Positions 1-60,219 of a stretch of DNA of 60,219 bases are shown in pieces. The position numbers and the translations under genes were made by a program. A model generated the notes under the pieces. That model searched no databases and was not told where the DNA came from. It saw only the letters and a list, made by a program, of their open reading frames with translations. The DNA comes from a virus, in IMG/VR virus record IMGVR_UViG_3300028393_000074, positions 1-60,219 of that record; one strand, 5' to 3'. The stretch's first letter is position 1. The number at the start of each line of letters is the position of its first letter.

Positions 1-564
1 CTTTTTGTCATCATCTATTTTGTCATCGTTGACCATTTTCATGATACGATTGGTCTCAAATGCTTTTAAGCTGGTTTGATTCATGTGTTTAAAAGATAAT
101 GGTTTGACATAAACGATAAGATCTTCGCTTACCACAACTTGATCGATCCATGTGCTCATACGCTGTTGATCCAGTAGTTGTCGTAAATCTATTTCGTATT
201 CGACTTCTTCATTGATCACAGGAATTTTATGCTTGATGGCCATTTTTTCACCGTATGTGGCCAATCTAAGAGCGATCAAGATAGTATCTAAATCTATCAC
301 GGGTACATCCCACGCATTTTTAATATTAGGAATGCAACTTTGAATAACATCTACCATGGCTTGTCCATTCATCAATGCATCAGGAGTCTTAAATGTCAGC
401 TCGTCTCTAGCAGTCATAGAATATACAGGAAATTCCATGTTGTCAGTGACTGCTATGCTTTTTGCTGGCCAAAAATTACCATTGCTAGGCAACTTGATAT
501 AGATTTTTGGCTGTCTCATATATCCGGCCAATGGATTTTTTGGTTTGAACGTCTGTGTTTGCAT
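1..564 (-). CDS. 26: Baseplate hub subunit, gp26-like (partial)
   Basis: The first 188 codons of a minus-strand gene that runs off the left edge. The start ATG at 564 is preceded by GGAG seven bases upstream. The protein opens MQTQTFKPKNPLAGYMRQPK and continues with LPSNGNFW, FPVYSMTARDELTFKTPDALMNG and DLDTILIALRLATYGE (shown in pieces). This pattern fits the T4 baseplate protein family (gp26, baseplate hub assembly). From family knowledge it acts in building the central hub under the tail tube. It is divergent from the tape-measure gene, which is functionally sensible because both belong to hub and tail-length control. A minus-strand late-type promoter box lies at 607-612. The C-terminus is not in the window, so length cannot be judged. 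Confidence 0.78.
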   Translation of the reverse strand, partial: MQTQTFKPKNPLAGYMRQPKIYIKLPSNGNFWPAKSIAVTDNMEFPVYSMTARDELTFKTPDALMNGQAMVDVIQSCIPNIKNAWDVPVIDLDTILIALRLATYGEKMAIKHKIPVINEEVEYEIDLRQLLDQQRMSTWIDQVVVSEDLIVYVKPLSFKHMNQTSLKAFETNRIMKMVNDDKIDDDKK

Positions 565-577
565 ATTTTAACTCCGC

Positions 578-583
578 TAAATA
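578..583 (+). promoter_or_regulatory. Late-type promoter box TAAATA for tape-measure gene
   Basis: GCTAAATAAAC. By T4 late-promoter geometry (+1 six bases after the last A), transcription would start near 589 and leave a leader of about 52 nt before the ATG at 641. It shares the gp26/tape-measure gap with an opposing box. Confidence 0.5.
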
Positions 584-606
584 AACTTGATAGGACTATC
601 GCTATC

Positions 607-612
607 TATTTA
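607..612 (-). promoter_or_regulatory. Late-type promoter box for gp26 (minus strand)
   Basis: On the minus strand the sequence reads GATAAATAGAT. Predicted start is near 601, giving a leader of about 37 nt to the gp26 ATG at 564. It lies about 25 bp from the plus-strand box, so the two promoters overlap divergently. Confidence 0.5.
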
Positions 613-640
613 TCTACCAACTTAATGACAGGTTTAAACT

Positions 641-3004
641 ATGAACGGCGCAACTGAACACACGTTAGCAGAACTCTTGAGGGTCGCCCAAGAGCAAAAT
701 GCCAATCTTGCAAACCTAAACCAACTGCTGTCTGGACGATCTTCTGGAGGCGGTGGCGGAGGGGGCGGCGTTGGAGCCGGTATAGCTGACATGGGGAAAA
801 ATGTCCCAATATTAAGTGCTGCATTTACTGTAGCAGGTGCTGCTGTCAGTGCAGTCGGAACTGTTTTTGAAATGCTGGGAAATGTAATAGGCAAGATGGT
901 TGACGGTGTAGGATCAGCGATCAAAGGCTTATGGAACTTTAGCCAGAAAGCCATGGAAGGCACCGCAAGGATGAGTGACCTTTTTGATGCGTTTGGAAAA
1001 CTGCCATTTTTCATAGGAGAACTATTTCAAATTGGCGCGAGTCTACTACGCACACTGGAAAAACTGGTGGATGAATATGTAGAAATGTCAAAAATTGGCG
1101 CAGGATTTTCAGGTGGGTTGCTGGAAATGCGTAACATGGCCAGTGATCTTGCATTGAGTTTCAGTGATCTTAAAAATATCACTTCAAGGAATAGTGAAAC
1201 TTTTGCAGCAGCTGGCGTAAGTGTGCAACAGGGATTTTCAAAATTTACCAATGGTTTGAGACAACTGATGGCAACTGATGAACTATATCGATTGGGAGTC
1301 ACTAGCAAGGAAGCCGCAGAATATCTAACAACCATGATGAAGGTACAGCAGGTTGGTCTACGAAATGGACAAATTGATTCCGCGTCTTTATCTAAAATGA
1401 CTAGGGATTATATAATTCAATTAGACGAGTTATCTAGGGCTACAGGTATTCATCGAGACCAGTTAAATGAAAGCATGAAGAAAAATGCAGACGATCAAGT
1501 TTTTCAAAATTGGTTGGATGATATCGTAGATCCTAATAAGAGAGCAGAGATAGAGGCAAGTGTTGCAGCATCGACTGCAAGACTAGGTAAAGACTTTACT
1601 GAAAATGTATTCAAGCCTATTCTAAGGGGAATTGATGGACCAATCAATGATGCTGCGATTAAGATTGCTCAGGCTTCAGGAGGACTGAGTGTAGAAATGG
1701 CCGGCGAACTTAGGAGAATAACTCTAGACGGCACCCTTAGTGCAGAAGAACGACAAATATATTTATTTTTAGTATTTGCAAAAATTGGATCGGGTGCAAA
1801 AAAATTCGCAGATAGTTTAGATGTGCTTTCAGCAGCTGATCCTACTATTGTTTGGCAAGAAGGTGTAAAGTTAGGTAGATTGGTAAAAGACGGGGCAACA
1901 CAGCAATGGAAATATATTCAACAAGAACAAGAAAATTCCAAAGCTGCTGCTGAAGAGGCAGCGAGATTATTAAAAGCTCAAGAAACTATAACAAAATTTG
2001 GTAATGCTATGACATTAGTATTTGCCCAGATAGCTATAGAATGGGGTCCAAAATTGCTTGATATTGGAGAATGGATATTAAACCACTTAATAGGCGGATT
2101 TGAAAAATTTTTAAAATGGCTAGACAGTCCCGAGGTAAAACGTACTTGGAACACAGTGGTTGAGTTCTTTGACGGTGTTATATTGCCAAAATTAAAAGCA
2201 ATTGGCGCATGGTTTGGCGAAACATGGGATCAACTTGTAAAAGCATGGAATGGGGACAAACCGGGGGAAGTTATAGAGGTTCTAAAAACACGATTGGCCG
2301 ACGGTATGACAAACATATGGGAACATATACAAAAAATCTGGGAAGTAGTAAGTCCTGGATTGATCGCAATTTGGAACAAGGATATTAAACCTGTTCTAGT
2401 AGATCTTTGGACGAAGTTGATGGACAGTATGTTAACTGCTGTCGGTGACGCTATCAAAACATGGTTAATTGGACCAAAGATGACTACTCCCGAAGCACAG
2501 GCCAATATGGATAGAAGAGCAAAAGATGTAGTTGCCGATACTCCAATTTGGCTGAAGCCGTTAATGGCATTAGGTGACCTAATGGAAAAAACAGCCAATT
2601 TGGTTGCCGGTCCCGAAATTGCCGGCAGAATGAGAAATACAACTATTGAGGATAATGAGTCGATTCTAGATTTTTTCGGGTACCGAGGTCGTCATACAAG
2701 CGGAAAAGTGGGAGCCAAAGCCGGCGGCGGCCTAGTTGATCCCGGAACTTATCTAGTGGGCGAACGAGGACCGGAATTATTGAGTGTAGGTGCCAGCGGT
2801 AATGTCATTACCAATGAAAATCTACAAAAATTGTTGAATCGACTGGCTGGGGACTCTGACAACAATTATATCGCATCAGCACTAGAAGAATTAAATAAGA
2901 CTATGAGCCGCATAGAAAATCATTCAGCTTCAACTGCTGATTACAGCAGGCGTACTGTTGGCGCTATCGCACAGATAGGTGGCGATATCATGCCAGCAAT
3001 CTAA
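641..3004 (+). CDS. 29: Tail length tape-measure protein (gp29-like)
   Basis: A 787-residue protein. It has an N-terminal amphipathic stretch, a run of eight glycines near residues 36-43, then long hydrophobic segments (about residues 45-135, AAFTVAGAAVSAVGTVFEML and LPFFIGELFQIGASLL) and helical regions. The C-terminal part contains GGGLVDPGTYLVGERGPELL, a motif common near the end of phage tape-measure proteins. The family fills the tail tube lumen and sets tail length; T4 gp29 is 590 residues, so this tail may be longer. It sits between gp26 and the portal gene, which starts 11 bases after its stop. The ribosome site is weak (AGG about 10 bases before ATG). A plus-strand late-type box lies at 578. 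The assignment as tape measure is fairly firm; equivalence to gp29 is by position and type. Confidence 0.75.
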   Translation: MNGATEHTLAELLRVAQEQNANLANLNQLLSGRSSGGGGGGGGVGAGIADMGKNVPILSAAFTVAGAAVSAVGTVFEMLGNVIGKMVDGVGSAIKGLWNFSQKAMEGTARMSDLFDAFGKLPFFIGELFQIGASLLRTLEKLVDEYVEMSKIGAGFSGGLLEMRNMASDLALSFSDLKNITSRNSETFAAAGVSVQQGFSKFTNGLRQLMATDELYRLGVTSKEAAEYLTTMMKVQQVGLRNGQIDSASLSKMTRDYIIQLDELSRATGIHRDQLNESMKKNADDQVFQNWLDDIVDPNKRAEIEASVAASTARLGKDFTENVFKPILRGIDGPINDAAIKIAQASGGLSVEMAGELRRITLDGTLSAEERQIYLFLVFAKIGSGAKKFADSLDVLSAADPTIVWQEGVKLGRLVKDGATQQWKYIQQEQENSKAAAEEAARLLKAQETITKFGNAMTLVFAQIAIEWGPKLLDIGEWILNHLIGGFEKFLKWLDSPEVKRTWNTVVEFFDGVILPKLKAIGAWFGETWDQLVKAWNGDKPGEVIEVLKTRLADGMTNIWEHIQKIWEVVSPGLIAIWNKDIKPVLVDLWTKLMDSMLTAVGDAIKTWLIGPKMTTPEAQANMDRRAKDVVADTPIWLKPLMALGDLMEKTANLVAGPEIAGRMRNTTIEDNESILDFFGYRGRHTSGKVGAKAGGGLVDPGTYLVGERGPELLSVGASGNVITNENLQKLLNRLAGDSDNNYIASALEELNKTMSRIENHSASTADYSRRTVGAIAQIGGDIMPAI

Positions 3005-3015
3005 AGGAATAACAA

Positions 3016-4755
3016 ATGGCCGGTTGGAAAAAATATTTTACGCCAGTTAATACATCTGGTAAACTAAGTCCAGTAAGCGGCACCATGAGTTCCGACCAGG
3101 GTAGGAATCCCAGTCGAACAAACTATAGCAGTTATCTTCCGGATTTTTATGCTGGTCATCCCAATCGCTTAGAGCGATACGGGCAATATGACACCATGGA
3201 CAGTGACAGCGAAGTTAATGCCGCCCTAGATATTCTAGCTGAGTTTTGCACACAGCCCAACGAAGAAAACGGCACACCATTCGAGATTTATTTCAAAGAG
3301 CAGGCCACTAATACCGAAGTAAAAATCATTAAAAAGTACTTACAACAGTGGTGTAAGCTGAATAAATTCCCCGTGAGAATATTTAAAATCGTCCGTAATG
3401 CCATGAAGTATGGCGACAGTTTTTTTGTTCGAGATCCAGAAACACAGAGTTGGATGTATGTAGATCCTGCCAAAGTAGATAAAATTATCGTCAATGAAAG
3501 CGAAGGTAAAAAGCCCGAGCAATACATGATTCGTGACTTCAATCCTAATTTTGAAGCACTATCTACCACTGCTATCAACCCTAGTAACATACAGGGCGGC
3601 GGCAATCAGTTTGGTGGAAACTACGGATCTGGTCAAGGTGGGGGAGGCGGCGGCCGTGGCATGGCAGGATCATTTCCTAATGCTGCCTCGGGCAGCAGAT
3701 TTGCACAAAATCAGAATCAATATGCTATAGATGCCAAACATGTGATCCATATCAGCATGAGCGAAGGATTAGATAATAATTTTCCCTTTGGTAACAGTTT
3801 GATGGAAAGCATCTTTAAGGTATTCAAACAAAAAGAATTATTAGAAGATGCTATCTTGATCTACCGTATACAGCGTGCTCCGGAACGTAGGGTATTTTAC
3901 ATCGATGTAGGTAACATGCCTAGTCACTTGGCCATGAGTTTTGTTGAGCGTGTAAAAAATGAAGTTAACCAACGTAGGATTCCCAGCGCCAGCGGTGGCG
4001 GCCAAAGTTTGATCGATGCTAGCTACAATCCTCTATCAGTTAACGAAGATTATTTCTTTCCTACCACTGCTGAAGGGCGGGGAAGTAAAGTAGAAATCCT
4101 GCAAGGCGGGCAAAATTTAGGAGAAATCGATGATCTTAAGTATTTTACCAATAAGTTGTTTCGTGCTCTACGCATACCTAGTTCTTATCTACCTACCGGC
4201 TCTGACGACGGAGGAAGTAACTTCAATGATGGACGTGTTGGAACAGCATACATACAAGAGTTAAGGTTCAATAAGTACTGCGAACGTTTACAAAGTTTGA
4301 TTAATGGGCCGTTTGATACAGAATTTAAACTATATCTACATACCAAAGGCATCAATGTAGACAGCAATATTTTTGATCTCAAATTTAATCCTCCACAGAA
4401 TTTTGCCAGTTATCGTCAAGCAGAAATGGATACCGCAAGGGTTAACACTTACAACGTATTGGCAGCAATTCCCTACATCAGCAAGCGATTTGCCATGAAG
4501 AGATTCTTAGGATTGACCACTGAAGAGATTTCTGAAAATGAAAATATGTGGGAAGAAGAAAACGTCGATACCGATACAGCGTTGAGCGCCAGCGCCGAAC
4601 TTCGTACCGCAGGTGTTACGGCAGGCGGTATGTCTGGAGACATGGGAGATCTAAGCAATCCGCAACCTGATCCATCTATGACTCCCGAAGGCGGCGCTGC
4701 TCCTCCAGTTCCGGGCGGAGACGCTGGAACAACTGCGCCCGCTTCCGCAGCATAA
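3016..4755 (+). CDS. 20: Portal vertex protein gp20
   Basis: A 579-residue portal protein. It forms the dodecameric ring at the packaging vertex that nucleates prohead assembly, docks the terminase and later joins the neck. Typical gp20 stretches are visible: YDTMDSDSEVNAALDILAEF near residues 59-78, MKYGDSFF, IYRIQRAPERRVFYIDVGNM near 283-302, LFRALRIPSSYLP near 383-395 and FNPPQNFASYRQAE. T4 gp20 is 524 residues. This version carries a Gly/Gln-rich insertion (about residues 194-222, GGGNQFGGNYGSGQGG) and an Ala/Pro/Gly-rich tail after residue 540. A good ribosome site, AAAGGA, precedes the ATG. It is followed closely by the head-core genes, as in T4. Confidence 0.95.
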   Translation: MAGWKKYFTPVNTSGKLSPVSGTMSSDQGRNPSRTNYSSYLPDFYAGHPNRLERYGQYDTMDSDSEVNAALDILAEFCTQPNEENGTPFEIYFKEQATNTEVKIIKKYLQQWCKLNKFPVRIFKIVRNAMKYGDSFFVRDPETQSWMYVDPAKVDKIIVNESEGKKPEQYMIRDFNPNFEALSTTAINPSNIQGGGNQFGGNYGSGQGGGGGGRGMAGSFPNAASGSRFAQNQNQYAIDAKHVIHISMSEGLDNNFPFGNSLMESIFKVFKQKELLEDAILIYRIQRAPERRVFYIDVGNMPSHLAMSFVERVKNEVNQRRIPSASGGGQSLIDASYNPLSVNEDYFFPTTAEGRGSKVEILQGGQNLGEIDDLKYFTNKLFRALRIPSSYLPTGSDDGGSNFNDGRVGTAYIQELRFNKYCERLQSLINGPFDTEFKLYLHTKGINVDSNIFDLKFNPPQNFASYRQAEMDTARVNTYNVLAAIPYISKRFAMKRFLGLTTEEISENENMWEEENVDTDTALSASAELRTAGVTAGGMSGDMGDLSNPQPDPSMTPEGGAAPPVPGGDAGTTAPASAA

Positions 4756-4761
4756 AACTGA

Positions 4762-4767
4762 TAAATA
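4762..4767 (+). promoter_or_regulatory. Late-type promoter box, leaderless geometry
   Basis: GATAAATAATCGTATG. The last A of the box is six bases before the A of the ATG at 4773, so the predicted +1 coincides with the start codon. No Shine-Dalgarno sequence is present. Confidence 0.6.
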
Positions 4768-4772
4768 ATCGT

Positions 4773-5018
4773 ATGCTACTAAACGAGTTCACTTATTTTG
4801 ATAAAAATCACAAAGATCCACAGGAAGATGGTAGATATCTGAGTCAGCACGATACTAGTGTGCTGCGTGATAAGGATTTGAGAAAGACTCGTTTAACTCT
4901 TGAAATGCTCAACGATCTTAGAAAAGCGGGCGAAGCAAGAGAAAAAGAAAAGAAAGAAGAGTTGGGACTGACTAGAAAGATGTATGCCCAACCACCACCG
5001 GAAGCTGCGGCAGCATAA
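4773..5018 (+). CDS. Small conserved protein between portal and prohead core
   Basis: An 81-residue charged protein (MLLNEFTYFDKNHKDPQ...). The middle carries RDKDLRKTRLTLEMLNDLRK, predicted helical, then a Glu/Lys-rich helix and an Ala/Pro tail. It sits where T4 has gene 67, directly after gene 20. Small ORFs with a RKTRLTL-like motif are common at this site in aquatic T4-like phages as I recall, but I know of no proven function; a prohead core or assembly role is inferred from position only. The ATG has no ribosome site and is exactly six bases after a TAAATA box, suggesting a leaderless transcript. Confidence 0.6.
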   Translation: MLLNEFTYFDKNHKDPQEDGRYLSQHDTSVLRDKDLRKTRLTLEMLNDLRKAGEAREKEKKEELGLTRKMYAQPPPEAAAA

Positions 5019-5045
5019 ACTATTAACACATAGTTTAATTCTTTT
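5016..5045 (+). terminator. Weak AT-rich hairpin after the 81-residue gene
   Basis: TAAACTAT and ATAGTTTA form an 8-bp stem with a 6-base loop, followed by AATTCTTTTT. The stem begins at the stop codon. It has only one GC pair, so termination is doubtful. Confidence 0.3.
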
Positions 5046-5055
5046 TGATAGAAAC

Positions 5056-5061
5056 TAAATA
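5056..5061 (+). promoter_or_regulatory. Late-type promoter box for the head core operon
   Basis: ACTAAATAATT, predicted start near 5067, leader about 111 nt. A second TTAAATAT candidate lies at 5129-5134. The leader contains a 9-bp hairpin at 5077-5098. Confidence 0.45.
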
Positions 5062-5076
5062 ATTTTATCAAAAAAA

Positions 5077-5098
5077 GCCAAAACGGCTCGTTTTCGGC
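5077..5098. other. Hairpin in the leader of the gp67-like gene
   Basis: GCCAAAACG pairs with CGTTTTCGGC around a GCT loop (9 bp, one bulged C). On the plus strand no T-run follows. On the minus strand it is followed by six Ts, the form of a leftward terminator, although no leftward gene is present to its right. Confidence 0.4.
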
Positions 5099-5128
5099 CT
5101 ATATCGCGCACCAATCTCCTTACGACTT

Positions 5129-5134
5129 TAAATA
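5129..5134 (+). promoter_or_regulatory. Second candidate late-type box before the core gene
   Basis: TTTAAATATAGG. Predicted start near 5140, leaving about 38 nt to the ATG at 5178. It is weaker by context than the box at 5056. Confidence 0.25.
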
Positions 5135-5177
5135 TAGGATAGCCTTGCCGCTAACCAACATTAGGAGAACCAATAAC

Positions 5178-6182
5178 ATGTCAGCAAAATTTGAACAATT
5201 ATTAGATCACCTTGTCAATGAAAACATGGATCAAGCTAATGAGCTTTTCCATGAAATCGTTGTTGAGATGTCTAGAGGAATTTACGAGCAACTCATCGCC
5301 GAAGAAGAAGATGAGTCCAGAGAAATGGATGAAGCTGAAGACGACGCAGACGAATCCGTTGATGAAGAAATGGACGAGTCTATGGATGATGACGAACAAA
5401 ATGAGTCCATGGAAACTGAAGAGTCATACAGCATGGAAGGTGACGACGAAGAAGGCGAGCACGGATTTGCCAAAGGTGATTCCGGTGACGAATTTGGCGC
5501 CAGCGTTACTGGTGGCGACGATGACGAAATGGATCATGAGAAATCAGAAGACGATGCAATTTTCGACTTCAAAGCAGCATTTGAAAAACTAGAAGCAGCA
5601 TTTGCTGAACTAGAAGCAGCTCAAGGCGGCGAAGAAGCCGACATGGGTATGGGTCCAGACATGGGCGATGACAAAGAAGGTGAAGACGAAATGATGGGTC
5701 AACCAGCATTTGAAGGTCGTCGCATGACACGTGAATACGTTGAGAAAGTTGGAAACGACTGGGAAAAGAACAGCCAAAAAACACAAGGTCAAATCGTTGG
5801 TGCTAACACCGGTGAAAGCATGCCACACGCTGAGAATGCGCGAAGTGTTGTAAGCTCTGGTAAAGGTAAGCCTGCTACAGGCGCTACTGCTGAAAACATC
5901 CTACGTGGTGGTGATGAAGGCGGTACTCCAACAGGTACAAGCCCAGCTGGTAAAGCAGGCGGTTTCCTAAGTGCAGCTAAAGGTATGAACACAGGCAACG
6001 GTAATGTTCCTGGCGGTAAGATGGGCGTTAAGAACCTATCCAATGTCAAGGGCGGACACGGTGCTGAGAAGAAAGGTTCTGGTCCAGGTCCAGTAGGTGC
6101 TGGTACAGGTGACAAAGCTGGTCAAACTAGCGATGCCAACGGTACTAAGAAGCAATTCCTACCACCACATACCCGTCCTTAA
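5178..6182 (+). CDS. 67: Acidic prohead core protein (gp67-like)
   Basis: 334 residues from the ATG at 5178, chosen because TTAGGAG lies eight bases upstream; an in-frame start 33 bases earlier lacks a site. The N-terminus (FEQLLDHLVNENMDQANELF) resembles T4 gp67 (a helix of the type ARKLFAEAMAARTIDLI) and is followed by a very acidic region (about residues 45-185, rich in Asp/Glu/Met). The C-terminal third is Gly/Lys-rich and basic, ending in FLPPHTRP. T4 gp67 is only about 80 residues, so this is a greatly extended form. gp67 is a component of the prohead scaffold core and is degraded by gp21. The position between portal and gp21 agrees. Potential gp21 sites (I-A-E) occur near residue 42. 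Confidence 0.6.
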   Translation: MSAKFEQLLDHLVNENMDQANELFHEIVVEMSRGIYEQLIAEEEDESREMDEAEDDADESVDEEMDESMDDDEQNESMETEESYSMEGDDEEGEHGFAKGDSGDEFGASVTGGDDDEMDHEKSEDDAIFDFKAAFEKLEAAFAELEAAQGGEEADMGMGPDMGDDKEGEDEMMGQPAFEGRRMTREYVEKVGNDWEKNSQKTQGQIVGANTGESMPHAENARSVVSSGKGKPATGATAENILRGGDEGGTPTGTSPAGKAGGFLSAAKGMNTGNGNVPGGKMGVKNLSNVKGGHGAEKKGSGPGPVGAGTGDKAGQTSDANGTKKQFLPPHTRP

Positions 6183-6195
6183 TTAGAGCATTGAG

Positions 6196-6825
6196 ATGAA
6201 GCTAGCTTATCTAAGAGAACACCTAAGTTTTGATCAATCCGGCATCGTAATGGAGTCGGATGACAAAGATGGTAAAAGCCTTTACCTAAAGGGCATTGCC
6301 ATCCAGGGTGGTATCCGAAATGCTAATCAGCGTGTCTACCCCGTAGATGAAATTGAACGTGCTGTAAAAGCACTTAATGATCAAATACAAAATGGATATT
6401 CAGTATTAGGTGAAGTAGATCATCCAGATGATTTAAAAGTGAATTTGGACCGTGTATCCCATATGATAACTCAAATGTGGATGGAAGGTCCTAATGGTTA
6501 TGGCAAGATGAAAATTTTGCCAACACCAATGGGCAACTTAGTTCGTACTATGCTTGAAAGTGGAGTAAAACTTGGCGTCAGTTCTCGTGGTAGCGGCAAC
6601 GTAAGCGACATGAACGGCCATGTATCCGATTTTGAGATTATCACAGTAGACGTAGTTGCACAGCCCAGTGCTCCTGGAGCGTATCCTACACCAGTTTATG
6701 AACATTTAATGAATGCTCGTGGCGGGAATAAGGCGTTTAAGGTTGCACAAGAAGTGAAAGAAGATCCAAAGGCCCAGAAATATTTGAAGGAATCACTTCT
6801 TCAAATTATTAAAGGTCTAAAATAA
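6196..6825 (+). CDS. 21: Prohead maturation protease gp21
   Basis: A 209-residue T4-type prohead serine protease. It degrades the scaffold and trims capsid proteins after (L/I)-X-E during maturation. Family motifs are visible: GGIRNANQRVYP near 38-49, GEVDHPDD with the probable catalytic His76, and GVSSRGSG with the probable catalytic Ser129/130, then AQPSAPGAYP. The length is close to T4 gp21 (212). It starts 13 bases after the gp67-like stop. The ribosome site is weak (GAG close to the ATG), so coupling to the upstream gene is likely. It is followed 17 bases later by the scaffold gene, the standard T4 order. Confidence 0.93.
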   Translation: MKLAYLREHLSFDQSGIVMESDDKDGKSLYLKGIAIQGGIRNANQRVYPVDEIERAVKALNDQIQNGYSVLGEVDHPDDLKVNLDRVSHMITQMWMEGPNGYGKMKILPTPMGNLVRTMLESGVKLGVSSRGSGNVSDMNGHVSDFEIITVDVVAQPSAPGAYPTPVYEHLMNARGGNKAFKVAQEVKEDPKAQKYLKESLLQIIKGLK

Positions 6826-6842
6826 GCCCGAGGAGAAAAACA

Positions 6843-7937
6843 ATGTTGGACGCATTCAAACAATTAGTAGAGTCAGGAGTGATGACCGAAGACGTAAAGT
6901 CTGTCATCGAATCTGCCTTTGCTGAGAAAATTCAAGAGAATCGCGAACAAGTAACAGCTGAACTACGTGAAGAGTTTGCACAAAAATACAGCCATGACAA
7001 AACTGTCATGGTTGAAGCAATCGATAAACTGTTAAGCGAGCGCTTGAACGCAGAGATGGTTAGTTTGTATGAGGACAAAAAGACACTGGCTGAGGCAAAA
7101 GTAGCATACCAAACCCGTATTGCTGAAGATGCTAAAAAGCTAGAAGGTTTTGTTATCAAACAATTAGCAAGAGAAATGTCAGAGTTCCAAGGTGACCGTA
7201 AGAAAGTTTCCGAGAACTTCAACAAGCTAGAGCAATTTATTGTTCATGCATTGGCAAGAGAAATTAGTGAATTTAACATAGACAAGCGTGATCTAGCTGA
7301 GACGAAAGTCAAACTAGTCCGTGAAGCTAAGGATAAATTTGCTGAGATTAAGCAACGTTTCATCGAACAATCTTCAAAGATTGTAGAAGCAACTGTTACG
7401 AAAAAGTTAACATCTGAAATCAAGCAATTGAAAGAAGATATTGACTCCGCACGTAGCAATGACTTTGGTCGTAAGATCTATGAAGCATTTGCACAAGAGT
7501 TTGCCGGTTCTTACTTAAATGAAAAATCTGAGACAAGTAAATTGTTAAAGATCATTTCCAAGAAAGATCAAGAATTGGCAGAAGCAAAAACTGTCGTAAC
7601 AGAAAAAGCACGTTTAATCGAATCTGCGCAACGCGAAATCCGCATTACAAAAGATTTGATGGAGCGTAAACAAGTTATGACAGAATTACTAGCACCGTTG
7701 GATGCTAGCAAACGAGGCATCATGAAAGAACTTTTAGAGTCTACACACACTAAAAAACTTAATGAAGCATTCGACAAATACCTACCAGCGGTAATGGAAG
7801 GACAAGTACGCAAGACTACTGATAAAAAAGTAGTATTGAGTGAGAGTTCTGAAGTAACTGGAAATCGTGAAAGCAAGCCTGAAGCAGGCTTAGACAATAT
7901 TTTAGATATCCGCAAGTTAGCGGGTCTATCGAAATAA
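6843..7937 (+). CDS. 22: Major prohead scaffold protein gp22
   Basis: A 364-residue, highly helical, Glu/Lys-rich protein with long coiled-coil potential throughout residues 20-290 (for example LSERLNAEMVSLYEDKKTLA). It forms the internal core on which gp23 assembles and is cut by gp21. The position between gp21 and gp23 is diagnostic. T4 gp22 is 269 residues, so this one is longer. The last residues, DIRKLAGLSK, closely match the C-terminus of the protein encoded at 52464-54815. In scaffolds the C-terminus often contacts the shell, so this could be a capsid-binding tag (inference). A strong ribosome site, GAGGAG, precedes the ATG. Confidence 0.85.
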   Translation: MLDAFKQLVESGVMTEDVKSVIESAFAEKIQENREQVTAELREEFAQKYSHDKTVMVEAIDKLLSERLNAEMVSLYEDKKTLAEAKVAYQTRIAEDAKKLEGFVIKQLAREMSEFQGDRKKVSENFNKLEQFIVHALAREISEFNIDKRDLAETKVKLVREAKDKFAEIKQRFIEQSSKIVEATVTKKLTSEIKQLKEDIDSARSNDFGRKIYEAFAQEFAGSYLNEKSETSKLLKIISKKDQELAEAKTVVTEKARLIESAQREIRITKDLMERKQVMTELLAPLDASKRGIMKELLESTHTKKLNEAFDKYLPAVMEGQVRKTTDKKVVLSESSEVTGNRESKPEAGLDNILDIRKLAGLSK

Positions 7938-7955
7938 TTAATCAAGGAGACATAA

Positions 7956-9128
7956 ATGTCACAACTATTAAATGAAAGATGGTCAGAGACCAAAGAAGCT
8001 CTGCTTGAAGGCCTACAAGGTACCCGTCGTAGTTCTATGCAGGTTTGCTTAGAAAATACACGTAGGTATTTGGCTGAAAGCGCAACAGCTGGTGCAACCA
8101 GCTCTGGAAACATTGCTACACTAAACCGTGTGATTCTTCCAGTTATCCGTCGTGTTATGCCAACCGTTATCGCTAACGAAATCATCGGTGTTCAACCAAT
8201 GACTGGCCCAGTAGCACAAATTCACACTCTACGTGTTCGCTATGCTGATTCTTCAACTGAAGTCACAGCTGGTGAAGAGGCACTAAGTCCATTCAAGATT
8301 GCTAGCGCATACTCTGGTAATGATGGTTCACCTGCTAAAGCTGCTGTAACAAGCCAGCTAGAAGGTCAACCAGGCAAGCGTATGTCCATTCAAATCTTGA
8401 AGACACCAGTCGAAGCTAAGTCTCGTAAACTAAGCGCTCGCTGGACGTTTGAAGCTGCTCAAGATGCACAAGCCCAACAAGGTATTGACATCGAAGCAGA
8501 AATCATGGCTGCACTAGCACAAGAAATCACAACTGAAATCGACCAAGAAATCCTAGGAAGCCTACGCTCACTAGCCAACGTCGAACAGACATATGACCAG
8601 TCTCTAGTATCTGGTACTGCTACATTCGTAGGTGACGAGCACGCTGCTCTAGCGATTCTAATCAATCGTACAGCTAACTTGATCGCTCAACGTACACGTC
8701 GCGGTGCAGCTAACTGGGCTGTTATCTCTAACCAAGCACTGACAATTCTACAATCTGCTACTACCAGCGCTTTTGCTCGTACAACAGAAGGTACATTTGA
8801 AGCTCCTACAAACACCAAGTTTGTTGGTACATTGAATGGCGCTATGCGTGTTTATGTTGACGCTTATCTAAGTGATGCAAGCGATGCAAACCAAGTTCTA
8901 GTTGGATACAAAGGTTCTAGCGAAGCAGATGCTGCTGCGTTCTATTGCCCATACATTCCTCTAATGAGCTCTGGTGTTGTTCTAGATCCAGCAACCTTCG
9001 AGCCAGTCGTTGGCTTCTTGACACGCTACGGCTATGTTGAGTTGACCAATGCAGCTAGCTCACTAGGTAACGCTGCTGACTATCTAGGCCGTGTTGCTAT
9101 CACTAGCGCAAACGTTTCCTTCCAATAA
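7956..9128 (+). CDS. 23: Major capsid protein gp23
   Basis: A 390-residue HK97-fold capsid protein. Characteristic stretches include NRVILPVIRRVMPTVIANEI near 53-72, GVQPMTGPVAQIHTLRVRY and the C-terminal FLTRYGYVEL. The N-terminus holds RRYLAESATAG: L39-A40-E41 followed by Ser fits the gp21 cleavage rule, so mature gp23 would start at Ser42, a much shorter pro-segment than T4's 65. The whole protein is short compared with T4 gp23 (521 residues), implying loss of insertion domains. No gp24 vertex protein gene follows. AAGGAG precedes the ATG and a strong terminator follows the gene. Codons look tuned for high expression (many CTA and CGT). Confidence 0.95.
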   Translation: MSQLLNERWSETKEALLEGLQGTRRSSMQVCLENTRRYLAESATAGATSSGNIATLNRVILPVIRRVMPTVIANEIIGVQPMTGPVAQIHTLRVRYADSSTEVTAGEEALSPFKIASAYSGNDGSPAKAAVTSQLEGQPGKRMSIQILKTPVEAKSRKLSARWTFEAAQDAQAQQGIDIEAEIMAALAQEITTEIDQEILGSLRSLANVEQTYDQSLVSGTATFVGDEHAALAILINRTANLIAQRTRRGAANWAVISNQALTILQSATTSAFARTTEGTFEAPTNTKFVGTLNGAMRVYVDAYLSDASDANQVLVGYKGSSEADAAAFYCPYIPLMSSGVVLDPATFEPVVGFLTRYGYVELTNAASSLGNAADYLGRVAITSANVSFQ

Positions 9129-9151
9129 TCCATTATTGGCGTAAACAACAG

Positions 9152-9175
9152 AAGCCCACTTCGGTGGGCTTTTTG
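9152..9175 (+). terminator. Rho-independent terminator after gp23
   Basis: AGCCCAC and GTGGGCT enclose a TTCG tetraloop, followed by TTTTTGTT. It closes the head morphogenesis operon. Confidence 0.85.
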
Positions 9176-9187
9176 TTGACTGAAAAC

Positions 9188-9193
9188 TAAATA
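9188..9193 (+). promoter_or_regulatory. Late-type promoter box after the gp23 terminator
   Basis: ACTAAATACTC, predicted start near 9199, leader about 86 nt to the ATG at 9285. It directly follows a terminator. Confidence 0.5.
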
Positions 9194-9284
9194 CTCTGTA
9201 CAGCTTGCATTGGGCAAGTTTTATGCAGAAATCCAACTGCGTACGGCCTAGAACGCCGTGTTTACTTATTTTAGGAGAAACAAA

Positions 9285-10196
9285 ATGGGACGTCCAATTA
9301 AAAAGAAATTCTTTGGTAGTTTAACTACCCCTTACCAAAATCATGCTACTGGCGGCAAAACTGGCGTTGGTGGTGAAGGTGTAGCATCAGTCACTATTTC
9401 AAACAGCGGTACATTTTATTCACAAGGCGCAGCCGTAACATTTGGAGCACCAAATATTACTGGCGGCATCCGTGCAACTGGTACACCAATCGTGGGTACA
9501 GGCATCAATGTTGGTAAAATCATGGGATTCAATATCACTAATGCTGGTTCTGGTTATACAGGAACTGTTAGCATATCTGTTACCACTGCAACCGGTGTTA
9601 CAAGTGCAACAACAGGTACAAGCGGCGCTCAATCAGTTTATCCAGCAACTACTACCGGCATTCAAGTTGGTATGCAAGTGTTTGGTGCTAACATCAGTGC
9701 AAGTGCTACATATGTCACTAGCATTTCAGGTAGCGTAGTCAACATAACATGGCCAAATGCAGGAACAGTTAGTACCAGCGTTTTATTCCGTGATGTAGGT
9801 GCAAGTTTCGCAAGCTCAGCAGTTGGGTTAACTAGTAATCGTCAAGATGCAATCACTATCGTTTCTTACTTGTCAACAGCTAGTCAATCACGTAGCGGCG
9901 GCGATATTATGAAACAAGAATCTAGCCGTAGATATCTAGTTCAAAATTCTGATGGTAAAGGTATTTGTACATTGAGTACTGGTACACTGACAGCAGGTAA
10001 AATGCATATTATTGCTACAGACTTTGGCGGTGCAACTTATTATGTAACCAAGCTAACTGCTCATAAAGCCACTGTTGCTAACAGAACCAGCACTAGTACA
10101 GCTTATCTATCCACTGGTAGAGTCGCTAAGTGGACGCTTGGCGCTGCAACTGGTACAGGTGTCAACACCGTGATCAGTCTAGCTCATACTATCTAA
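9285..10196 (+). CDS. Probable head-decoration or virion structural protein
   Basis: 303 residues from the ATG at 9285, preceded by TTAGGAG; an upstream in-frame GTG has no site. It begins MGRPIKKKFFGS, an N-terminus I associate with structural proteins found after gp23 in aquatic T4-like phages. The body is Gly/Ser/Thr/Val-rich with few charges and looks all-beta, with repeated phrases such as GVASVTISNSGTF and VGKIMGFNITNAGSGYTG. No enzyme motif is seen. Its own promoter and terminator, and its position after gp23, suggest an abundant virion protein such as a capsid decoration protein, but that is inference. Confidence 0.55.
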   Translation: MGRPIKKKFFGSLTTPYQNHATGGKTGVGGEGVASVTISNSGTFYSQGAAVTFGAPNITGGIRATGTPIVGTGINVGKIMGFNITNAGSGYTGTVSISVTTATGVTSATTGTSGAQSVYPATTTGIQVGMQVFGANISASATYVTSISGSVVNITWPNAGTVSTSVLFRDVGASFASSAVGLTSNRQDAITIVSYLSTASQSRSGGDIMKQESSRRYLVQNSDGKGICTLSTGTLTAGKMHIIATDFGGATYYVTKLTAHKATVANRTSTSTAYLSTGRVAKWTLGAATGTGVNTVISLAHTI

Positions 10197-10219
10197 AATA
10201 TTTTTAATTTTAGAAGAAC

Positions 10220-10240
10220 GGGGCTCTTAGGAGCCCTTTT
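10220..10240 (+). terminator. Rho-independent terminator
   Basis: GGGCTC and GAGCCC enclose TTAG, followed by TTTTC. It closes the 9285-10196 unit. Confidence 0.75.
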
Positions 10241-10268
10241 CATTTAGTATGCATAATTCTGAATTAGG

Positions 10269-10274
10269 TAAATA
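10269..10274 (+). promoter_or_regulatory. Late-type promoter box, leaderless geometry
   Basis: GGTAAATACTGGTATG. The last A is six bases before the A of the ATG at 10280. There is no usable Shine-Dalgarno in the five-base spacer. Confidence 0.6.
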
Positions 10275-10279
10275 CTGGT

Positions 10280-10810
10280 ATGACTACCGAGTGGACTACA
10301 CCTACAATCTTTTCACAATATGTTGAATCTGGGGCAGAAACTGCACATGTTTCGTGGAACGATTCTAATGGTTGGGCTGCATTATTAAATCGTAATGTTA
10401 ATGAAAGAATTGGTACCAATGGTACACTAGCACATATTGCACGAAGTCCTAAACATGATATATTGACTAAAACTTATTATGTGAAATGTCGGGGTTTTAA
10501 TTTTGTCAATTTACCAGATTCGCCCTCTGGTATAGAACTTAAATTAACCACACAACGTCGAGGCAGAGTAACTGATGACACAATACAGTTATGTTTTGAT
10601 GATAGAACAATTGGTGATAATCAAGCAAATTTAATTGTAGATCCAGTTAAAATATATGGCAGTAGTACAAGTTTATGGAGTGTAGAAAATTTATCTATGT
10701 CAACAATACAAGATTTAAAATTTGGAGTAGTAGTAAGATTGCAGTCTCATCCCAATTACCCTCATCGTGATGAGGCGTATATCAATGCTGTTGAATTGAG
10801 AATCCATTAA
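10280..10810 (+). CDS. Unknown beta-rich protein before the fibre cluster
   Basis: A 176-residue protein I do not recognise. It begins MTTEWTTPTIFSQYVESG and contains WNDSNGWAALLNRNVNERIG, then alternating hydrophobic strands and an ending with AYINAVELRIH. The composition suggests a beta-sandwich with no signal peptide or membrane segment. It opens the fibre region, so a virion or fibre-attachment role is plausible. It appears to be leaderless: a TAAATA box lies exactly six bases upstream of the ATG and no ribosome site is seen. The next gene starts 28 bases after its stop and has its own late-type box. Confidence 0.55.
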   Translation: MTTEWTTPTIFSQYVESGAETAHVSWNDSNGWAALLNRNVNERIGTNGTLAHIARSPKHDILTKTYYVKCRGFNFVNLPDSPSGIELKLTTQRRGRVTDDTIQLCFDDRTIGDNQANLIVDPVKIYGSSTSLWSVENLSMSTIQDLKFGVVVRLQSHPNYPHRDEAYINAVELRIH

Positions 10811-10815
10811 TCAAA

Positions 10816-10821
10816 TAAATA
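10816..10821 (+). promoter_or_regulatory. Late-type promoter box for the giant fibre gene
   Basis: AATAAATACTC, predicted start near 10827, leaving about 12 nt that still include an AAGGAA ribosome site before the ATG at 10839. Confidence 0.5.
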
Positions 10822-10838
10822 CTCTAAAGGAATAAGAA

Positions 10839-13800
10839 ATGGCTACTATCACAGTATCAGGAACAAGATCACAAACTCCCGGCGGTCCAAGTGCAGTATC
10901 AGCGCCTACTGGTAGCATCAACTTAAATTCCACGATTACTAATGTTTCCGGGCAATTGAATGTTGGCAGCAATTCGACTATAGGCGGAAGTTCATCAGTT
11001 GGTGGAAATTTTTATGTCACCGGTAGCAGTTCCTTAACAAATCAAGTTGTTATATCGAGTACACTTAGTTCAGTTAGTACTACCACAGGTGCATTGGTAG
11101 TTGGTGGTGGAGTTGGAATTGGACAGAATTTAAATGTTGGTGGTAATGCAGTAATAACAGGTACTGTAGTAGTTTACAATAATGTATCTATCACAGGAAC
11201 TATCGCAGTTCTAGGAAGTACTACAACTGTCATTATCAACGCAAATGATAATAATGTAGGTAACCCATTAGGTGTTGAATACACCACTACAAATGTTTAT
11301 GGAACTATCGATCAAAGATTAAAAGGTGCAGTATATGTTGGTGGTGGTGTTGGTATTGAAAAAGATTTGAATGTTGGCGGATACATCTATGGTCGAGTAG
11401 CCAAATCAGATCAAACTGCTCAAACACTAGTCACATCTACTAATGTAGACGAAGTATTTTATCCTACATTCGTTAACAAATTAGGTATTAGTACAGCAAC
11501 ATTTAGCTATACTTATATTGATAACATAAACACCGGCACCGGAGGTACTACTAGTACTGGTGGGTTAACATATAATCCTTATTCTGGATTATTGACAACA
11601 TTTAATGCAAATATATCTGGCCCACAAAATAGTGTCAGTACTGAAACCGGAGCACTTACCGTAGCCGGCGGTGTCGGTATTGCTAAAGATACTCACATTG
11701 GTGGCAAGGCCTATGTCGCTGAACTAATTACCAATTTAATATCTAGCCAAACCGGTCCAATAGCTATCAAACCTGAAGGTGGTGAGACTGATATCTATGG
11801 TGAAATTAATGTTCGCGGCGGCAAAAAGCCTCTTGGAACTGCACCGGTTGTTACAAATACATTGTACGTAACTATGGACGGGGATGACACCAATGACGGT
11901 CGTGCCCAAGATCCAAGCCGGGCTTGTCGTACAATCGGCGGAGCAATGAAAAGCTCGTACTACCAACCTGGCACACAAATTAGAGTAAGCGCCGGTCATT
12001 ATTTTGAAGATAATCCATTACCGATGAAACCATATACATCGGTAATGGGTAGTGATATTCGTACGACAGAGATTGAGCCAATTAATAAAACTCAAGACTT
12101 GTTTCATGTTAATTCTGGATGCTACCTAGCGTTCATGCAATTCTGTCAAGGACGTAGCGGATTGCTTCCTGGTGATTATTATACATCAGATACTAATAGG
12201 GGAGCATATGCCACAGCATTCCCGCCCCAAACTGGTGACAATAGAATTGATTTATTCCATAGCCCATACATTCAAAACTGTACAAATTTAAGCGGCCCGT
12301 GGTTAAAAGATGGTAGTTTGTTTCAACCCAATGGGACTGTTCAAATTCCTATCGTAGTGGGAACTGCTACTTGGGTTGCGAATACATCAAGCATGTTAGT
12401 CACATTGAATACTAGCCTAAGTACTAGTACAGTATTACAGGGAATGAGTGTTAATCAAGGACAACAAAACTTAGGATTTTTTAACGCACGTTCTTTATTG
12501 TTAGCAAATAAGCCATTCTTGCAATCACAAGTAGTCAGCTTTGTTGATCAAACTTTCAATAGTGGAAGTTTTGTTTACAACGCTGCCAGTTGCAGAAGAG
12601 ATCTTGCGTTAATAGTTGATAGTGTTGCATTGGATTTAATTTATAATACTACCAGCGAAAGTATCTTTGCCGGTTTACAATATTGGAATCAAAATGGTTA
12701 TACCGGTAGTATACTAAATCAATTAACAACTACGACCGCAGCAATATCACATGTAAGATCTTTAGCCTATAGTGTGGTCAATGCAATTGACGGTGCTTCG
12801 GCACTGATTGTGGATGCGGATTTTCAAGTTATATTAGATATAATAAACAACGGAACTGCCGGTGTTTCTAACATCATTGTTACAAATGGTGAGAAAACTG
12901 CCAATACAACATTGTTAAATTGTTACAATGCATTGATTGCTGCAAAGCCTACGATTGCTAGTCAAACTGTAGCATGGATTACAGCAAACAATCCAACTTT
13001 TACATTTAATACTTCGACATGCTATCGAGATATTCAATACATGATTGACAGTGTGGCATTTGATTTAAGCCACCCTAATAATATCAGCGGGGCACCAAGT
13101 AATAAACAAGCAGTTAAGTCAGGTGTATATTATTACAATTTTGATTCAACGTCTACGGCTGTGCCCAACGAAGTTCCACAAGTTGTGTCAGCTTACAATT
13201 ATCTAAGATCTATAATACCAAATATTGTCACTGGTGTCGAACTACCTAAAAAATACAGCTTATCAACACAAAGCACTACTGGATATACATCGGCAACAAT
13301 TTACGAATCTGGATTGATACAAGACAAACTAGATCTAATCACTAACATTATTAGAAATGGTCCAAGTGCAGTTTCTGATAAAATTCCAATGCCACTAACT
13401 CAGAGTGGGAACATTGTATTACTTAATGCCTATAGATTATTAGAGGCGAACATAACATTCTTACAAGATGAAATTATAGCATATATTGATAGTCAGTTTA
13501 ATAATTTTGATTATAACAGGCAAATTTGTTACAGGGATGTTGGCATTTTAGTAGAGAATGTCTCTTACGATGCAACATTTGGCGGTAACGAAAAATCTAT
13601 TGAAGCAGGCCTGGCATATTGGAACGGTGCTATCAGCAAAATATCTGGACAAGAAACACAGACCATAAGTGCTATTGATTATCTAAATAGCCTATGTCAA
13701 CGAGTCATCACTAATACTACATGTACTGTACTGTCTCCAGTTGTAGGTATCAAACCAGGTGTGCAGGTAATAAACACTGTGTTGATAGGTGGAGAAGTTT

Positions 13801-16800
13801 CTAGTACAAGTATTGGCAATCTGTTTAATATTATCACTAGACTCATACAAACTGGTAGCGGAGATGAATTCATCAAACAAGGTAGCTCTGCAATTGATGC
13901 AGCATATCTAAGTGCTGAAGTACTAATGCAGGCCAACAGGGCATTTATACAAGAAGACACAATCAATTGGATCAATAACAATTACCAAACTTTTCCTTAC
14001 AATGCTATCAAGTGCAAGAGGGATACTGGCGTAATTATTGATTCTGTTGTCACAGATTTATTATTTCCCACACCTGAATACAGTCAAAGCACATTCGCAG
14101 GTTTACAATATTACATACAGAGCAATTTGGTCGGGGCAGTCCCAGATCAATATCATCAAACAGTACAAGCAGTTGAGTACCTAAAAGAATTAAGTGCCAA
14201 GGTTATACAAAATATCACACCAGCTGACGATTTAGTCAGCCGATATCAAACAGCTGAGCCTCAAATTACTAATTTAGAACCAGGAACCTATTCTGATGCT
14301 AAAAAAGTTATGGCAAATTATGACATCATACTTGAAATATTAAACGGTAATATCACTGGCTGGACTGATAAACTTATATTTGGGTTTACTGCTAGTAAAT
14401 TCTTAAGTGTACAAAATGCTTATGCAGTTTTACAGGCCAACGCTACATATTTGGCCAAAGAAGTGGTTGCTTACATTAATGCAACTAACCCAGGTTTTGC
14501 TGCTACATATGATAATGCAAAATGTGAAAGAGATGTTGGGTATATGAATACCAGTGTTTGTTTCGACTTGCTATACGGCGGAAATAAACAAAGTATCCAG
14601 TCGGGATTAAACTACTATGGATATGTAGGAAATATATCTAACATCGTTAACGAAACTACTGCTACAATCGCAGCGTTTAATCACCTATCTATCATAGCTT
14701 CAGACATCATACAAAATATTTTAATTACGCCACTACAAACAACTGTACAGCAAGTAATAACAACAACTACATCAACCGTTGGCGTAGCCAATCTTTTTGC
14801 CCGAGCAATTAGTACAGTTACAGATATCATCAGTAATGGAACAACAGTTGCAGCTACTAGACTAGTACCTGTTAGCTTAACGAGATCTACAACACCGGCG
14901 ACATTGGTTGGGGCAGACAATATTTTAGCCAATAAAGACTTTTTAAAAGCAGAAGTAATCGCCTACATAAATCAAACTTTTGAAGGCCCATCGTCATTCT
15001 TCTATGATCAAGAAAAGTGTTATAGAGACACTGGATTAATTGTCGATGCAGTTAGTCAAGATATACTATTAGGCGGGAATCAAAAGTCTGTTGAGGCAGG
15101 ACTGTCCTATTGGTCCGCAGGTTATAACTATGTAACTGGACAGGAAACTACTACAACCGCAGCAATTAACCATGCACGGGACATTGCATTACAAATTATT
15201 GCCAATCAGACAGTTACTCCTCAGCTACAAACTGAAGCAACGCAAATCATTAACACTTTCTATGACTATGGTCAGGATTACATGCCACAACAGGCCATAA
15301 GACGTAATTTTGGCATCATTACAAATATAATTGAAAAAGGTCCGTTATATGCTCCGTCTATATATCCAGGCAGCGCACTGGCTAATACGACTGGATTAAA
15401 TGCTCTAGATGTTCAAATTGCTCCGTTGGTTACAAGTGTAAAATTAGTAAACACTGCAACAAACACCTACCTAATTGGATTAGATATTGTCACTGTTGGA
15501 TTTGCCAATAATGCTACTTTATATTTTGGTGATAGTTCTATATACCCAATGCAAGATTATCAAGTTGAAGAACTTTCTTTAGAATATACCGGAAATGCTA
15601 ACACATGGGATATGCGTAAAGTTGATTCTATTGGTGGCATGGGAGGCAGTTTAGTTGATGGTGCTGTTATATCTGAACGTAGTCCGATCAATTCTTTTGT
15701 TTACGATGCGTATACTCAGCTAACTCAGGGAGGTCGCGGAGTACGTGTTACTAATAATGGTTATGCACAGTTAGTTTCTGTATTCACAATTTTCTCAAGC
15801 GTTGGAGTACAAGTTGACAATGGCGGCATTGCTAGTATTGTTAACAGTAATGCAAACTTTGGAGATCTTTGTTTAGTTGCTAAAGGTCACGGTACTAGAA
15901 AATTCAGCGGTACCGTTTACAATCCTAAATTTAAAGCATATCCAGATAGTCCAGGAGTTGACGGATATAATCAATATTATCCAAATGGATTCTGGCCAAA
16001 CAATGCCCGAGTAGAAATTTTTGTTCCTGATTTAGATAATAGACCACACATCAGTTTGGTAATGGAAGTTGTGCCAGATGAAGGTCATATCAATGAGCAA
16101 GGGTTCCCCGGGTTCTTAACGGCCCAGCCCAATCTTGCTACATTAACAACTGGATCTATTACGATTACTGGTATCGATACAGCTGGAATTTCTATAGGAA
16201 ACTTTGTATATATTAGAGATCAATTTGCATCTACATTTGATAAGTTTCAGTATGTACATGATCAAATTGGAAATTATTTAGATATAAATGGTAATATCAC
16301 TACAGACCCCGCCCAATATATCGTCAATGCTAACTATGGAATACCATATATTGCCACTGGGACATATGTTACGAATGTTAGTTATGCATCTGTCACATTA
16401 AACTATGCATTGCCAACTGGCGGCGGATTCCCTGGTAATGATAATTATTTCACATTCTATTTCTGCGGTAACGCCTATTATACTGTATTAAGCAGCACAG
16501 TTGCTAACAATCCAAAAACTCCTAATACTAATATTATCGGAAGTGCCAACACATCAACTGATCAAGTGGCTGCACATATCGATTCTTTACAATATTTGAA
16601 TAGTTTAATAGATAAAGTTATTGGAAATGTTACAGTTGCAGTACAACCACTAAACTCTACTAGCATACAAACTTTCTTACCTTTAGTGGTAGGTGGTGCT
16701 AACGCAGCATCGTTTATTGATTTACGATTTGGAGAGATGACTTCTATAATAGGTGCTACTCCTAGCACCTATGCAACCATAGTGCCACCTAAACTGATCA

Positions 16801-17426
16801 AGAAAACTGGAACAGTTCCTTTGGGATCTGGCAATGCGATAGAACTAATCAATGCAAACAAAACTTTCCTAGCTGATCAAGTGACAGCATATGTTATGAA
16901 TGTTTATAGAAATCCAGGAGTGTTTGATTATGATGAGGCTAAATGCCGACGAGACGTATTCTTAATACTACAAGAACTAATATATGATCTAGAGTCTGGT
17001 GGAAATTACCACAGTGTATTCTCAGGTTTAAGTTACTGGTCTAGGGACGGTACACATCATATCGTACAGATGGGCGAGAACGTAACAAGGAACGATTTAT
17101 TCCCTGATGGTGCTACTGTTAATTTCTATCAACGTAGTTACATCAGCGCAAGCGGATATGTTTTTGAATATGTGGGAGCAGGCACCAATTATGGAGCATT
17201 GCCGCAATTTGGAGTCGCTGATCCGGTACAAGGTAAAGAAGTTGTACAGTTAGACAACGGAGCGGTGTTCTTTACATCAACAGATCAAAACGGTGACTTC
17301 CGTATTGGTCCTGGATTAGTTATCAGTCAAGCAACAGGTGTTCTAAGCGGTAGAACATTTACCAAGTCGCTGTTTGCCAATATGACACCATTTATATTGG
17401 CAATTGAAGGCGGCGGCGGATTTTAA
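10839..17426 (+). CDS. Giant tail fibre/spike with beta-helix and helical repeats
   Basis: 2195 residues. The N-terminal 300 hold three fibre modules of the type [20 protein letters not shown]. Residues about 339-445 look like the start of a right-handed beta-helix (YVTMDGDDTNDG, then RTIGGAM, IRVSAGHYFEDNPLP). Residues about 545-1460 contain six alpha-helical repeats each centred on a C-x-R-D motif (CRRDLALIVDSV, CYRDIQYMIDSV, CYRDVGILVENV, CKRDTGVIIDSV, CERDVGYMNTSV, CYRDTGLIVDAV). Beta-helix-like sequence resumes at about 1610-1690 (GGRGVRVTNNGYAQLVSVF), and a seventh repeat follows near 2036 (CRRDVFLILQEL). The likely role is host recognition or a polysaccharide-binding spike. No catalytic residues can be assigned. 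AAAGGA precedes the ATG. Confidence 0.75.
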   Translation: MATITVSGTRSQTPGGPSAVSAPTGSINLNSTITNVSGQLNVGSNSTIGGSSSVGGNFYVTGSSSLTNQVVISSTLSSVSTTTGALVVGGGVGIGQNLNVGGNAVITGTVVVYNNVSITGTIAVLGSTTTVIINANDNNVGNPLGVEYTTTNVYGTIDQRLKGAVYVGGGVGIEKDLNVGGYIYGRVAKSDQTAQTLVTSTNVDEVFYPTFVNKLGISTATFSYTYIDNINTGTGGTTSTGGLTYNPYSGLLTTFNANISGPQNSVSTETGALTVAGGVGIAKDTHIGGKAYVAELITNLISSQTGPIAIKPEGGETDIYGEINVRGGKKPLGTAPVVTNTLYVTMDGDDTNDGRAQDPSRACRTIGGAMKSSYYQPGTQIRVSAGHYFEDNPLPMKPYTSVMGSDIRTTEIEPINKTQDLFHVNSGCYLAFMQFCQGRSGLLPGDYYTSDTNRGAYATAFPPQTGDNRIDLFHSPYIQNCTNLSGPWLKDGSLFQPNGTVQIPIVVGTATWVANTSSMLVTLNTSLSTSTVLQGMSVNQGQQNLGFFNARSLLLANKPFLQSQVVSFVDQTFNSGSFVYNAASCRRDLALIVDSVALDLIYNTTSESIFAGLQYWNQNGYTGSILNQLTTTTAAISHVRSLAYSVVNAIDGASALIVDADFQVILDIINNGTAGVSNIIVTNGEKTANTTLLNCYNALIAAKPTIASQTVAWITANNPTFTFNTSTCYRDIQYMIDSVAFDLSHPNNISGAPSNKQAVKSGVYYYNFDSTSTAVPNEVPQVVSAYNYLRSIIPNIVTGVELPKKYSLSTQSTTGYTSATIYESGLIQDKLDLITNIIRNGPSAVSDKIPMPLTQSGNIVLLNAYRLLEANITFLQDEIIAYIDSQFNNFDYNRQICYRDVGILVENVSYDATFGGNEKSIEAGLAYWNGAISKISGQETQTISAIDYLNSLCQRVITNTTCTVLSPVVGIKPGVQVINTVLIGGEVSSTSIGNLFNIITRLIQTGSGDEFIKQGSSAIDAAYLSAEVLMQANRAFIQEDTINWINNNYQTFPYNAIKCKRDTGVIIDSVVTDLLFPTPEYSQSTFAGLQYYIQSNLVGAVPDQYHQTVQAVEYLKELSAKVIQNITPADDLVSRYQTAEPQITNLEPGTYSDAKKVMANYDIILEILNGNITGWTDKLIFGFTASKFLSVQNAYAVLQANATYLAKEVVAYINATNPGFAATYDNAKCERDVGYMNTSVCFDLLYGGNKQSIQSGLNYYGYVGNISNIVNETTATIAAFNHLSIIASDIIQNILITPLQTTVQQVITTTTSTVGVANLFARAISTVTDIISNGTTVAATRLVPVSLTRSTTPATLVGADNILANKDFLKAEVIAYINQTFEGPSSFFYDQEKCYRDTGLIVDAVSQDILLGGNQKSVEAGLSYWSAGYNYVTGQETTTTAAINHARDIALQIIANQTVTPQLQTEATQIINTFYDYGQDYMPQQAIRRNFGIITNIIEKGPLYAPSIYPGSALANTTGLNALDVQIAPLVTSVKLVNTATNTYLIGLDIVTVGFANNATLYFGDSSIYPMQDYQVEELSLEYTGNANTWDMRKVDSIGGMGGSLVDGAVISERSPINSFVYDAYTQLTQGGRGVRVTNNGYAQLVSVFTIFSSVGVQVDNGGIASIVNSNANFGDLCLVAKGHGTRKFSGTVYNPKFKAYPDSPGVDGYNQYYPNGFWPNNARVEIFVPDLDNRPHISLVMEVVPDEGHINEQGFPGFLTAQPNLATLTTGSITITGIDTAGISIGNFVYIRDQFASTFDKFQYVHDQIGNYLDINGNITTDPAQYIVNANYGIPYIATGTYVTNVSYASVTLNYALPTGGGFPGNDNYFTFYFCGNAYYTVLSSTVANNPKTPNTNIIGSANTSTDQVAAHIDSLQYLNSLIDKVIGNVTVAVQPLNSTSIQTFLPLVVGGANAASFIDLRFGEMTSIIGATPSTYATIVPPKLIKKTGTVPLGSGNAIELINANKTFLADQVTAYVMNVYRNPGVFDYDEAKCRRDVFLILQELIYDLESGGNYHSVFSGLSYWSRDGTHHIVQMGENVTRNDLFPDGATVNFYQRSYISASGYVFEYVGAGTNYGALPQFGVADPVQGKEVVQLDNGAVFFTSTDQNGDFRIGPGLVISQATGVLSGRTFTKSLFANMTPFILAIEGGGGF
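12480..17060 (+). repeat. Seven protein-level helical repeats (C-x-R-D module)
   Basis: The conserved Cys codons start at 12591, 13020, 13527, 14013, 14523, 15018 and 16944. The first six are spaced 429-510 bases apart; the seventh is 1926 bases further on. Each unit reads approximately A-N-K-x-F-L-x-x-E-V-x-A-Y-I, then C-x-R-D-x-G-x-I-V-D-S-V, then S-x-x-A-G-L-x-Y-W. DNA identity between copies is low, so the duplications are old. Confidence 0.8.
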
Positions 17427-17438
17427 AAAGGATAAATC

Positions 17439-17819
17439 ATGGCGTTAATTCCATTAAATCAGTTTAGGACAATGACAGCTGTCTTAACTACAAGTACCTC
17501 GACAACAATTTATACATCACCTGTTGGAGTCACTAGTATTGTTCTCATGGCACAAGTTTCAAATAGGGGAACACAAACAAATGCTATAAGTTTTATACAT
17601 AGTAGAAACATTCCTATACAACAAAATGCGCAGGGTAAGAATGGGCAACCTATTGGCGACAGCTATCTAGTAGAAGAATATGGGTTACCGCCCCATGATG
17701 CAGTTAATTTATTGAGCGGTAAATTAGTTATAGAAACATTGGACAGTGTCAAAGCATATGCTTCTAAGGCAGGCGAATGTACACTTGTGCTAAGTATACT
17801 TGAAAGCTCTAATCAATAA
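17439..17819 (+). CDS. Small fibre-cluster structural protein
   Basis: A 126-residue protein (MALIPLNQFRTMTAVLTTST...) that I do not recognise at family level. The body reads like a compact beta-sandwich (TTIYTSPVGVTSIVLMAQVS; KLVIETLDSVKAYASKAGEC). It starts 12 bases after the giant fibre with AAAAGGA upstream and is followed 18 bases later by the next fibre, so it is co-transcribed with them. Similar small beta proteins of tailed phages serve as fibre-associated virion subunits; that role is inferred from context only. Confidence 0.5.
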   Translation: MALIPLNQFRTMTAVLTTSTSTTIYTSPVGVTSIVLMAQVSNRGTQTNAISFIHSRNIPIQQNAQGKNGQPIGDSYLVEEYGLPPHDAVNLLSGKLVIETLDSVKAYASKAGECTLVLSILESSNQ

Positions 17820-17837
17820 AAATAAGTGAGATAACAC

Positions 17838-19964
17838 ATGCCAGCATTACTAAGCGGATCCTCATTAATCGCCGGGGCTTCAAACAGCTATATTACTCTT
17901 GCGACTGCGCAACCGCAATTACCCGCTACGCCATCTACTAATACTGGTTTTACTGTAATAACGGACATAGTTTACCCATCACAATTAGTCACTAGATATG
18001 CTTCTAGCTTGGGAAATATTCAATTTACTACAGGTACGATGCAGGCAAACTTGCCTAATTTAAATATCAATATTGTTGGTACGGGAACAGGTACAGTTAT
18101 TATATCGGGATCAGTAGCCAATACTAGTTCTGACACAGGTGTACTAGTAGTAAAAGGCGGAGTCGGTATTTCTGAAGGAATACGTACAGGAAAAGATATT
18201 GTAGTCAATGGATTGACTATGGGGCAGGGATATAGTAATCAAATTGGTGGGGTTAACAATATCGTTATCACCGGGACTGCTAGTCCACAACTAAATGCAT
18301 TTCCTGTTGGGCAGGAAAGTATAGTAATTGGATACGATGCTCTTAAAGGTATCGATACTTCTTATAAAGTTATTGCTATTGGTAGGTATGCAGCAAGTAC
18401 TGGTACTCAATTAGAAAATGTGATAGCAATTGGCGATAGTGCTTTAAAAAATATCGGAACTACTCAAACAGAATTTGCTGGATTTATATCGGCAGTTACT
18501 GCGGCAAATACATTAACACTAACAGTATTGAATCACACGCTGTCTACAGGCACAGAAGTATTAATCAAAGATGTAGTTGGCATGACAGAGTTAAATGGTC
18601 AGACTTATTTTGTTGGTGTAATGTCTACATCATCTATAAGATTATATACTGATATTAATTTACAAACTGGTGTTGATGCCAGCACCTATAATGGCTATGT
18701 TAGTGGCGGCAAAATATATAAAACATTATTATGGAATGGCAATTTTGCTATTGGAAATAATGCCGGTAAAAATTTAATCAACGGCGAACAAAACTTTTTC
18801 TTAGGTTATAATCCTGCCCCTAATTTTACCACAGGTAGTTATAACTTCTTCATGGGCCATGATATCGCCCAAAATATGATAACCGGTAATGCTAATATTT
18901 CCATTGGCGGCGACAACATGGTCGATGCCAAAGATAATCAGGTTAATATTGGATCGGTATTTTACTACAACGGCTCTGGTTATTTAGAATTAAATGCAGA
19001 TACTGGATTAGGCTTGGGTACTGAATCAACATCAACAGTTAGTGGCGCATTTAATGTAGATGGCGGTGCGGGCATAAGCGGTAACCTATATGTTGGCGGA
19101 GAAATTCATGTAGTCAGTGCTAGAAATGCAACTACCACTACTGATGGGGCACTAGTGGTAACTGGGGGTGCTGGCATCGGCGGCGACTTATATGTTGGCG
19201 GCACATTACATGCAACTGCTTTATCGTCATTAGTTTCCGGATCTAGCCAACGTGCTGATGAAATTTTAGTAACTCCTACATCGTCAACTAATTATTATCT
19301 AGCATTGACACCTAATATATCCGGATATAATTCAATTTATTCACCTAGCGATATTGAGTACGACGGTTTAAACGATGTACTAATAGTGGGATCTAGGATT
19401 GATGTTACAAATACAACCCCGTCAGCAAATACTTATTCAGGATCACTGACCGTATATGGTGGTGTTGGTATTGGCGGATCACTAAATGTAGAAAATGGTA
19501 TTACGACACAAAATGGTGATATTGGTATTGGCATACAAACCTTAGCTGGTCATGAATATTTTGCAATTCATGTTAATAAATTTACCGGGGCTTTAGAATT
19601 CCATCCTAATAGAGTTACTGTAACTACTTCGACGACCGCAGTGTTTGTAATCGATGACGACGGCGGCCCAACAGTATCTGTTAATCCTTTTAAGGTTACA
19701 AATACAACAGCATCTACTAGTACCACTACTGGTGCGCTGCAAGTATCAGGTGGTGTAGGTATAACTGGCAGTGTATACAGCCGAGATGGAAATCCGGAAC
19801 AAAATTATCTGCTGTATACACCTAAAGTTACTATTACTAATACTGGGTTGCCACCAACAAATCCTAAGCCTGGTGATTTCTGGATAGACACGCAAATACT
19901 AGCCGAGCTTCAATTTATTCAGGACGGTACTAGTACATTCTGGATACAAATTACATCACTATAA
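17838..19964 (+). CDS. Tail fibre protein, modular
   Basis: 708 residues, low charge, rich in Thr/Ser/Gly. It contains about five fibre modules of the type TGALVVTGGAGIGGDLYVGG (near residues 98-118, 390-415, 430-450, 530-555 and 630-655). Between the first two are regions rich in NNAGKNLINGEQNFFLGYN-type turns (residues about 150-380), which resemble the repetitive head domains of trimeric adhesins. The C-terminus has PKPGDFWIDTQ...FWIQITSL, a short aromatic beta motif also seen in sheath and neck proteins. Probable fibre shaft or adhesin. It is tightly packed in the operon, with GAG upstream of the ATG. Confidence 0.7.
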   Translation: MPALLSGSSLIAGASNSYITLATAQPQLPATPSTNTGFTVITDIVYPSQLVTRYASSLGNIQFTTGTMQANLPNLNINIVGTGTGTVIISGSVANTSSDTGVLVVKGGVGISEGIRTGKDIVVNGLTMGQGYSNQIGGVNNIVITGTASPQLNAFPVGQESIVIGYDALKGIDTSYKVIAIGRYAASTGTQLENVIAIGDSALKNIGTTQTEFAGFISAVTAANTLTLTVLNHTLSTGTEVLIKDVVGMTELNGQTYFVGVMSTSSIRLYTDINLQTGVDASTYNGYVSGGKIYKTLLWNGNFAIGNNAGKNLINGEQNFFLGYNPAPNFTTGSYNFFMGHDIAQNMITGNANISIGGDNMVDAKDNQVNIGSVFYYNGSGYLELNADTGLGLGTESTSTVSGAFNVDGGAGISGNLYVGGEIHVVSARNATTTTDGALVVTGGAGIGGDLYVGGTLHATALSSLVSGSSQRADEILVTPTSSTNYYLALTPNISGYNSIYSPSDIEYDGLNDVLIVGSRIDVTNTTPSANTYSGSLTVYGGVGIGGSLNVENGITTQNGDIGIGIQTLAGHEYFAIHVNKFTGALEFHPNRVTVTTSTTAVFVIDDDGGPTVSVNPFKVTNTTASTSTTTGALQVSGGVGITGSVYSRDGNPEQNYLLYTPKVTITNTGLPPTNPKPGDFWIDTQILAELQFIQDGTSTFWIQITSL

Positions 19965-19976
19965 AGAGTTAAAAAT

Positions 19977-20723
19977 ATGGCGTTATTAAATTTCCCCGCA
20001 AATCCATATGTAGGACAACAGTACACGCTTGGCGGAAAAACTTATCAATGGACGGGGTATGCCTGGACCATAGTCAGTCAAGGGTCTGGTAATTTTGATG
20101 GCATAACTATAGGAACAGGTACAGGGGCAGTGTCAATTACTACAGGTACTATTACAATTGGCGGTATTCCTATATTGACAACTGCATCTTTAGCAACCAT
20201 TACATTACAGGCAGTTACTGATAACGGTTCTACAACTACAAATAAAGTATATCTAACTAACACTACAAATTCTACAAGCACTACCACTGGAGCATTACAG
20301 GTAAAGGGTGGTGTAGGTATTGGTGGAGATATAAATGTAGGTGGTACTGTATATTCTGAACACTTACAAATTGCTGATTCAGTATTTGACAGTACTGCGA
20401 CACCGGTTAATACAGCAGTGGCGACCGTGATTGATTCTTATCCAGTTACACAATTTAGAACGTCTAAATACTTGGTGCAAATAGACGACCCATCCACTAA
20501 TAGTTATCAAGCCAGTGAATTATTAATGTTGGTTGCAAATACTGCAAGTGTTTACACTACTTGGGTGACTGAGTATGCTACGGTAAAAAATAATACATTG
20601 CTTGGTCAATTTCAAAGCCAAGTGGTATCACTTATTGGAATTCCGACTGCGCAGTTATTATTCCAAGCAAATGGTGCAACTAGTAAAACAGTAAAAGTAT
20701 TACGTATTGGCATGACACCTTAA
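19977..20723 (+). CDS. Short fibre-like protein
   Basis: 248 residues. It opens with a short aromatic beta motif (NPYVGQQYTLGGKTYQWTGY), then a Gly/Thr segment and one fibre module ([20 protein letters not shown] near residues 101-120). The C-terminal half is a different beta domain (FRTSKYLVQIDDPSTNSYQA, TVKVLRIGMTP). This last domain may be a small carbohydrate-binding or knob domain, but I do not recognise it. The ATG follows the previous stop by 12 bases; no strong ribosome site is seen, so coupling is possible. Confidence 0.6.
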   Translation: MALLNFPANPYVGQQYTLGGKTYQWTGYAWTIVSQGSGNFDGITIGTGTGAVSITTGTITIGGIPILTTASLATITLQAVTDNGSTTTNKVYLTNTTNSTSTTTGALQVKGGVGIGGDINVGGTVYSEHLQIADSVFDSTATPVNTAVATVIDSYPVTQFRTSKYLVQIDDPSTNSYQASELLMLVANTASVYTTWVTEYATVKNNTLLGQFQSQVVSLIGIPTAQLLFQANGATSKTVKVLRIGMTP

Positions 20724-20738
20724 CGGGAAGAAACCAAC

Positions 20739-23700
20739 GTGGCACTAACTCCAGTAAATCAGGATTTTAATGTAAACAACGGACTCGTTGTTTTAGGCAC
20801 AAGTGCGGTTACAAGTTCAACTGATCAGACTAATGCACTACAGGTTAATAGTGGCGCTGCTGTTGCCCAAAATTTAATTGTTGGCACTGACGGAAAAATT
20901 TACGGAAATTTTGAAGTAGTTGGTACTACCACACTAGGCAATACAGTTCTTAGTACATCTACTGTCAGCGGTGATTTAACTGTGACAGGCGAGATAATTG
21001 CAACACGATTAACAATACAATACACTACAGTTACTACCGCATTAGTCACTACTGATGATATAATATCAACTTATAACACTACATCATCTACTGGTACGAC
21101 TACCGGCGCATTGGTCATTGCCGGCGGTGTGGGCATTGGCAAAGATGTATTTGTTGGTGGTAATGTTACTGCTCCTAGATTTTTAGGAACTGCTACTACA
21201 GCAAAAAATTTAGAAGGCGGCAGCACCAATAGTATACCATATCAATCTACTGCCGGATCTACGGTATTTTTACCTGTTGGTTTAGACGGTACTATACTTG
21301 GAGTAGTCGGGCAACAACTGACATGGACTAGCTCTGCAGGTGCGACAGTCGGCAATGCAAACACTGCAACAAACTTAGCAGGCGGAACCAAAGGAGCAAT
21401 ACCTTATCAATCCGATGTTGGCCAAACAGCTTTTGATGCTTCTGGATTGAAATATGTCAGCTCGTTGACACAACTAGTAACCAATAATATTTTAGTAACC
21501 AGTTCAGCATCTGGAACCACTATTGGTGGCGGGGCAATATCAGTCACAGGCGGCGCATATTTTGGAAAAGATGTTTACATCGCAGAGACTGGCATGGGTG
21601 CATTTACTGTAGCAGGTTATGCGGCTATCGGTAAAAGATTAACTATATTAGATTATACAGATGCATCAAGCACTGGCACAGGGGCTTTGATCGTATCTAA
21701 TGGCGGTGCATACATATCTCAGAATGTATATATTGGTAGTACGGTAACTGCTGCCAACGCACGTATTACTTCTTTGGGCAATAATCGGTTAATTTATTCA
21801 GATACTTCCGGAAATTTACAAAATACAGTAGTTACCTATAGCACACAAACGCTACAATTATCTGGAACTATAACCAATGCTCTATATGCAGGTACTGCCA
21901 CTTACGCGATTACCAGTGCATTTGCGACTACTAGCGGATACACATTATCTTTTAATACTGGCACACTAGTAACAAATGCTCTATATGCAGATACTGCCAC
22001 TTACTCGATTACCAGTGCATTTGCGACTACTAGCGGATACACATTATCTTTTAATACTGGCACACTAGTAACAAATGCATTATATTCAGTCACTGCTACT
22101 TATGCAACTATAGCATTGGGGTTTAATACTAATACATTGGTATCATCAGCGGTCACAGCATCTTATGCAACAAATGTACTCGGCGGCTCATATGGAAGTG
22201 TATTATATCAAACAGCAACTAATCAGACTGCTGCATTACCTATAGGCGGCGAAGGTACAATATTAGCGATTGTCAATGGTATATTGGGTTGGGGAAATCC
22301 TTCAGGATTTACAGTAAGTACCGCGACTAATTTTAATGGTGGTCAGGCTGGATCGATACCATTTCAAACGGGCTCTGGACAAACATCATTTGACGATCTA
22401 AACTTAAACTTCCATCTTCCTTATACACCAGATGCGATTTTATCCGCAAATAAATTAGCAGTAACTAGTACTACAAATAGTATTTCATCAATAACTGGTG
22501 CATTAGTAGTATCTGGCGGTGTCGGAGTAAAAGGTGATATCTATGTAGGCGGTGCTATATATTCTAACGGTCAAGCAGTATTAACTGGCGGGACTGGTAC
22601 TGGTTTCGTTAGCAACATAGTTGCAGGTACTGGAATAAGTGTATCCTCATCAACTGGTGCTATCACCATTTCCAATACAGGTGTACTGACGTTAACAGCT
22701 GGTACTGACACATCATTGAGTACTTCGACTGGTAATATTACAGTATGGAATAATAGCACATTACAGAGTGTAACTTCTAGAGGATCAAGTACCAATAGAA
22801 TTATTACAATATCTAATAATACCACTGCATCATCTACACAGTCTGCGGCATTGGTAGTAACTGGCGGAGTTGGTATTGGGCAAAATGTTTATATCGGTGG
22901 CAAGATAAATGTTGGTGGAAACATATTGCCAACAACTAGCACAGTTAGTTTAGGAACATTAGAAAATCCGTTCGCAGATTTATATTTAGGATCTAATTCT
23001 TTAAACATTGATACTGTTAGATTTTCTGGAATTGGATCAACACTAACTATAACAGTAATACCTACTCCACCTACCTATGCTACTATCCCGGCTACATTAA
23101 ATATTGGGAATATTTTAATTACGGGTGCGACTAATTCAACATCAACAAATACTGGATCACTACAGGTTGCTGGTGGCGCCGGTATTGCTAAAGATATTCA
23201 GGTTGGCGGCAGTGCGATAATTGCGAATACATTATCTATATTCAGCACACTATCTAGCACAACAACTATATTCCAAAATGCGTTATACGTAGCAGGTGGT
23301 GTTGGTGTTGGTAAAAACTTACTCGTTACTGGTGAAGCGGTATTCCAAAATAATGTAACATTTAACGGCACAACGACCTATGTGTTGAGTACAAATAGTG
23401 TTTACACTGACAATATTATTGAGTTACATTATCCTAACACTCCGGGAAATACATGGACAGTCAATGATAATAATGATATTGGATTACGATTCCATTATTA
23501 TGATACACAAGATCGAAATGCATTCCTAGGTCGAGATAATGCCACTGGCTATTTAGAATGGCTAGTTAACGCCGGCCCTGATAATACAGCAAACGTCACA
23601 GGTACTAATGGGATATTTAGATTAGGCAGTATTATTTTAACAAATACCACTGCATCAACAAATACAGCTACTGGGGCGCTAACAGTCGTAGGCGGAGTTG

Positions 23701-26700
23701 GAATAGGCGGAGATTTACAAGTTGGTGGCACGATTTATAGAAATGGAATATCTGTAGGTTATGGATATACTGGTAGCGTCGGTCCGCAGGGACCTATAGG
23801 ATATGCAGGAAGTTCCGGTGCAGGTGGTGGCACTGGTTATACCGGATCAATCGGCCCACAAGGACCGCAGGGATATTCGGGATCGGTTGGACCACAGGGA
23901 CCGCAGGGGGTAACAGGCCCGCAAGGACCTCAGGGATATTCGGGATCGATTGGACCGCAAGGCGCAACTGGATATGCGGGTTCAACTGGCACACAAGGAA
24001 TTACTGGTTATACTGGTTCAATTGGATCTACTGGTACACAAGGACCTATAGGATATGCAGGAAGTTCTGGTGCAGGTGGCGGCACTGGTTATACTGGTTC
24101 AATTGGATCTACTGGTACACAAGGACCTATTGGATATGCTGGATCTATTGGCCCACAAGGGCCGCAGGGATATTCTGGATCAGTTGGATCTACTGGTACA
24201 CAAGGACCTATTGGATATGCTGGATCTATTGGTCCACAGGGGATACGCGGGTATGATGGAAGCCGCGGGCCGCAAGGGCCACAGGGCGTAACCGGACCAC
24301 AGGGCCCGGTTGGATACACTGGTTCAATTGGATCCACTGGTACCATAGGATATTCTGGATCAGTTGGATCCACTGGTACTATAGGCTATTCGGGTTCAGT
24401 TGGCGCACAGGGACCTATCGGATACACTGGATCAGTTGGATCTACTGGTACTACAGGTTATGCTGGCTCAGTCGGATCCACTGGTACTATAGGCTATTCG
24501 GGTTCAGTTGGATCTACTGGTACTACAGGGTATGCTGGTTCAATTGGATCCACTGGTACACAAGGACCTATTGGATACGCTGGATCTATTGGCCCACAAG
24601 GGCCGCAGGGATATTCTGGATCAGTTGGATCTACTGGTACACAGGGACCTATTGGATATGCTGGATCTATTGGATATGCTGGGTCAGTCGGATCCACTGG
24701 TACTATAGGCTATTCGGGTTCAGTTGGATCTACTGGTACTACGGGGTATGCTGGTTCAGTTGGCTTAACTGGATCGTTTACAGGTACAACTACATCAACA
24801 GTTTTTATCAATAACACGACTACATCAGTCAGTACAAATACCGGCGCTCTGACCGTAGCAGGTGGTGTTGGCATAGGCGGTGCTGTTTATATTGGGACAT
24901 CTTCCTATATTGCTGGCGCACAGATCATTACCACTGCCACTATTGGAAATTACGCTAGCGGCGGCAGTACTAGTTCAAGTGGTATATCAATATACGATGA
25001 AGGTATTCAAATAGCATCGACAGTGACTGCTCTTAACTTTGTTGGAGACGGCGTTATAGCTACAACTTCAACTGCTGGAGCTATAAAGTTTGTTGGAAAT
25101 ACTCAATGGTTAAGTATTCCATCTGTCGCAGGATTAAATTTAGGCGATCCTAGTTACCCCGGCGCCCTAGACGGGCCAAACTTTACAATTGAATTTTGGA
25201 TGTACGCCACTAGTTCTGCTACCGATGTGTACATAATGGATAAAGATGGGATTGCAGGCCTATCATATGCTGAATACGGATTTAAGTTATCGACCTTAAG
25301 AGTAGTAACATTTTATGTTGGGCATGGTGATAATGCCGGCACCCAGTATGGTGGGGAGCAAAATTTCACAGTAGGCACAGTCGCATTGAATACCTGGTAT
25401 CATGTGGCTGCAACACAATCGGCCACAAATCAAATTAAAACATTCCTTAATGGCACATTAACTGGCACTACTACAAGAAATCAAAGGATGGTTGATGGCG
25501 GTAAAGCGTTATTAATAGGCTGGTGTCAAGATCAAGCAACTAATACTCGATTTACTGGATATCTAACTAACATTCGAATTGTCAAAGGCACAGCACTTTA
25601 TACGAATACCTTTCCATTGCCCGCCGCCGCACTGACCACAGTCACAAGCACTGCACTTTTATTAAATGCCGCCAGTCCTGCATCTTTTCTCGCAGATGGT
25701 AGCACAAATAACGCCAGCATAACCAACAACGGAACAGTCTCGTTTGTCAGCAGCTCGCCACTCTTTGCAGGTGTAACAGTTACTATACCAAGTTTTTCAG
25801 TATCGAGTGTTTCGTCAAATACACCAAGATATCTAACATTCGTCTCCACTACCACTGGATCTGCAAGTGCAGAAACAACAGCTACCGGATTATTATATGT
25901 TGCAAATAGAGGTATAGCTATTGGCACAAGCACAATAACAGCATTAGCTGATCCAATGGGATTGGCCGGAGGTTATATTAGGGGCAAAGTTTTAGATCTC
26001 TACGGTGGTTTATATATTAGACAAGTGGGCTCTAGCATTATTTCGTCAAATTATCTGGGTCAAGGTGTTTACGACAATACCACTTACATTAATGCAGGCG
26101 GCACTAACAATAATTTTATTTGGCAGATAAATGGCGGCCAAAAGATGTACCTATCAAATGCTGGATATTTTGGCATTGGGACATCTCCAATATCCGATTT
26201 ACATTTACAAGGCTCACAATTTAGACACAATGATGTCAGCGGGTGGAACACTTATACATTTACTGTATTACCAGGAGTGGTACAACTAGCATCGACTGCC
26301 AGTATTTCAATTCAGTCAGCTAATGTTTCCATCACTTCAACTGCATCAAGCACCGGTACTACAACAGGAGCATTACAAGTTGTGGGCGGCGTTGGCATTG
26401 GTGGAGATTTATATTTTGGTGGAATAATTTCTGGAGGTGGAGTTAGAACAAGTACTACCACAACTACACCAAATCCTGCAAGCGTAGGAGACGTTTGGTA
26501 TTATCAAGGCACTGATGTAGTTTATAGATACCAATATGATGGAACAACCAGTACATGGGTAGATGTAACTGGACCTAATCTCATTGGATTGTATCAATAT
26601 CAAGGCAATGCTGCATCAACTCCTGCCTATCTATCTGCTGCTTCAGGTAATAATTTTATAACACCATCAGTAGCATGGGCAGCAGCAGCACCTGTAGCAT

Positions 26701-27011
26701 TAACTGATGCAGCGACAATACCTGTGGATTTAAGTGCGGGAATGAATTTTACCTGCCTGTTAACCAGCGGAGTTGGCACAACAAGAAAGTTAGATAATTT
26801 TGTAAATCCTAAACCAGGACAAACTGGATGGATAATGTTTACACAGGGTGCAACTGGAAACAATAATGTCACATTTGGTAATAACTGGCATTGGCCTCTA
26901 GGAACCACTGGAACATTTTCTACATCAACTGCCAACGCCGTAGATATTTTATTTTATACAGTTCTAACACCAACATACTATTTAGGTAATATGGCCAATA
27001 GGGTGGTATAA
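20739..27011 (+). CDS. Giant tail fibre with collagen-like repeats and LamG-like domain
   Basis: 2090 residues from a GTG start at 20739, with GGGAAG nine bases upstream. Domains in order: about nine fibre modules ([20 protein letters not shown] type) across residues 1-1000; a 33-residue tandem duplication near 380-445; collagen-like Gly-X-Y repeats at about 1007-1348 (for example [13 protein letters not shown]); another fibre module; a LamG/concanavalin-like domain at about 1447-1677 ([37 protein letters not shown]); further fibre modules; and a C-terminal knob with [20 protein letters not shown]. This is a long receptor-binding fibre; collagen-like stretches form trimeric shafts, and LamG folds commonly bind glycans. 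Partner and ligand are unknown. Confidence 0.75.
21876..22073 (+). repeat. 99-bp near-perfect tandem duplication
   Basis: Two head-to-tail copies (21876-21974 and 21975-22073) start with AATGCTCTATATGCAG and differ at only a few bases. Each encodes 33 residues containing [21 protein letters not shown] decayed third start follows at 22074. The near identity in a fibre otherwise made of diverged repeats implies a recent in-frame expansion. Confidence 0.85.
23760..24780 (+). repeat. Collagen-like Gly-X-Y repeat tract
   Basis: About 1 kb of short repeats encoding [27 protein letters not shown] and related units in one frame, with many near-identical DNA segments. It lies inside the giant fibre gene. 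It would form a trimeric collagen-type shaft and is prone to length change by recombination. Confidence 0.9.
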
Positions 27012-27012
27012 C

Positions 27013-28995
27013 GTGTTTCCCGGAATCAATCCTAATGCAGTATCTGGTAGCAAGCGGCCCGGCGCTCCTTGTAGTCCAATTGTAACCTCTGTAGTATTCA
27101 CTGCAACTAGTGCCACAGTCACAGTTTCTCCCCCGGATCATAATGGCGGAGCATATATTAGATCATATGTAGTCGTTAGCAATCCGGGAAATTTAATAGG
27201 AGCCGGTTCAAATCCTAATAATATCATAGTTTCAGGCCTGACTCCAAATACAAATTATAATTTCACAGCATATGCGGTAAATGAAATTAGTTCAGGGACT
27301 GTTTCTATTCCTTCGGGAACAATAAAAACTTTGACTGATATACCGACAGCCCCAACAGGAATAATTGCTGCTGCCTCCGGCAGTACTAGTGCGACTGTAA
27401 GTTATACACAATCTTCTAGAGATAATGGTTTAACTATAACCTCATATACTGCGGTCAGCACACCTGGAGGAATTACAGCATCAACCAGCACATCTGTATC
27501 AAGCACGATATATGTTACCGGACTAAATGTTACTACCGGATATACATTTCAAGTGTATGCAACTAACAGCAAAGGCAACAGCCCATATAGTGCCGCAAGC
27601 AATTCGATAACAACATTTGCAGTGGTGCCAAATGCACCAACTATCGGTACAGCAAGTATTGTAAGTGGTAATCAAATCAGTGTAAGTTATACGCCGCCCG
27701 CATACAATGGCGGATCTGCAATCACATCGTATACTGCAATTAGCAACCCCGGTGGCGTCACAGCATCTGCTGCTTCTGGAAATATTGTGTTCAGTATCAG
27801 TAATCTAATCAAGGTAACTACATATACCTTTACGGTGTATGCAACAAACGCCATTGGCAACAGTGCAGTCAGTGGGGCTAGTAATTCAGTAACAACCCCT
27901 GCAGCAGTGCCAGGAGCACCTACCATCTCATCGGTATCATTGACTGCTCCCACATCTATCACTGTGGCATATAATGCTCCGGCTGACGATGGTGGGGCAG
28001 CAATTACTTCTTATACCGCAATCAGCACACCTGGATCAATCTCGGCAACAGCTGCTCGCGCTGGAGGGGGTACGATTGTGGTCACCGGACTGTCCTATAA
28101 TACCAGCTATTATTTTAGGGTATATGCTACTAATAGTATTGGGGCAGGCGCAAACAGTTCAACATCAAGTTATGTAGCCACATGGGGAAGTGCAATATAT
28201 GCTACGTCAGGTAAGAGTGATCTACCTAATACATACAGCTGGGTTGCTCCCCAGGGCGTTGCTTCAGTGAGCGTAGTTGCTGTGGGCGCAGGTGGTGGCG
28301 GCAGGCTGCGAATTGATGGAAATAGTTGGTTCTGCAATGTTGATCTTGTCTCGGGCAAAGGGCCAGCAACGGGTACCAGTTTAGGAAGTTCCCGTTATCA
28401 GGATAACGGCGGCACCTATGTTGGTGACGGCGGCGGCCGTGGCGGAGTCGGTGGCTCTTATACAATTAATGCCAATCTCTTCCACGAGGGAGCAGGTGGT
28501 GGCGCAGGCGGATATACTGCTGCTGGCGGAGCTGGTGCAAATGGGCGCAGCGGCTGCATCGGCGGCACTGGCTCTGACGCTGTCAGCGGAGGTGGCGGAG
28601 GTGGTGGAGGTGCAAATAACTATCCATCAGGCCGGAGAGATGGTGGCGGCGGCGTTGGATTATATGGACTGGGTCTCACCGGCGCCGCCGGCGGCAAGGG
28701 TGGTAGTGGCGGGGGAGATACATATGGTACTTGTCTACAGGGATGCGGTGGTAATTACGGAGGCGGTGGTGGAGCATCTTTTGGCAAATTCGGCTGCGGC
28801 GCCGGTGGGGGTGGTGGACTAGGTTGGAAAAATAATATTACAGTGACACCGGGACAAACATACACAGTCCAAGTCGGCGCTCGGGGCGCGGACGGACGGT
28901 GCAGGGGCGGAGCCGGTGCAGTACGCATAGTGTGGCCTGCTTCGAGTTCTGGCGGAAATCGCGAATTCCCGTCAACCAACGTGTCAGCTCCATAA
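27013..28995 (+). CDS. FN3-repeat and glycine-rich adhesin
   Basis: 660 residues from a GTG one base after the previous stop. Residues about 18-395 form four fibronectin-III-like domains, each with a Pro-rich start, a SITSYTAxSxPGG-type strand and NTxYxFxVYATNSxG (for example ITSYTAISNPGGVTASAASG; YTFTVYATNAIGNS). Residues about 400-420 (TYSWVAPQGVASVSVVAVGA) start a glycine-rich domain to about 645, with runs of six to nine glycines and several Cys pairs. Such Gly-rich domains resemble the receptor-binding tips of T-even gp38-type adhesins and other phage Gly-rich fibre domains. Probable fibre-tip adhesin for the preceding giant fibre. Codons in the Gly tract are GC-rich compared with neighbours. 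Confidence 0.65.
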   Translation: MFPGINPNAVSGSKRPGAPCSPIVTSVVFTATSATVTVSPPDHNGGAYIRSYVVVSNPGNLIGAGSNPNNIIVSGLTPNTNYNFTAYAVNEISSGTVSIPSGTIKTLTDIPTAPTGIIAAASGSTSATVSYTQSSRDNGLTITSYTAVSTPGGITASTSTSVSSTIYVTGLNVTTGYTFQVYATNSKGNSPYSAASNSITTFAVVPNAPTIGTASIVSGNQISVSYTPPAYNGGSAITSYTAISNPGGVTASAASGNIVFSISNLIKVTTYTFTVYATNAIGNSAVSGASNSVTTPAAVPGAPTISSVSLTAPTSITVAYNAPADDGGAAITSYTAISTPGSISATAARAGGGTIVVTGLSYNTSYYFRVYATNSIGAGANSSTSSYVATWGSAIYATSGKSDLPNTYSWVAPQGVASVSVVAVGAGGGGRLRIDGNSWFCNVDLVSGKGPATGTSLGSSRYQDNGGTYVGDGGGRGGVGGSYTINANLFHEGAGGGAGGYTAAGGAGANGRSGCIGGTGSDAVSGGGGGGGGANNYPSGRRDGGGGVGLYGLGLTGAAGGKGGSGGGDTYGTCLQGCGGNYGGGGGASFGKFGCGAGGGGGLGWKNNITVTPGQTYTVQVGARGADGRCRGGAGAVRIVWPASSSGGNREFPSTNVSAP

Positions 28996-29001
28996 TAAAT
29001 A
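28996..29001 (+). promoter_or_regulatory. Late-type promoter box inside the fibre run
   Basis: AATAAATAGTA, immediately after the stop of the FN3 gene. Predicted start near 29007, with the leader AAGGATTTAA before the ATG at 29024. Confidence 0.45.
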
Positions 29002-29023
29002 GTATGGTAATCAAAGGATTTAA

Positions 29024-32000
29024 ATGTCATTCCCAGTAAACCCAACCAGTGGACAGATCGCTGTAGTTAATAATATTGTATATTCTTATAACTCTTCAGG
29101 TACCGGTTATTGGACTAGAGTAGCAGCAAATACCAGTACACTTGCGATCACTGTTGCATCTTTAAACATTGCAAATACATCTAGCAGCACGTCAACTACA
29201 ACCGGAGCATTGATAGTTTCTGGCGGCGTGGGCATTGGTGGCGCCGTTTATATCGGAACATCTTCTTATATTGCTGGCGCACAGATCATTACCACTGCTA
29301 CCATTGGATTGTATGCTGCGGCATCCTCAGCCAGTACTGGTACAACTAGCACATTCACTATTTTAAGTACAGCAAATAGTTTTAGTACCACTACAGGCGC
29401 ATTGCAGGTGCGTGGCGGTGCAGGCATTGGCGGTAACTTATATGTCGGCGGAGCACTAAATGTTGTTGGAGTCAGCACATTAACTGGCAATTTATACACG
29501 TCAATCATTTATGATATTGCTGATACAAATTACCAAACATATCTATGGCCCACTGATACCAGTAAAATAGTCGGACTTTCAGCCAGGGGATCTGAGGTGG
29601 GCACCGGAAATGACACGCAGATTGGTTCTATATCAGTAACTCGAGGAGCAATTACTGCCGCGAATACTGCAACATTCTATGGGTTGTATAATAGGTCACT
29701 CAGTTATGCCGCAGGTATTGGTATAGATTTCAACGGCAATTTATGGTTTGGTAAAGTATCTGGTGGCGGTTCTGCATCCACTAGACAAAGCAATTTATTT
29801 TATAGTGATAATTCCGGCAACGTATATGCAGGCAATTCTTTTAGATCAAATGTATTTTATGCCAACAACACTGCATACTTTTTAGATTTTGCCACCACTG
29901 CTACTAAACATACTATACTATCAAATGCAGTCAGCACTGATTTGATTGGCTACGATCCTGCTATAGGAGTTTACATTGGCGGCACTGACAATAGGTACCT
30001 AACCAATGGTACGACATCGTCTGGCGGTCCACTATGGGTGATGACCGGCACCACTTATAATCTAATACATTCAGGAAATATTTCACAATATGCAGGAGCT
30101 TCAAGTACTACAACATTTACTAACCCTGTAATAATTAGATTAAACACTGTTGATACCATTGGCTCTACAGCTTCTACTCATTTAACATTAATTAACCCCA
30201 ATACCGGCGCTGCCAGTTCTGGAATTTATTGGAGATTTGCCAATCAGTCTGAGATACGTGCTAGCCTGCGTGTGAATGACTCTGGCGATATTATACATAA
30301 TTCTTTGAGCGGGAATTATAGATTCCAGCAAGATTCTGGTTCAAGTGCAACTAATTTTTTAAATTCTACAACATCATTTATGAGCGTCGATGGCGCAGGA
30401 AATGTATCGTTCCCTAAAAATATCACTGCTGCAAAATTAATCGACTACGATGATAATACATATTATCTAGATCCTAACTCTACTTCAACTATCAATCAGT
30501 TAACAATGAAAGGATTGTTTACAGCCACTGTTGTAGGCACAGCTAATACCTGGACTGATGTAGTTCTTGCCACTTCAAATCAAGGCGGAACATATATCAC
30601 TGCCAATAGACCAACTGTAGCCACTGGGGATGTGGGATATAAATGGTCAACTGGAAACTCTGCAATTTGGACCAATTACATACCAGCAAACGATGCGTAT
30701 ACATTGACATGGGGATTGCTCGGCGTCAAACAGTTCACTATGAATAGTGCTGGCAACATGTCAACACAGGTTCAAGGAGCAGCAATAGGGTCTCCTCAAT
30801 TTTATGATGCCAACAATTCCAGTTACTATATAAAACCTTCGGGATATTCATACTTAAACTCTTTAAACTTAGGCGGCTTGATCACCGGAATTAGCACAGG
30901 TACGGGCATACGTGTATTCAACAACGGTTCAAATAGTTTCACCAGCACGGTATTCTGGGGAGTCCCAACGTTAAATTATTATTGGAACTGGCAAACCGAC
31001 GCCGGCGGCAATGCAGCGTTATGGGGTTATCCATTTAACAATACTTCTACAAGAGTATTAACAGTAACTCCATCAGGCAATTGGGGATTCAATCAATCGA
31101 CATTACCTGGTGATGTTGACATGATCGGCGGTATATCAGTCACTGGTACTGGAACTACGCAAGTCAGTGTTATGAAAGGTTCGACGTCCGGATTCTCATT
31201 GAGAGTTTCAGATACAGTCTTTGGTGATTTTTCACTTTATGATAAGGCCCAGGGTAGTTGGAAATTGGCAATCAATGCGGCCAGGGGATCGGTTGGTGTT
31301 AATGCCACTGCCAATGCCGCATATGGATTGAATGTCGGCGGTGATATTAACATCGGCGGCAACATTTATCAAAACGGATCTGCCCTTACCAACAATGTCA
31401 ACACTGGCACATTTTCTGCAAATCAATATGCATGGTATGGAACTACTGGTGCAGGTGTTAGTCTTACACAAAATAATACATTTGAGACCAGTGCTATTTT
31501 TGGTGCGGATCATGTATTGGGTAGCGGATCTTTATATGATTTATTAGCATGGAATCCACCGAACACCACTGAATATTATAATTTTAATGGATTTACATTT
31601 GCATGGATCTCTGATGCAACAGATGTTAAACCTCTGTTCAACGGACAAAACTCTCAGATATCAGTCAGTAATAACTATACGCTTACCGGCGCAACTAAAC
31701 AAGGTGTTAGATTTACTTGGAGTACCTTTAGTAATAGATTCTGGGATGCATTATTGATCACTGGAAATACCGCAGGTGTAGCCTTAGATGTAACTATAGA
31801 AAGTTCTAATGACGGCGGGACAACCATCGTTACTCATGTTAGTCGAGCATCTATCGGATCTACAGCAGTAAATGGTATGCACTACTTGAGAAATCAAGCA
31901 ACCAATGCTAGTACTGGACAATGGTTTAGATTGACCATTAGAGAAACAACTGCTGTCACGGCTAGTGTTAATTTATACAACATAAGTCTTCTAGGAACTA

Positions 32001-34900
32001 AAGGCGCTGCTAACAGATTACTCAACTGGGATAATCAAAGAAATATAACTACCTACGGTAATTTAACAACCAATGTAGTTTATGATACAAATAATACTAG
32101 TTATTATCTCTCTCCTTCCAAGACTTCTAATCTGTTTACTGCAACACTGGCAGGTGACTTACTGACACAGGGACAGGGTAGATTTACTGGCTGGCAAAAT
32201 AATGTCGCCACTGCCACTAGAACTGCTGGATTAGGCGTTGAAGTGGGAGTTAATGCAGGTGCTGCATCGATATCAGCGTACAATAGAACTTCTGGGTTAT
32301 ATGACACACTGGGGATTTACGGAAGTCCGATCAAAATAATTCCCCAAACAACTGCTTCAGTATATATTGGCGGAACATGGTACGATAACGATGATCCTAG
32401 ATATTATGTTAAACCTGCCACCGGCACCGTAATCACCAATTTGAAAGCATTTGGATTGGTACAGGTTGTCAATACGGGCGGCAGCAGTTATAATGAGAAT
32501 ATTAGACTACCTAGGGCAGCCGATGGTATTGCCATGGTTTCGATGGCCACCGATCTTTCTGGAACTGGAAATATTTTAGGCCAATGGAATATTGTTGTAC
32601 AACCGACTACTGGCGGTGTTAATCAAGGTCAATTTAGCATACTCAACGGAAGTACAGCGTCATTCAGCATTGCCACTGCAACCAGCACAGCAACATTTGC
32701 GGCCAATGTGTATGCTCCAAAATATCTACAGGTAGGTGCAGATCAAACCTTTTTTATACAACAGGGACAAACATCCTATTTAAATGCACTACAGGTTGGT
32801 CCAATTGGCGGGTTGTTTGATGTATTGACAAAAGGTCCGTTGGATGATTACGCAAATACATTCACGTATGTGCATACTTCCTTAGGGGGAATTGGTGACC
32901 CTTTAAGAGATTTCAACACCGCAACATTGAGCTATGCATCTTATTCGGGATCTTTTTACGCAAATGCCAATACACCGGCATCGACTAATAACTGGTATAC
33001 ACTGTATCAAGCTGCCCATCGCGGAGGATCAGCTCCTAATGGTCCAGATTATAGTAGTCAAATCGCACTGCCAATGACCAGTGCGGATGCTCGTGATTAT
33101 ACTAGAATGTTTTTTAGGGTAAAAAATAATACCTCTTGGAAATCTTGGGCAGAAGTTTTTACTGTGGGCGCAACAAATCAGTCACAGGGATATACAATAT
33201 ACGCTCAAACGCTTTATGATTATGCCGATACTCGTTACAGTATATCCCCTAGTGGAACGTCGACGCTGTTAAATCTAAAGACTTATGGGTCTATCTCTGG
33301 ATACCTATCAGGTACACCTACCGCTGCTAGTTCTGGCGTCGTAGGCCCTCCCGATACTCGCGTGCCTGCACTACCTAGATTGGGATCTGCTGAATGGATA
33401 TTCCCTAGCACTACAGATGCCAATATTGGAACAAGTATAGGTGATTCTGGGTTGCCGGCCGGAAATAGAACCGTATATAGAGAGGGCTTATATACTTGGA
33501 AAAGTGCAACTAGTGCATTGGGTCCCACTGGATCGACCACTCCGTACTATGCAGCAGTTGGATTTGGCGCCGGCAGTAATGGTGCAGCAGAAATTGCAGC
33601 GTATCTGATATCCGGCGGTGCAGCCAACGATCAAGCAGTTGGACTACACTTTAGGACCTTGCGTGATAATGGTGCTGCTCCTTGGTCCAAGTGGACACAA
33701 ATATTAAATTCGACCACGCACGTATACGCAGCCAATTTAAATCAAAATTTAAGAACCACTGACAGCCCAACATTTAGTAGCATAACATTAACCAATACTC
33801 CAACATTTAACCAAATAAAAGCTGGTTCTTACTGGATCACCGGTGGCGACAATAATCAAGCCAAGTTCATAATGCCATGGAATGGCAATAATCAAGGCGG
33901 CATTGGTCCTTACTATGCTCCGGCCAACCCTCCAATAACAACTAGTCCTAGCGATCTTCAGAGTTTTAGATTTGATGAAGTATCATTATCTGGAACTTCA
34001 CCTACTTATCAATCAGCATATCAAGGCAGTACAGCAGTTTGTATATATTTAGGCGCTAAAAAGATATTTGGCTCGTCCGGTGCCGCCGCCTGGCACGATA
34101 CTGTAACTGGACTGAATGATTCCAATTTCCTCCTCAGCCTCATAGCCTCCGGTGTTACTAGACTCGGTGCAGCAGAATTTAAAAACGGTATCACACTAAC
34201 TGGCGATAATATAACCGCAAATCAAAGCGGCCGACTTAATCTCACACCGGGTCGCGGTATATTTGATGCGAGCTACTCATTTAATAAATCGACTGTAAAC
34301 GTATCTTCATTCGGTACTGTTGCAACTTTTGGACCTGGTTTATTTGGTTGGGATGGGTACGTAATTGGCGGAAATGCTTCTGCATATGATGCATCTTTTA
34401 TTAAGCAAAGTACAGGTCCAGAATTTGCTCTACGCGGCGGCGGTAGCCATTGGGCGATATATGCAAATGGTGCGGATGCCGGCGGCATAAGACGGATATC
34501 TTTGAATTCTGATACTGGAGGATTGATAAATGGTTCCTATTCAGTATCTGTTGGAGGAACACTCTATTGTACGCAGAACATATACGCTTACTCAGATAGG
34601 CGTAAAAAAACTAATATTGCCACTATTGACAACGCCTTGGGTAAAGTGCTGCAACTTAGGGGAGTCTACTATAATAGAATTGACCCTGAACCTGAAGACA
34701 TTGGTCGAAGAGATATAGGGGTTATCGCACAGGAAGTATTAGAAGTATTGCCAGAAGCTGTAAAACATTCTGAGCACACTGATGAATACAGCGTTAACTA
34801 CGGTAATATGGCAGGAATTTTCATCGAGGCTATAAAAGATCTTAAGAAAGAACTTGATGAATTAAAAGCAGAATTAAATATGCTCAAGGGCAATAAATAA
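29024..34900 (+). CDS. Giant tail fibre with C-terminal S74 chaperone domain
   Basis: 1958 residues. It starts MSFPVNPTSGQ with an N-terminal aromatic beta motif, then two fibre modules (residues about 60-145), then about 1700 residues of low-charge beta sequence with repeats such as DxNNTSYYLxPS (near 460, 590, 1030 and 1120). The C-terminus holds an intramolecular chaperone/peptidase S74 domain: SDRRKKTNI, with Ser1857 and Lys1862 at the spacing expected for the self-cleavage dyad, then DIGVIAQEVLEVLPEAV and a coiled coil ending at the terminus. From the family, this domain drives trimer folding of fibres or spikes and then removes itself. So the mature fibre likely ends near residue 1856. 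AAAGGA precedes the ATG. Confidence 0.8.
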   Translation: MSFPVNPTSGQIAVVNNIVYSYNSSGTGYWTRVAANTSTLAITVASLNIANTSSSTSTTTGALIVSGGVGIGGAVYIGTSSYIAGAQIITTATIGLYAAASSASTGTTSTFTILSTANSFSTTTGALQVRGGAGIGGNLYVGGALNVVGVSTLTGNLYTSIIYDIADTNYQTYLWPTDTSKIVGLSARGSEVGTGNDTQIGSISVTRGAITAANTATFYGLYNRSLSYAAGIGIDFNGNLWFGKVSGGGSASTRQSNLFYSDNSGNVYAGNSFRSNVFYANNTAYFLDFATTATKHTILSNAVSTDLIGYDPAIGVYIGGTDNRYLTNGTTSSGGPLWVMTGTTYNLIHSGNISQYAGASSTTTFTNPVIIRLNTVDTIGSTASTHLTLINPNTGAASSGIYWRFANQSEIRASLRVNDSGDIIHNSLSGNYRFQQDSGSSATNFLNSTTSFMSVDGAGNVSFPKNITAAKLIDYDDNTYYLDPNSTSTINQLTMKGLFTATVVGTANTWTDVVLATSNQGGTYITANRPTVATGDVGYKWSTGNSAIWTNYIPANDAYTLTWGLLGVKQFTMNSAGNMSTQVQGAAIGSPQFYDANNSSYYIKPSGYSYLNSLNLGGLITGISTGTGIRVFNNGSNSFTSTVFWGVPTLNYYWNWQTDAGGNAALWGYPFNNTSTRVLTVTPSGNWGFNQSTLPGDVDMIGGISVTGTGTTQVSVMKGSTSGFSLRVSDTVFGDFSLYDKAQGSWKLAINAARGSVGVNATANAAYGLNVGGDINIGGNIYQNGSALTNNVNTGTFSANQYAWYGTTGAGVSLTQNNTFETSAIFGADHVLGSGSLYDLLAWNPPNTTEYYNFNGFTFAWISDATDVKPLFNGQNSQISVSNNYTLTGATKQGVRFTWSTFSNRFWDALLITGNTAGVALDVTIESSNDGGTTIVTHVSRASIGSTAVNGMHYLRNQATNASTGQWFRLTIRETTAVTASVNLYNISLLGTKGAANRLLNWDNQRNITTYGNLTTNVVYDTNNTSYYLSPSKTSNLFTATLAGDLLTQGQGRFTGWQNNVATATRTAGLGVEVGVNAGAASISAYNRTSGLYDTLGIYGSPIKIIPQTTASVYIGGTWYDNDDPRYYVKPATGTVITNLKAFGLVQVVNTGGSSYNENIRLPRAADGIAMVSMATDLSGTGNILGQWNIVVQPTTGGVNQGQFSILNGSTASFSIATATSTATFAANVYAPKYLQVGADQTFFIQQGQTSYLNALQVGPIGGLFDVLTKGPLDDYANTFTYVHTSLGGIGDPLRDFNTATLSYASYSGSFYANANTPASTNNWYTLYQAAHRGGSAPNGPDYSSQIALPMTSADARDYTRMFFRVKNNTSWKSWAEVFTVGATNQSQGYTIYAQTLYDYADTRYSISPSGTSTLLNLKTYGSISGYLSGTPTAASSGVVGPPDTRVPALPRLGSAEWIFPSTTDANIGTSIGDSGLPAGNRTVYREGLYTWKSATSALGPTGSTTPYYAAVGFGAGSNGAAEIAAYLISGGAANDQAVGLHFRTLRDNGAAPWSKWTQILNSTTHVYAANLNQNLRTTDSPTFSSITLTNTPTFNQIKAGSYWITGGDNNQAKFIMPWNGNNQGGIGPYYAPANPPITTSPSDLQSFRFDEVSLSGTSPTYQSAYQGSTAVCIYLGAKKIFGSSGAAAWHDTVTGLNDSNFLLSLIASGVTRLGAAEFKNGITLTGDNITANQSGRLNLTPGRGIFDASYSFNKSTVNVSSFGTVATFGPGLFGWDGYVIGGNASAYDASFIKQSTGPEFALRGGGSHWAIYANGADAGGIRRISLNSDTGGLINGSYSVSVGGTLYCTQNIYAYSDRRKKTNIATIDNALGKVLQLRGVYYNRIDPEPEDIGRRDIGVIAQEVLEVLPEAVKHSEHTDEYSVNYGNMAGIFIEAIKDLKKELDELKAELNMLKGNK

Positions 34901-34916
34901 AGTTAGGAGAATAACA

Positions 34917-35312
34917 ATGTCAACATCCATTCCAGAACGAGTAGGAGTAGTCTATACAGACGGCACACCTACTGAGATTACATTTACTTGGAGAATCAAA
35001 AGCCTTAGTACCAAGAAAGAAGGCAGTTATAATAATGCGGTGGTGCAAACCTACTGGAATGTCATCGGCACAGATAGTCAAAATAAAACGGGGATATTTG
35101 ATGGGGCAACACCATTTACTACATCGGGACAATCTGGATTCATCGAATTTGCAGATTTACAAGAAGCTGATGTATTAGGTTGGATCAAGGACCAAGTGGT
35201 TGGTTCGTATGCTGATCATATTATGGAGCAAATACATCAGAAGCTTGATGCTCAGTATAATAGCATTTCTGATGCTGCTCTGCCATGGGCGCCCCCGGCT
35301 GAAACTGTCTAA
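34917..35312 (+). CDS. Small conserved phage protein at the end of the fibre run
   Basis: 131 residues. It starts MSTSIPERVGVVYTDGTPTE and contains ITFTWRIKSLSTKKEGSYNN and ENADVLGWIKDQ-like helices (ADLQEADVLGWIKDQVVG), ending AALPWAPPAETV. I believe similar small proteins occur next to fibre genes in T4-like cyanophages, but I cannot give a function. It has a strong TTAGGAG ribosome site and follows the S74 fibre by 16 bases. Its stop overlaps the stop of the convergent Nudix gene by four bases. Possible fibre assembly or tail protein. Confidence 0.55.
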   Translation: MSTSIPERVGVVYTDGTPTEITFTWRIKSLSTKKEGSYNNAVVQTYWNVIGTDSQNKTGIFDGATPFTTSGQSGFIEFADLQEADVLGWIKDQVVGSYADHIMEQIHQKLDAQYNSISDAALPWAPPAETV

Positions 35313-35758
35313 TTAGTTTTAAAAATATCTAATAAAACTTCTAATTTAGCCTTGACGACTTTATTGTTAAGGCTATTTTTTACGCCCTGATGAAGTGGTT
35401 TGGGCCAGCAGTCATAATTACACCATGCGTATCCGCTATGTTCAAAATTTAATACAGGGATAAACTCTTTTTCCACGATTAGAACATAGGTATTGTACTG
35501 GAAATTATTGTCATTGGATATAAAGAGTTCTAGGGGAATGACCTTTTTTATTTTAGGTGTAGCACCAACTTCTTCCTGAATTTCTCGATACAGTGAATCT
35601 ACTACAGTAGTATCAGTGGGTTCTTTTTTGCCGCCCACTAGTCCCCAAGTGCCTAAAGTTTTTTCGTGTGTACGCATCAGCAGTAAAAATCTGCGGGTAT
35701 CTTCGGCTAAAAATAATCCGCCACTGCAAATGATTTGATTTATAGGACTAAACGCCAT
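35309..35758 (-). CDS. Nudix hydrolase family protein
   Basis: 149 residues from ATG 35758; a TTG two codons upstream is an alternative. The Nudix box is at about residues 42-66: GGKKEPTDTTVVDSLYREIQ followed by EEVGA. The core REIQEEVG (58-65) is intact. The upstream part is one residue longer than the standard GX5EX7 spacing and has Asp where the first Glu is usual. Nudix proteins hydrolyse nucleoside diphosphates linked to another group; the substrate here is unknown. The start overlaps the end of gp15 by 19 bases, so it is the third gene of a gp14-gp15-Nudix unit and is probably translated by coupling. A rightward terminator is embedded in its coding sequence (35347-35381). Confidence 0.8.
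   Translation of the reverse strand: MAFSPINQIICSGGLFLAEDTRRFLLLMRTHEKTLGTWGLVGGKKEPTDTTVVDSLYREIQEEVGATPKIKKVIPLELFISNDNNFQYNTYVLIVEKEFIPVLNFEHSGYAWCNYDCWPKPLHQGVKNSLNNKVVKAKLEVLLDIFKTN
35347..35381 (+). terminator. Rightward terminator for the fibre operon, inside the Nudix gene
   Basis: A 12-bp stem (two GU pairs) formed by TAGCCTTGACGA and TTGTTAAGGCTA-type arms with a 5-base loop, followed by six Ts on the plus strand. It lies within the opposing Nudix coding region. Confidence 0.75.
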
Positions 35759-37125
35759 GACCAATTACTATACAATCCTTCAAAACTCTTACTCCAATTT
35801 CCGTTATCCCACTTATACTGGATACCTGTATATGAATTAGTTATGTAGGTTGTTGTGTCAACTGATGAAGAACTGAATATTACAGACCAATCAGTTCCGT
35901 TGTATTCAATAATATCGTTAGCATAAGCAATGAAGTCAGTACCGGTACTATTTTTCCAAGCAGTAGGCCCACTGTAGTTGGGTAATGCATGATCCGGATT
36001 TATGTCTTCCAATATTAGATATCTTGTGCCGCTGACTTTACCAGATGGATTGAATGTGTCTGGGTTAATGATAGCATCAACCGTGCCACGGCCATTAATT
36101 ACATCATTGCCGGGAATAGTATCAACATCGAAGGTCAACATCATTTGCGTTTCGTTGTTTGGGTCAAGTCTCATAAATGCGACGATTTCATTACCGTTAG
36201 GTGTAGTTAACCGTAACTGGCTTAATCCGGCAGTGAATTTTCCTGGATATCTATCTAAAATAGCCAACCAAGATACTGGTGGTTGATTGACATCATCCCC
36301 CTGTGACTCATACGATAACGCTTCTAACTTTGCAACACCGTTCAATACCAGCAAATTAAAGTTATTAAGAGTGACCACTACTTCAGTAGTTGGCTCAGTA
36401 AATATTTGGGCAGCATATCCAGATTTTAAATCATCGAGAGCAGTGTCAGTAGTGATGGGTAAAAACACATTAGTGATAATTTTAGTGATCACATTCATCT
36501 GTTTGACCTTGGCCGGCGGTGTGATCCAAACTGGAGCCTCAAATATTAGGCTGGCAATTTCCAAGTTTTCATCCATGCCTTGCGGAACAGTCCTAGTACT
36601 CCACTGACCCTGATCTGTCAGCGACAGCATACTTAAACTGGTCCAGTCGATATAGTTGTCAGTAGTCTGTAGATCTAAAGCAGGATTAAAAATATAAGCA
36701 ATCTGTTCTACTATCTGAAATTTTTGATCGCTGTTCATGGTCCATATATCTGCAGAGAATGTTATTTTATATGGACTAGGCATGATACGCTCTACAGTAT
36801 AATTGCCGCCCTGTGTATTAAGTAAATTTCCGTTGGCATCAACATCGCGTTCTCTTATCTGAACCTTACTGACAAAAGTAGGATCTTGTAATCTAGAACG
36901 ATCGTATCTAAAATCTTTTATATAACAGGCAATAAATGGTGCAGACGATAGGACATTTTCGCTGCCTTTCTTCAATATTTGTGCAGTCTGTCTACTGAGA
37001 TCTCCGTACCTAACTGGAATTTGTATTAAGTTTCCCTTGCCGTCCTTGTAGCTAAAGTTACTCATGACTCGTATAAACTGAGTCACGTACCTTCTTATTT
37101 GACCGTCGTAAAAATAATCACTCAT
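35740..37125 (-). CDS. 15: Tail completion and sheath stabiliser gp15, extended
   Basis: 461 residues. The N-terminus YFYDGQIRRYVTQFIRVMSN and then IQIPVRYGD match the T4 gp15 pattern (YFYNSSFRRYATL..., then VPITYA). MPSPYKITFSADIWTMNSDQ followed by KFQIVEQIAYIFNP, and LIFEAPVWITPP, are further matches. gp15 forms the hexameric ring capping the tail and contacting the last sheath and tube rings. T4 gp15 is 272 residues; here about 190 extra C-terminal residues include a beta motif (FIAYANDIIEYNGTDWSVIF, then YKWDNGNWSKSFEG). The ATG is one base after the gp14 stop without a clear ribosome site, so coupled translation is likely. The gene is on the minus strand, unlike the colinear 13-14-15 order of T4. 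Confidence 0.85.
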   Translation of the reverse strand: MSDYFYDGQIRRYVTQFIRVMSNFSYKDGKGNLIQIPVRYGDLSRQTAQILKKGSENVLSSAPFIACYIKDFRYDRSRLQDPTFVSKVQIRERDVDANGNLLNTQGGNYTVERIMPSPYKITFSADIWTMNSDQKFQIVEQIAYIFNPALDLQTTDNYIDWTSLSMLSLTDQGQWSTRTVPQGMDENLEIASLIFEAPVWITPPAKVKQMNVITKIITNVFLPITTDTALDDLKSGYAAQIFTEPTTEVVVTLNNFNLLVLNGVAKLEALSYESQGDDVNQPPVSWLAILDRYPGKFTAGLSQLRLTTPNGNEIVAFMRLDPNNETQMMLTFDVDTIPGNDVINGRGTVDAIINPDTFNPSGKVSGTRYLILEDINPDHALPNYSGPTAWKNSTGTDFIAYANDIIEYNGTDWSVIFSSSSVDTTTYITNSYTGIQYKWDNGNWSKSFEGLYSNWSWRLVL

Positions 37126-37126
37126 A

Positions 37127-38341
37127 TTAGTTGTCCGCGTTGGGTTTTAAGGCTTTGCTCAATGCTTGGCGTTCATTTATAATCTTACCGCCCACTGTTG
37201 ATGTTGTATTATTGTTAATGAAGCCAGTTTTTTGAGTTTTTCTAACCTGGGCACCCATTGTTATTGCAGCATAGTCATTAGCACCGGTGTTATCCATGGT
37301 CATCCTAACATTTTGTTCAAACATTTTCCAGTGTGTGCCTTCATATCTGAATAGTCTATTAGGCAAGTAGTCAGTACGCAAATAAAACTGTCCGTTCAAA
37401 GGGCTTGGTGGAAACGTAATACCTTGACTGAACGGAGAACCATTTGCAGGTATCCCGTCACCAGTTAGATAGCCTACATATAAATCTCTAGAAGGACTTT
37501 GTAATACAATACTGGCATCGAATGTGGCATTGTCAATGCTAACATCCATTCTATCATCAGATACATCAGCAATATTCATCAGCCCGTCATCTTTTAAAGG
37601 TAACACATAATATCCTGTGGTATCATATCCGCTTTTTGGTGCATCCAGCTCTGCCTGTGCGATGACCTGATTATTAATCTCAATACTTTTAGAATAGGTA
37701 CTGAGTAAATCTCTGAGTGTGCTTCCATCTCCGTTACCGCTATCAACATCTAGAATCTCTGCAAATTCTTGGCTATCAACTAGTGGTGAACATTTTGCTT
37801 TTAATAAATGAGGATACCAAGTAGGGCTAAATCCCGCTGCCGGCCTAGTTACTTCCTGTACTACATAAAATCTTTTTAGAGCTGTAATATTATTCTGATC
37901 TAATCCATAGTCATCTTGCAAGTGTGGCAACTCCAACACATCTCCAGCCATGAGTTTTCGACTGAGTGCATCAACACTAGTTTTTATATGGAAATGCATC
38001 ATGATATTATCGTTATTCAGCATTATGCCAAACTGTGTGAGATTGAAATCTAAATCCTGCATGGTATAAATTCCACGAATTATGTACACATCGGGATCAT
38101 ATTTCCTATCTCGATTCTCCATCAATAATACATCTTGGATACCTAATTCTGGAACAGTATTTCCGCTAGTATTAGGTTGAGCAGGTGAGGCTTCTCCCCC
38201 AACTTCGTCTGGGCTAACTGGACCTAAATATTTGTGGACATATATATCAGTGCCGCCAACTTGGAATTGTTCACCGATTATTCTATCTATGAATTTAAAA
38301 TCATTGCCCTTTTCGGGTTTGTATAAACTGAGTCTTGGCAT
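37127..38341 (-). CDS. 14: Neck protein, probably gp14
   Basis: 404 residues (MPRLSLYKPEKGNDFKFIDR...). Features include IQDVLLMENRDRKYDPDVYI, a phage structural-type GDVLELPHLQDD and the sequence YVVQEVTRPAAGFSPTWYPH. The general pattern (an early aliphatic region, then a GDxxxxP strand, then a terminal variable region) and the place between gp13 and gp15 fit gp14, the neck protein that with gp13 closes the head and receives the tail. T4 gp14 is 256 residues; this one has a C-terminal addition with the aromatic beta motif GQFYLRTDYLPNRLFRYEG. A minus-strand late-type box lies nine bases upstream of the ATG, predicting a leader of only about 3 nt. The gp14 call rests more on synteny than on sequence. 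Confidence 0.65.
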   Translation of the reverse strand: MPRLSLYKPEKGNDFKFIDRIIGEQFQVGGTDIYVHKYLGPVSPDEVGGEASPAQPNTSGNTVPELGIQDVLLMENRDRKYDPDVYIIRGIYTMQDLDFNLTQFGIMLNNDNIMMHFHIKTSVDALSRKLMAGDVLELPHLQDDYGLDQNNITALKRFYVVQEVTRPAAGFSPTWYPHLLKAKCSPLVDSQEFAEILDVDSGNGDGSTLRDLLSTYSKSIEINNQVIAQAELDAPKSGYDTTGYYVLPLKDDGLMNIADVSDDRMDVSIDNATFDASIVLQSPSRDLYVGYLTGDGIPANGSPFSQGITFPPSPLNGQFYLRTDYLPNRLFRYEGTHWKMFEQNVRMTMDNTGANDYAAITMGAQVRKTQKTGFINNNTTSTVGGKIINERQALSKALKPNADN

Positions 38342-38349
38342 AGTACTTG

Positions 38350-38355
38350 TATTTA
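38350..38355 (-). promoter_or_regulatory. Minus-strand late-type box for gp14-gp15-Nudix
   Basis: On the minus strand GTTAAATACAAGTACTATG. Predicted start near 38344, leaving about 3 nt before the gp14 ATG. It overlaps the opposing box at 38358. Confidence 0.5.
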
Positions 38356-38357
38356 AC

Positions 38358-38363
38358 TAAATA
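38358..38363 (+). promoter_or_regulatory. Late-type promoter box for gp13, leaderless geometry
   Basis: ACTAAATAATCGTATG. The last A is six bases before the A of the gp13 ATG at 38369; the spacer ATCGT is identical to that before the gene at 4773. Confidence 0.6.
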
Positions 38364-38368
38364 ATCGT

Positions 38369-39127
38369 ATGACTGATACCGAAACCGCCCGACAAATAAT
38401 CGTAGAATATGTTAAAACCATGCTAGGGTCTGGCATGATTGACGTGGAATTAGACCCAGTTCATTACAATGTTGCTATTGATAAGTCACTAGCAAAATAT
38501 CGCCAACGCAGTAGCAATGCTGTAGAGGAAAGTTTTGGATTTTTGACCCTAAACACCGATAATAATGAATATGTAATGCCCAAAGAAGTTGTCGAAGTTA
38601 GACAGCTATTTCGCAGAAGCATTGGCAGCAGAACTGGTGGGGGAGACGGCGGCAGTTTGTTCGAGCCATTTAACCTAGCCTATAGTAATACATATTTGTT
38701 AGCTTCTACTAATATGGGCGGCCTTGCAACTTATTATGCATTTGCCAGCTATCAAAAACAAGTCGGAAAAATGTTTGGCGGTGAGATCAATTTCACTTAC
38801 AATAAAACCAGTAAAGTATTGAATATAATGCAACGCCCTAGAGCGGGTGAAGAAGTGCTAGTTTGGATGTACAACTATCGTCCAGATTTTAATCTGTTGG
38901 ATGATATGTATGCCGGACAGTGGATCAAAGATTATGCTTTGGCCAATGCTAAGGTAATCCTAGGCGAAGCAAGGGAGAAATTTGGGACTATTGCTAGCCC
39001 ACAAGGCGGAACACAGTTAAATGGCACCACCTTGAAAACCGAAGGCAAAGCTGAAATGGAAATTTTAGAGCAAGATCTAATCAATTACAAAGAGGGCGGA
39101 ACACCGCTAACCTGGGTAACTGGATAA
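38369..39127 (+). CDS. 13: Neck (head completion) protein gp13
   Basis: 252 residues. The N-terminal stretch ARQIIVEYVKTMLGSGMIDV followed by ELDPVHYNVAIDKSLAKY matches the T4 gp13 pattern (a helix, then IINVEL, then a second helix ending in Tyr). Later parts include YVMPKEVVEVRQLFRR and WIKDYALANAKVILGEAREK, typical of this family of head-tail connector proteins. It adds to the portal after DNA packaging with gp14. The start has no ribosome site and coincides with the predicted +1 of a late-type promoter. Only 27 bases separate it from the divergent gp14 start. T4 gp13 is 309 residues. Confidence 0.8.
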   Translation: MTDTETARQIIVEYVKTMLGSGMIDVELDPVHYNVAIDKSLAKYRQRSSNAVEESFGFLTLNTDNNEYVMPKEVVEVRQLFRRSIGSRTGGGDGGSLFEPFNLAYSNTYLLASTNMGGLATYYAFASYQKQVGKMFGGEINFTYNKTSKVLNIMQRPRAGEEVLVWMYNYRPDFNLLDDMYAGQWIKDYALANAKVILGEAREKFGTIASPQGGTQLNGTTLKTEGKAEMEILEQDLINYKEGGTPLTWVTG

Positions 39128-39130
39128 AGG

Positions 39131-39159
39131 TTGACTTACAGGCAAAGATCCTGTAGACT
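39131..39159 (+). promoter_or_regulatory. Sigma70-like promoter, leaderless geometry, with dyad
   Basis: TTGACT, 17 bases, TAGACT. The predicted +1 (seven bases after the last T of the -10) is the A of the ATG at 39166. The spacer contains the inverted repeat TACAGG (39137-39142) and CCTGTA (39150-39155), an operator-like dyad. Confidence 0.55.
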
Positions 39160-39165
39160 TTATCT

Positions 39166-39939
39166 ATGCGTCAAATTGAAGTATTCTATCATGTATTAAT
39201 CCCTTCAGATATAAGGGCAGCTCATTGGCCCTGGTTGATAGATTTGCAATTATCTTTGATAAGAGATAGTCAGTTGTCATCTATTGCTAAAATTAACATG
39301 GCCATTACAATGCCCAAGCATTGGGCATTTATTCATTCACCCTCATTAACTTTTAGAAAAAACAAAGAGATAACTGCTGAAATTAGTTTTGAACACAAAG
39401 TCAGAGAATATATAAATCTAAGATATCCATTTGTTAGCATATTAGACATTCGTGACAGTGGGGAACCTAATTTATGTGAGGGTCAGACGCTAAAACTATT
39501 ATGGGATAGGTGCAATGATGTCGATGTAGATGTGCTCTACATTCACGGTAAAGGAGTAATTAGTTCATCCGCACCTGTAGCAAATTGGCGAGATATTCTA
39601 AACCATTATTTTATTACTAAATGGCCCAAAGCTATCGTAAATTTATCCCATTCAGATGTAGTGGGTATTAGAGATGCCACTCCGGAGACTGAAAGACTCA
39701 TGACCAGCGGTAATTTTTGGTGGTCAAAATCTAGTCATATTCGAACTCTACCTGACCCAACCCAATCACAGCATTACATGTCAGACCCAGTATTTCATCC
39801 CGGCGGTCCAAGTTACAGATGGGCTATGGAATATTGGGTTAGATTAAACGATCCATCGTTTCATTGTTTAGTAGATACTAAAACTTGTCATTTTGATGAT
39901 TATTGCTTCTTGGAAGATTTATTAAAATTAAATCCTTGA
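39166..39939 (+). CDS. Glycosyltransferase-like protein
   Basis: 257 residues. Motifs include LYIHGKGV (124-131), a W-R pair at 141-142, DVVGIRDATPE and SGNFWWSKSSHIRTLPDP (181-198). Proteins with a Y-x-H-x-KG segment, a WR and SGNFWW followed by an LP turn belong to a family often annotated as glycosyltransferase-like in viruses and bacteria. The acceptor is unknown; phage DNA or a host surface sugar is possible. No ribosome site is seen and a sigma70-like promoter predicts +1 at the ATG, so it is likely an early, leaderless gene among late structural ones. gp1 follows after 45 bases with its own promoter. Confidence 0.55.
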   Translation: MRQIEVFYHVLIPSDIRAAHWPWLIDLQLSLIRDSQLSSIAKINMAITMPKHWAFIHSPSLTFRKNKEITAEISFEHKVREYINLRYPFVSILDIRDSGEPNLCEGQTLKLLWDRCNDVDVDVLYIHGKGVISSSAPVANWRDILNHYFITKWPKAIVNLSHSDVVGIRDATPETERLMTSGNFWWSKSSHIRTLPDPTQSQHYMSDPVFHPGGPSYRWAMEYWVRLNDPSFHCLVDTKTCHFDDYCFLEDLLKLNP

Positions 39940-39964
39940 CACTGTAATTTGATTGTAATAAACT
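39936..39964 (+). promoter_or_regulatory. Sigma70-like promoter for the dNMP kinase gene
   Basis: TTGACA, 17 bases, TAAACT. The -35 overlaps the stop codon of the previous gene. Predicted start near 39971 gives a 14-nt leader containing CAGGAG. Confidence 0.6.
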
Positions 39965-39984
39965 AATACTGTTCAGGAGAGATT

Positions 39985-40635
39985 ATGATTATCGGAGTTT
40001 GTGGGTTTATTGGTTCGGGAAAAGATACTGTGGCAGACTATCTAACTAACTTTCACGGTTTTAGACGAGAGAGTTTTGCTAATAGTCTCAAAGATGCAGT
40101 GGCGCATGTATTTGGTTGGGATAGGACCATGTTAGAAGGGCGTACTAAACAAGCTCGTGAATGGCGAGAACAATTGGACCTGTGGTGGAGTGAACGATTG
40201 GGAATACCTGAACTAACTCCACGTTGGGTGCTACAAAATTGGGGTACAGAGGTTTGTCGCAAAGGATTCCACGATGATATCTGGATTGCCAGTTTAGAAA
40301 ACAAATTGCGTAACAGCAAAGACGATATTGTTATTAGTGATTGTCGCTTTCCTAATGAGATTAAATCCATTAAAAATGCTGGTGGAATAGTAGTTCGCGT
40401 AATACGTGGGCCGGAGCCCAAATGGTATGATGCGGCATTAAGTGCGAATAAAGGTGAACAAGGTAACACTTCCTGGTCCCTAAGTAAGAAGAAATTAGAA
40501 CAACTCAAAATACACGCCAGTGAAACTGCTTGGGTTGGTACTAAATTTGATGCGATATTAGACAATAATCATAGCATTGATGACCTATATGCCCAAGTTA
40601 TAAGTCTGGTACCAAATCCCCTTGCCGCCACTTGA
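39985..40635 (+). CDS. 1: Deoxynucleoside monophosphate kinase gp1
   Basis: 216 residues. It has a P-loop, GFIGSGKD, at residues 7-14, then ADYLTNFHGFRRESFANSLK, PRWVLQNWGTEVCRKG and the nucleotide-binding stretch DDIVISDCRFPNEIKSI. This matches T4 gp1-type dNMP kinases, which phosphorylate dNMPs to dNDPs for phage DNA synthesis. A CAGGAG site precedes the ATG, and a consensus-like promoter lies just upstream. Its 3' end overlaps the convergent HNH-like gene by 38 bases. A probable rightward terminator lies inside that opposing gene, separating this early unit from the late sheath promoter. Confidence 0.9.
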   Translation: MIIGVCGFIGSGKDTVADYLTNFHGFRRESFANSLKDAVAHVFGWDRTMLEGRTKQAREWREQLDLWWSERLGIPELTPRWVLQNWGTEVCRKGFHDDIWIASLENKLRNSKDDIVISDCRFPNEIKSIKNAGGIVVRVIRGPEPKWYDAALSANKGEQGNTSWSLSKKKLEQLKIHASETAWVGTKFDAILDNNHSIDDLYAQVISLVPNPLAAT

Positions 40636-40933
40636 CGCCATCCTTGTGTAATGTGCGTTGACAGTTGGCACATATCGTCTTTAGATTTGAATGACGGTGG
40701 TTTGTTAAATTGCCGTCGATGTAAAACACATTAAACTGCTCGGGAAATTTCGAAGTAAAACTGCACTTTTCACAAGTTAATTTTTTCTTGTATCCAGCCA
40801 AGGCCCATAGGGGCCTTGTTTCTTTTCTACCCTTGCTACAATGGTCGCATTTGGACCTATAAAAAGGCAGTCCTTCCTTATAGTAGTTAATAGCTGCCGG
40901 TCTCTGTCCACATTCTTTACATAATTTTCTCAT
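40598..40933 (-). CDS. HNH-like zinc protein, possibly degenerate
   Basis: 111 residues from ATG 40933; a longer reading to 41035 would overlap the sheath start and is less likely. Four CxxC pairs are visible (C5/C8, C29/C32, C54/C57, C88/C91), a zinc-binding layout. The C-terminal FYIDGNLTNHRHSNLKTICA, followed by NCQRTLHK, is an HNH-type beta-beta-alpha fold, but the usual first His of H-H-x-D-G-N is Tyr71. It may be non-cleaving or use another residue. The role is unknown; freestanding HNH proteins in T4-like phages are often homing nucleases. It sits between gp1 and gp18 on the opposite strand. A 9-codon ORF overlaps its start (ATGA). Confidence 0.65.
   Translation of the reverse strand: MRKLCKECGQRPAAINYYKEGLPFYRSKCDHCSKGRKETRPLWALAGYKKKLTCEKCSFTSKFPEQFNVFYIDGNLTNHRHSNLKTICANCQRTLHKDGVKWRQGDLVPDL
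40799..40826 (+). terminator. Rightward terminator after gp1, inside the HNH-like gene
   Basis: CAAGGCCC and GGGCCTTG form an 8-bp stem around ATAG, followed by TTTCTTTTC on the plus strand. It would end gp1 transcription before the late sheath promoter. Confidence 0.65.
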
Positions 40934-40959
40934 ATCCGCCCTTTTTGGTACCTTTTCAT
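40930..40959 (-). other. Nine-codon leader ORF coupled to the HNH-like gene
   Basis: ATG at 40959 encodes MKRYQKGRI and stops at TGA overlapping the HNH ATG (ATGA). A minus-strand TAAATA box is exactly six bases upstream of this ATG, the same leaderless geometry seen at other late genes. Confidence 0.35.
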
Positions 40960-40964
40960 ACCAG

Positions 40965-40970
40965 TATTTA
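40965..40970 (-). promoter_or_regulatory. Minus-strand late-type box before the HNH-like gene
   Basis: On the minus strand GTTAAATACTGGTATG. Predicted +1 is the A of the nine-codon ORF at 40959. The CTGGT spacer is identical to that before the gene at 10280. Confidence 0.5.
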
Positions 40971-40995
40971 ACCGCTATTTTTTTGGGTATACTGC

Positions 40996-41001
40996 TAAAT
41001 A
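40996..41001 (+). promoter_or_regulatory. Late-type promoter box for the sheath operon
   Basis: GCTAAATAAAA, predicted start near 41007, leader about 27 nt with AAGGAG before the ATG at 41034. Confidence 0.6.
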
Positions 41002-41033
41002 AAACAAAGTAATCCATTAAGGAGATTTTACTC

Positions 41034-44000
41034 ATGGCAAATTTAAGTTCACCAGGAATTCAAGTTAAAGTTATCGACGAGAGTTTTTATACTCCTGCTG
41101 CGCCTGGAAGCACACCGCTTATTTTCATTGCGTCGGCTGAAAATAAATCCAATGCATCCGCGACTGGTACTGCACAAGGTACGCTAAAAGCCAATGCGGG
41201 ATCTGTGTATGTAATCACAAGTCAACGAGACTTAACAAATACTTTCGGAAGTCCAACTTTCCAAGCAGACAATTCCGGAAATCCAATACACGGCGACGAA
41301 AGAAACGAATACGGCTTACAAGCTGCTTATAGTCTGCTAGGCATTAGTTCACGTGCGTATGTAACACGTGCCGATGTAGACTTGGCACAATTGGTTCCAA
41401 CATCGGTGATTCCTACAGGTACACCAGAAGCAGGTGCTTACTGGATCGTTCCTAGTCAAAGCAAGTTTGGAATCAATGTTTGGTCCACTGCAACTAGCCA
41501 ATTTACGCTAGCAACTCCACTAATTATCAATGATGATAATATGGATACAGCGATGAATGCTCTTGCTACAGCTCCAGCAGATGCATTTGGTCAACAAGGC
41601 GATTATGCAGTAGTTGTAACAAAATACAACGGCTGGGACTCAACACCCAACGCAGTCTATTATAAAACTACAGCAGGAACAAATTCTTGGGTAGCAGTTG
41701 AGGGCGGATTTGATGGCGGCAAACAGGTAAAAATGTCCGCACACACTGACTACCCAGATTTCACTGCAAGTGGAACTTCTGCAAAAACTGGCAGTGTTTG
41801 GATTAAAACAACTAGTCCCGGCAATGGAGCAAATTGGACTGTAAAATTCTATAATGGTGGTACTAAATCATGGACTACGAAACTAGCACCAATTTATAAC
41901 AGCACCGTACAAGCCCTTTACTCATATGATTCTGCTGGCGGCGGCGCAAACATTGCAACTGGCACACTATTCGTAGAATCGGATCCCGATCACTACGGAA
42001 TCACCACTGCCACAAATGCTGCCGCAGAGTTCCGTGTTTGGAGATATAATGGAGCAGGATCTACCAGTATCACTGGTGCTGCATCAAACACTATCAGCTC
42101 TAGTACAGCGTCAACATTCTATATCAGAGAAACAGTCAAAGGCAGCAATGCATGGGGTACTACAAAACTAGTGACTGTAGCTGCTGATCCATTAAACCCA
42201 ATAGCTGCTGGCGTTCCAGCAGCATTGAGCGCAGCTGGACTCACTAACGTGACTGGATCATTTGATGCTGTTACTAAAGAATTGACAATCAAACATAAAA
42301 CAGGCGGTGATTTTGAATTGGCTGCGGGAACAGGTCCAGGAACATTTACAGCATTGGGATTCAGTGCTCACACATATGACCCAGCAACGGAGATGTCCAG
42401 CGGTATTACAAATCTCTATACTGCACCTAAAGCTGACTACAGTGGCCGAGCGTTTGATTTTATTGCATCTAGCTGGATGCCGTTAGACTATCATTCAACT
42501 GGAACTACACCATCAACGACCCCAGCTGATGGAAGACTGTGGTTCGACAGCGATATAAAATCAGTGGATATCATGTATCACGACGGCAGCAAGTGGGTTG
42601 GCTATAGGAATCAATTTCCTGCTGCTGATCCAAACGGACCTATTATCTCCGCAACTGCTCCGCCAAAGATTGGTGGACAGAGTGATGGCACCGATCTAGT
42701 AACTGGTGATATTTGGATCAGCACAGAAAACGCAGACAATTATGGTCAGGACATTTATGTATGGGACGGTGTCACAAACGAATGGGTTAAACAGGATCCA
42801 ACTGATAACCATAGTCCAAATGGATGGGTATTTGCAGATGCTCGATGGAGTGGTGCAGGTGATGATATAGTTCCTGATTCTACGAAAAAATTGTTAACAT
42901 ACAATTATGTAGATCCAGATGCTCCCGATCCTGCACTATATCCACGTGGTACACGCTTATGGAATACACGCCGTAGCGGTAACAACGTCAAGCAGTATCA
43001 TAGATCATATATTGATAAAATGGCCACTAACCCACGCATGGGCGATGCGAGCATGAGTGGATATTTTGCAGATCGTTGGGTATCTGTCCACAACCGTAAA
43101 GAAGACGGATCAGGCAATTTTGGTCGTTATTCTCAACGTGCTCAGATTATCGCAGCATTCAAGTCATTAATTGATACTAATAGTGCTATCCGTGATACTG
43201 AAACACTGAGATTTAATCTAATTGCTTGCCCTGGATATCCAGAGGCGATCGCTAACATGGTCAATTTCAATACAGACATTGGACAGACAGCATTTGTTAT
43301 TGGAGATACACCGTTTAGATTATCACCAACAGGTACTGCATTAAGTGCATGGTCAAACAATTCAAACAATGCATTAGACAATGGAGATATTGGCACTGTC
43401 ACTGCCGACAGTTATTTGGCATTATTCTATCCAAGCGGTTTCACAAATGACAACACTGGAAAGAACATTGTTGTTCCTCCAAGTCACATGATGTTGAGCA
43501 CTATGATCAATAGTGACAGTCTAAGCTACGAATGGTTTGCTCCGGCAGGTATCCGTAGAGGTGGCATTATCAATGCAACATCTGTAGGCTATATCAATGA
43601 CATGGGTGAATTCCAAAAAGTAAGTTTATATCAAGGTTTAAGAGATGTATGCTCACAGGTTAAATTAAATCCACTATCTACTATGGTGGGTGTTGGAACA
43701 ATTAACATGGGTCAGTACACAAGGTCAGCTGGTGCAAGTGCATTAGATAGAATCAATGTTTCTAGACTAGTAGCATATCTACGCAGACAACTAAACGTAT
43801 TGGCTAAACCATACTTGTTCGAACCTAACGACACAGCAACTCGTAATGAAATACGTGGTGCCGTTGAAAGTCTACTATTAGAGCTAGTTGGTCAACGAGC
43901 ACTAAATGACTTCGTTGTAGTATGCGACACTTCAAACAATACTCCTGCAAGAATTGATAGAAGCGAGTTATACGTGGATATTGCTATTGAGCCAGTTAAG

Positions 44001-44096
44001 GCAGTGGAATTCATTTACATTCCATTGCGCATACTTAACACAGGCGCAATAGCATCTGGTAATTTGGGAGCAGGTTTCCCAGGTTCAACTAATTAA
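41034..44096 (+). CDS. 18: Tail sheath protein gp18 with large insertion
   Basis: 1020 residues against 659 in T4. The N-terminus (SSPGIQVKVIDESFYTPAAP) and the C-terminal domain (residues about 700-1010, including NEIRGAVESLLLELVGQRAL, ELYVDIAIEPVKAVEFIYIP) are typical sheath. The conserved core forms the contractile tube around gp19. Residues about 120-630 form an insertion with five or six short aromatic beta motifs (GAYWIVPSQSKFG, ADGRLWFDSD then DIMYHDGSKWVGY, TGDIWISTEN then DIYVWDGVTNEWV). These probably form surface domains on the tail. A late-type promoter and AAGGAG precede it; gp19 follows after 16 bases. Confidence 0.93.
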   Translation: MANLSSPGIQVKVIDESFYTPAAPGSTPLIFIASAENKSNASATGTAQGTLKANAGSVYVITSQRDLTNTFGSPTFQADNSGNPIHGDERNEYGLQAAYSLLGISSRAYVTRADVDLAQLVPTSVIPTGTPEAGAYWIVPSQSKFGINVWSTATSQFTLATPLIINDDNMDTAMNALATAPADAFGQQGDYAVVVTKYNGWDSTPNAVYYKTTAGTNSWVAVEGGFDGGKQVKMSAHTDYPDFTASGTSAKTGSVWIKTTSPGNGANWTVKFYNGGTKSWTTKLAPIYNSTVQALYSYDSAGGGANIATGTLFVESDPDHYGITTATNAAAEFRVWRYNGAGSTSITGAASNTISSSTASTFYIRETVKGSNAWGTTKLVTVAADPLNPIAAGVPAALSAAGLTNVTGSFDAVTKELTIKHKTGGDFELAAGTGPGTFTALGFSAHTYDPATEMSSGITNLYTAPKADYSGRAFDFIASSWMPLDYHSTGTTPSTTPADGRLWFDSDIKSVDIMYHDGSKWVGYRNQFPAADPNGPIISATAPPKIGGQSDGTDLVTGDIWISTENADNYGQDIYVWDGVTNEWVKQDPTDNHSPNGWVFADARWSGAGDDIVPDSTKKLLTYNYVDPDAPDPALYPRGTRLWNTRRSGNNVKQYHRSYIDKMATNPRMGDASMSGYFADRWVSVHNRKEDGSGNFGRYSQRAQIIAAFKSLIDTNSAIRDTETLRFNLIACPGYPEAIANMVNFNTDIGQTAFVIGDTPFRLSPTGTALSAWSNNSNNALDNGDIGTVTADSYLALFYPSGFTNDNTGKNIVVPPSHMMLSTMINSDSLSYEWFAPAGIRRGGIINATSVGYINDMGEFQKVSLYQGLRDVCSQVKLNPLSTMVGVGTINMGQYTRSAGASALDRINVSRLVAYLRRQLNVLAKPYLFEPNDTATRNEIRGAVESLLLELVGQRALNDFVVVCDTSNNTPARIDRSELYVDIAIEPVKAVEFIYIPLRILNTGAIASGNLGAGFPGSTN

Positions 44097-44112
44097 TCAA
44101 GGGAGCATTTAA

Positions 44113-44748
44113 ATGCCAGTTTCAAGTTTAAGTAATTTTACAGTTCCATTATCATCCAATCAGGGATCCAGTTCCCAGGGATTGTTAATGCCAAAATTAA
44201 AGTTTCGCTTCCGCGTTACTTTAACAGGTTTTGGTGTGGCAGGAACACCAAGTACAGAACTAACCAAACAGGTTATGAATGTAACACGTCCTGAAATTAG
44301 TTTTGAAGAAATCAAACTAGCGGTGTATAACAGCACGGTCAAGTTAGCAGGCAAGCATAGTTTTGCTGATATTAAACTTACCCTTCGTGATGATGTATCT
44401 AATGCAGTTTCTCATAAAGTTGCTGAACAGATGCAGAAGCAATTCGACTTCTTTGAACAAGCAAGTGCAGCATCTGGCATTGACTATAAATTCAAAACTA
44501 TCATTGAAATCCTAGACGGCGGCAACGGTGCTACATCAGTAGGAGTTTTAGAAATATTTGAGTTAGAAGGTTGCTGGATCAAGCAGGTAACATATCAGGG
44601 CGGCGACTATAGTAGCGCAACTGATCCGTTAGACATCGCGCTAACAATCTGCTACGATAACGCAATGCAAATGGATCAATCAGGAAACCCAAGCGGACTA
44701 GGCGAGAATATTGGACGCACTATACGTACACTCGCACTAGGTGGTTAA
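44113..44748 (+). CDS. 19: Tail tube protein gp19
   Basis: 211 residues (T4 gp19: 163). The sequence LMPKLKFRFRVTLTGFG, the block VTRPEISFEEIKLAVYNSTV, and then DIKLTLRDDVSNAVSHKVAE, FFEQASAASGIDYKFKT and LEGCWIKQVTYQGGDYSSAT are typical of the tail tube fold. It stacks as hexameric rings inside the gp18 sheath and carries DNA. It follows gp18 directly with GGGAG before the ATG, and a terminator follows the gene. The abundance expected for a tube subunit fits this tight late operon. Confidence 0.9.
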   Translation: MPVSSLSNFTVPLSSNQGSSSQGLLMPKLKFRFRVTLTGFGVAGTPSTELTKQVMNVTRPEISFEEIKLAVYNSTVKLAGKHSFADIKLTLRDDVSNAVSHKVAEQMQKQFDFFEQASAASGIDYKFKTIIEILDGGNGATSVGVLEIFELEGCWIKQVTYQGGDYSSATDPLDIALTICYDNAMQMDQSGNPSGLGENIGRTIRTLALGG

Positions 44749-44770
44749 TCAACAACTCCGTTAAAACATT

Positions 44771-44794
44771 AAACCGGGAATTACCCGGTTTTTT
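44771..44794 (+). terminator. Rho-independent terminator after gp19
   Basis: AACCGGG and CCCGGTT (8-bp stem with flanking A-T pairs, loop AATTA) followed by TTTTG. The next promoter box begins seven bases later. Confidence 0.85.
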
Positions 44795-44800
44795 GTTGGA

Positions 44801-44806
44801 TAAATA
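44801..44806 (+). promoter_or_regulatory. Late-type promoter box, leaderless geometry
   Basis: GATAAATAATCATATG. The last A is six bases before the A of the ATG at 44812. No Shine-Dalgarno is present. Confidence 0.6.
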
Positions 44807-44811
44807 ATCAT

Positions 44812-47800
44812 ATGAATCAGGCTTTTAATGATTTCTTAAGCAGTGTGGGCGGTGGTCTATCAGGAGACGGCGGCCCAAACATGAAAAACTACCAACATGC
44901 ATCTAAGTTGTATGTTGAGGGTGGCTATGCACGAGCACCAAAATTTAATCATTTATATTTTGTAGCATTCAACATCAACGATGGTGTGGTAAGGGATCGA
45001 AGCTGGCTACAAAATGGGTATAACACAGTGGGACTACTGGTCAAAAGTACATCATTGCCCAAGTTCAAGATTACTTCTGAACAACTAAATCAGTACAATA
45101 GGAAAACACAAGTACAAACTAAGTTGACCTACGAGCCAGTGACCATGGAATTCCATGATGATAATAGTGAAATCACTAATGGACTTTGGAAAAATTATTA
45201 TCGATATTATTACACAGATAGTATTTACGGCGGCAAGGACGACACAGTAGCACCAACGCCTAGTCAAGTGAGTTTAGGAAAAAAATTGTTTGGTGGGCTG
45301 TTGTCTCCGGGACGCAAAAGAATAAAAGCAAGGGAAAATAATATTTTTCCCGATGCATACACTGATAACAAATACAAGAAACATAATTACCCTTACGGAC
45401 TAGATAATTTTCAAACGGTGCCGTTTTTTAAAAGTATCGATATTTTTGTATTGCATCAACAAAAGTTCACGCAAATAACCTTAATCAATCCTAAAATTAC
45501 CAGCTGGGATCACGACGATGTTGGACAAAGTGACTCTACCAAACTCATGAGAAGTAAAATGTCGCTGGTTTATGAAAATGTTTTGTACAACGACGGTAGG
45601 ATAGGCAAGGGTAGTAAGTCTGGGGTATTCGCAGAAGCATTTTATGATACATCGCCAAGTCCTCTCAGTATCGCAGGTAAGGGATCAAAATCACTGTTTG
45701 GCCCCGGCGGCCTCATTGGTGGAGTCGAAGATGTATTTGGAGAGAATGGATCATTAGCCCAGGGCGATTATCTAGCGGCTGCACTACAGGCCGCAACATT
45801 GATTAAAAACGCAGGACAGATCACTGAACAGCAATTGAGCGCTGAAGGATACAGTATGTTAGGTGCTGCTGTAGGAATCGCCGTGTCTTCTAGAAATGGT
45901 GAAATTGCACAGAATCTCGAGAATTATTTTTCAAACGGTATTGGAGTATACACTAATCAGTATTCAAAAAACAATTTGGAAGATATCCCGACTACCCCGA
46001 ATGCTCTGACTCCGGATCAATATCGAAAATTTATTTTAGATCAAGAAGCAGCCGCGTATGCTCAGGAAGTTGCCGATACACGGGCTAGGCAAGCACAACA
46101 AGAGAGAGAACTTGCCCAGCGTACCAATGCCGAATTAGATGCACTAACTGAACAAAAAAATGCCATTGGAACACAAATATCGAATAATTTGAAAGTTGCG
46201 GAAAAAGCACTTAACACGATAAACGAGTGGAACGAAAAAATAGTCGATCCCACTGATACAAATTTGTTATATTCTTCACCTGTATACATAGCTGCTAGAG
46301 CCCTCGGTGATTCCGAGTCAGTGGCTTTGGGAAAAGCTAAAGCCGATGCAGTAACAGCCAATGAAGGTGCTATAGCTATCATAGAGTCGGCTAATAGACA
46401 AAAAGAATCAGTCTATGCCATTAACAAGTTATTGGTCGCAAATCAAGAGTCTCTTACCCAGCAAGCTCAATTAATAAAAGATTATGGCCCTGATTACGCA
46501 GCTAAAATATCTAGGGATTCTCTAGACTATATACAGAAATATGGTGCTGTTGTTGCGCAAGAAAATACATTAGACACCAGCGCTCTTCCAAATCCTTTCT
46601 TGGATCACGAAATTGCCACAAAAACCTATCTAGCCGCACTTAATTCTGGAAGAATTTCATCCGTAAGTCAAGCTGCCGCAGATCTGCAAACCAGTGAGAA
46701 TCTAGTTAAGGTGGAACGGCAAGCTGCCGTAAGCCAAGCAATTGGTAAGATCACAGAAAATTATGGTAATTTAACATTAGATAAGGCCCAAACTAATGTT
46801 GAGATAGCAGTCTTATTAGCAGAACAATCTAGGATCGATGGTGAGAGAACTGAGTTGACTGATCGGTATCGAGCATGGCAGGTTGACCAAACCTTGGGTA
46901 ATATAGTGGAAGATGCTAAGTATGTTGGATTGAAAAACATAGAGGACATAGAAAAGCTGGTTATTGAGAAAGCGTTATTTCAGAAGGCCGCTTCTAATTT
47001 ATTCACTGAGAAAAAGTTATTGCAAGCAGAATATGCCGATAAAGTTGGTGCGTATCCCGACACAGCATCAGCTAGAGAATTTTTTCTAGGATTAGCTAAA
47101 AAATATGATCCAACGAATCCAGATGCTGGTTTGATAACTAAACAAGATTTTATCGACAAATACTCGGGTGCATCGTATATTGATCCAGAAAGTGGAAACA
47201 CATATAAATGGACCGAAGATCAAGCTGTCCTTAAATATTATGCAGCAGGGGAAAAAGCCCCGGCACTGTATGAAAAAGCTATCGCTAGTTTTGATATTGC
47301 TATTAGTAAGGTAAACAACACGATAGTATTAAACAGTTTCGAATTGAGCAATATTAAAGGTCAAATTGGCGATGCTTATGTCACTTTGTTAAAGTCAAAA
47401 TCTGCAACAGGTGATGAATATACAAATCTAACAACATCTATCGAGAATAAAATCATAGATCTTGGAAAAACACAAGAAAAAATAACAGCTAGCGAACTAC
47501 TATCACAGAGAATGGTTATAGTCAATACTGAACTTGCCTCAGCGCAGGCAGTTGTAGTAAAAGAATTGGCATATAATAAAAACCCCGATAAACCCTATGT
47601 TGTCATGGTCGACACTAGATCGGCCGAACAAATACAGTCCGATAGCAAACCCGCCGCAACGAGTGAGTCTAAATCATTTATGGCCAAAACTACGATATCG
47701 ATGGAGGTATCGGTGCAGCAAGCAATCCTTACATTACAGCAACAATTAGGGACAACTAATATTTACGGATTAACCATTGAGAAACAGGAAACTTTCGATG

Positions 47801-48096
47801 ACATCGGTCGAAGAATATATACTGCAACAGCCACAGGTGTTGCTGTACCGATACCGACAGATTTAGTGACTACTGTTAGGGTTACCTATAAGAATCAGTT
47901 TGGTGATATTGTTACTGATAATAGATACTACTCCGGAAGCACTTATCTCAGCCAATCACAAGCCGCTGCTGCAACACTGGCAGAATTTAAATCCATTAAA
48001 AATACAAAAGTTTTAGGCCTAGCCGTGGGTACAAGAAATAATAATACTAGCAGTACTAATACCAATGGAAAACGCTATACTGCCAACAAGAGCTAA
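44812..48096 (+). CDS. Tail-tube-like baseplate protein with long helical extension
   Basis: 1094 residues. The first 280 look like a tail tube fold (KFNHLYFVAFNINDG, LLVKSTSLPKFKITSEQLNQ, TYEPVTMEFHDDN, then LWKNYYRYYY, FTQITLINPKITSWDHDDVG), as in the T4 tube-initiating baseplate proteins gp48/gp54 or related cyanophage proteins. Residues about 340-960 are Ala/Glu/Lys/Gln-rich and helical, with long coiled-coil potential. A beta region follows (about 980-1060: YTATATGVAVPIPTDLVTTV). T4 gp54 is about 320 residues, so the extension is unusual. Which T4 protein it replaces is unclear. It is the first gene of a unit that also holds gp4 and gp16, and it starts leaderless by promoter geometry. 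Confidence 0.6.
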   Translation: MNQAFNDFLSSVGGGLSGDGGPNMKNYQHASKLYVEGGYARAPKFNHLYFVAFNINDGVVRDRSWLQNGYNTVGLLVKSTSLPKFKITSEQLNQYNRKTQVQTKLTYEPVTMEFHDDNSEITNGLWKNYYRYYYTDSIYGGKDDTVAPTPSQVSLGKKLFGGLLSPGRKRIKARENNIFPDAYTDNKYKKHNYPYGLDNFQTVPFFKSIDIFVLHQQKFTQITLINPKITSWDHDDVGQSDSTKLMRSKMSLVYENVLYNDGRIGKGSKSGVFAEAFYDTSPSPLSIAGKGSKSLFGPGGLIGGVEDVFGENGSLAQGDYLAAALQAATLIKNAGQITEQQLSAEGYSMLGAAVGIAVSSRNGEIAQNLENYFSNGIGVYTNQYSKNNLEDIPTTPNALTPDQYRKFILDQEAAAYAQEVADTRARQAQQERELAQRTNAELDALTEQKNAIGTQISNNLKVAEKALNTINEWNEKIVDPTDTNLLYSSPVYIAARALGDSESVALGKAKADAVTANEGAIAIIESANRQKESVYAINKLLVANQESLTQQAQLIKDYGPDYAAKISRDSLDYIQKYGAVVAQENTLDTSALPNPFLDHEIATKTYLAALNSGRISSVSQAAADLQTSENLVKVERQAAVSQAIGKITENYGNLTLDKAQTNVEIAVLLAEQSRIDGERTELTDRYRAWQVDQTLGNIVEDAKYVGLKNIEDIEKLVIEKALFQKAASNLFTEKKLLQAEYADKVGAYPDTASAREFFLGLAKKYDPTNPDAGLITKQDFIDKYSGASYIDPESGNTYKWTEDQAVLKYYAAGEKAPALYEKAIASFDIAISKVNNTIVLNSFELSNIKGQIGDAYVTLLKSKSATGDEYTNLTTSIENKIIDLGKTQEKITASELLSQRMVIVNTELASAQAVVVKELAYNKNPDKPYVVMVDTRSAEQIQSDSKPAATSESKSFMAKTTISMEVSVQQAILTLQQQLGTTNIYGLTIEKQETFDDIGRRIYTATATGVAVPIPTDLVTTVRVTYKNQFGDIVTDNRYYSGSTYLSQSQAAAATLAEFKSIKNTKVLGLAVGTRNNNTSSTNTNGKRYTANKS

Positions 48097-48108
48097 TTAA
48101 ACATAATC

Positions 48109-48483
48109 ATGACCACAGCATTAACCAACATACCCTACGGCAACATTAAATCGTCTGACGCAACAGTCCAGGCATTCAATAACTATTTTGCCAATCCCAT
48201 AGAGCTACATTCAGGCACACTAAATGCCATAACTGGATTTTTTACCGCAAGAGGGTTTGAACAAAATGCTGCTCAGACCATAGCAGTCATCATCATGACA
48301 CAGTCAAAGAAAGATAGGTTAAACCCCATGTCTGTATTAGATACACTGGGCGGTTATGATGCAGTTGAAATCAGCGCATTTGCCACTACACTATTAAATT
48401 ACAACAGATATAAAACTAGTTTCTTAGGATTTTCTCTAGCTTTTAGTCCTAAAGATGTAGCGGCAAGAAACGTTCTAGCATAG
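48109..48483 (+). CDS. Conserved small virion-associated protein
   Basis: 124 residues (MTTALTNIPYGNIKSSDATV...). The middle, FFTARGFEQNAAQTIAVIIM followed by KDRLNPMSVLDTLGGYD, is helical, and LLNYNRYKTSFLGF comes near the end. As I recall, a protein with RDxxNPMxxLDTL and LNYNRYKTS occurs at this place, just before gp4, in many aquatic T4-like phages. Its function is not known to me; a virion assembly role is inferred from the position between the tube-like protein and gp4. No clear ribosome site; it starts 12 bases after the previous stop. Confidence 0.6.
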   Translation: MTTALTNIPYGNIKSSDATVQAFNNYFANPIELHSGTLNAITGFFTARGFEQNAAQTIAVIIMTQSKKDRLNPMSVLDTLGGYDAVEISAFATTLLNYNRYKTSFLGFSLAFSPKDVAARNVLA

Positions 48484-48484
48484 C

Positions 48485-48928
48485 ATGAGCTTAAAATTCA
48501 GTCAAGGCGTCTATAAAATAAAAAATCCCGACAAATATGTTGGACTAGGCGAGCCTAGATTTAGAAGCAGCTGGGAATTCACTTTCATGAACTTCTGTGA
48601 TACTAATGAAAGCGTCAAAAAATGGTCCAGCGAACCGGTGAAAATTCCCTACAAGGATCCATTGACTGGCAAGCAGACAGTTTACATTCCGGACTTTCTA
48701 ATCACTTACATTGATAAGTCCAAGAAAGAAATGGTAGAGATGATTGAGATCAAGCCTGCCAATCAAACGCTGATAGAAAAGGTAGGAAAAAATCCCTACA
48801 ATCAAGCACAGTATGTCAAGAATATAGCCAAATGGTCTGCTGCCAGCAAATGGTGCGGCGAAAAAGGTATCAAATTTCGTATCATAAATGAATCCGATAT
48901 ATACCACAATCCCAAAAGAAAGAAATAA
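48485..48928 (+). CDS. 4: Head completion protein gp4
   Basis: 147 residues (T4 gp4: 150). It has FRSSWEFTFMNFCD, WSSEPVKIPYKDPLTGKQTV, then YIPDFLITY and EMIEIKPANQ. The pattern of E, PD and E-x-K resembles a PD-(D/E)XK nuclease core. T4 gp4 (also called 50) is required for stable filled heads before tail joining. The start ATG follows the previous stop (TAG) by one base, so translation is coupled. gp16 follows after eight bases. Confidence 0.85.
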   Translation: MSLKFSQGVYKIKNPDKYVGLGEPRFRSSWEFTFMNFCDTNESVKKWSSEPVKIPYKDPLTGKQTVYIPDFLITYIDKSKKEMVEMIEIKPANQTLIEKVGKNPYNQAQYVKNIAKWSAASKWCGEKGIKFRIINESDIYHNPKRKK

Positions 48929-48936
48929 GTAAGTTT

Positions 48937-49422
48937 ATGACCAAACGACTTAATGAAATTTTTGACTTGCCTGAGGACAAAGACCCTCTAGTAATACCCA
49001 AGGTTGAGGAAACAGCCGCAACTCCTATAATCGCTCTACAGGATCAGCTGGAAGAATTTGATAAAATTGCAGCAGCATTGCCTAGAGTAAAAGGACTAGG
49101 TGATATGAGTGATATGGAGCTCGACGGACTTGCCAGCAAGGCCGAACAGGCCTACGATGACTTAATGGATCTAGGCATGAATGTAGAACCAAAATACGGC
49201 GCTAGGATGTTTGAAATCGCAGCACAGATGATGACTGCTGCCATCGCTGCCAAGACCAACAAGATCGACAAGAAGTTGAAAATGGTTGATCTACAGCTGA
49301 AGAAGCTGGCAATTGAAAAGAAAAACGGTAACCAAGAGAGTGGAAATACTGTAGAAGGGCAGGGATACATCCTAACAGATCGCAATAGTATCCTAGAAAG
49401 ATTAAAGAAATTGGATAAATAA
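48937..49422 (+). CDS. 16: Small terminase subunit gp16
   Basis: 161 residues (T4 gp16: 164). Acidic N-terminus, then DLMDLGMNVEPKYGARMFEI followed by AAQMMTAAIAAKTNKIDKKL, the central coiled-coil helix pair that forms the oligomeric ring in this family, and a polar C-terminus (GYILTDRNSILERLKKL). It regulates packaging by gp17. The position fits T4 order, but two more genes separate it from gp17 here. Its last codons GAT AAA TAA create a TAAATA box that may serve the next gene. Confidence 0.75.
   Translation: MTKRLNEIFDLPEDKDPLVIPKVEETAATPIIALQDQLEEFDKIAAALPRVKGLGDMSDMELDGLASKAEQAYDDLMDLGMNVEPKYGARMFEIAAQMMTAAIAAKTNKIDKKLKMVDLQLKKLAIEKKNGNQESGNTVEGQGYILTDRNSILERLKKLDK
49416..49421 (+). promoter_or_regulatory. 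Late-type box overlapping the gp16 stop codon
   Basis: GGATAAATAAAG. The TAA of the box is part of the gp16 ending. The last A is eight bases before the ATG at 49429, predicting a leader of about two nt. Confidence 0.4.
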
Positions 49423-49428
49423 AGTATC

Positions 49429-49992
49429 ATGAAAAATTTTAAAGAATATCTATCAGAATCTATCGCTGACAAAAAATACAATTTTCGTGTCAAGGTAGCA
49501 GGCGATTTCTCTGCCGATCAAGAAACTAAATTACAGACTATGCTTGAGAAATTTCAAGTAGATGCTTTTAAAAAGTTAAGCGTGACGCCAGTACAAAAGT
49601 TTCCTCTGGACTTTCCACAAATTAGAAACTGCGAAGTTTCTATTTTTGAAGTCACAGTAAACTATCCCACTACCCCACAAGAATTGAAAGAGTATTTGGG
49701 CTCAGGATTAGCAGTCAATCCATCCATGTTGGCAGTAGTAACTCCTGGCATGCCTAGCGAAGAATACCAGCGTGAAGAACCCAAACGCGAAGGCGCACTA
49801 TTAAATGACAGTGAATACAAAGAGGCACCAAATGCAAATTTTGATGACTACTACGGTTCAAAATATAATAGTGGGTTTGTCAAAGAACTCAACGATATCT
49901 TAAAATTGCAACGCAGAGCACGCGGCGAAATCATACCAGAAACTGCTCCTGCTAGTTATATGCAAAGCGCCGAAAACGATACAAGGAAATAA
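49429..49992 (+). CDS. Probable internal head protein with capsid-targeting sequence
   Basis: 187 residues starting MKNFKEYLSESIADKK. This closely resembles the capsid-targeting N-terminus of T4 internal proteins (MKTYQEFIAEA). L8-S9-E10 followed by Ser fits the gp21 cleavage rule. The body is mixed (FRVKVAGDFSADQETKL; CEVSIFEVTVNYPTT), then a charged, Glu-rich segment and ELNDILKLQRRARG. I infer that it enters the prohead core and is trimmed by gp21. The body is not otherwise recognised. It follows gp16 by six bases with a probable near-leaderless promoter and precedes another acidic protein by four. Confidence 0.6.
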   Translation: MKNFKEYLSESIADKKYNFRVKVAGDFSADQETKLQTMLEKFQVDAFKKLSVTPVQKFPLDFPQIRNCEVSIFEVTVNYPTTPQELKEYLGSGLAVNPSMLAVVTPGMPSEEYQREEPKREGALLNDSEYKEAPNANFDDYYGSKYNSGFVKELNDILKLQRRARGEIIPETAPASYMQSAENDTRK

Positions 49993-49996
49993 AATT

Positions 49997-50713
49997 ATGC
50001 AAATGATCGACGTAATGAAGCGTTTGGCTGAACTTGATTCAACAAACCCCAATGTTATTAAAGAAAGCGCCGGTATAAAAGAATGCGGACCAATGGGCAT
50101 GATGGGCAGCATGGGTGGAATGGAAAAGCCAAGCACACCTGCTAGCATGAACATTACAGCAGGCAGCGGCGATGAACTGGCAAACATGCTAGCCACCATT
50201 ATGCAATTGGCAGGTGTTAAACAAGATGCACCGGGCGAAATGGGCGATGCACCTGGCATTGAAATCATGACTGCTGAGCCAGAAGTTAAAGTTGAGCCAA
50301 TGAGCGGCGGCGATACAATGCGTTCCATGATCGACAAGCTAAATCCAATGGATGACGAGGGCGGCGATGATGTAAGCAAAGCACACGGCGACTTTGATAA
50401 TGACGGCGATCACGACATGGATGATCATGATAAAGAAAAAGACGAAGAGGAGACTGACGAAAGTTACGATAATTCTCCAAATCCAGAAACTGAAAACTAC
50501 GGTGCATTCCAAGCTCATGGAGACATGGATAAGAATCCAGCAGGTGGCGGCAATGTTCCAAAAGATCACGATGCCCGTCCACGTGTACGCACACAGCCAG
50601 TTGCTACATACGAATCTTTAATGTCAGAATACGAAAAATTCGTTAGCGAAGGCGAGGGCAAGACAATGAGCCGTGCAGCTAAGGTTATGAAAAGTATGGC
50701 AAGAAAGGTATGA
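49997..50713 (+). CDS. Acidic protein before gp17, possibly frameshifted
   Basis: 238 residues in the zero frame, with AAGGAA about ten bases upstream. It has a helical N-terminus (MQMIDVMKRLAELDSTNPNV), a Gly/Met stretch, NMLATIMQLAGVKQD (similar to C-terminal tags of gp22 and the protein at 52464), and a very acidic Asp/His-rich region (about residues 130-170: DFDNDGDHDMDDHDKEKDEE). It ends SRAAKVMKSMARKV. IKE followed by Ser at 21-24 could be a gp21 site. A -1 shift at the AAG before the GTA codon would add GMMALAKAGRDGEDLEPIQD and KFNKYK, a helix that continues the zero-frame one naturally. Probable internal or core head protein; function unknown. Confidence 0.55.
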   Translation: MQMIDVMKRLAELDSTNPNVIKESAGIKECGPMGMMGSMGGMEKPSTPASMNITAGSGDELANMLATIMQLAGVKQDAPGEMGDAPGIEIMTAEPEVKVEPMSGGDTMRSMIDKLNPMDDEGGDDVSKAHGDFDNDGDHDMDDHDKEKDEEETDESYDNSPNPETENYGAFQAHGDMDKNPAGGGNVPKDHDARPRVRTQPVATYESLMSEYEKFVSEGEGKTMSRAAKVMKSMARKV

Positions 50714-50787
50714 TGGCTTTGGCCAAGGCCGGACGTGACGGGGAAGATCTTGAGCCAATTCAAGATAAATTCAACAAGTACAAATAA
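50710..50787 (+). other. Frameshift extension or coupled 25-codon ORF
   Basis: The reading frame starts ATGATG and overlaps the upstream TGA (ATGATGG). It encodes MMALAKAGRDGEDLEPIQDK and five more residues, ending at TAA 50785-50787. It is in the -1 frame of the preceding gene; slippage on A-AAG just before the junction would fuse the two. Confidence 0.5.
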
Positions 50788-50805
50788 TTTACGATCTATT
50801 TGTCC

Positions 50806-50832
50806 AATAGCCTCTTCGGAGGCTATTTTTTT
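50806..50832 (+). terminator. Rho-independent terminator before gp17
   Basis: AATAGCCTC and GAGGCTATT form a 9-bp stem around a TTCG tetraloop, followed by TTTTTTT. The gp17 promoter box starts four bases later. Confidence 0.9.
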
Positions 50833-50835
50833 CAG

Positions 50836-50841
50836 TAAATA
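50836..50841 (+). promoter_or_regulatory. Late-type promoter box for gp17, leaderless geometry
   Basis: AGTAAATAAAGATATG. The last A is six bases before the A of the ATG at 50847. No Shine-Dalgarno is present. Confidence 0.6.
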
Positions 50842-50846
50842 AAGAT

Positions 50847-52439
50847 ATGGCAAACAAAAATCTCGACGGCGTTCTAATTAAGAAAGCCAACACGACTCAG
50901 AAGTGGACTGAAAAAGACATTGAGGATCTATTGAAATGTCAAGATCCTGTTACAGGTCCTGAATATTTTTTAAAGAATTTTTTCTTTATACAGCATGCCA
51001 CACTAGGTAGAATCAAATACGACGCATACGGATATCAAGAAGAACTGCTACACAGCTATCACACCAACAGATATAGCGTTAACATGTTAGGCAGGCAGAT
51101 GGGTAAGACTACTACTGCTGTGGGATACTTGTTATGGTATGCGATGTTTATGCCCGACAGCACAATACTTATTTGTGCCCACAAATACACTGGCGCACAG
51201 GAAATCATGCAGCGTCTAAGGTATGCGTATGAGACTTGCCCAGACTGGATACGGGCAGGTGTTATTAACTACAACAAGCAAAGTATCGAATTTGAGAATG
51301 GGTCACGTATTGTAGCGCAGACAACTACTGAAACAACAGGTCGTGGTATGTCTGTATCATTACTATACTGTGACGAGTTTGCCTATGTTGAACCTAATAT
51401 TGCTGTAGAGTTTTGGACATCTATCGCTCCTACACTGGCAACTGGTGGTAAGGCCATTATTACCAGTACACCAAACAGTGACGAAGATCAGTTTGCACAA
51501 ATTTGGAATGAAGCCAATAAGCGTATTGACGAGTATGGTAATACCACCAAGTTAGGCAAAAACGGGTATTATCCCTATATGGCCATATGGAATCAACATC
51601 CGGATCGTGATGAAAAATGGGCTAGCGAAATGCGCAGTCAATTGGGGGAAGATCGATTTGATCGTGAGCACGAATGCAAGTTCTTAATCTTTGATGAAAC
51701 ACTTATCAGCTCATCTTGTCTAATTGCCTTAGAGGGTCAAGAGCCCACTATGAAAATGGGCCAAGCACGTTGGTATAAAAAGATCAATCCCTCAAGCACC
51801 TACATCGTCAGCTTAGATCCCAGCTTGGGAACTGGCGGAGATAACGCTGCTATCGAAGTGATAGAAGTGCCTAGCATGGATCAAGTAGCAGAGTGGCATC
51901 ATAACCAAACGCCAGTGCAGTCACAGGTTAGAATATTAAGAGATATAGTGAATCACATTGAGGGGAAATGTCAAGCAGCGGGTGTAACATCTAGCATTTA
52001 CTACAGTGTGGAAAATAATACCCTGGGAGAAAGCGCATTGATTGCTATCGAAGCATTGGGCGAAGAATCATTTGCTGGCTTGTTTTTAAGCGAGCCAGTG
52101 AAGCGTGGTCATGTTAGAAGATTCCGTAAAGGATTTAATACTACTCATAATAGTAAAATCTCAGCCTGCGCAAAATTAAAGCAGATGATCGAAACTAAAA
52201 AACTCAAAATACGTAGTAAATCCTTCATCAGCGAGTTAAAAACCTACGTAGGCGAGGGTGTTACATTCAAAGCCAAAGCCGGACATACAGATGATCTAGT
52301 GGCATCTATGCTGCTGGCCGTGAGAATGATCATGACTTTGCAGGAATGGGATCCAACAGTTTACGATAAAATGCGGGATCAAGATGGATTAGAAGCGCAC
52401 GATTTGCCCATGCCCATATATATCAGCACGCCGTTCTAA
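50847..52439 (+). CDS. 17: Large terminase subunit gp17
   Basis: 530 residues (T4 gp17: 610). It is the ATPase and nuclease motor that packages DNA into the prohead. The Walker A-type motif is GRQMGKTT (82-89) and Walker B with catalytic Glu is LLYCDEF (172-178). ITSTPNSDEDQF is the following coupling motif. The C-terminal nuclease domain begins with VSLDPSLGTGGDN (first Asp at 324), followed by a Glu in ENNTLGES and DDLVASMLLA near 492-501. The shorter N-terminus lacks some T4 residues. A strong terminator and a late-type box lie just upstream; the start appears leaderless. Confidence 0.95.
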   Translation: MANKNLDGVLIKKANTTQKWTEKDIEDLLKCQDPVTGPEYFLKNFFFIQHATLGRIKYDAYGYQEELLHSYHTNRYSVNMLGRQMGKTTTAVGYLLWYAMFMPDSTILICAHKYTGAQEIMQRLRYAYETCPDWIRAGVINYNKQSIEFENGSRIVAQTTTETTGRGMSVSLLYCDEFAYVEPNIAVEFWTSIAPTLATGGKAIITSTPNSDEDQFAQIWNEANKRIDEYGNTTKLGKNGYYPYMAIWNQHPDRDEKWASEMRSQLGEDRFDREHECKFLIFDETLISSSCLIALEGQEPTMKMGQARWYKKINPSSTYIVSLDPSLGTGGDNAAIEVIEVPSMDQVAEWHHNQTPVQSQVRILRDIVNHIEGKCQAAGVTSSIYYSVENNTLGESALIAIEALGEESFAGLFLSEPVKRGHVRRFRKGFNTTHNSKISACAKLKQMIETKKLKIRSKSFISELKTYVGEGVTFKAKAGHTDDLVASMLLAVRMIMTLQEWDPTVYDKMRDQDGLEAHDLPMPIYISTPF

Positions 52440-52453
52440 TGACTCAAATTAAC

Positions 52454-52459
52454 TAAATA
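52454..52459 (+). promoter_or_regulatory. Late-type promoter box for the 783-residue gene
   Basis: ACTAAATACAGTATG. The last A is five bases before the A of the ATG at 52464, so +1 would be at or one base inside the start codon. No Shine-Dalgarno is present. Confidence 0.5.
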
Positions 52460-52463
52460 CAGT

Positions 52464-54815
52464 ATGGACGCTATTAAAATTATCTCCCAGGATCTTTTTG
52501 ACAAGATCAGAAGCCGCTTCTCAAACCTAGAAATGGGCGATGATGCAGGTGGTGTTACAATTGACCCCTCGAGTGCTTACTACTTTGATTTCGATTTTGT
52601 TGTAGAAGGCACAAATTTAGGACGAGTCAGCATCAGCTTAGGTGATCTAGGCAGCTTGAAAGTATATTACAGCCAAGGTATCACTGAAAATCAAGATGAT
52701 CCTGTTAAGAAATATTGGTACAGTTTCTTGCGTGAAATGAGATTTTTCGCCATGCGCAGAAAACTTAGATTTGATACAAGAGACATAACTAAAACGAATC
52801 TCGATAAAAACGATTTTCAACATTTGGCCGCTACACAAGGCCCTAAGGAAGAACCAGAAATGACCACTATGAACGAATCCCGTTGGAGCGAAAAAAGCTC
52901 ACGTAAAACTAGCCGTGCTGTTCAAGGCAAGACTGAAGTTATTGTGCGCCACGCAAATCCAGTAGACGAAACATACGCAGGCGCCCGTAGTCAGCGTAAA
53001 AATATCAAAGCAATTTTTATTCAAAATTGTGATGGCGAAAGATTCAAATATCCATTTATTCATCCGGCAGGTGCGTTTGCCATGGCACAACATGTGGACC
53101 ACGGCGGTACTCCTCATGATCCAGCAGGCAAGGCCATCATCGACATGAGCGAACAAATTGCCAAGTTAGGTGAATTTCATCGTAAAGTAAACTCAGCAAC
53201 CCTACATCCTGATGCAACTGGCATCACTGAGCGTGCAATGGCACACCTGTCAGAATTAAAGAACCGTGTGGGCATGTTGAGCAAGCGTCATCACTATCAA
53301 CAATGGATGTCGGAATTCCAAGAGCCGCAAGATGCAGCAGTGACTGAATTGGATGCCGTCACCATGGAAGATTACAAGAGCAAATTTACACAAACTAGTT
53401 TCCAAGAAGAACTATCGGGTTACTTCCCATTACTGCACAGAATTATGGGTGAGGCTAATACCGTTGACCTCGAAGAATTTGTCAAAGAATCTAACGAAGA
53501 CACGAATAGATTAGGAATTGGCCAACAAATGGCGCGTGATGGAATAAAATACAGTCCAGACAAAGAAAACGAACTTATTGATTTAATGGTTCAATACATG
53601 AAGAAAAATGGAATGAGTTCAAAAGAGATTCGATATCGTTTAAATTACGATGAGGATTACATTCCTGATCAACTCAGCGACTTGCCAAAAGAAGGTAGTA
53701 GTGAAGAACCACCGTTTGAACCAGACACAACATCCAACTTCAACAAACCAAACAATCCAAATCGTACAGGCATGGATTCTGCTCGAGCATTGGCACAGCG
53801 CGGAATGTCTCCAGCAGAAAGCATTAATGCTTTTGAAGAATGGGCAACCGCCACAGAGAGTGGTGAGATCACCGATGACCAAATAGGACAATTGGCTGAC
53901 GCAGTTGCCAAATTACCCACGGGAGATGATGGTAAGCCAGAATTGAAGTTGGGTCAGGATGGCAGCGAAGCTATCATGTTCTTTAGTGACTATGGCTTAG
54001 ACAACATGGATCTTCAGACTAAATTAAAAGATGCTGCCAGTGGCGATGAGAATGCAGACCCATTCCAAGTGTTGAAATCTTGGGCTGAGGATGATCATAA
54101 CTATCCGGGACTAATGCAACGCATGGGAATGACTGACACCGAACAGCCGCCCGGTCAAGAACCAGCAGCAGAGCCTGCACCAGAGCCTGAAGCAGATCCA
54201 GCAGCAGCTCCTCCTGAGCAAGGTGAAGAAGATTCGGGAGAAGAGCCGGAGCAACCACAGGGCACTATGTTTGAAGAAATTGCCAAACTAGTCAGTGGAC
54301 GCTTTAATAGAGACAACATGCAAGTTGGTGCATTCAACGGCAAGGAAAATATTGCTTTAGAAGTTAAGAAAGAAATTTCCGAAAAGTTTGGCGAGCAAGC
54401 TGGCGAAATGTCTGAACAACTGGCATTGCAGTTTATGGAAAAATTAAGTAAAGAACGAGACCACGGACCAGTGGGTGACGATGGATTGGCGCGTATTAGA
54501 GAAATCATGCGTCACATGGGCGCTAAGGTAGAAGCCATCGGTGATGTGACCACTAACGGTCATGCTCCTGGTAACAATATTATGACATCAGCAGAGGAAG
54601 GTATCCTAAGCAAAGCTAGAGAGATTGGTAAAAAAGTGCTAGATCGAGTTGCACCCGGCGATGATGAATTACTACGCCAATTGCAAAAAAGTGCAGGCGT
54701 TCCATCACATGCTCAACACGGCAAGCCGCCGATGGCTAGTCCAAATCGTAGACAGCAACAACAAGAAAGCGCCGAATTTGCAGATATTTTGAAGCTGTCC
54801 GGATTGGCAAAATAA
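52464..54815 (+). CDS. Large conserved protein after gp17, probable head-associated
   Basis: 783 residues, no enzymatic motif seen. The N-terminal 120 residues are a mixed alpha/beta domain (YYFDFDFVVEGTNLGRVSIS; KKYWYSFLREMRFFAMRRKL). Then come a helical middle, a segment with FKYPFIHPAGAFAMAQHVDH and an acidic C-terminal half with an E/P/A-rich linker (about 556-598). The last residues, FADILKLSGLAK, closely match the gp22 scaffold end DIRKLAGLSK. I recall large hypothetical proteins of this kind in aquatic T4-like genomes but no function. From the terminal tag I infer interaction with the prohead shell, possibly as an internal protein. The gene is monocistronic between a late-type box and a hairpin. 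Confidence 0.5.
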   Translation: MDAIKIISQDLFDKIRSRFSNLEMGDDAGGVTIDPSSAYYFDFDFVVEGTNLGRVSISLGDLGSLKVYYSQGITENQDDPVKKYWYSFLREMRFFAMRRKLRFDTRDITKTNLDKNDFQHLAATQGPKEEPEMTTMNESRWSEKSSRKTSRAVQGKTEVIVRHANPVDETYAGARSQRKNIKAIFIQNCDGERFKYPFIHPAGAFAMAQHVDHGGTPHDPAGKAIIDMSEQIAKLGEFHRKVNSATLHPDATGITERAMAHLSELKNRVGMLSKRHHYQQWMSEFQEPQDAAVTELDAVTMEDYKSKFTQTSFQEELSGYFPLLHRIMGEANTVDLEEFVKESNEDTNRLGIGQQMARDGIKYSPDKENELIDLMVQYMKKNGMSSKEIRYRLNYDEDYIPDQLSDLPKEGSSEEPPFEPDTTSNFNKPNNPNRTGMDSARALAQRGMSPAESINAFEEWATATESGEITDDQIGQLADAVAKLPTGDDGKPELKLGQDGSEAIMFFSDYGLDNMDLQTKLKDAASGDENADPFQVLKSWAEDDHNYPGLMQRMGMTDTEQPPGQEPAAEPAPEPEADPAAAPPEQGEEDSGEEPEQPQGTMFEEIAKLVSGRFNRDNMQVGAFNGKENIALEVKKEISEKFGEQAGEMSEQLALQFMEKLSKERDHGPVGDDGLARIREIMRHMGAKVEAIGDVTTNGHAPGNNIMTSAEEGILSKAREIGKKVLDRVAPGDDELLRQLQKSAGVPSHAQHGKPPMASPNRRQQQQESAEFADILKLSGLAK

Positions 54816-54846
54816 CCCAAATTATTGCACCTTTTTAGGTTGCAGG

Positions 54847-54854
54847 TATAAATA
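54847..54854 (+). promoter_or_regulatory. Full TATAAATA late promoter before gp32
   Basis: The only perfect T4 late consensus noted in the window. Predicted start near 54860, inside the 5' arm of a hairpin, leaving a leader of about 90 nt before the gp32 ATG. Confidence 0.6.
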
Positions 54855-54855
54855 G

Positions 54856-54896
54856 ATGTGTGTATACTTAATGGTATGCACACATTTTTCTTTTTA
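54856..54896 (+). terminator. Hairpin with T-tract in the gp32 leader
   Basis: ATGTGTGTATAC and GTATGCACACAT form a 12-bp stem (one GU) around TTAATG, followed by TTTTTCTTTTT. It can end transcription from the upstream gene. A transcript begun at 54860 keeps only about 8 bp of the stem. Confidence 0.55.
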
Positions 54897-54950
54897 GTCA
54901 GTTGGCTAGAAAGAAGAGGCATAATATAACATTTATTAAGGAAAAACATT

Positions 54951-55946
54951 ATGGCAACTTTAGCAGAAATTCGCGCGAAGCTACAAGCTTCTTCACAACA
55001 AAATACTGGCACAGGCGGTGGAGACAATGGCATATTTGCCCATTGGAACATTGCAGAGGGACAAACAGCAACAGTTCGTTTCCTTCCAGACGCAGATACT
55101 AACAATACTTTTTTCTGGATTGAACGTGCAATGATCAAATTGCCCTTCGCCGGAGTCAAAGGTGACACCAACAGCAAACCCGTTACTGTGCAGGTTCCTT
55201 GTATGGAAATGTGGGGAGAGCAATGCCCAGTATTGACAGAAGTCCGTCCGTGGTTCAAAGACAAATCTTTGGAAGATATGGGTCGCAAGTACTGGAAAAA
55301 GAAAAGTTACTTGTTCCAAGGACTTGTAATCAATTCACAAATGCAGGAAGACAAAGTTCCTGAAAATCCAATCCGTCGCTTTATCATGAGCAGCCAAATT
55401 TTTAACATTGTTAAGAATGCACTGATGGATAATGAGATTGAAGAAATGCCCACTGACTTTGTTCGTGGCTTGGATTTCAAGATCGCAAAAACATCTAAGG
55501 GTGGTTATGCTGACTATACAACATCCAGCTGGTCACGTCGTGAACGTGCATTGACTACTGACGAATTGGCAGCAGTCAAGCAGTATGGTTTGTTTGATTT
55601 GAAATCGTTCCTTCCTAAGAAGCCTAACGATGCAGAATTAAACTGCATTAAAGAAATGTTCACAGCATCAGTGGATGGTGAAGCATTTGATATGGATCGT
55701 TGGGGACAATACTACAAACCCGATGGTATGAAAGGTAACTTCCAAGCACGTAACGAAGCGGCAGCGCCAGCAGCTCGTCCTGCTCCAGTAGCAGCACCAA
55801 TTGAGGATGACGATATCCCTTTTGAACCTGCGGCAGCAACACCCGCTAAAGTGGTTGCATCAGAAGCAGCCAAACCAGCAGGCGAAGCAGGTTCACGTGC
55901 AGCAGACATTATTGCAATGATTCGCAATCGTCAGCAAGCTCAATAA
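54951..55946 (+). CDS. 32: Single-stranded DNA binding protein gp32
   Basis: 331 residues (T4: 301). It coats ssDNA in replication, recombination and repair. The core has TVRFLPDADTNNTFFWIERA, then VPCMEMWGEQCPVLTEVRPW, FLFQGLVINSQ-like YLFQGLVINSQ and PIRRFIMSSQIF. T4 uses a zinc site with three Cys and a His; here only Cys84 and Cys92 remain in that region (CPVL where T4-type has CPxC), so zinc binding is probably lost. The C-terminus is Ala/Pro-rich with an acidic patch (PIEDDDIPFEP) and ends basic (MIRNRQQAQ). AAGGAA lies before the ATG. uvsX follows after 14 bases. Confidence 0.92.
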   Translation: MATLAEIRAKLQASSQQNTGTGGGDNGIFAHWNIAEGQTATVRFLPDADTNNTFFWIERAMIKLPFAGVKGDTNSKPVTVQVPCMEMWGEQCPVLTEVRPWFKDKSLEDMGRKYWKKKSYLFQGLVINSQMQEDKVPENPIRRFIMSSQIFNIVKNALMDNEIEEMPTDFVRGLDFKIAKTSKGGYADYTTSSWSRRERALTTDELAAVKQYGLFDLKSFLPKKPNDAELNCIKEMFTASVDGEAFDMDRWGQYYKPDGMKGNFQARNEAAAPAARPAPVAAPIEDDDIPFEPAAATPAKVVASEAAKPAGEAGSRAADIIAMIRNRQQAQ

Positions 55947-55960
55947 TTAGGAGATAGACA

Positions 55961-57016
55961 ATGGGAAAGGCTTTTGATATAAGCAAGTTCCGGAAGTCTA
56001 TCACTAAGTCTATTGATGGACTTGGTATTGGATTTAACGATCCAACTGATTGGATTTCTACCGGAAACTATGCATTAAACTATCTCATCTCGGGGGACTT
56101 CTTTAGGGGAGTTCCTTTAGGTAAGGTTACGGTGTTCGCTGGCGAAAGTGGTGCTGGAAAGAGTTATATCTGTTCTGGAAACATTATTCGACATGCCCAA
56201 GAAGCGGGTATATTTGTTATCTTAGTTGATAGCGAAAATGCGCTAGACGAAAAATGGTTGATTGATTTAGGTGTTGATACTAATGAAGATAAACTGCTAA
56301 AACTTAACATGGCCATGATCGATGATGTAGCAAAAACTATATCTGAATTCATGAAAGAATACAAATTGATGCCAGAAGAATCTCGTCCAAAGATTCTTTT
56401 TGTCATTGATAGTTTGGGTATGTTGTTGACTCCTACTGATGTGAATCAGTTCGAAGCAGGCGAGATGAAGGGTGATATGGGCCGCAAGCCCAAGGCACTG
56501 ACAAGTCTCGTTCGTAACTGCGTGAACATGTTTGGCTCCTGGAATGTTGGTTTAGTTTGTACTAATCACACATACGCAAGTCAGGACATGTTTGATCCAG
56601 ATGACAAAATCTCAGGTGGACAAGGTTTTATCTATGCTAGCTCTATTGTAGTTGCTATGCGTAAATTGAAATTGAAGACCGACGAAGATGGTAACAAAAC
56701 TACCACCATAAATGGTATTCGTTCAGCCTGTAAGATTATGAAAACACGCTATGCTAAACCTTTTGAATCAGTACAAGTTGAGATTCCATATTCGACGGGT
56801 ATGAGCCCATTTAGTGGTTTAGTTGATTTGTTTGAAGCCAAAGGCAAGTTGAAGAAAGAAGGCAACAGTCTTGTTTACACAACTAAGGATGGCGAAATCA
56901 TCAAGCAATTCCGCAAAGCGTGGAACAGTAATGACAAAGATGGACTAACTACAATTATGGCTGAGTGGGAAGAAACAGCAACACCAATAACTATAGAAGA
57001 AACAGAGGAAGCATAA
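55961..57016 (+). CDS. uvsX: RecA-like recombinase UvsX
   Basis: 351 residues (T4: 391). It polymerises on ssDNA with help from UvsY and gp32 and performs strand exchange. Walker A is GESGAGKS (61-68), Walker B is PKILFVIDSLGML (Asp150). LICTNHTYASQDMF-like LVCTNHTYASQDMFDP and KISGGQGFIYASSIVVAMRK follow, as in UvsX. AGGAGA precedes the ATG. Its stop TAA overlaps the next ATG by one base (TAATG). Confidence 0.95.
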   Translation: MGKAFDISKFRKSITKSIDGLGIGFNDPTDWISTGNYALNYLISGDFFRGVPLGKVTVFAGESGAGKSYICSGNIIRHAQEAGIFVILVDSENALDEKWLIDLGVDTNEDKLLKLNMAMIDDVAKTISEFMKEYKLMPEESRPKILFVIDSLGMLLTPTDVNQFEAGEMKGDMGRKPKALTSLVRNCVNMFGSWNVGLVCTNHTYASQDMFDPDDKISGGQGFIYASSIVVAMRKLKLKTDEDGNKTTTINGIRSACKIMKTRYAKPFESVQVEIPYSTGMSPFSGLVDLFEAKGKLKKEGNSLVYTTKDGEIIKQFRKAWNSNDKDGLTTIMAEWEETATPITIEETEEA

Positions 57017-57258
57017 TGGAAGAAGATCTAATCATTGAAATCTGGGATGTGTTCAAAGAATATATCTCTGATAAAAATAAGGACACCGCTGCAAATCATT
57101 TTGTAGATTTCTTATTAGGTAAGGATGTTGAAACTGATGTACTGAAATCATTAGTGGGTTATGATTCATCCTTAGATGAAGCAATCGCATTGGTCATCGA
57201 TGAGGGTGAAATCGATGATTACGAAGACGACGACGGTTACTACGAAGAAGAGGACTAA
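57016..57258 (+). CDS. Small acidic protein after uvsX
   Basis: 80 residues from the ATG that overlaps the uvsX stop. It opens MEEDLIIEIWDVFKEYISDK, continues AANHFVDFLLGKDVETDVL and ends in an Asp/Glu/Tyr-rich tail (DDYEDDDGYYEEED). I recall acidic ORFs of this type beside uvsX in aquatic T4-like phages, without a known function. The acidic tail recalls the gp32 or DNA-mimic style, and interaction with recombination proteins is possible. It is translated by coupling and followed after two bases by the UvsY-like gene. Confidence 0.6.
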   Translation: MEEDLIIEIWDVFKEYISDKNKDTAANHFVDFLLGKDVETDVLKSLVGYDSSLDEAIALVIDEGEIDDYEDDDGYYEEED

Positions 57259-57260
57259 CA

Positions 57261-57716
57261 ATGTCCTGGTATGCTAAAGTCAGCAAGGACATAGCACACC
57301 TTCCAGATTGTCTAGATCATTACTATAATGAAATAGAACTTGCGCGGCGAGAAGTTAAAATCCACGGCAGTGTGGAAAAAGCTTCTGCCGCCTTGCCTGG
57401 AATCGTTGAACAGAGATTTAATCAGCTTCAAGAAATTGAAGCTGTATTAGAATATCTTAACATCGAACTACGTCGAATCAAATCCAAAACTTTTAGAAAA
57501 TATCTAGAAAACTATCAACGTGCGCTGAGTAGTAGAGACTGCGAAAAGTTTGCCGAAGGCGAGCCTGATGTTGTAGATATGGAAAAAGTTATCAACGAGT
57601 TTGCCATGTTGAGGAATCAATGGCTGGGCATCATCAAAGGCTTAGACATCAAACAATGGCAATTGAGCAATATTATCAAATTAAGGGCTGCGGGTCTTGA
57701 AGATATCTCATTATGA
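57261..57716 (+). CDS. uvsY: UvsY-like recombination mediator
   Basis: 151 residues (T4 UvsY: 137). The N-terminal half is helical with basic residues (LELRRIKSKTFRKYLENYQR-like IELRRIKSKTFRKYLENYQR), then a hinge with SSRDCEKFAEGEPDVVDM and a C-terminal helix pair (LRNQWLGIIKGLDIKQWQLS then NIIKLRAAG). The general arrangement, including an aromatic helix followed by I-K-x-x-x-x-x-I and an ending R-A-x-x-A-G, resembles UvsY (which ends in a similar RAFEAG). UvsY loads UvsX onto gp32-coated DNA. Identification is by pattern and location after uvsX; primary identity is low. GAGG lies before the ATG. Confidence 0.5.
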   Translation: MSWYAKVSKDIAHLPDCLDHYYNEIELARREVKIHGSVEKASAALPGIVEQRFNQLQEIEAVLEYLNIELRRIKSKTFRKYLENYQRALSSRDCEKFAEGEPDVVDMEKVINEFAMLRNQWLGIIKGLDIKQWQLSNIIKLRAAGLEDISL

Positions 57717-57725
57717 GTGTATAAT
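57697..57725 (+). promoter_or_regulatory. Sigma70-like promoter before the unknown gene, leaderless geometry
   Basis: TTGAAG, 17 bases, TATAAT. The predicted +1, seven bases after the last T, is the A of the ATG at 57732. The spacer contains the palindrome CTCATTATGAG (57707-57717), which overlaps the stop of the preceding gene. Confidence 0.6.
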
Positions 57726-57731
57726 AGTGCT

Positions 57732-58916
57732 ATGTACATTGAAGACTTAATCATATCTCTAATACACAATCGTGTGCCAGTGAACGCATGGGATAAGGGT
57801 GTTGTTGTCAGCTTCTACACACAGATCCACGATCTTACCGGCTTCACTGAAAAGCAGTCGGCATTGGCTTTGAGAATATGTAAAAGATATGCTTCATCTC
57901 TTTCCTTACACGCCAAACAAGATGTTACGCCATTTTTAGAAAATCCAAAATTTCGTAATACAATTAGGAAATCAGTGAACAGTCGAATTATTAAAATAGT
58001 TGATGATGAATACTTACATCGAGTTATCGAAGTTAATTTTCCCTATGATGAGAAAATGATTGCAGAAATCAGAGAATTCAAAAATCAAAATCATGATAAT
58101 CTTGTGGTATGGAGCAAGGAAAAGTCTTCATGGTCGTTCTGTTTGAATGAGCCAAACATTAAATTCTTATCAGATCATTTTAAAAATACTGGTGCTGATA
58201 TTGATATGGAATTTCAAAATTACTCCGATCAGTTAGAACCAATTGTTTCTAATCTTCAAAATCATATTCCCATGTTGACTGCTAGAGATGGGAGATTGGC
58301 TATTACTAACGCTCCTAAAACTATGCCAGAAATCAAAACTGGAAATATATTAGAAGCAGTATTTGCTGCTAGACAGTATGGTATTACCATGTGGGATGAA
58401 ACGATTGATGATTTTATAAACAGCGATTATGTCGATGAATCCACTAGGGAATTCTTGAAATCAGATTATCGAGCTACAACTAAGTTATCAGCGGATGGAA
58501 ATGGCATCTGTTGTTTAGGAAACATGGCGAGATTTTTAGGACCAATGTTGTTTATCATTCCGGGCGGAAGCGAATACCGTAAGATACAGCAAATACATAC
58601 TGTGCTAAGTGATATAGGAATAACCGATAAAAAAATGAGTGTTTTGTTCAGATTAAGCAGCGAAACCGGCAGAGAATTTAATGATTTTGTTAAAAATCAT
58701 TCATTAAATAACCCTATTTCTGAAGAGACACAGGTAGTGTTTGTAAGTGGTAAGTTACCTAAACCATTGATTGAATCTGGAATACGATTCAACAGCGTGG
58801 TGAATGTTGGATTTAATAATGCCCATTATACCCTAAGAGAATATGCAAAAAATCATCAAAATGTAGTATACTTTGAACTAGAAAAACAAAAGGGATCAGA
58901 TTTTGGCCACATGTAA
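57732..58916 (+). CDS. Unknown protein between UvsY-like and UvsW genes
   Basis: 394 residues from ATG 57732, chosen over a GTG 15 bases upstream because a consensus promoter predicts +1 exactly here. I do not recognise the family. Visible parts: helical N-terminus with GFTEKQSALALRICKRYASS (about 40-60), a basic segment, an acidic middle (MWDETIDDFINSDYVDESTR), a compact region with GICCLGNMARFLGPMLFIIP, and a C-terminal Rossmann-like alternation (VVFVSGKLPKP, then VVNVGFN and VVYFELEKQ). This last part could be a degenerate helicase or NTP-binding fold, but no Walker A is seen. The end overlaps the UvsW start by 14 bases. Probable role in replication or recombination by context. Confidence 0.55.
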   Translation: MYIEDLIISLIHNRVPVNAWDKGVVVSFYTQIHDLTGFTEKQSALALRICKRYASSLSLHAKQDVTPFLENPKFRNTIRKSVNSRIIKIVDDEYLHRVIEVNFPYDEKMIAEIREFKNQNHDNLVVWSKEKSSWSFCLNEPNIKFLSDHFKNTGADIDMEFQNYSDQLEPIVSNLQNHIPMLTARDGRLAITNAPKTMPEIKTGNILEAVFAARQYGITMWDETIDDFINSDYVDESTREFLKSDYRATTKLSADGNGICCLGNMARFLGPMLFIIPGGSEYRKIQQIHTVLSDIGITDKKMSVLFRLSSETGREFNDFVKNHSLNNPISEETQVVFVSGKLPKPLIESGIRFNSVVNVGFNNAHYTLREYAKNHQNVVYFELEKQKGSDFGHM

Positions 58917-60219
58917 AGTTGTTATTAAAGATGAAGTCAATGTTAAGATAGAAAATCTAGACTTAGATACACGCAAGGCATTGGTCAAAAAATTCAAATA
59001 TGAGGATCCATCTGCTCGATTTAGGCCCAGCTATAAACTAGGTAGGTGGGATGGTAGCATCAGCTTCTTTGGATTAGGCGGTACTACCTATATGAGTATG
59101 CTAGGTCCGGTGTTAGAATATCTAGAAAGCAAGAATTTTTACATCGAAGTAGAAGATCATCGAACTAGTGAGCCCTTAGAATTTCCTGAAATCTTTGAGG
59201 ACTTTTGGGGAGACCAAACATGGCCCGAAGGACATAGATTTGCCGGAGAGAAGATTGTGCTGCGCGATGACCAAGTGGATGTTATCAATAAATTTTTAGC
59301 CAATCCTCAATGCATTCAAGAAATTGCCACAGGATTTGGTAAAACTATTACTACTGCCACGCTGTCGAAGATTTGTGAAAAGTATGGACGCACTATAACT
59401 ATCGTTCCAAACAAAAGTCTAGTGGAACAAACTGAAGAGGATTTTGTCAACTGTCAATTAGATGTAGGTGTGTATTACGGTGATAGGAAAGATCTAGACA
59501 AGACGCATACAATTTGTACCTGGCAGAGTTTGAACATACTAGATAAAAATTCTAAAAATTGGGACGAAGCGGCGTGTGCTCGATTAGAAATGTTATTGGA
59601 TAATGTACAATGCGTTATGGTCGATGAAGTGCATATGGCCAAAGCTGAAGTGTTAAAAAATCTACTGACTCGCAATCTTTCAAGGACACCAATTCGGTGG
59701 GGATTGACTGGCACTATACCCAAAGCCGAACATGAGTTCCAAAGCATCCGTGCAAGTTTGGGCGAGGTAGTTAATAGAGTTGCTGCACATACTCTACAAG
59801 AGGCCGGAGTGCTTAGTAACTGCCATGTCAATATTATACAAACCGCTGAATGGAAAGAGTTCGGTAGTTATGCGGAAGAACTGAAATATCTAGTAACTGA
59901 TCCAACTCGCATGAATTATTTGTGCTCATTGATACAGGGAATTTCAGAAACGGGAAATACACTGGTCTTAGTCAATAGGATCGAGTCTGGCAAAACTATG
60001 GCAGAGAAATTAACTGATGCAGTATTTGTATCGGGCGAAGTTAAAACTAAAGATAGAAAAGCAGAATATGATGAAATTAAGACAGTTGACAATAAGATTA
60101 TTGTGGCGACTTACGGTGTGGCCGCTGTGGGTATTAATATTCCTAGGATTTTTAATTTGGTTCTTTTGGAGCCCGGAAAGAGCTTTACAAGAGTTATACA
60201 GTCGATTGGACGAGGTATT
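58903..60219 (+). CDS. uvsW: DNA helicase UvsW (partial)
   Basis: The first 439 codons of an SF2 helicase that runs off the right edge. No in-frame ATG exists near the N-terminus; TTG at 58903 with AAAAGGG upstream is the best start (giving MATCKVVIKDEV) and overlaps the previous gene. The N-terminal domain has FKYEDPSARFRPSYKLGRWD, typical of UvsW. Motifs: Walker A ATGFGKT (142-148), DEVH box (241-244), GLTGT (motif III), YGVAAVGINIP and QSIGRG (motif VI) at the edge. UvsW unwinds R-loops and branched DNA and controls origin use in T4. The 5' region reads open upstream to a TAG at 58879. Confidence 0.9.
   Translation, partial: MATCKVVIKDEVNVKIENLDLDTRKALVKKFKYEDPSARFRPSYKLGRWDGSISFFGLGGTTYMSMLGPVLEYLESKNFYIEVEDHRTSEPLEFPEIFEDFWGDQTWPEGHRFAGEKIVLRDDQVDVINKFLANPQCIQEIATGFGKTITTATLSKICEKYGRTITIVPNKSLVEQTEEDFVNCQLDVGVYYGDRKDLDKTHTICTWQSLNILDKNSKNWDEAACARLEMLLDNVQCVMVDEVHMAKAEVLKNLLTRNLSRTPIRWGLTGTIPKAEHEFQSIRASLGEVVNRVAAHTLQEAGVLSNCHVNIIQTAEWKEFGSYAEELKYLVTDPTRMNYLCSLIQGISETGNTLVLVNRIESGKTMAEKLTDAVFVSGEVKTKDRKAEYDEIKTVDNKIIVATYGVAAVGINIPRIFNLVLLEPGKSFTRVIQSIGRGI

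What the first reader, a model, noticed from the sequence alone, without database searches (positions are those of the whole stretch)
4762..52466. Late-type promoters placed so that +1 is the start codon: inferred leaderless virion mRNAs
TAAATA lies exactly five bases before ATG at 4773, 10280, 38369, 44812 and 50847, and before a nine-codon ORF on the minus strand at 40959; at 52464 the gap is four. In T4 the late box ends at -6, so +1 would fall on the A of ATG. None of these starts has a Shine-Dalgarno, while other genes here have AGGAG-type sites. Spacers are shared (ATCGT twice, CTGGT twice). Near-leaderless cases occur at 38341 (about 3 nt) and 49429 (about 2 nt). A repeated fixed spacing argues for selection. 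Leaderless late genes are not a known rule for T4.
Basis: partly seen in the sequence, partly recalled or inferred. Interest (0 to 1): 0.75.

Follow-up and report, generated by a model that had tools for sequence, protein, structure and literature searches.

The report
Leaderless late genes in giant phages
In one group of giant viruses of bacteria, many late genes have their promoter placed so close to the start codon that the messenger RNA should begin at, or about three bases before, the first codon, with no ribosome-binding leader; the spacing is kept across distant relatives and is nearly absent from T4 and its best-known kin.

Summary
TAAATA-N5-ATG occurs 7 times here (1.7 expected). Eight window genes have the late box 4-8 bases before ATG, none with a Shine-Dalgarno (SD); five have it 17-36 bases before, all with an SD. 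In six records of the group (1371 ORFs) the box lies at 4-8 bases in 127 genes (5 with SD), at 9-16 in 14, at 17-35 in 130 (94 with SD). T4, KVP40, Syn9, S-PM2 and GAP32 have 0 of 1505 by the same test. At N5 the base before ATG is a pyrimidine in 68 of 69 sites, as expected for a transcription start on the A of ATG. The mode is gene-specific and conserved: tail protein 39 of 40 upstream regions, neck protein 71 of 76, while the tail sheath has SD leaders in 70 of 72. A gp55-type sigma factor is encoded in 12 of 12 records searched. Corrections: the nine-codon ORF is a chance ATG in the leader of an HNH endonuclease, and the set includes terminase and, in a relative, homing endonucleases, not only virion genes. 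No RNA 5' end was measured.

The parts
4762..4775 (+). late box TAAATA + N5 + ATG of gene 4773-5018 (81 aa, next to the portal gene)
   Evidence: orthologous starts near-leaderless in 5 of 5 distinct regions; phrog_13986, unknown function
10269..10282 (+). late box + N5 + ATG of gene 10280-10810 (176 aa, function unknown)
   Evidence: 5 of 5 orthologous regions near-leaderless
38339..38355 (-). late box + N8 + ATG of gene 37127-38341 (404 aa, virion structural); inferred 3-nt leader ACU
   Evidence: 58 of 64 orthologous regions near-leaderless; phrog_11591
38358..38371 (+). late box + N5 + ATG of gene 38369-39127 (252 aa, head-tail adaptor Ad2); back to back with the previous promoter, boxes 2 bp apart
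   Evidence: 71 of 76 orthologous regions near-leaderless; phrog_211
40957..40970 (-). late box + N5 + ATG of a nine-codon ORF; read here as the leadered promoter of an HNH endonuclease gene starting at 40933(-), box 31 bases from its ATG, SD AAGG
   Evidence: HNH match; the N5 ATG is kept in 2 of 58 leadered orthologous regions
44801..44814 (+). late box + N5 + ATG of gene 44812-48096 (1094 aa, tail-tube match over residues 70-137), directly after a stem and T-run
   Evidence: 39 of 40 orthologous regions near-leaderless; PHROG match
49416..49431 (+). late box + N7 + ATG of gene 49429-49992 (187 aa, virion structural); orthologs switch between near-leaderless and leadered
   Evidence: phrog_14802 weak
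50836..50849 (+). late box + N5 + ATG of gene 50847-52439 (530 aa, terminase large subunit), directly after a stem and T-run
   Evidence: PHROG match
52454..52466 (+). late box + N4 + ATG of gene 52464-54815 (783 aa, head/virion structural)
   Evidence: 25 of 25 orthologous regions near-leaderless; phrog_13484
40996..41036 (+). contrast case: late box, 32-base spacing with SD (AAGG), ATG of the tail sheath gene 41034-44096
   Evidence: 70 of 72 orthologous regions leader + SD; phrog_10581
10816..10841 (+). contrast case: late box, 17-base spacing with SD, tail fibre gene 10839-17426
28996..29026 (+). contrast case: late box, 22-base spacing with SD, gene 29024-34900
34894..34919 (+). contrast case: late box, 17-base spacing with SD, gene 34917-35312 (a second box lies 36 bases before the ATG)

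Best explanation
The boxes are T4-type late promoters read by host RNA polymerase carrying the phage's gp55-like sigma factor. In this group of T4-superfamily jumbo phages about half of the late-box genes have the box fixed so that transcription starts on the A of the start codon (spacing 4-6) or about three bases before it (spacing 7-8, often ACU-AUG). These mRNAs have no room for a Shine-Dalgarno and should be translated by 5'-terminal AUG (leaderless, 70S-type) initiation. The other late-box genes carry a longer leader, mostly with an SD. Intermediate spacings are avoided because such leaders fit neither mode. Shown: spacing, SD split, initiator signature, gene-specific conservation, gp55 presence. 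Inferred: the RNA 5' ends, the 70S mode, and the likely benefit (such genes are made only from their own late promoter and not from read-through RNA).
For: Box-to-ATG distance is bimodal: deduplicated pool 385 at 4-8, 33 at 9-16, 434 at 17-35; six records 127 / 14 / 130. SD in 5 of 127 near-box genes against 94 of 130 leadered and 545 of 1100 box-free genes (Fisher 3e-33 and 2e-27). N5 rate is 81.6 per 1000 TAAATA against at most 8.3 for the 14 permuted hexamers in five records of the group. TAAATA at N5 is the top position-specific hexamer, 47 of 924 genes, background 4.2. Pyrimidine at -1 in 68 of 69 N5 sites; A at spacer 5 in 18 of 23 N7 sites and at spacer 6 in 8 of 13 N8 sites; SD genes show A116 T114 C47 G30 at -1. 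N5 starts are 238 ATG, 2 GTG, 0 TTG. Gene-specific conservation. Nested switches to leader + SD at terL and at 49429. Terminator-like stem just upstream in 18 of 112 near-box against 0 of 92 leadered SD sites in five records. gp55 homolog in 12 of 12 records. A divergent pair with 27 bp between the genes leaves no room for an SD or for coupling. No upstream in-frame start in 8 of 8 genes.
Against: No transcript data. The group's box lacks the fixed TA at -13/-12 of T4. In leadered promoters of the group the A-rich stretch after the box is broad, so +1 is not sharply marked there. The start rule is not clean at all spacings: by a simple pyrimidine-purine rule 8 of 18 N6 sites get a 2-base leader, 3 of 13 N4 sites a start inside the ATG, and 5 of 23 N7 and 2 of 13 N8 sites get no call. 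A terL ATG-start could be replaced by a TTG at codon 29 with an SD-like GAGG. The weak 5' structure of N5 genes (-1.82 against -2.60 kcal/mol) is partly composition, since shuffles give -2.82 and -3.43. The host is unknown, so its ability to translate leaderless mRNA is untested.
Confidence: 0.86

Rival explanations
1. TAAATA next to ATG is not a promoter but an A/U-rich translation signal that replaces the SD on longer, read-through mRNAs.
For: Near-box genes lack an SD and many follow closely on an upstream gene.
Against: The same hexamer also sits 17-35 bases upstream of SD genes. A near-total pyrimidine at -1 and the A at spacer 5/6 in N7/N8 sites fit a transcription initiator. Stem and T-run just upstream of 18 of 112 near boxes would cut read-through there. 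The divergent genes at 38341(-) and 38369 have no upstream partner.
Confidence: 0.06
2. The promoter is real, but transcription starts several bases upstream or downstream of the inferred place, so the mRNAs carry a short untranslated stretch or lack part of the ATG.
For: The +1 position is transferred from T4 (PMC2988020), not measured; for N4 sites the A of ATG is the fifth base after the box, and the simple start rule fails for some N4, N6, N7 and N8 sites.
Against: Initiator signature at this place in 68 of 69 N5 sites; spacings 9-16 are avoided.
Confidence: 0.08
3. Chance in an A+T-rich genome, or one inherited sequence counted many times.
For: Many pool sites are orthologs of the same few genes; without an ORF filter the N5-ATG pattern exceeds its reversed control only about two-fold in G001 (19 against 10) and G003 (10 against 5).
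Against: Window alone exceeds all 100 shuffles. Permuted hexamers show nothing like it in the same genomes. PA5oct, 33% GC and rich in TAAATA, has 1 of 390. Near-box genes within one genome are different genes.
Confidence: 0.01
4. The start codons are misassigned and translation begins further downstream at an SD.
For: TerL has a TTG at codon 29 with a GAGG.
Against: The other 7 of 8 genes have no in-frame start with an SD within 30 codons. Best alignments to relatives begin at residue 1-3 in 92 of 93 loci (37127-), 91 of 99 (38369), 84 of 85 (49429), 43 of 49 (52464), 6 of 8 (4773) and 5 of 6 (10280); for terL only 45 of 107 and for 44812 48 of 73.
Confidence: 0.03

Closest known systems
T4 late promoters (gp55/gp33/gp45 system)
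   Same: TAAATA core, gp55 homolog present, box upstream of head, neck and tail genes.
   Different: T4, KVP40, Syn9, S-PM2 and GAP32 have 0 near-box genes of 1505 ORFs; by a looser test (any ATG with 60 or more codons) T4 has 5 sites at 4-8, GAP32, Syn9 and S-PM2 1 each, KVP40 0. The group's box is less fixed at -13/-12.
Leaderless genes of bacteria (TA-led genes, box about 10-12 bp before the start; PMC3160421, abstract and passages)
   Same: -10-type box about 10-12 bases before the start codon, no SD, ATG start.
   Different: Here the box is a phage late-sigma box and the genes are late phage genes beside SD-led late genes with the same box.
Lambda cI leaderless mRNA (named in PMC9031893, passages; lambda as first case in PMC3160421, passages)
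   Same: Phage gene whose mRNA starts at AUG.
   Different: One repressor gene under a sigma-70 promoter (recalled), against 127 of 1371 ORFs with late boxes here.
PA5oct-like phages (Wroclawvirus), nearest named terL relatives
   Same: Related terL (54% identity) and a gp55 homolog.
   Different: 1 of 390 ORFs near-box.

Membership tests
T4-type late promoter | 8-bp TATAAATA box, -13 to -6 | tested here: inconclusive
   The six-base core was the search term and its position is strongly enriched; the TA at -13/-12 is not fixed in this group. PMC2988020 (passage) reports a/gC there for Aeh1, so these two bases vary within the family
T4-type late promoter | gp55-family sigma factor in the same phage | tested here: met
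   phrog_12791 and phrog_234 in 12 of 12 records, incl. G003:49191-49982, about 6 kb left of the window
T4-type late promoter | gp33 co-activator and gp45 clamp | not tested
   no search was made
T4-type late promoter | transcription start about one helical turn downstream, late in infection | not testable with these tools
   no RNA data; initiator signature fits
Leaderless mRNA | RNA 5' end at or within a few bases of the start codon | not testable with these tools
   inferred from box position
Leaderless mRNA | no Shine-Dalgarno | tested here: met
   0 of 8 in the window, 5 of 127 in six records
Leaderless mRNA | AUG start codon | tested here: met
   238 ATG, 2 GTG, 0 TTG at N5 (2 CTG and 15 ATT also head open frames there); SD-leadered sites 307 ATG, 10 GTG, 11 TTG
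Leaderless mRNA | -10-type box about 10-12 bp before the start (criterion of PMC3160421) | tested here: met
   N5 puts the box at -11 to -6
Leaderless mRNA | unstructured 5' end | tested here: inconclusive
   -1.82 against -2.60 kcal/mol, but shuffles differ too

The most novel reading that the evidence does not exclude
This phage group runs two translation modes off one late promoter class: SD leaders for high-copy parts (capsid, sheath, tube) and leaderless mRNAs for low-copy assembly parts, terminase and some homing endonucleases, so that the latter are translated only from their own late promoter and never from read-through RNA, with the ribosome pool possibly shifted late in infection to favour 5'-terminal AUG.
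Probability: 0.35. Interest if true: 0.82.

Novelty: new variant of a known kind. Interest (0 to 1): 0.7.

Why it matters
Late gene expression in T4-like phages is a textbook system whose mRNAs are usually taken to be SD-led (recalled). A group in which roughly half of the late-box genes are built for leaderless initiation, with gene-by-gene conservation and a clear gap between the two modes, gives a natural series for asking when a gene gains or loses its leader, and what leaderless translation is for in a lytic infection. It also suggests that start-site prediction that leans on an SD could misplace such genes.

Tried and rejected
The nine-codon ORF at 40959(-) as a leaderless mini-gene: rejected. 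Of 76 distinct HNH upstream regions 58 have the box 9-54 bases away, and only 2 of these 58 (the window's species, L088) have an ATG at N5; 17 of 76 are directly near-leaderless (e.g. G001), 1 has no box (93 alignments, 1 dropped). In one search I had set the HNH start three bases too early, so that row shows spacing 28 and no SD; at the right start it is 31 with AAGG.

A link with phage-encoded ribosomal protein bS21: not supported. It is in 5 of 12 records (G002, G004, G005, PA5oct, Phosso), of which only G002 is in the strongly leaderless group (several records may be fragments).

A near-identical named phage: none by megablast in the phage collection for window 40001-60000, the only stretch tried.

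Earlier reports of leaderless late genes in T4-like or jumbo phages: none seen in the listings of ten searches of an open-access library. Some lists were capped (20 of 54, 20 of 151, 15 of 22) and most hits were not opened. PMC5312081 (passages) says phage transcripts are often leaderless but gives AR9 leaders of 26-491 nt. PMC9004378, PMC9693318 and PMC5259590 (passages) gave nothing on leaderless T4-like late genes.

Reduced RNA structure at the 5' end was tried as a signature; the effect is partly composition.

A clean split of the two modes by gene function: not found in G001, where homing endonucleases occur in both sets.

Host prediction was not attempted.
Full report
WHAT THE WINDOW IS. 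The window is a 60,219-base virus record. A longer unnamed record, G003 (144,907 bases), carries the same seven N5 sites at a constant offset of 56,059 bases (compare) and the same terL (100% identity over 530 aa). Its terminase is nearest, among named phages, to Pseudomonas phage PA5oct (54% identity) and Sinorhizobium phage Phosso (50%). Portal, head protease, major head protein, tail sheath, neck, dNMP kinase, SSB and UvsX-like genes mark it as a T4-superfamily phage, of jumbo type by its relatives; host unknown.

THE OBSERVATION. TAAATA-N5-ATG is present 7 times against 1.73 expected. A table of 38 hand-listed genes, 45 bases upstream each, gives 8 starts with the box 4-8 bases before ATG (4773, 10280, 37127-, 38369, 44812, 49429, 50847, 52464), none with an SD, and 5 with the box 17-36 bases before ATG (10839, 29024, 34917, 41034 and the HNH gene on the minus strand), all with an SD. 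For the HNH gene one search used a start three bases too early and showed no SD; at the right start, 40933(-), the spacing is 31 with AAGG. None of the 8 near-box genes has an in-frame start upstream of its ATG before the next stop.

STATISTICS IN RELATIVES. In the deduplicated pool (5 records + 160 loci, exact contexts counted once, orthologs not merged) the box-to-ATG distance for ORFs of 60 aa or more is 238 at 5, 385 at 4-8, 33 at 9-16, 434 at 17-35; SD in 23, 8 and 307 of the last three. With a mechanical gene list (first ATG after a stop, 60 aa or more, overlaps removed) in six records of the window's group (G001, G002, G003, G006, G007, G008; 1371 ORFs) the box is at 4-8 in 127 (SD 5), 9-16 in 14 (SD 1), 17-35 in 130 (SD 94), none of these in 1100 (SD 545). 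Outside the group: T4 0 of 244, KVP40 0 of 365, Syn9 0 of 182, S-PM2 0 of 200, GAP32 0 of 514, PA5oct 1 of 390, G004 3 of 539, G005 10 of 411 with 2 SD. By a looser test (any ATG followed by 60 or more codons) sites at 4-8 number T4 5, PA5oct 4, Syn9 1, GAP32 1, S-PM2 1, KVP40 0, G004 7, G005 17, against 17-40 in each of the six records. The 14 permuted hexamers give N5 rates of 0.5-8.3 per 1000 sites against 81.6 for TAAATA in five records of the group, and TAAATA is also the rarest of the 15 hexamers. In six comparison records the TAAATA N5 rate is 7.6 per 1000 against at most 5.7, so there is little there. The raw pattern count without an ORF filter is a weaker test; N5-ATG against the reversed control, both strands: G001 19/10, G002 23/4, G003 10/5, G004 13/4, G005 17/16, G006 11/2, G007 10/2, G008 11/5, G009 10/12, PA5oct 15/12, Phosso 3/2, T4 10/5, KVP40 2/2, Syn9 3/3, GAP32 5/8, Atu_ph07 15/9, Aeh1 1/2, S-PM2 5/3.

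WHERE TRANSCRIPTION SHOULD START. The T4 late box is 8 bp with -13 as its first position (PMC2988020, section 3 part 1 of 5 read), so N5 puts +1 on the A of ATG. In six records the base before ATG is a pyrimidine in 68 of 69 N5 sites without SD; at N7 spacer base 5 is A in 18 of 23, at N8 spacer base 6 is A in 8 of 13. A simple rule (purine after pyrimidine at base 5-7 after the box) gives a leader of 0 in 68 of 69 N5, 10 of 13 N4 and 10 of 18 N6 sites, of 2 in 8 of 18 N6 sites, of 3 in 16 of 23 N7 and 8 of 13 N8 sites; 3 N4 sites get a start inside the ATG and 8 of the 136 sites no call. I read this as two main sub-classes, leader of 0 and of 3 bases. In the pool the N7 class ends in ACT in 45 of 60; orthologs of 37127- (38) and 49429 (12) make up most such sites (which counts distinct regions somewhat differently). 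SD genes show no such preference at -1 (A116, T114, C47, G30). In leadered SD late-box genes of T4, KVP40, GAP32, Syn9 and PA5oct the sixth base after the box is A in 63% of 133, which fits the same +1; in the window's group this is less sharp (57%, and 58% at the next base).

CONSERVATION BY GENE (distinct upstream regions; hits without a usable start or with under 45 upstream bases dropped; 18 genes examined). Near-box: 44812 39 of 40, 52464 25 of 25, 38369 71 of 76, 37127- 58 of 64, 4773 5 of 5, 10280 5 of 5, terL 38 of 57 (3 leader + SD, 2 no box + SD, 14 neither), 49429 25 of 52 (27 leadered, 22 of them with SD). Controls, none near-box: tail sheath 41034 leader + SD in 70 of 72; 44113 SD in 57 of 58; SSB 54951 SD in 36 of 36; 55961 SD in 35 of 39; 39985 SD in 55 of 73; major head protein 7956 SD in 9 of 9; portal 3016 SD in 4 of 7; 10839 2 of 2; 29024 4 of 4; 34917 3 of 3. 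On a quick tree of 57 distinct terL proteins (long branches flagged) 37 are near-box, 7 of these with a TAAGTA variant box in a marine group; at least 8 changes of state. L018 and L010 (leader + SD), L011 (no box, SD) and L038 (neither) sit among near-box relatives.

SURROUNDINGS. A stem with a T-run just upstream of the box is found in 18 of 112 near-box sites and 0 of 92 leadered SD sites in five records; in the window it is plain before 44812 and terL. The genes at 38341(-) and 38369 are divergent with 27 bp between them; the two boxes are 2-6 bp apart in 58 of 77 ortholog upstream regions. There an SD or translational coupling is not possible without long read-through.

MACHINERY. gp55 homologs are in 12 of 12 records searched, in G003 at 49191-49982, outside the window on its left. 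gp33 and gp45 were not searched.

WHICH GENES. In G001 20 of 24 near-box ORFs were scanned: four virion or baseplate matches (phrog_14467, 43, 11591, 13484), five homing or HNH endonucleases, a deoxyribonucleotidase, and unknowns. Of the leadered SD set 19 of 21 distinct ORFs were scanned: endolysin, an ATP-dependent protease, structural matches, four homing endonucleases, and unknowns. So function does not split the two modes cleanly in G001. In the window the high-copy parts (major head protein, sheath, and 44113, which sits in the tube position of PA5oct) are SD-led, and terminase, neck and other structural genes are near-leaderless, but so are two genes of unknown function, and the tail fibre and other large genes are SD-led; this supports a stoichiometry idea only weakly.

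KNOWN OR NEW. Leaderless mRNAs are known (lambda cI; common in Actinobacteria and Deinococcus; PMC9031893 and PMC3160421, passages), and so are T4 late promoters. The joining of the two as a conserved rule in a T4-superfamily group I did not find in the listings of the ten literature searches, a limited open-access library with some capped lists. I rate it a new variant of a known kind.

LIMITS. No transcript or protein data; host unknown; records are metagenomic and may be fragments; the gene list is mechanical; orthologs in the pool are not independent; the SD test is a simple 4-mer test.

Noticed in passing
40933-40970 (-) and orthologs: The leader of the HNH gene carries two AAAAGGGC-type repeats seen in many relatives; where the HNH gene is directly near-leaderless (e.g. 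L023, L157) similar repeats lie upstream of the box instead, so they may be more than an SD.
   Followed up: partly
38350-38363: Two back-to-back late boxes 2 bp apart serve divergent genes; 2-6 bp in 58 of 77 ortholog regions. Two polymerases could hardly bind together, so a choice between the neck gene and its neighbour is possible.
   Followed up: partly
L078-L086, upstream of terL: A marine subgroup has TAAGTA in place of TAAATA at about the same distance before terL, a possible shift in late-sigma specificity with the spacing kept.
   Followed up: partly
whole window: TAAATA is depleted (41 against 74.8 expected), as if stray late promoters were selected against.
   Followed up: partly
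L011 and G008 (L015), upstream of terL: Nearly identical terL proteins with quite different upstream DNA, one SD-led and one near-leaderless.
   Followed up: no
2892-2905 (+): A further TAAATA-N5-ATG inside the coding frame 641-3004, not a gene start by the ORF test.
   Followed up: no
G002, G004, G005, PA5oct, Phosso: Some relatives encode ribosomal protein bS21.
   Followed up: no
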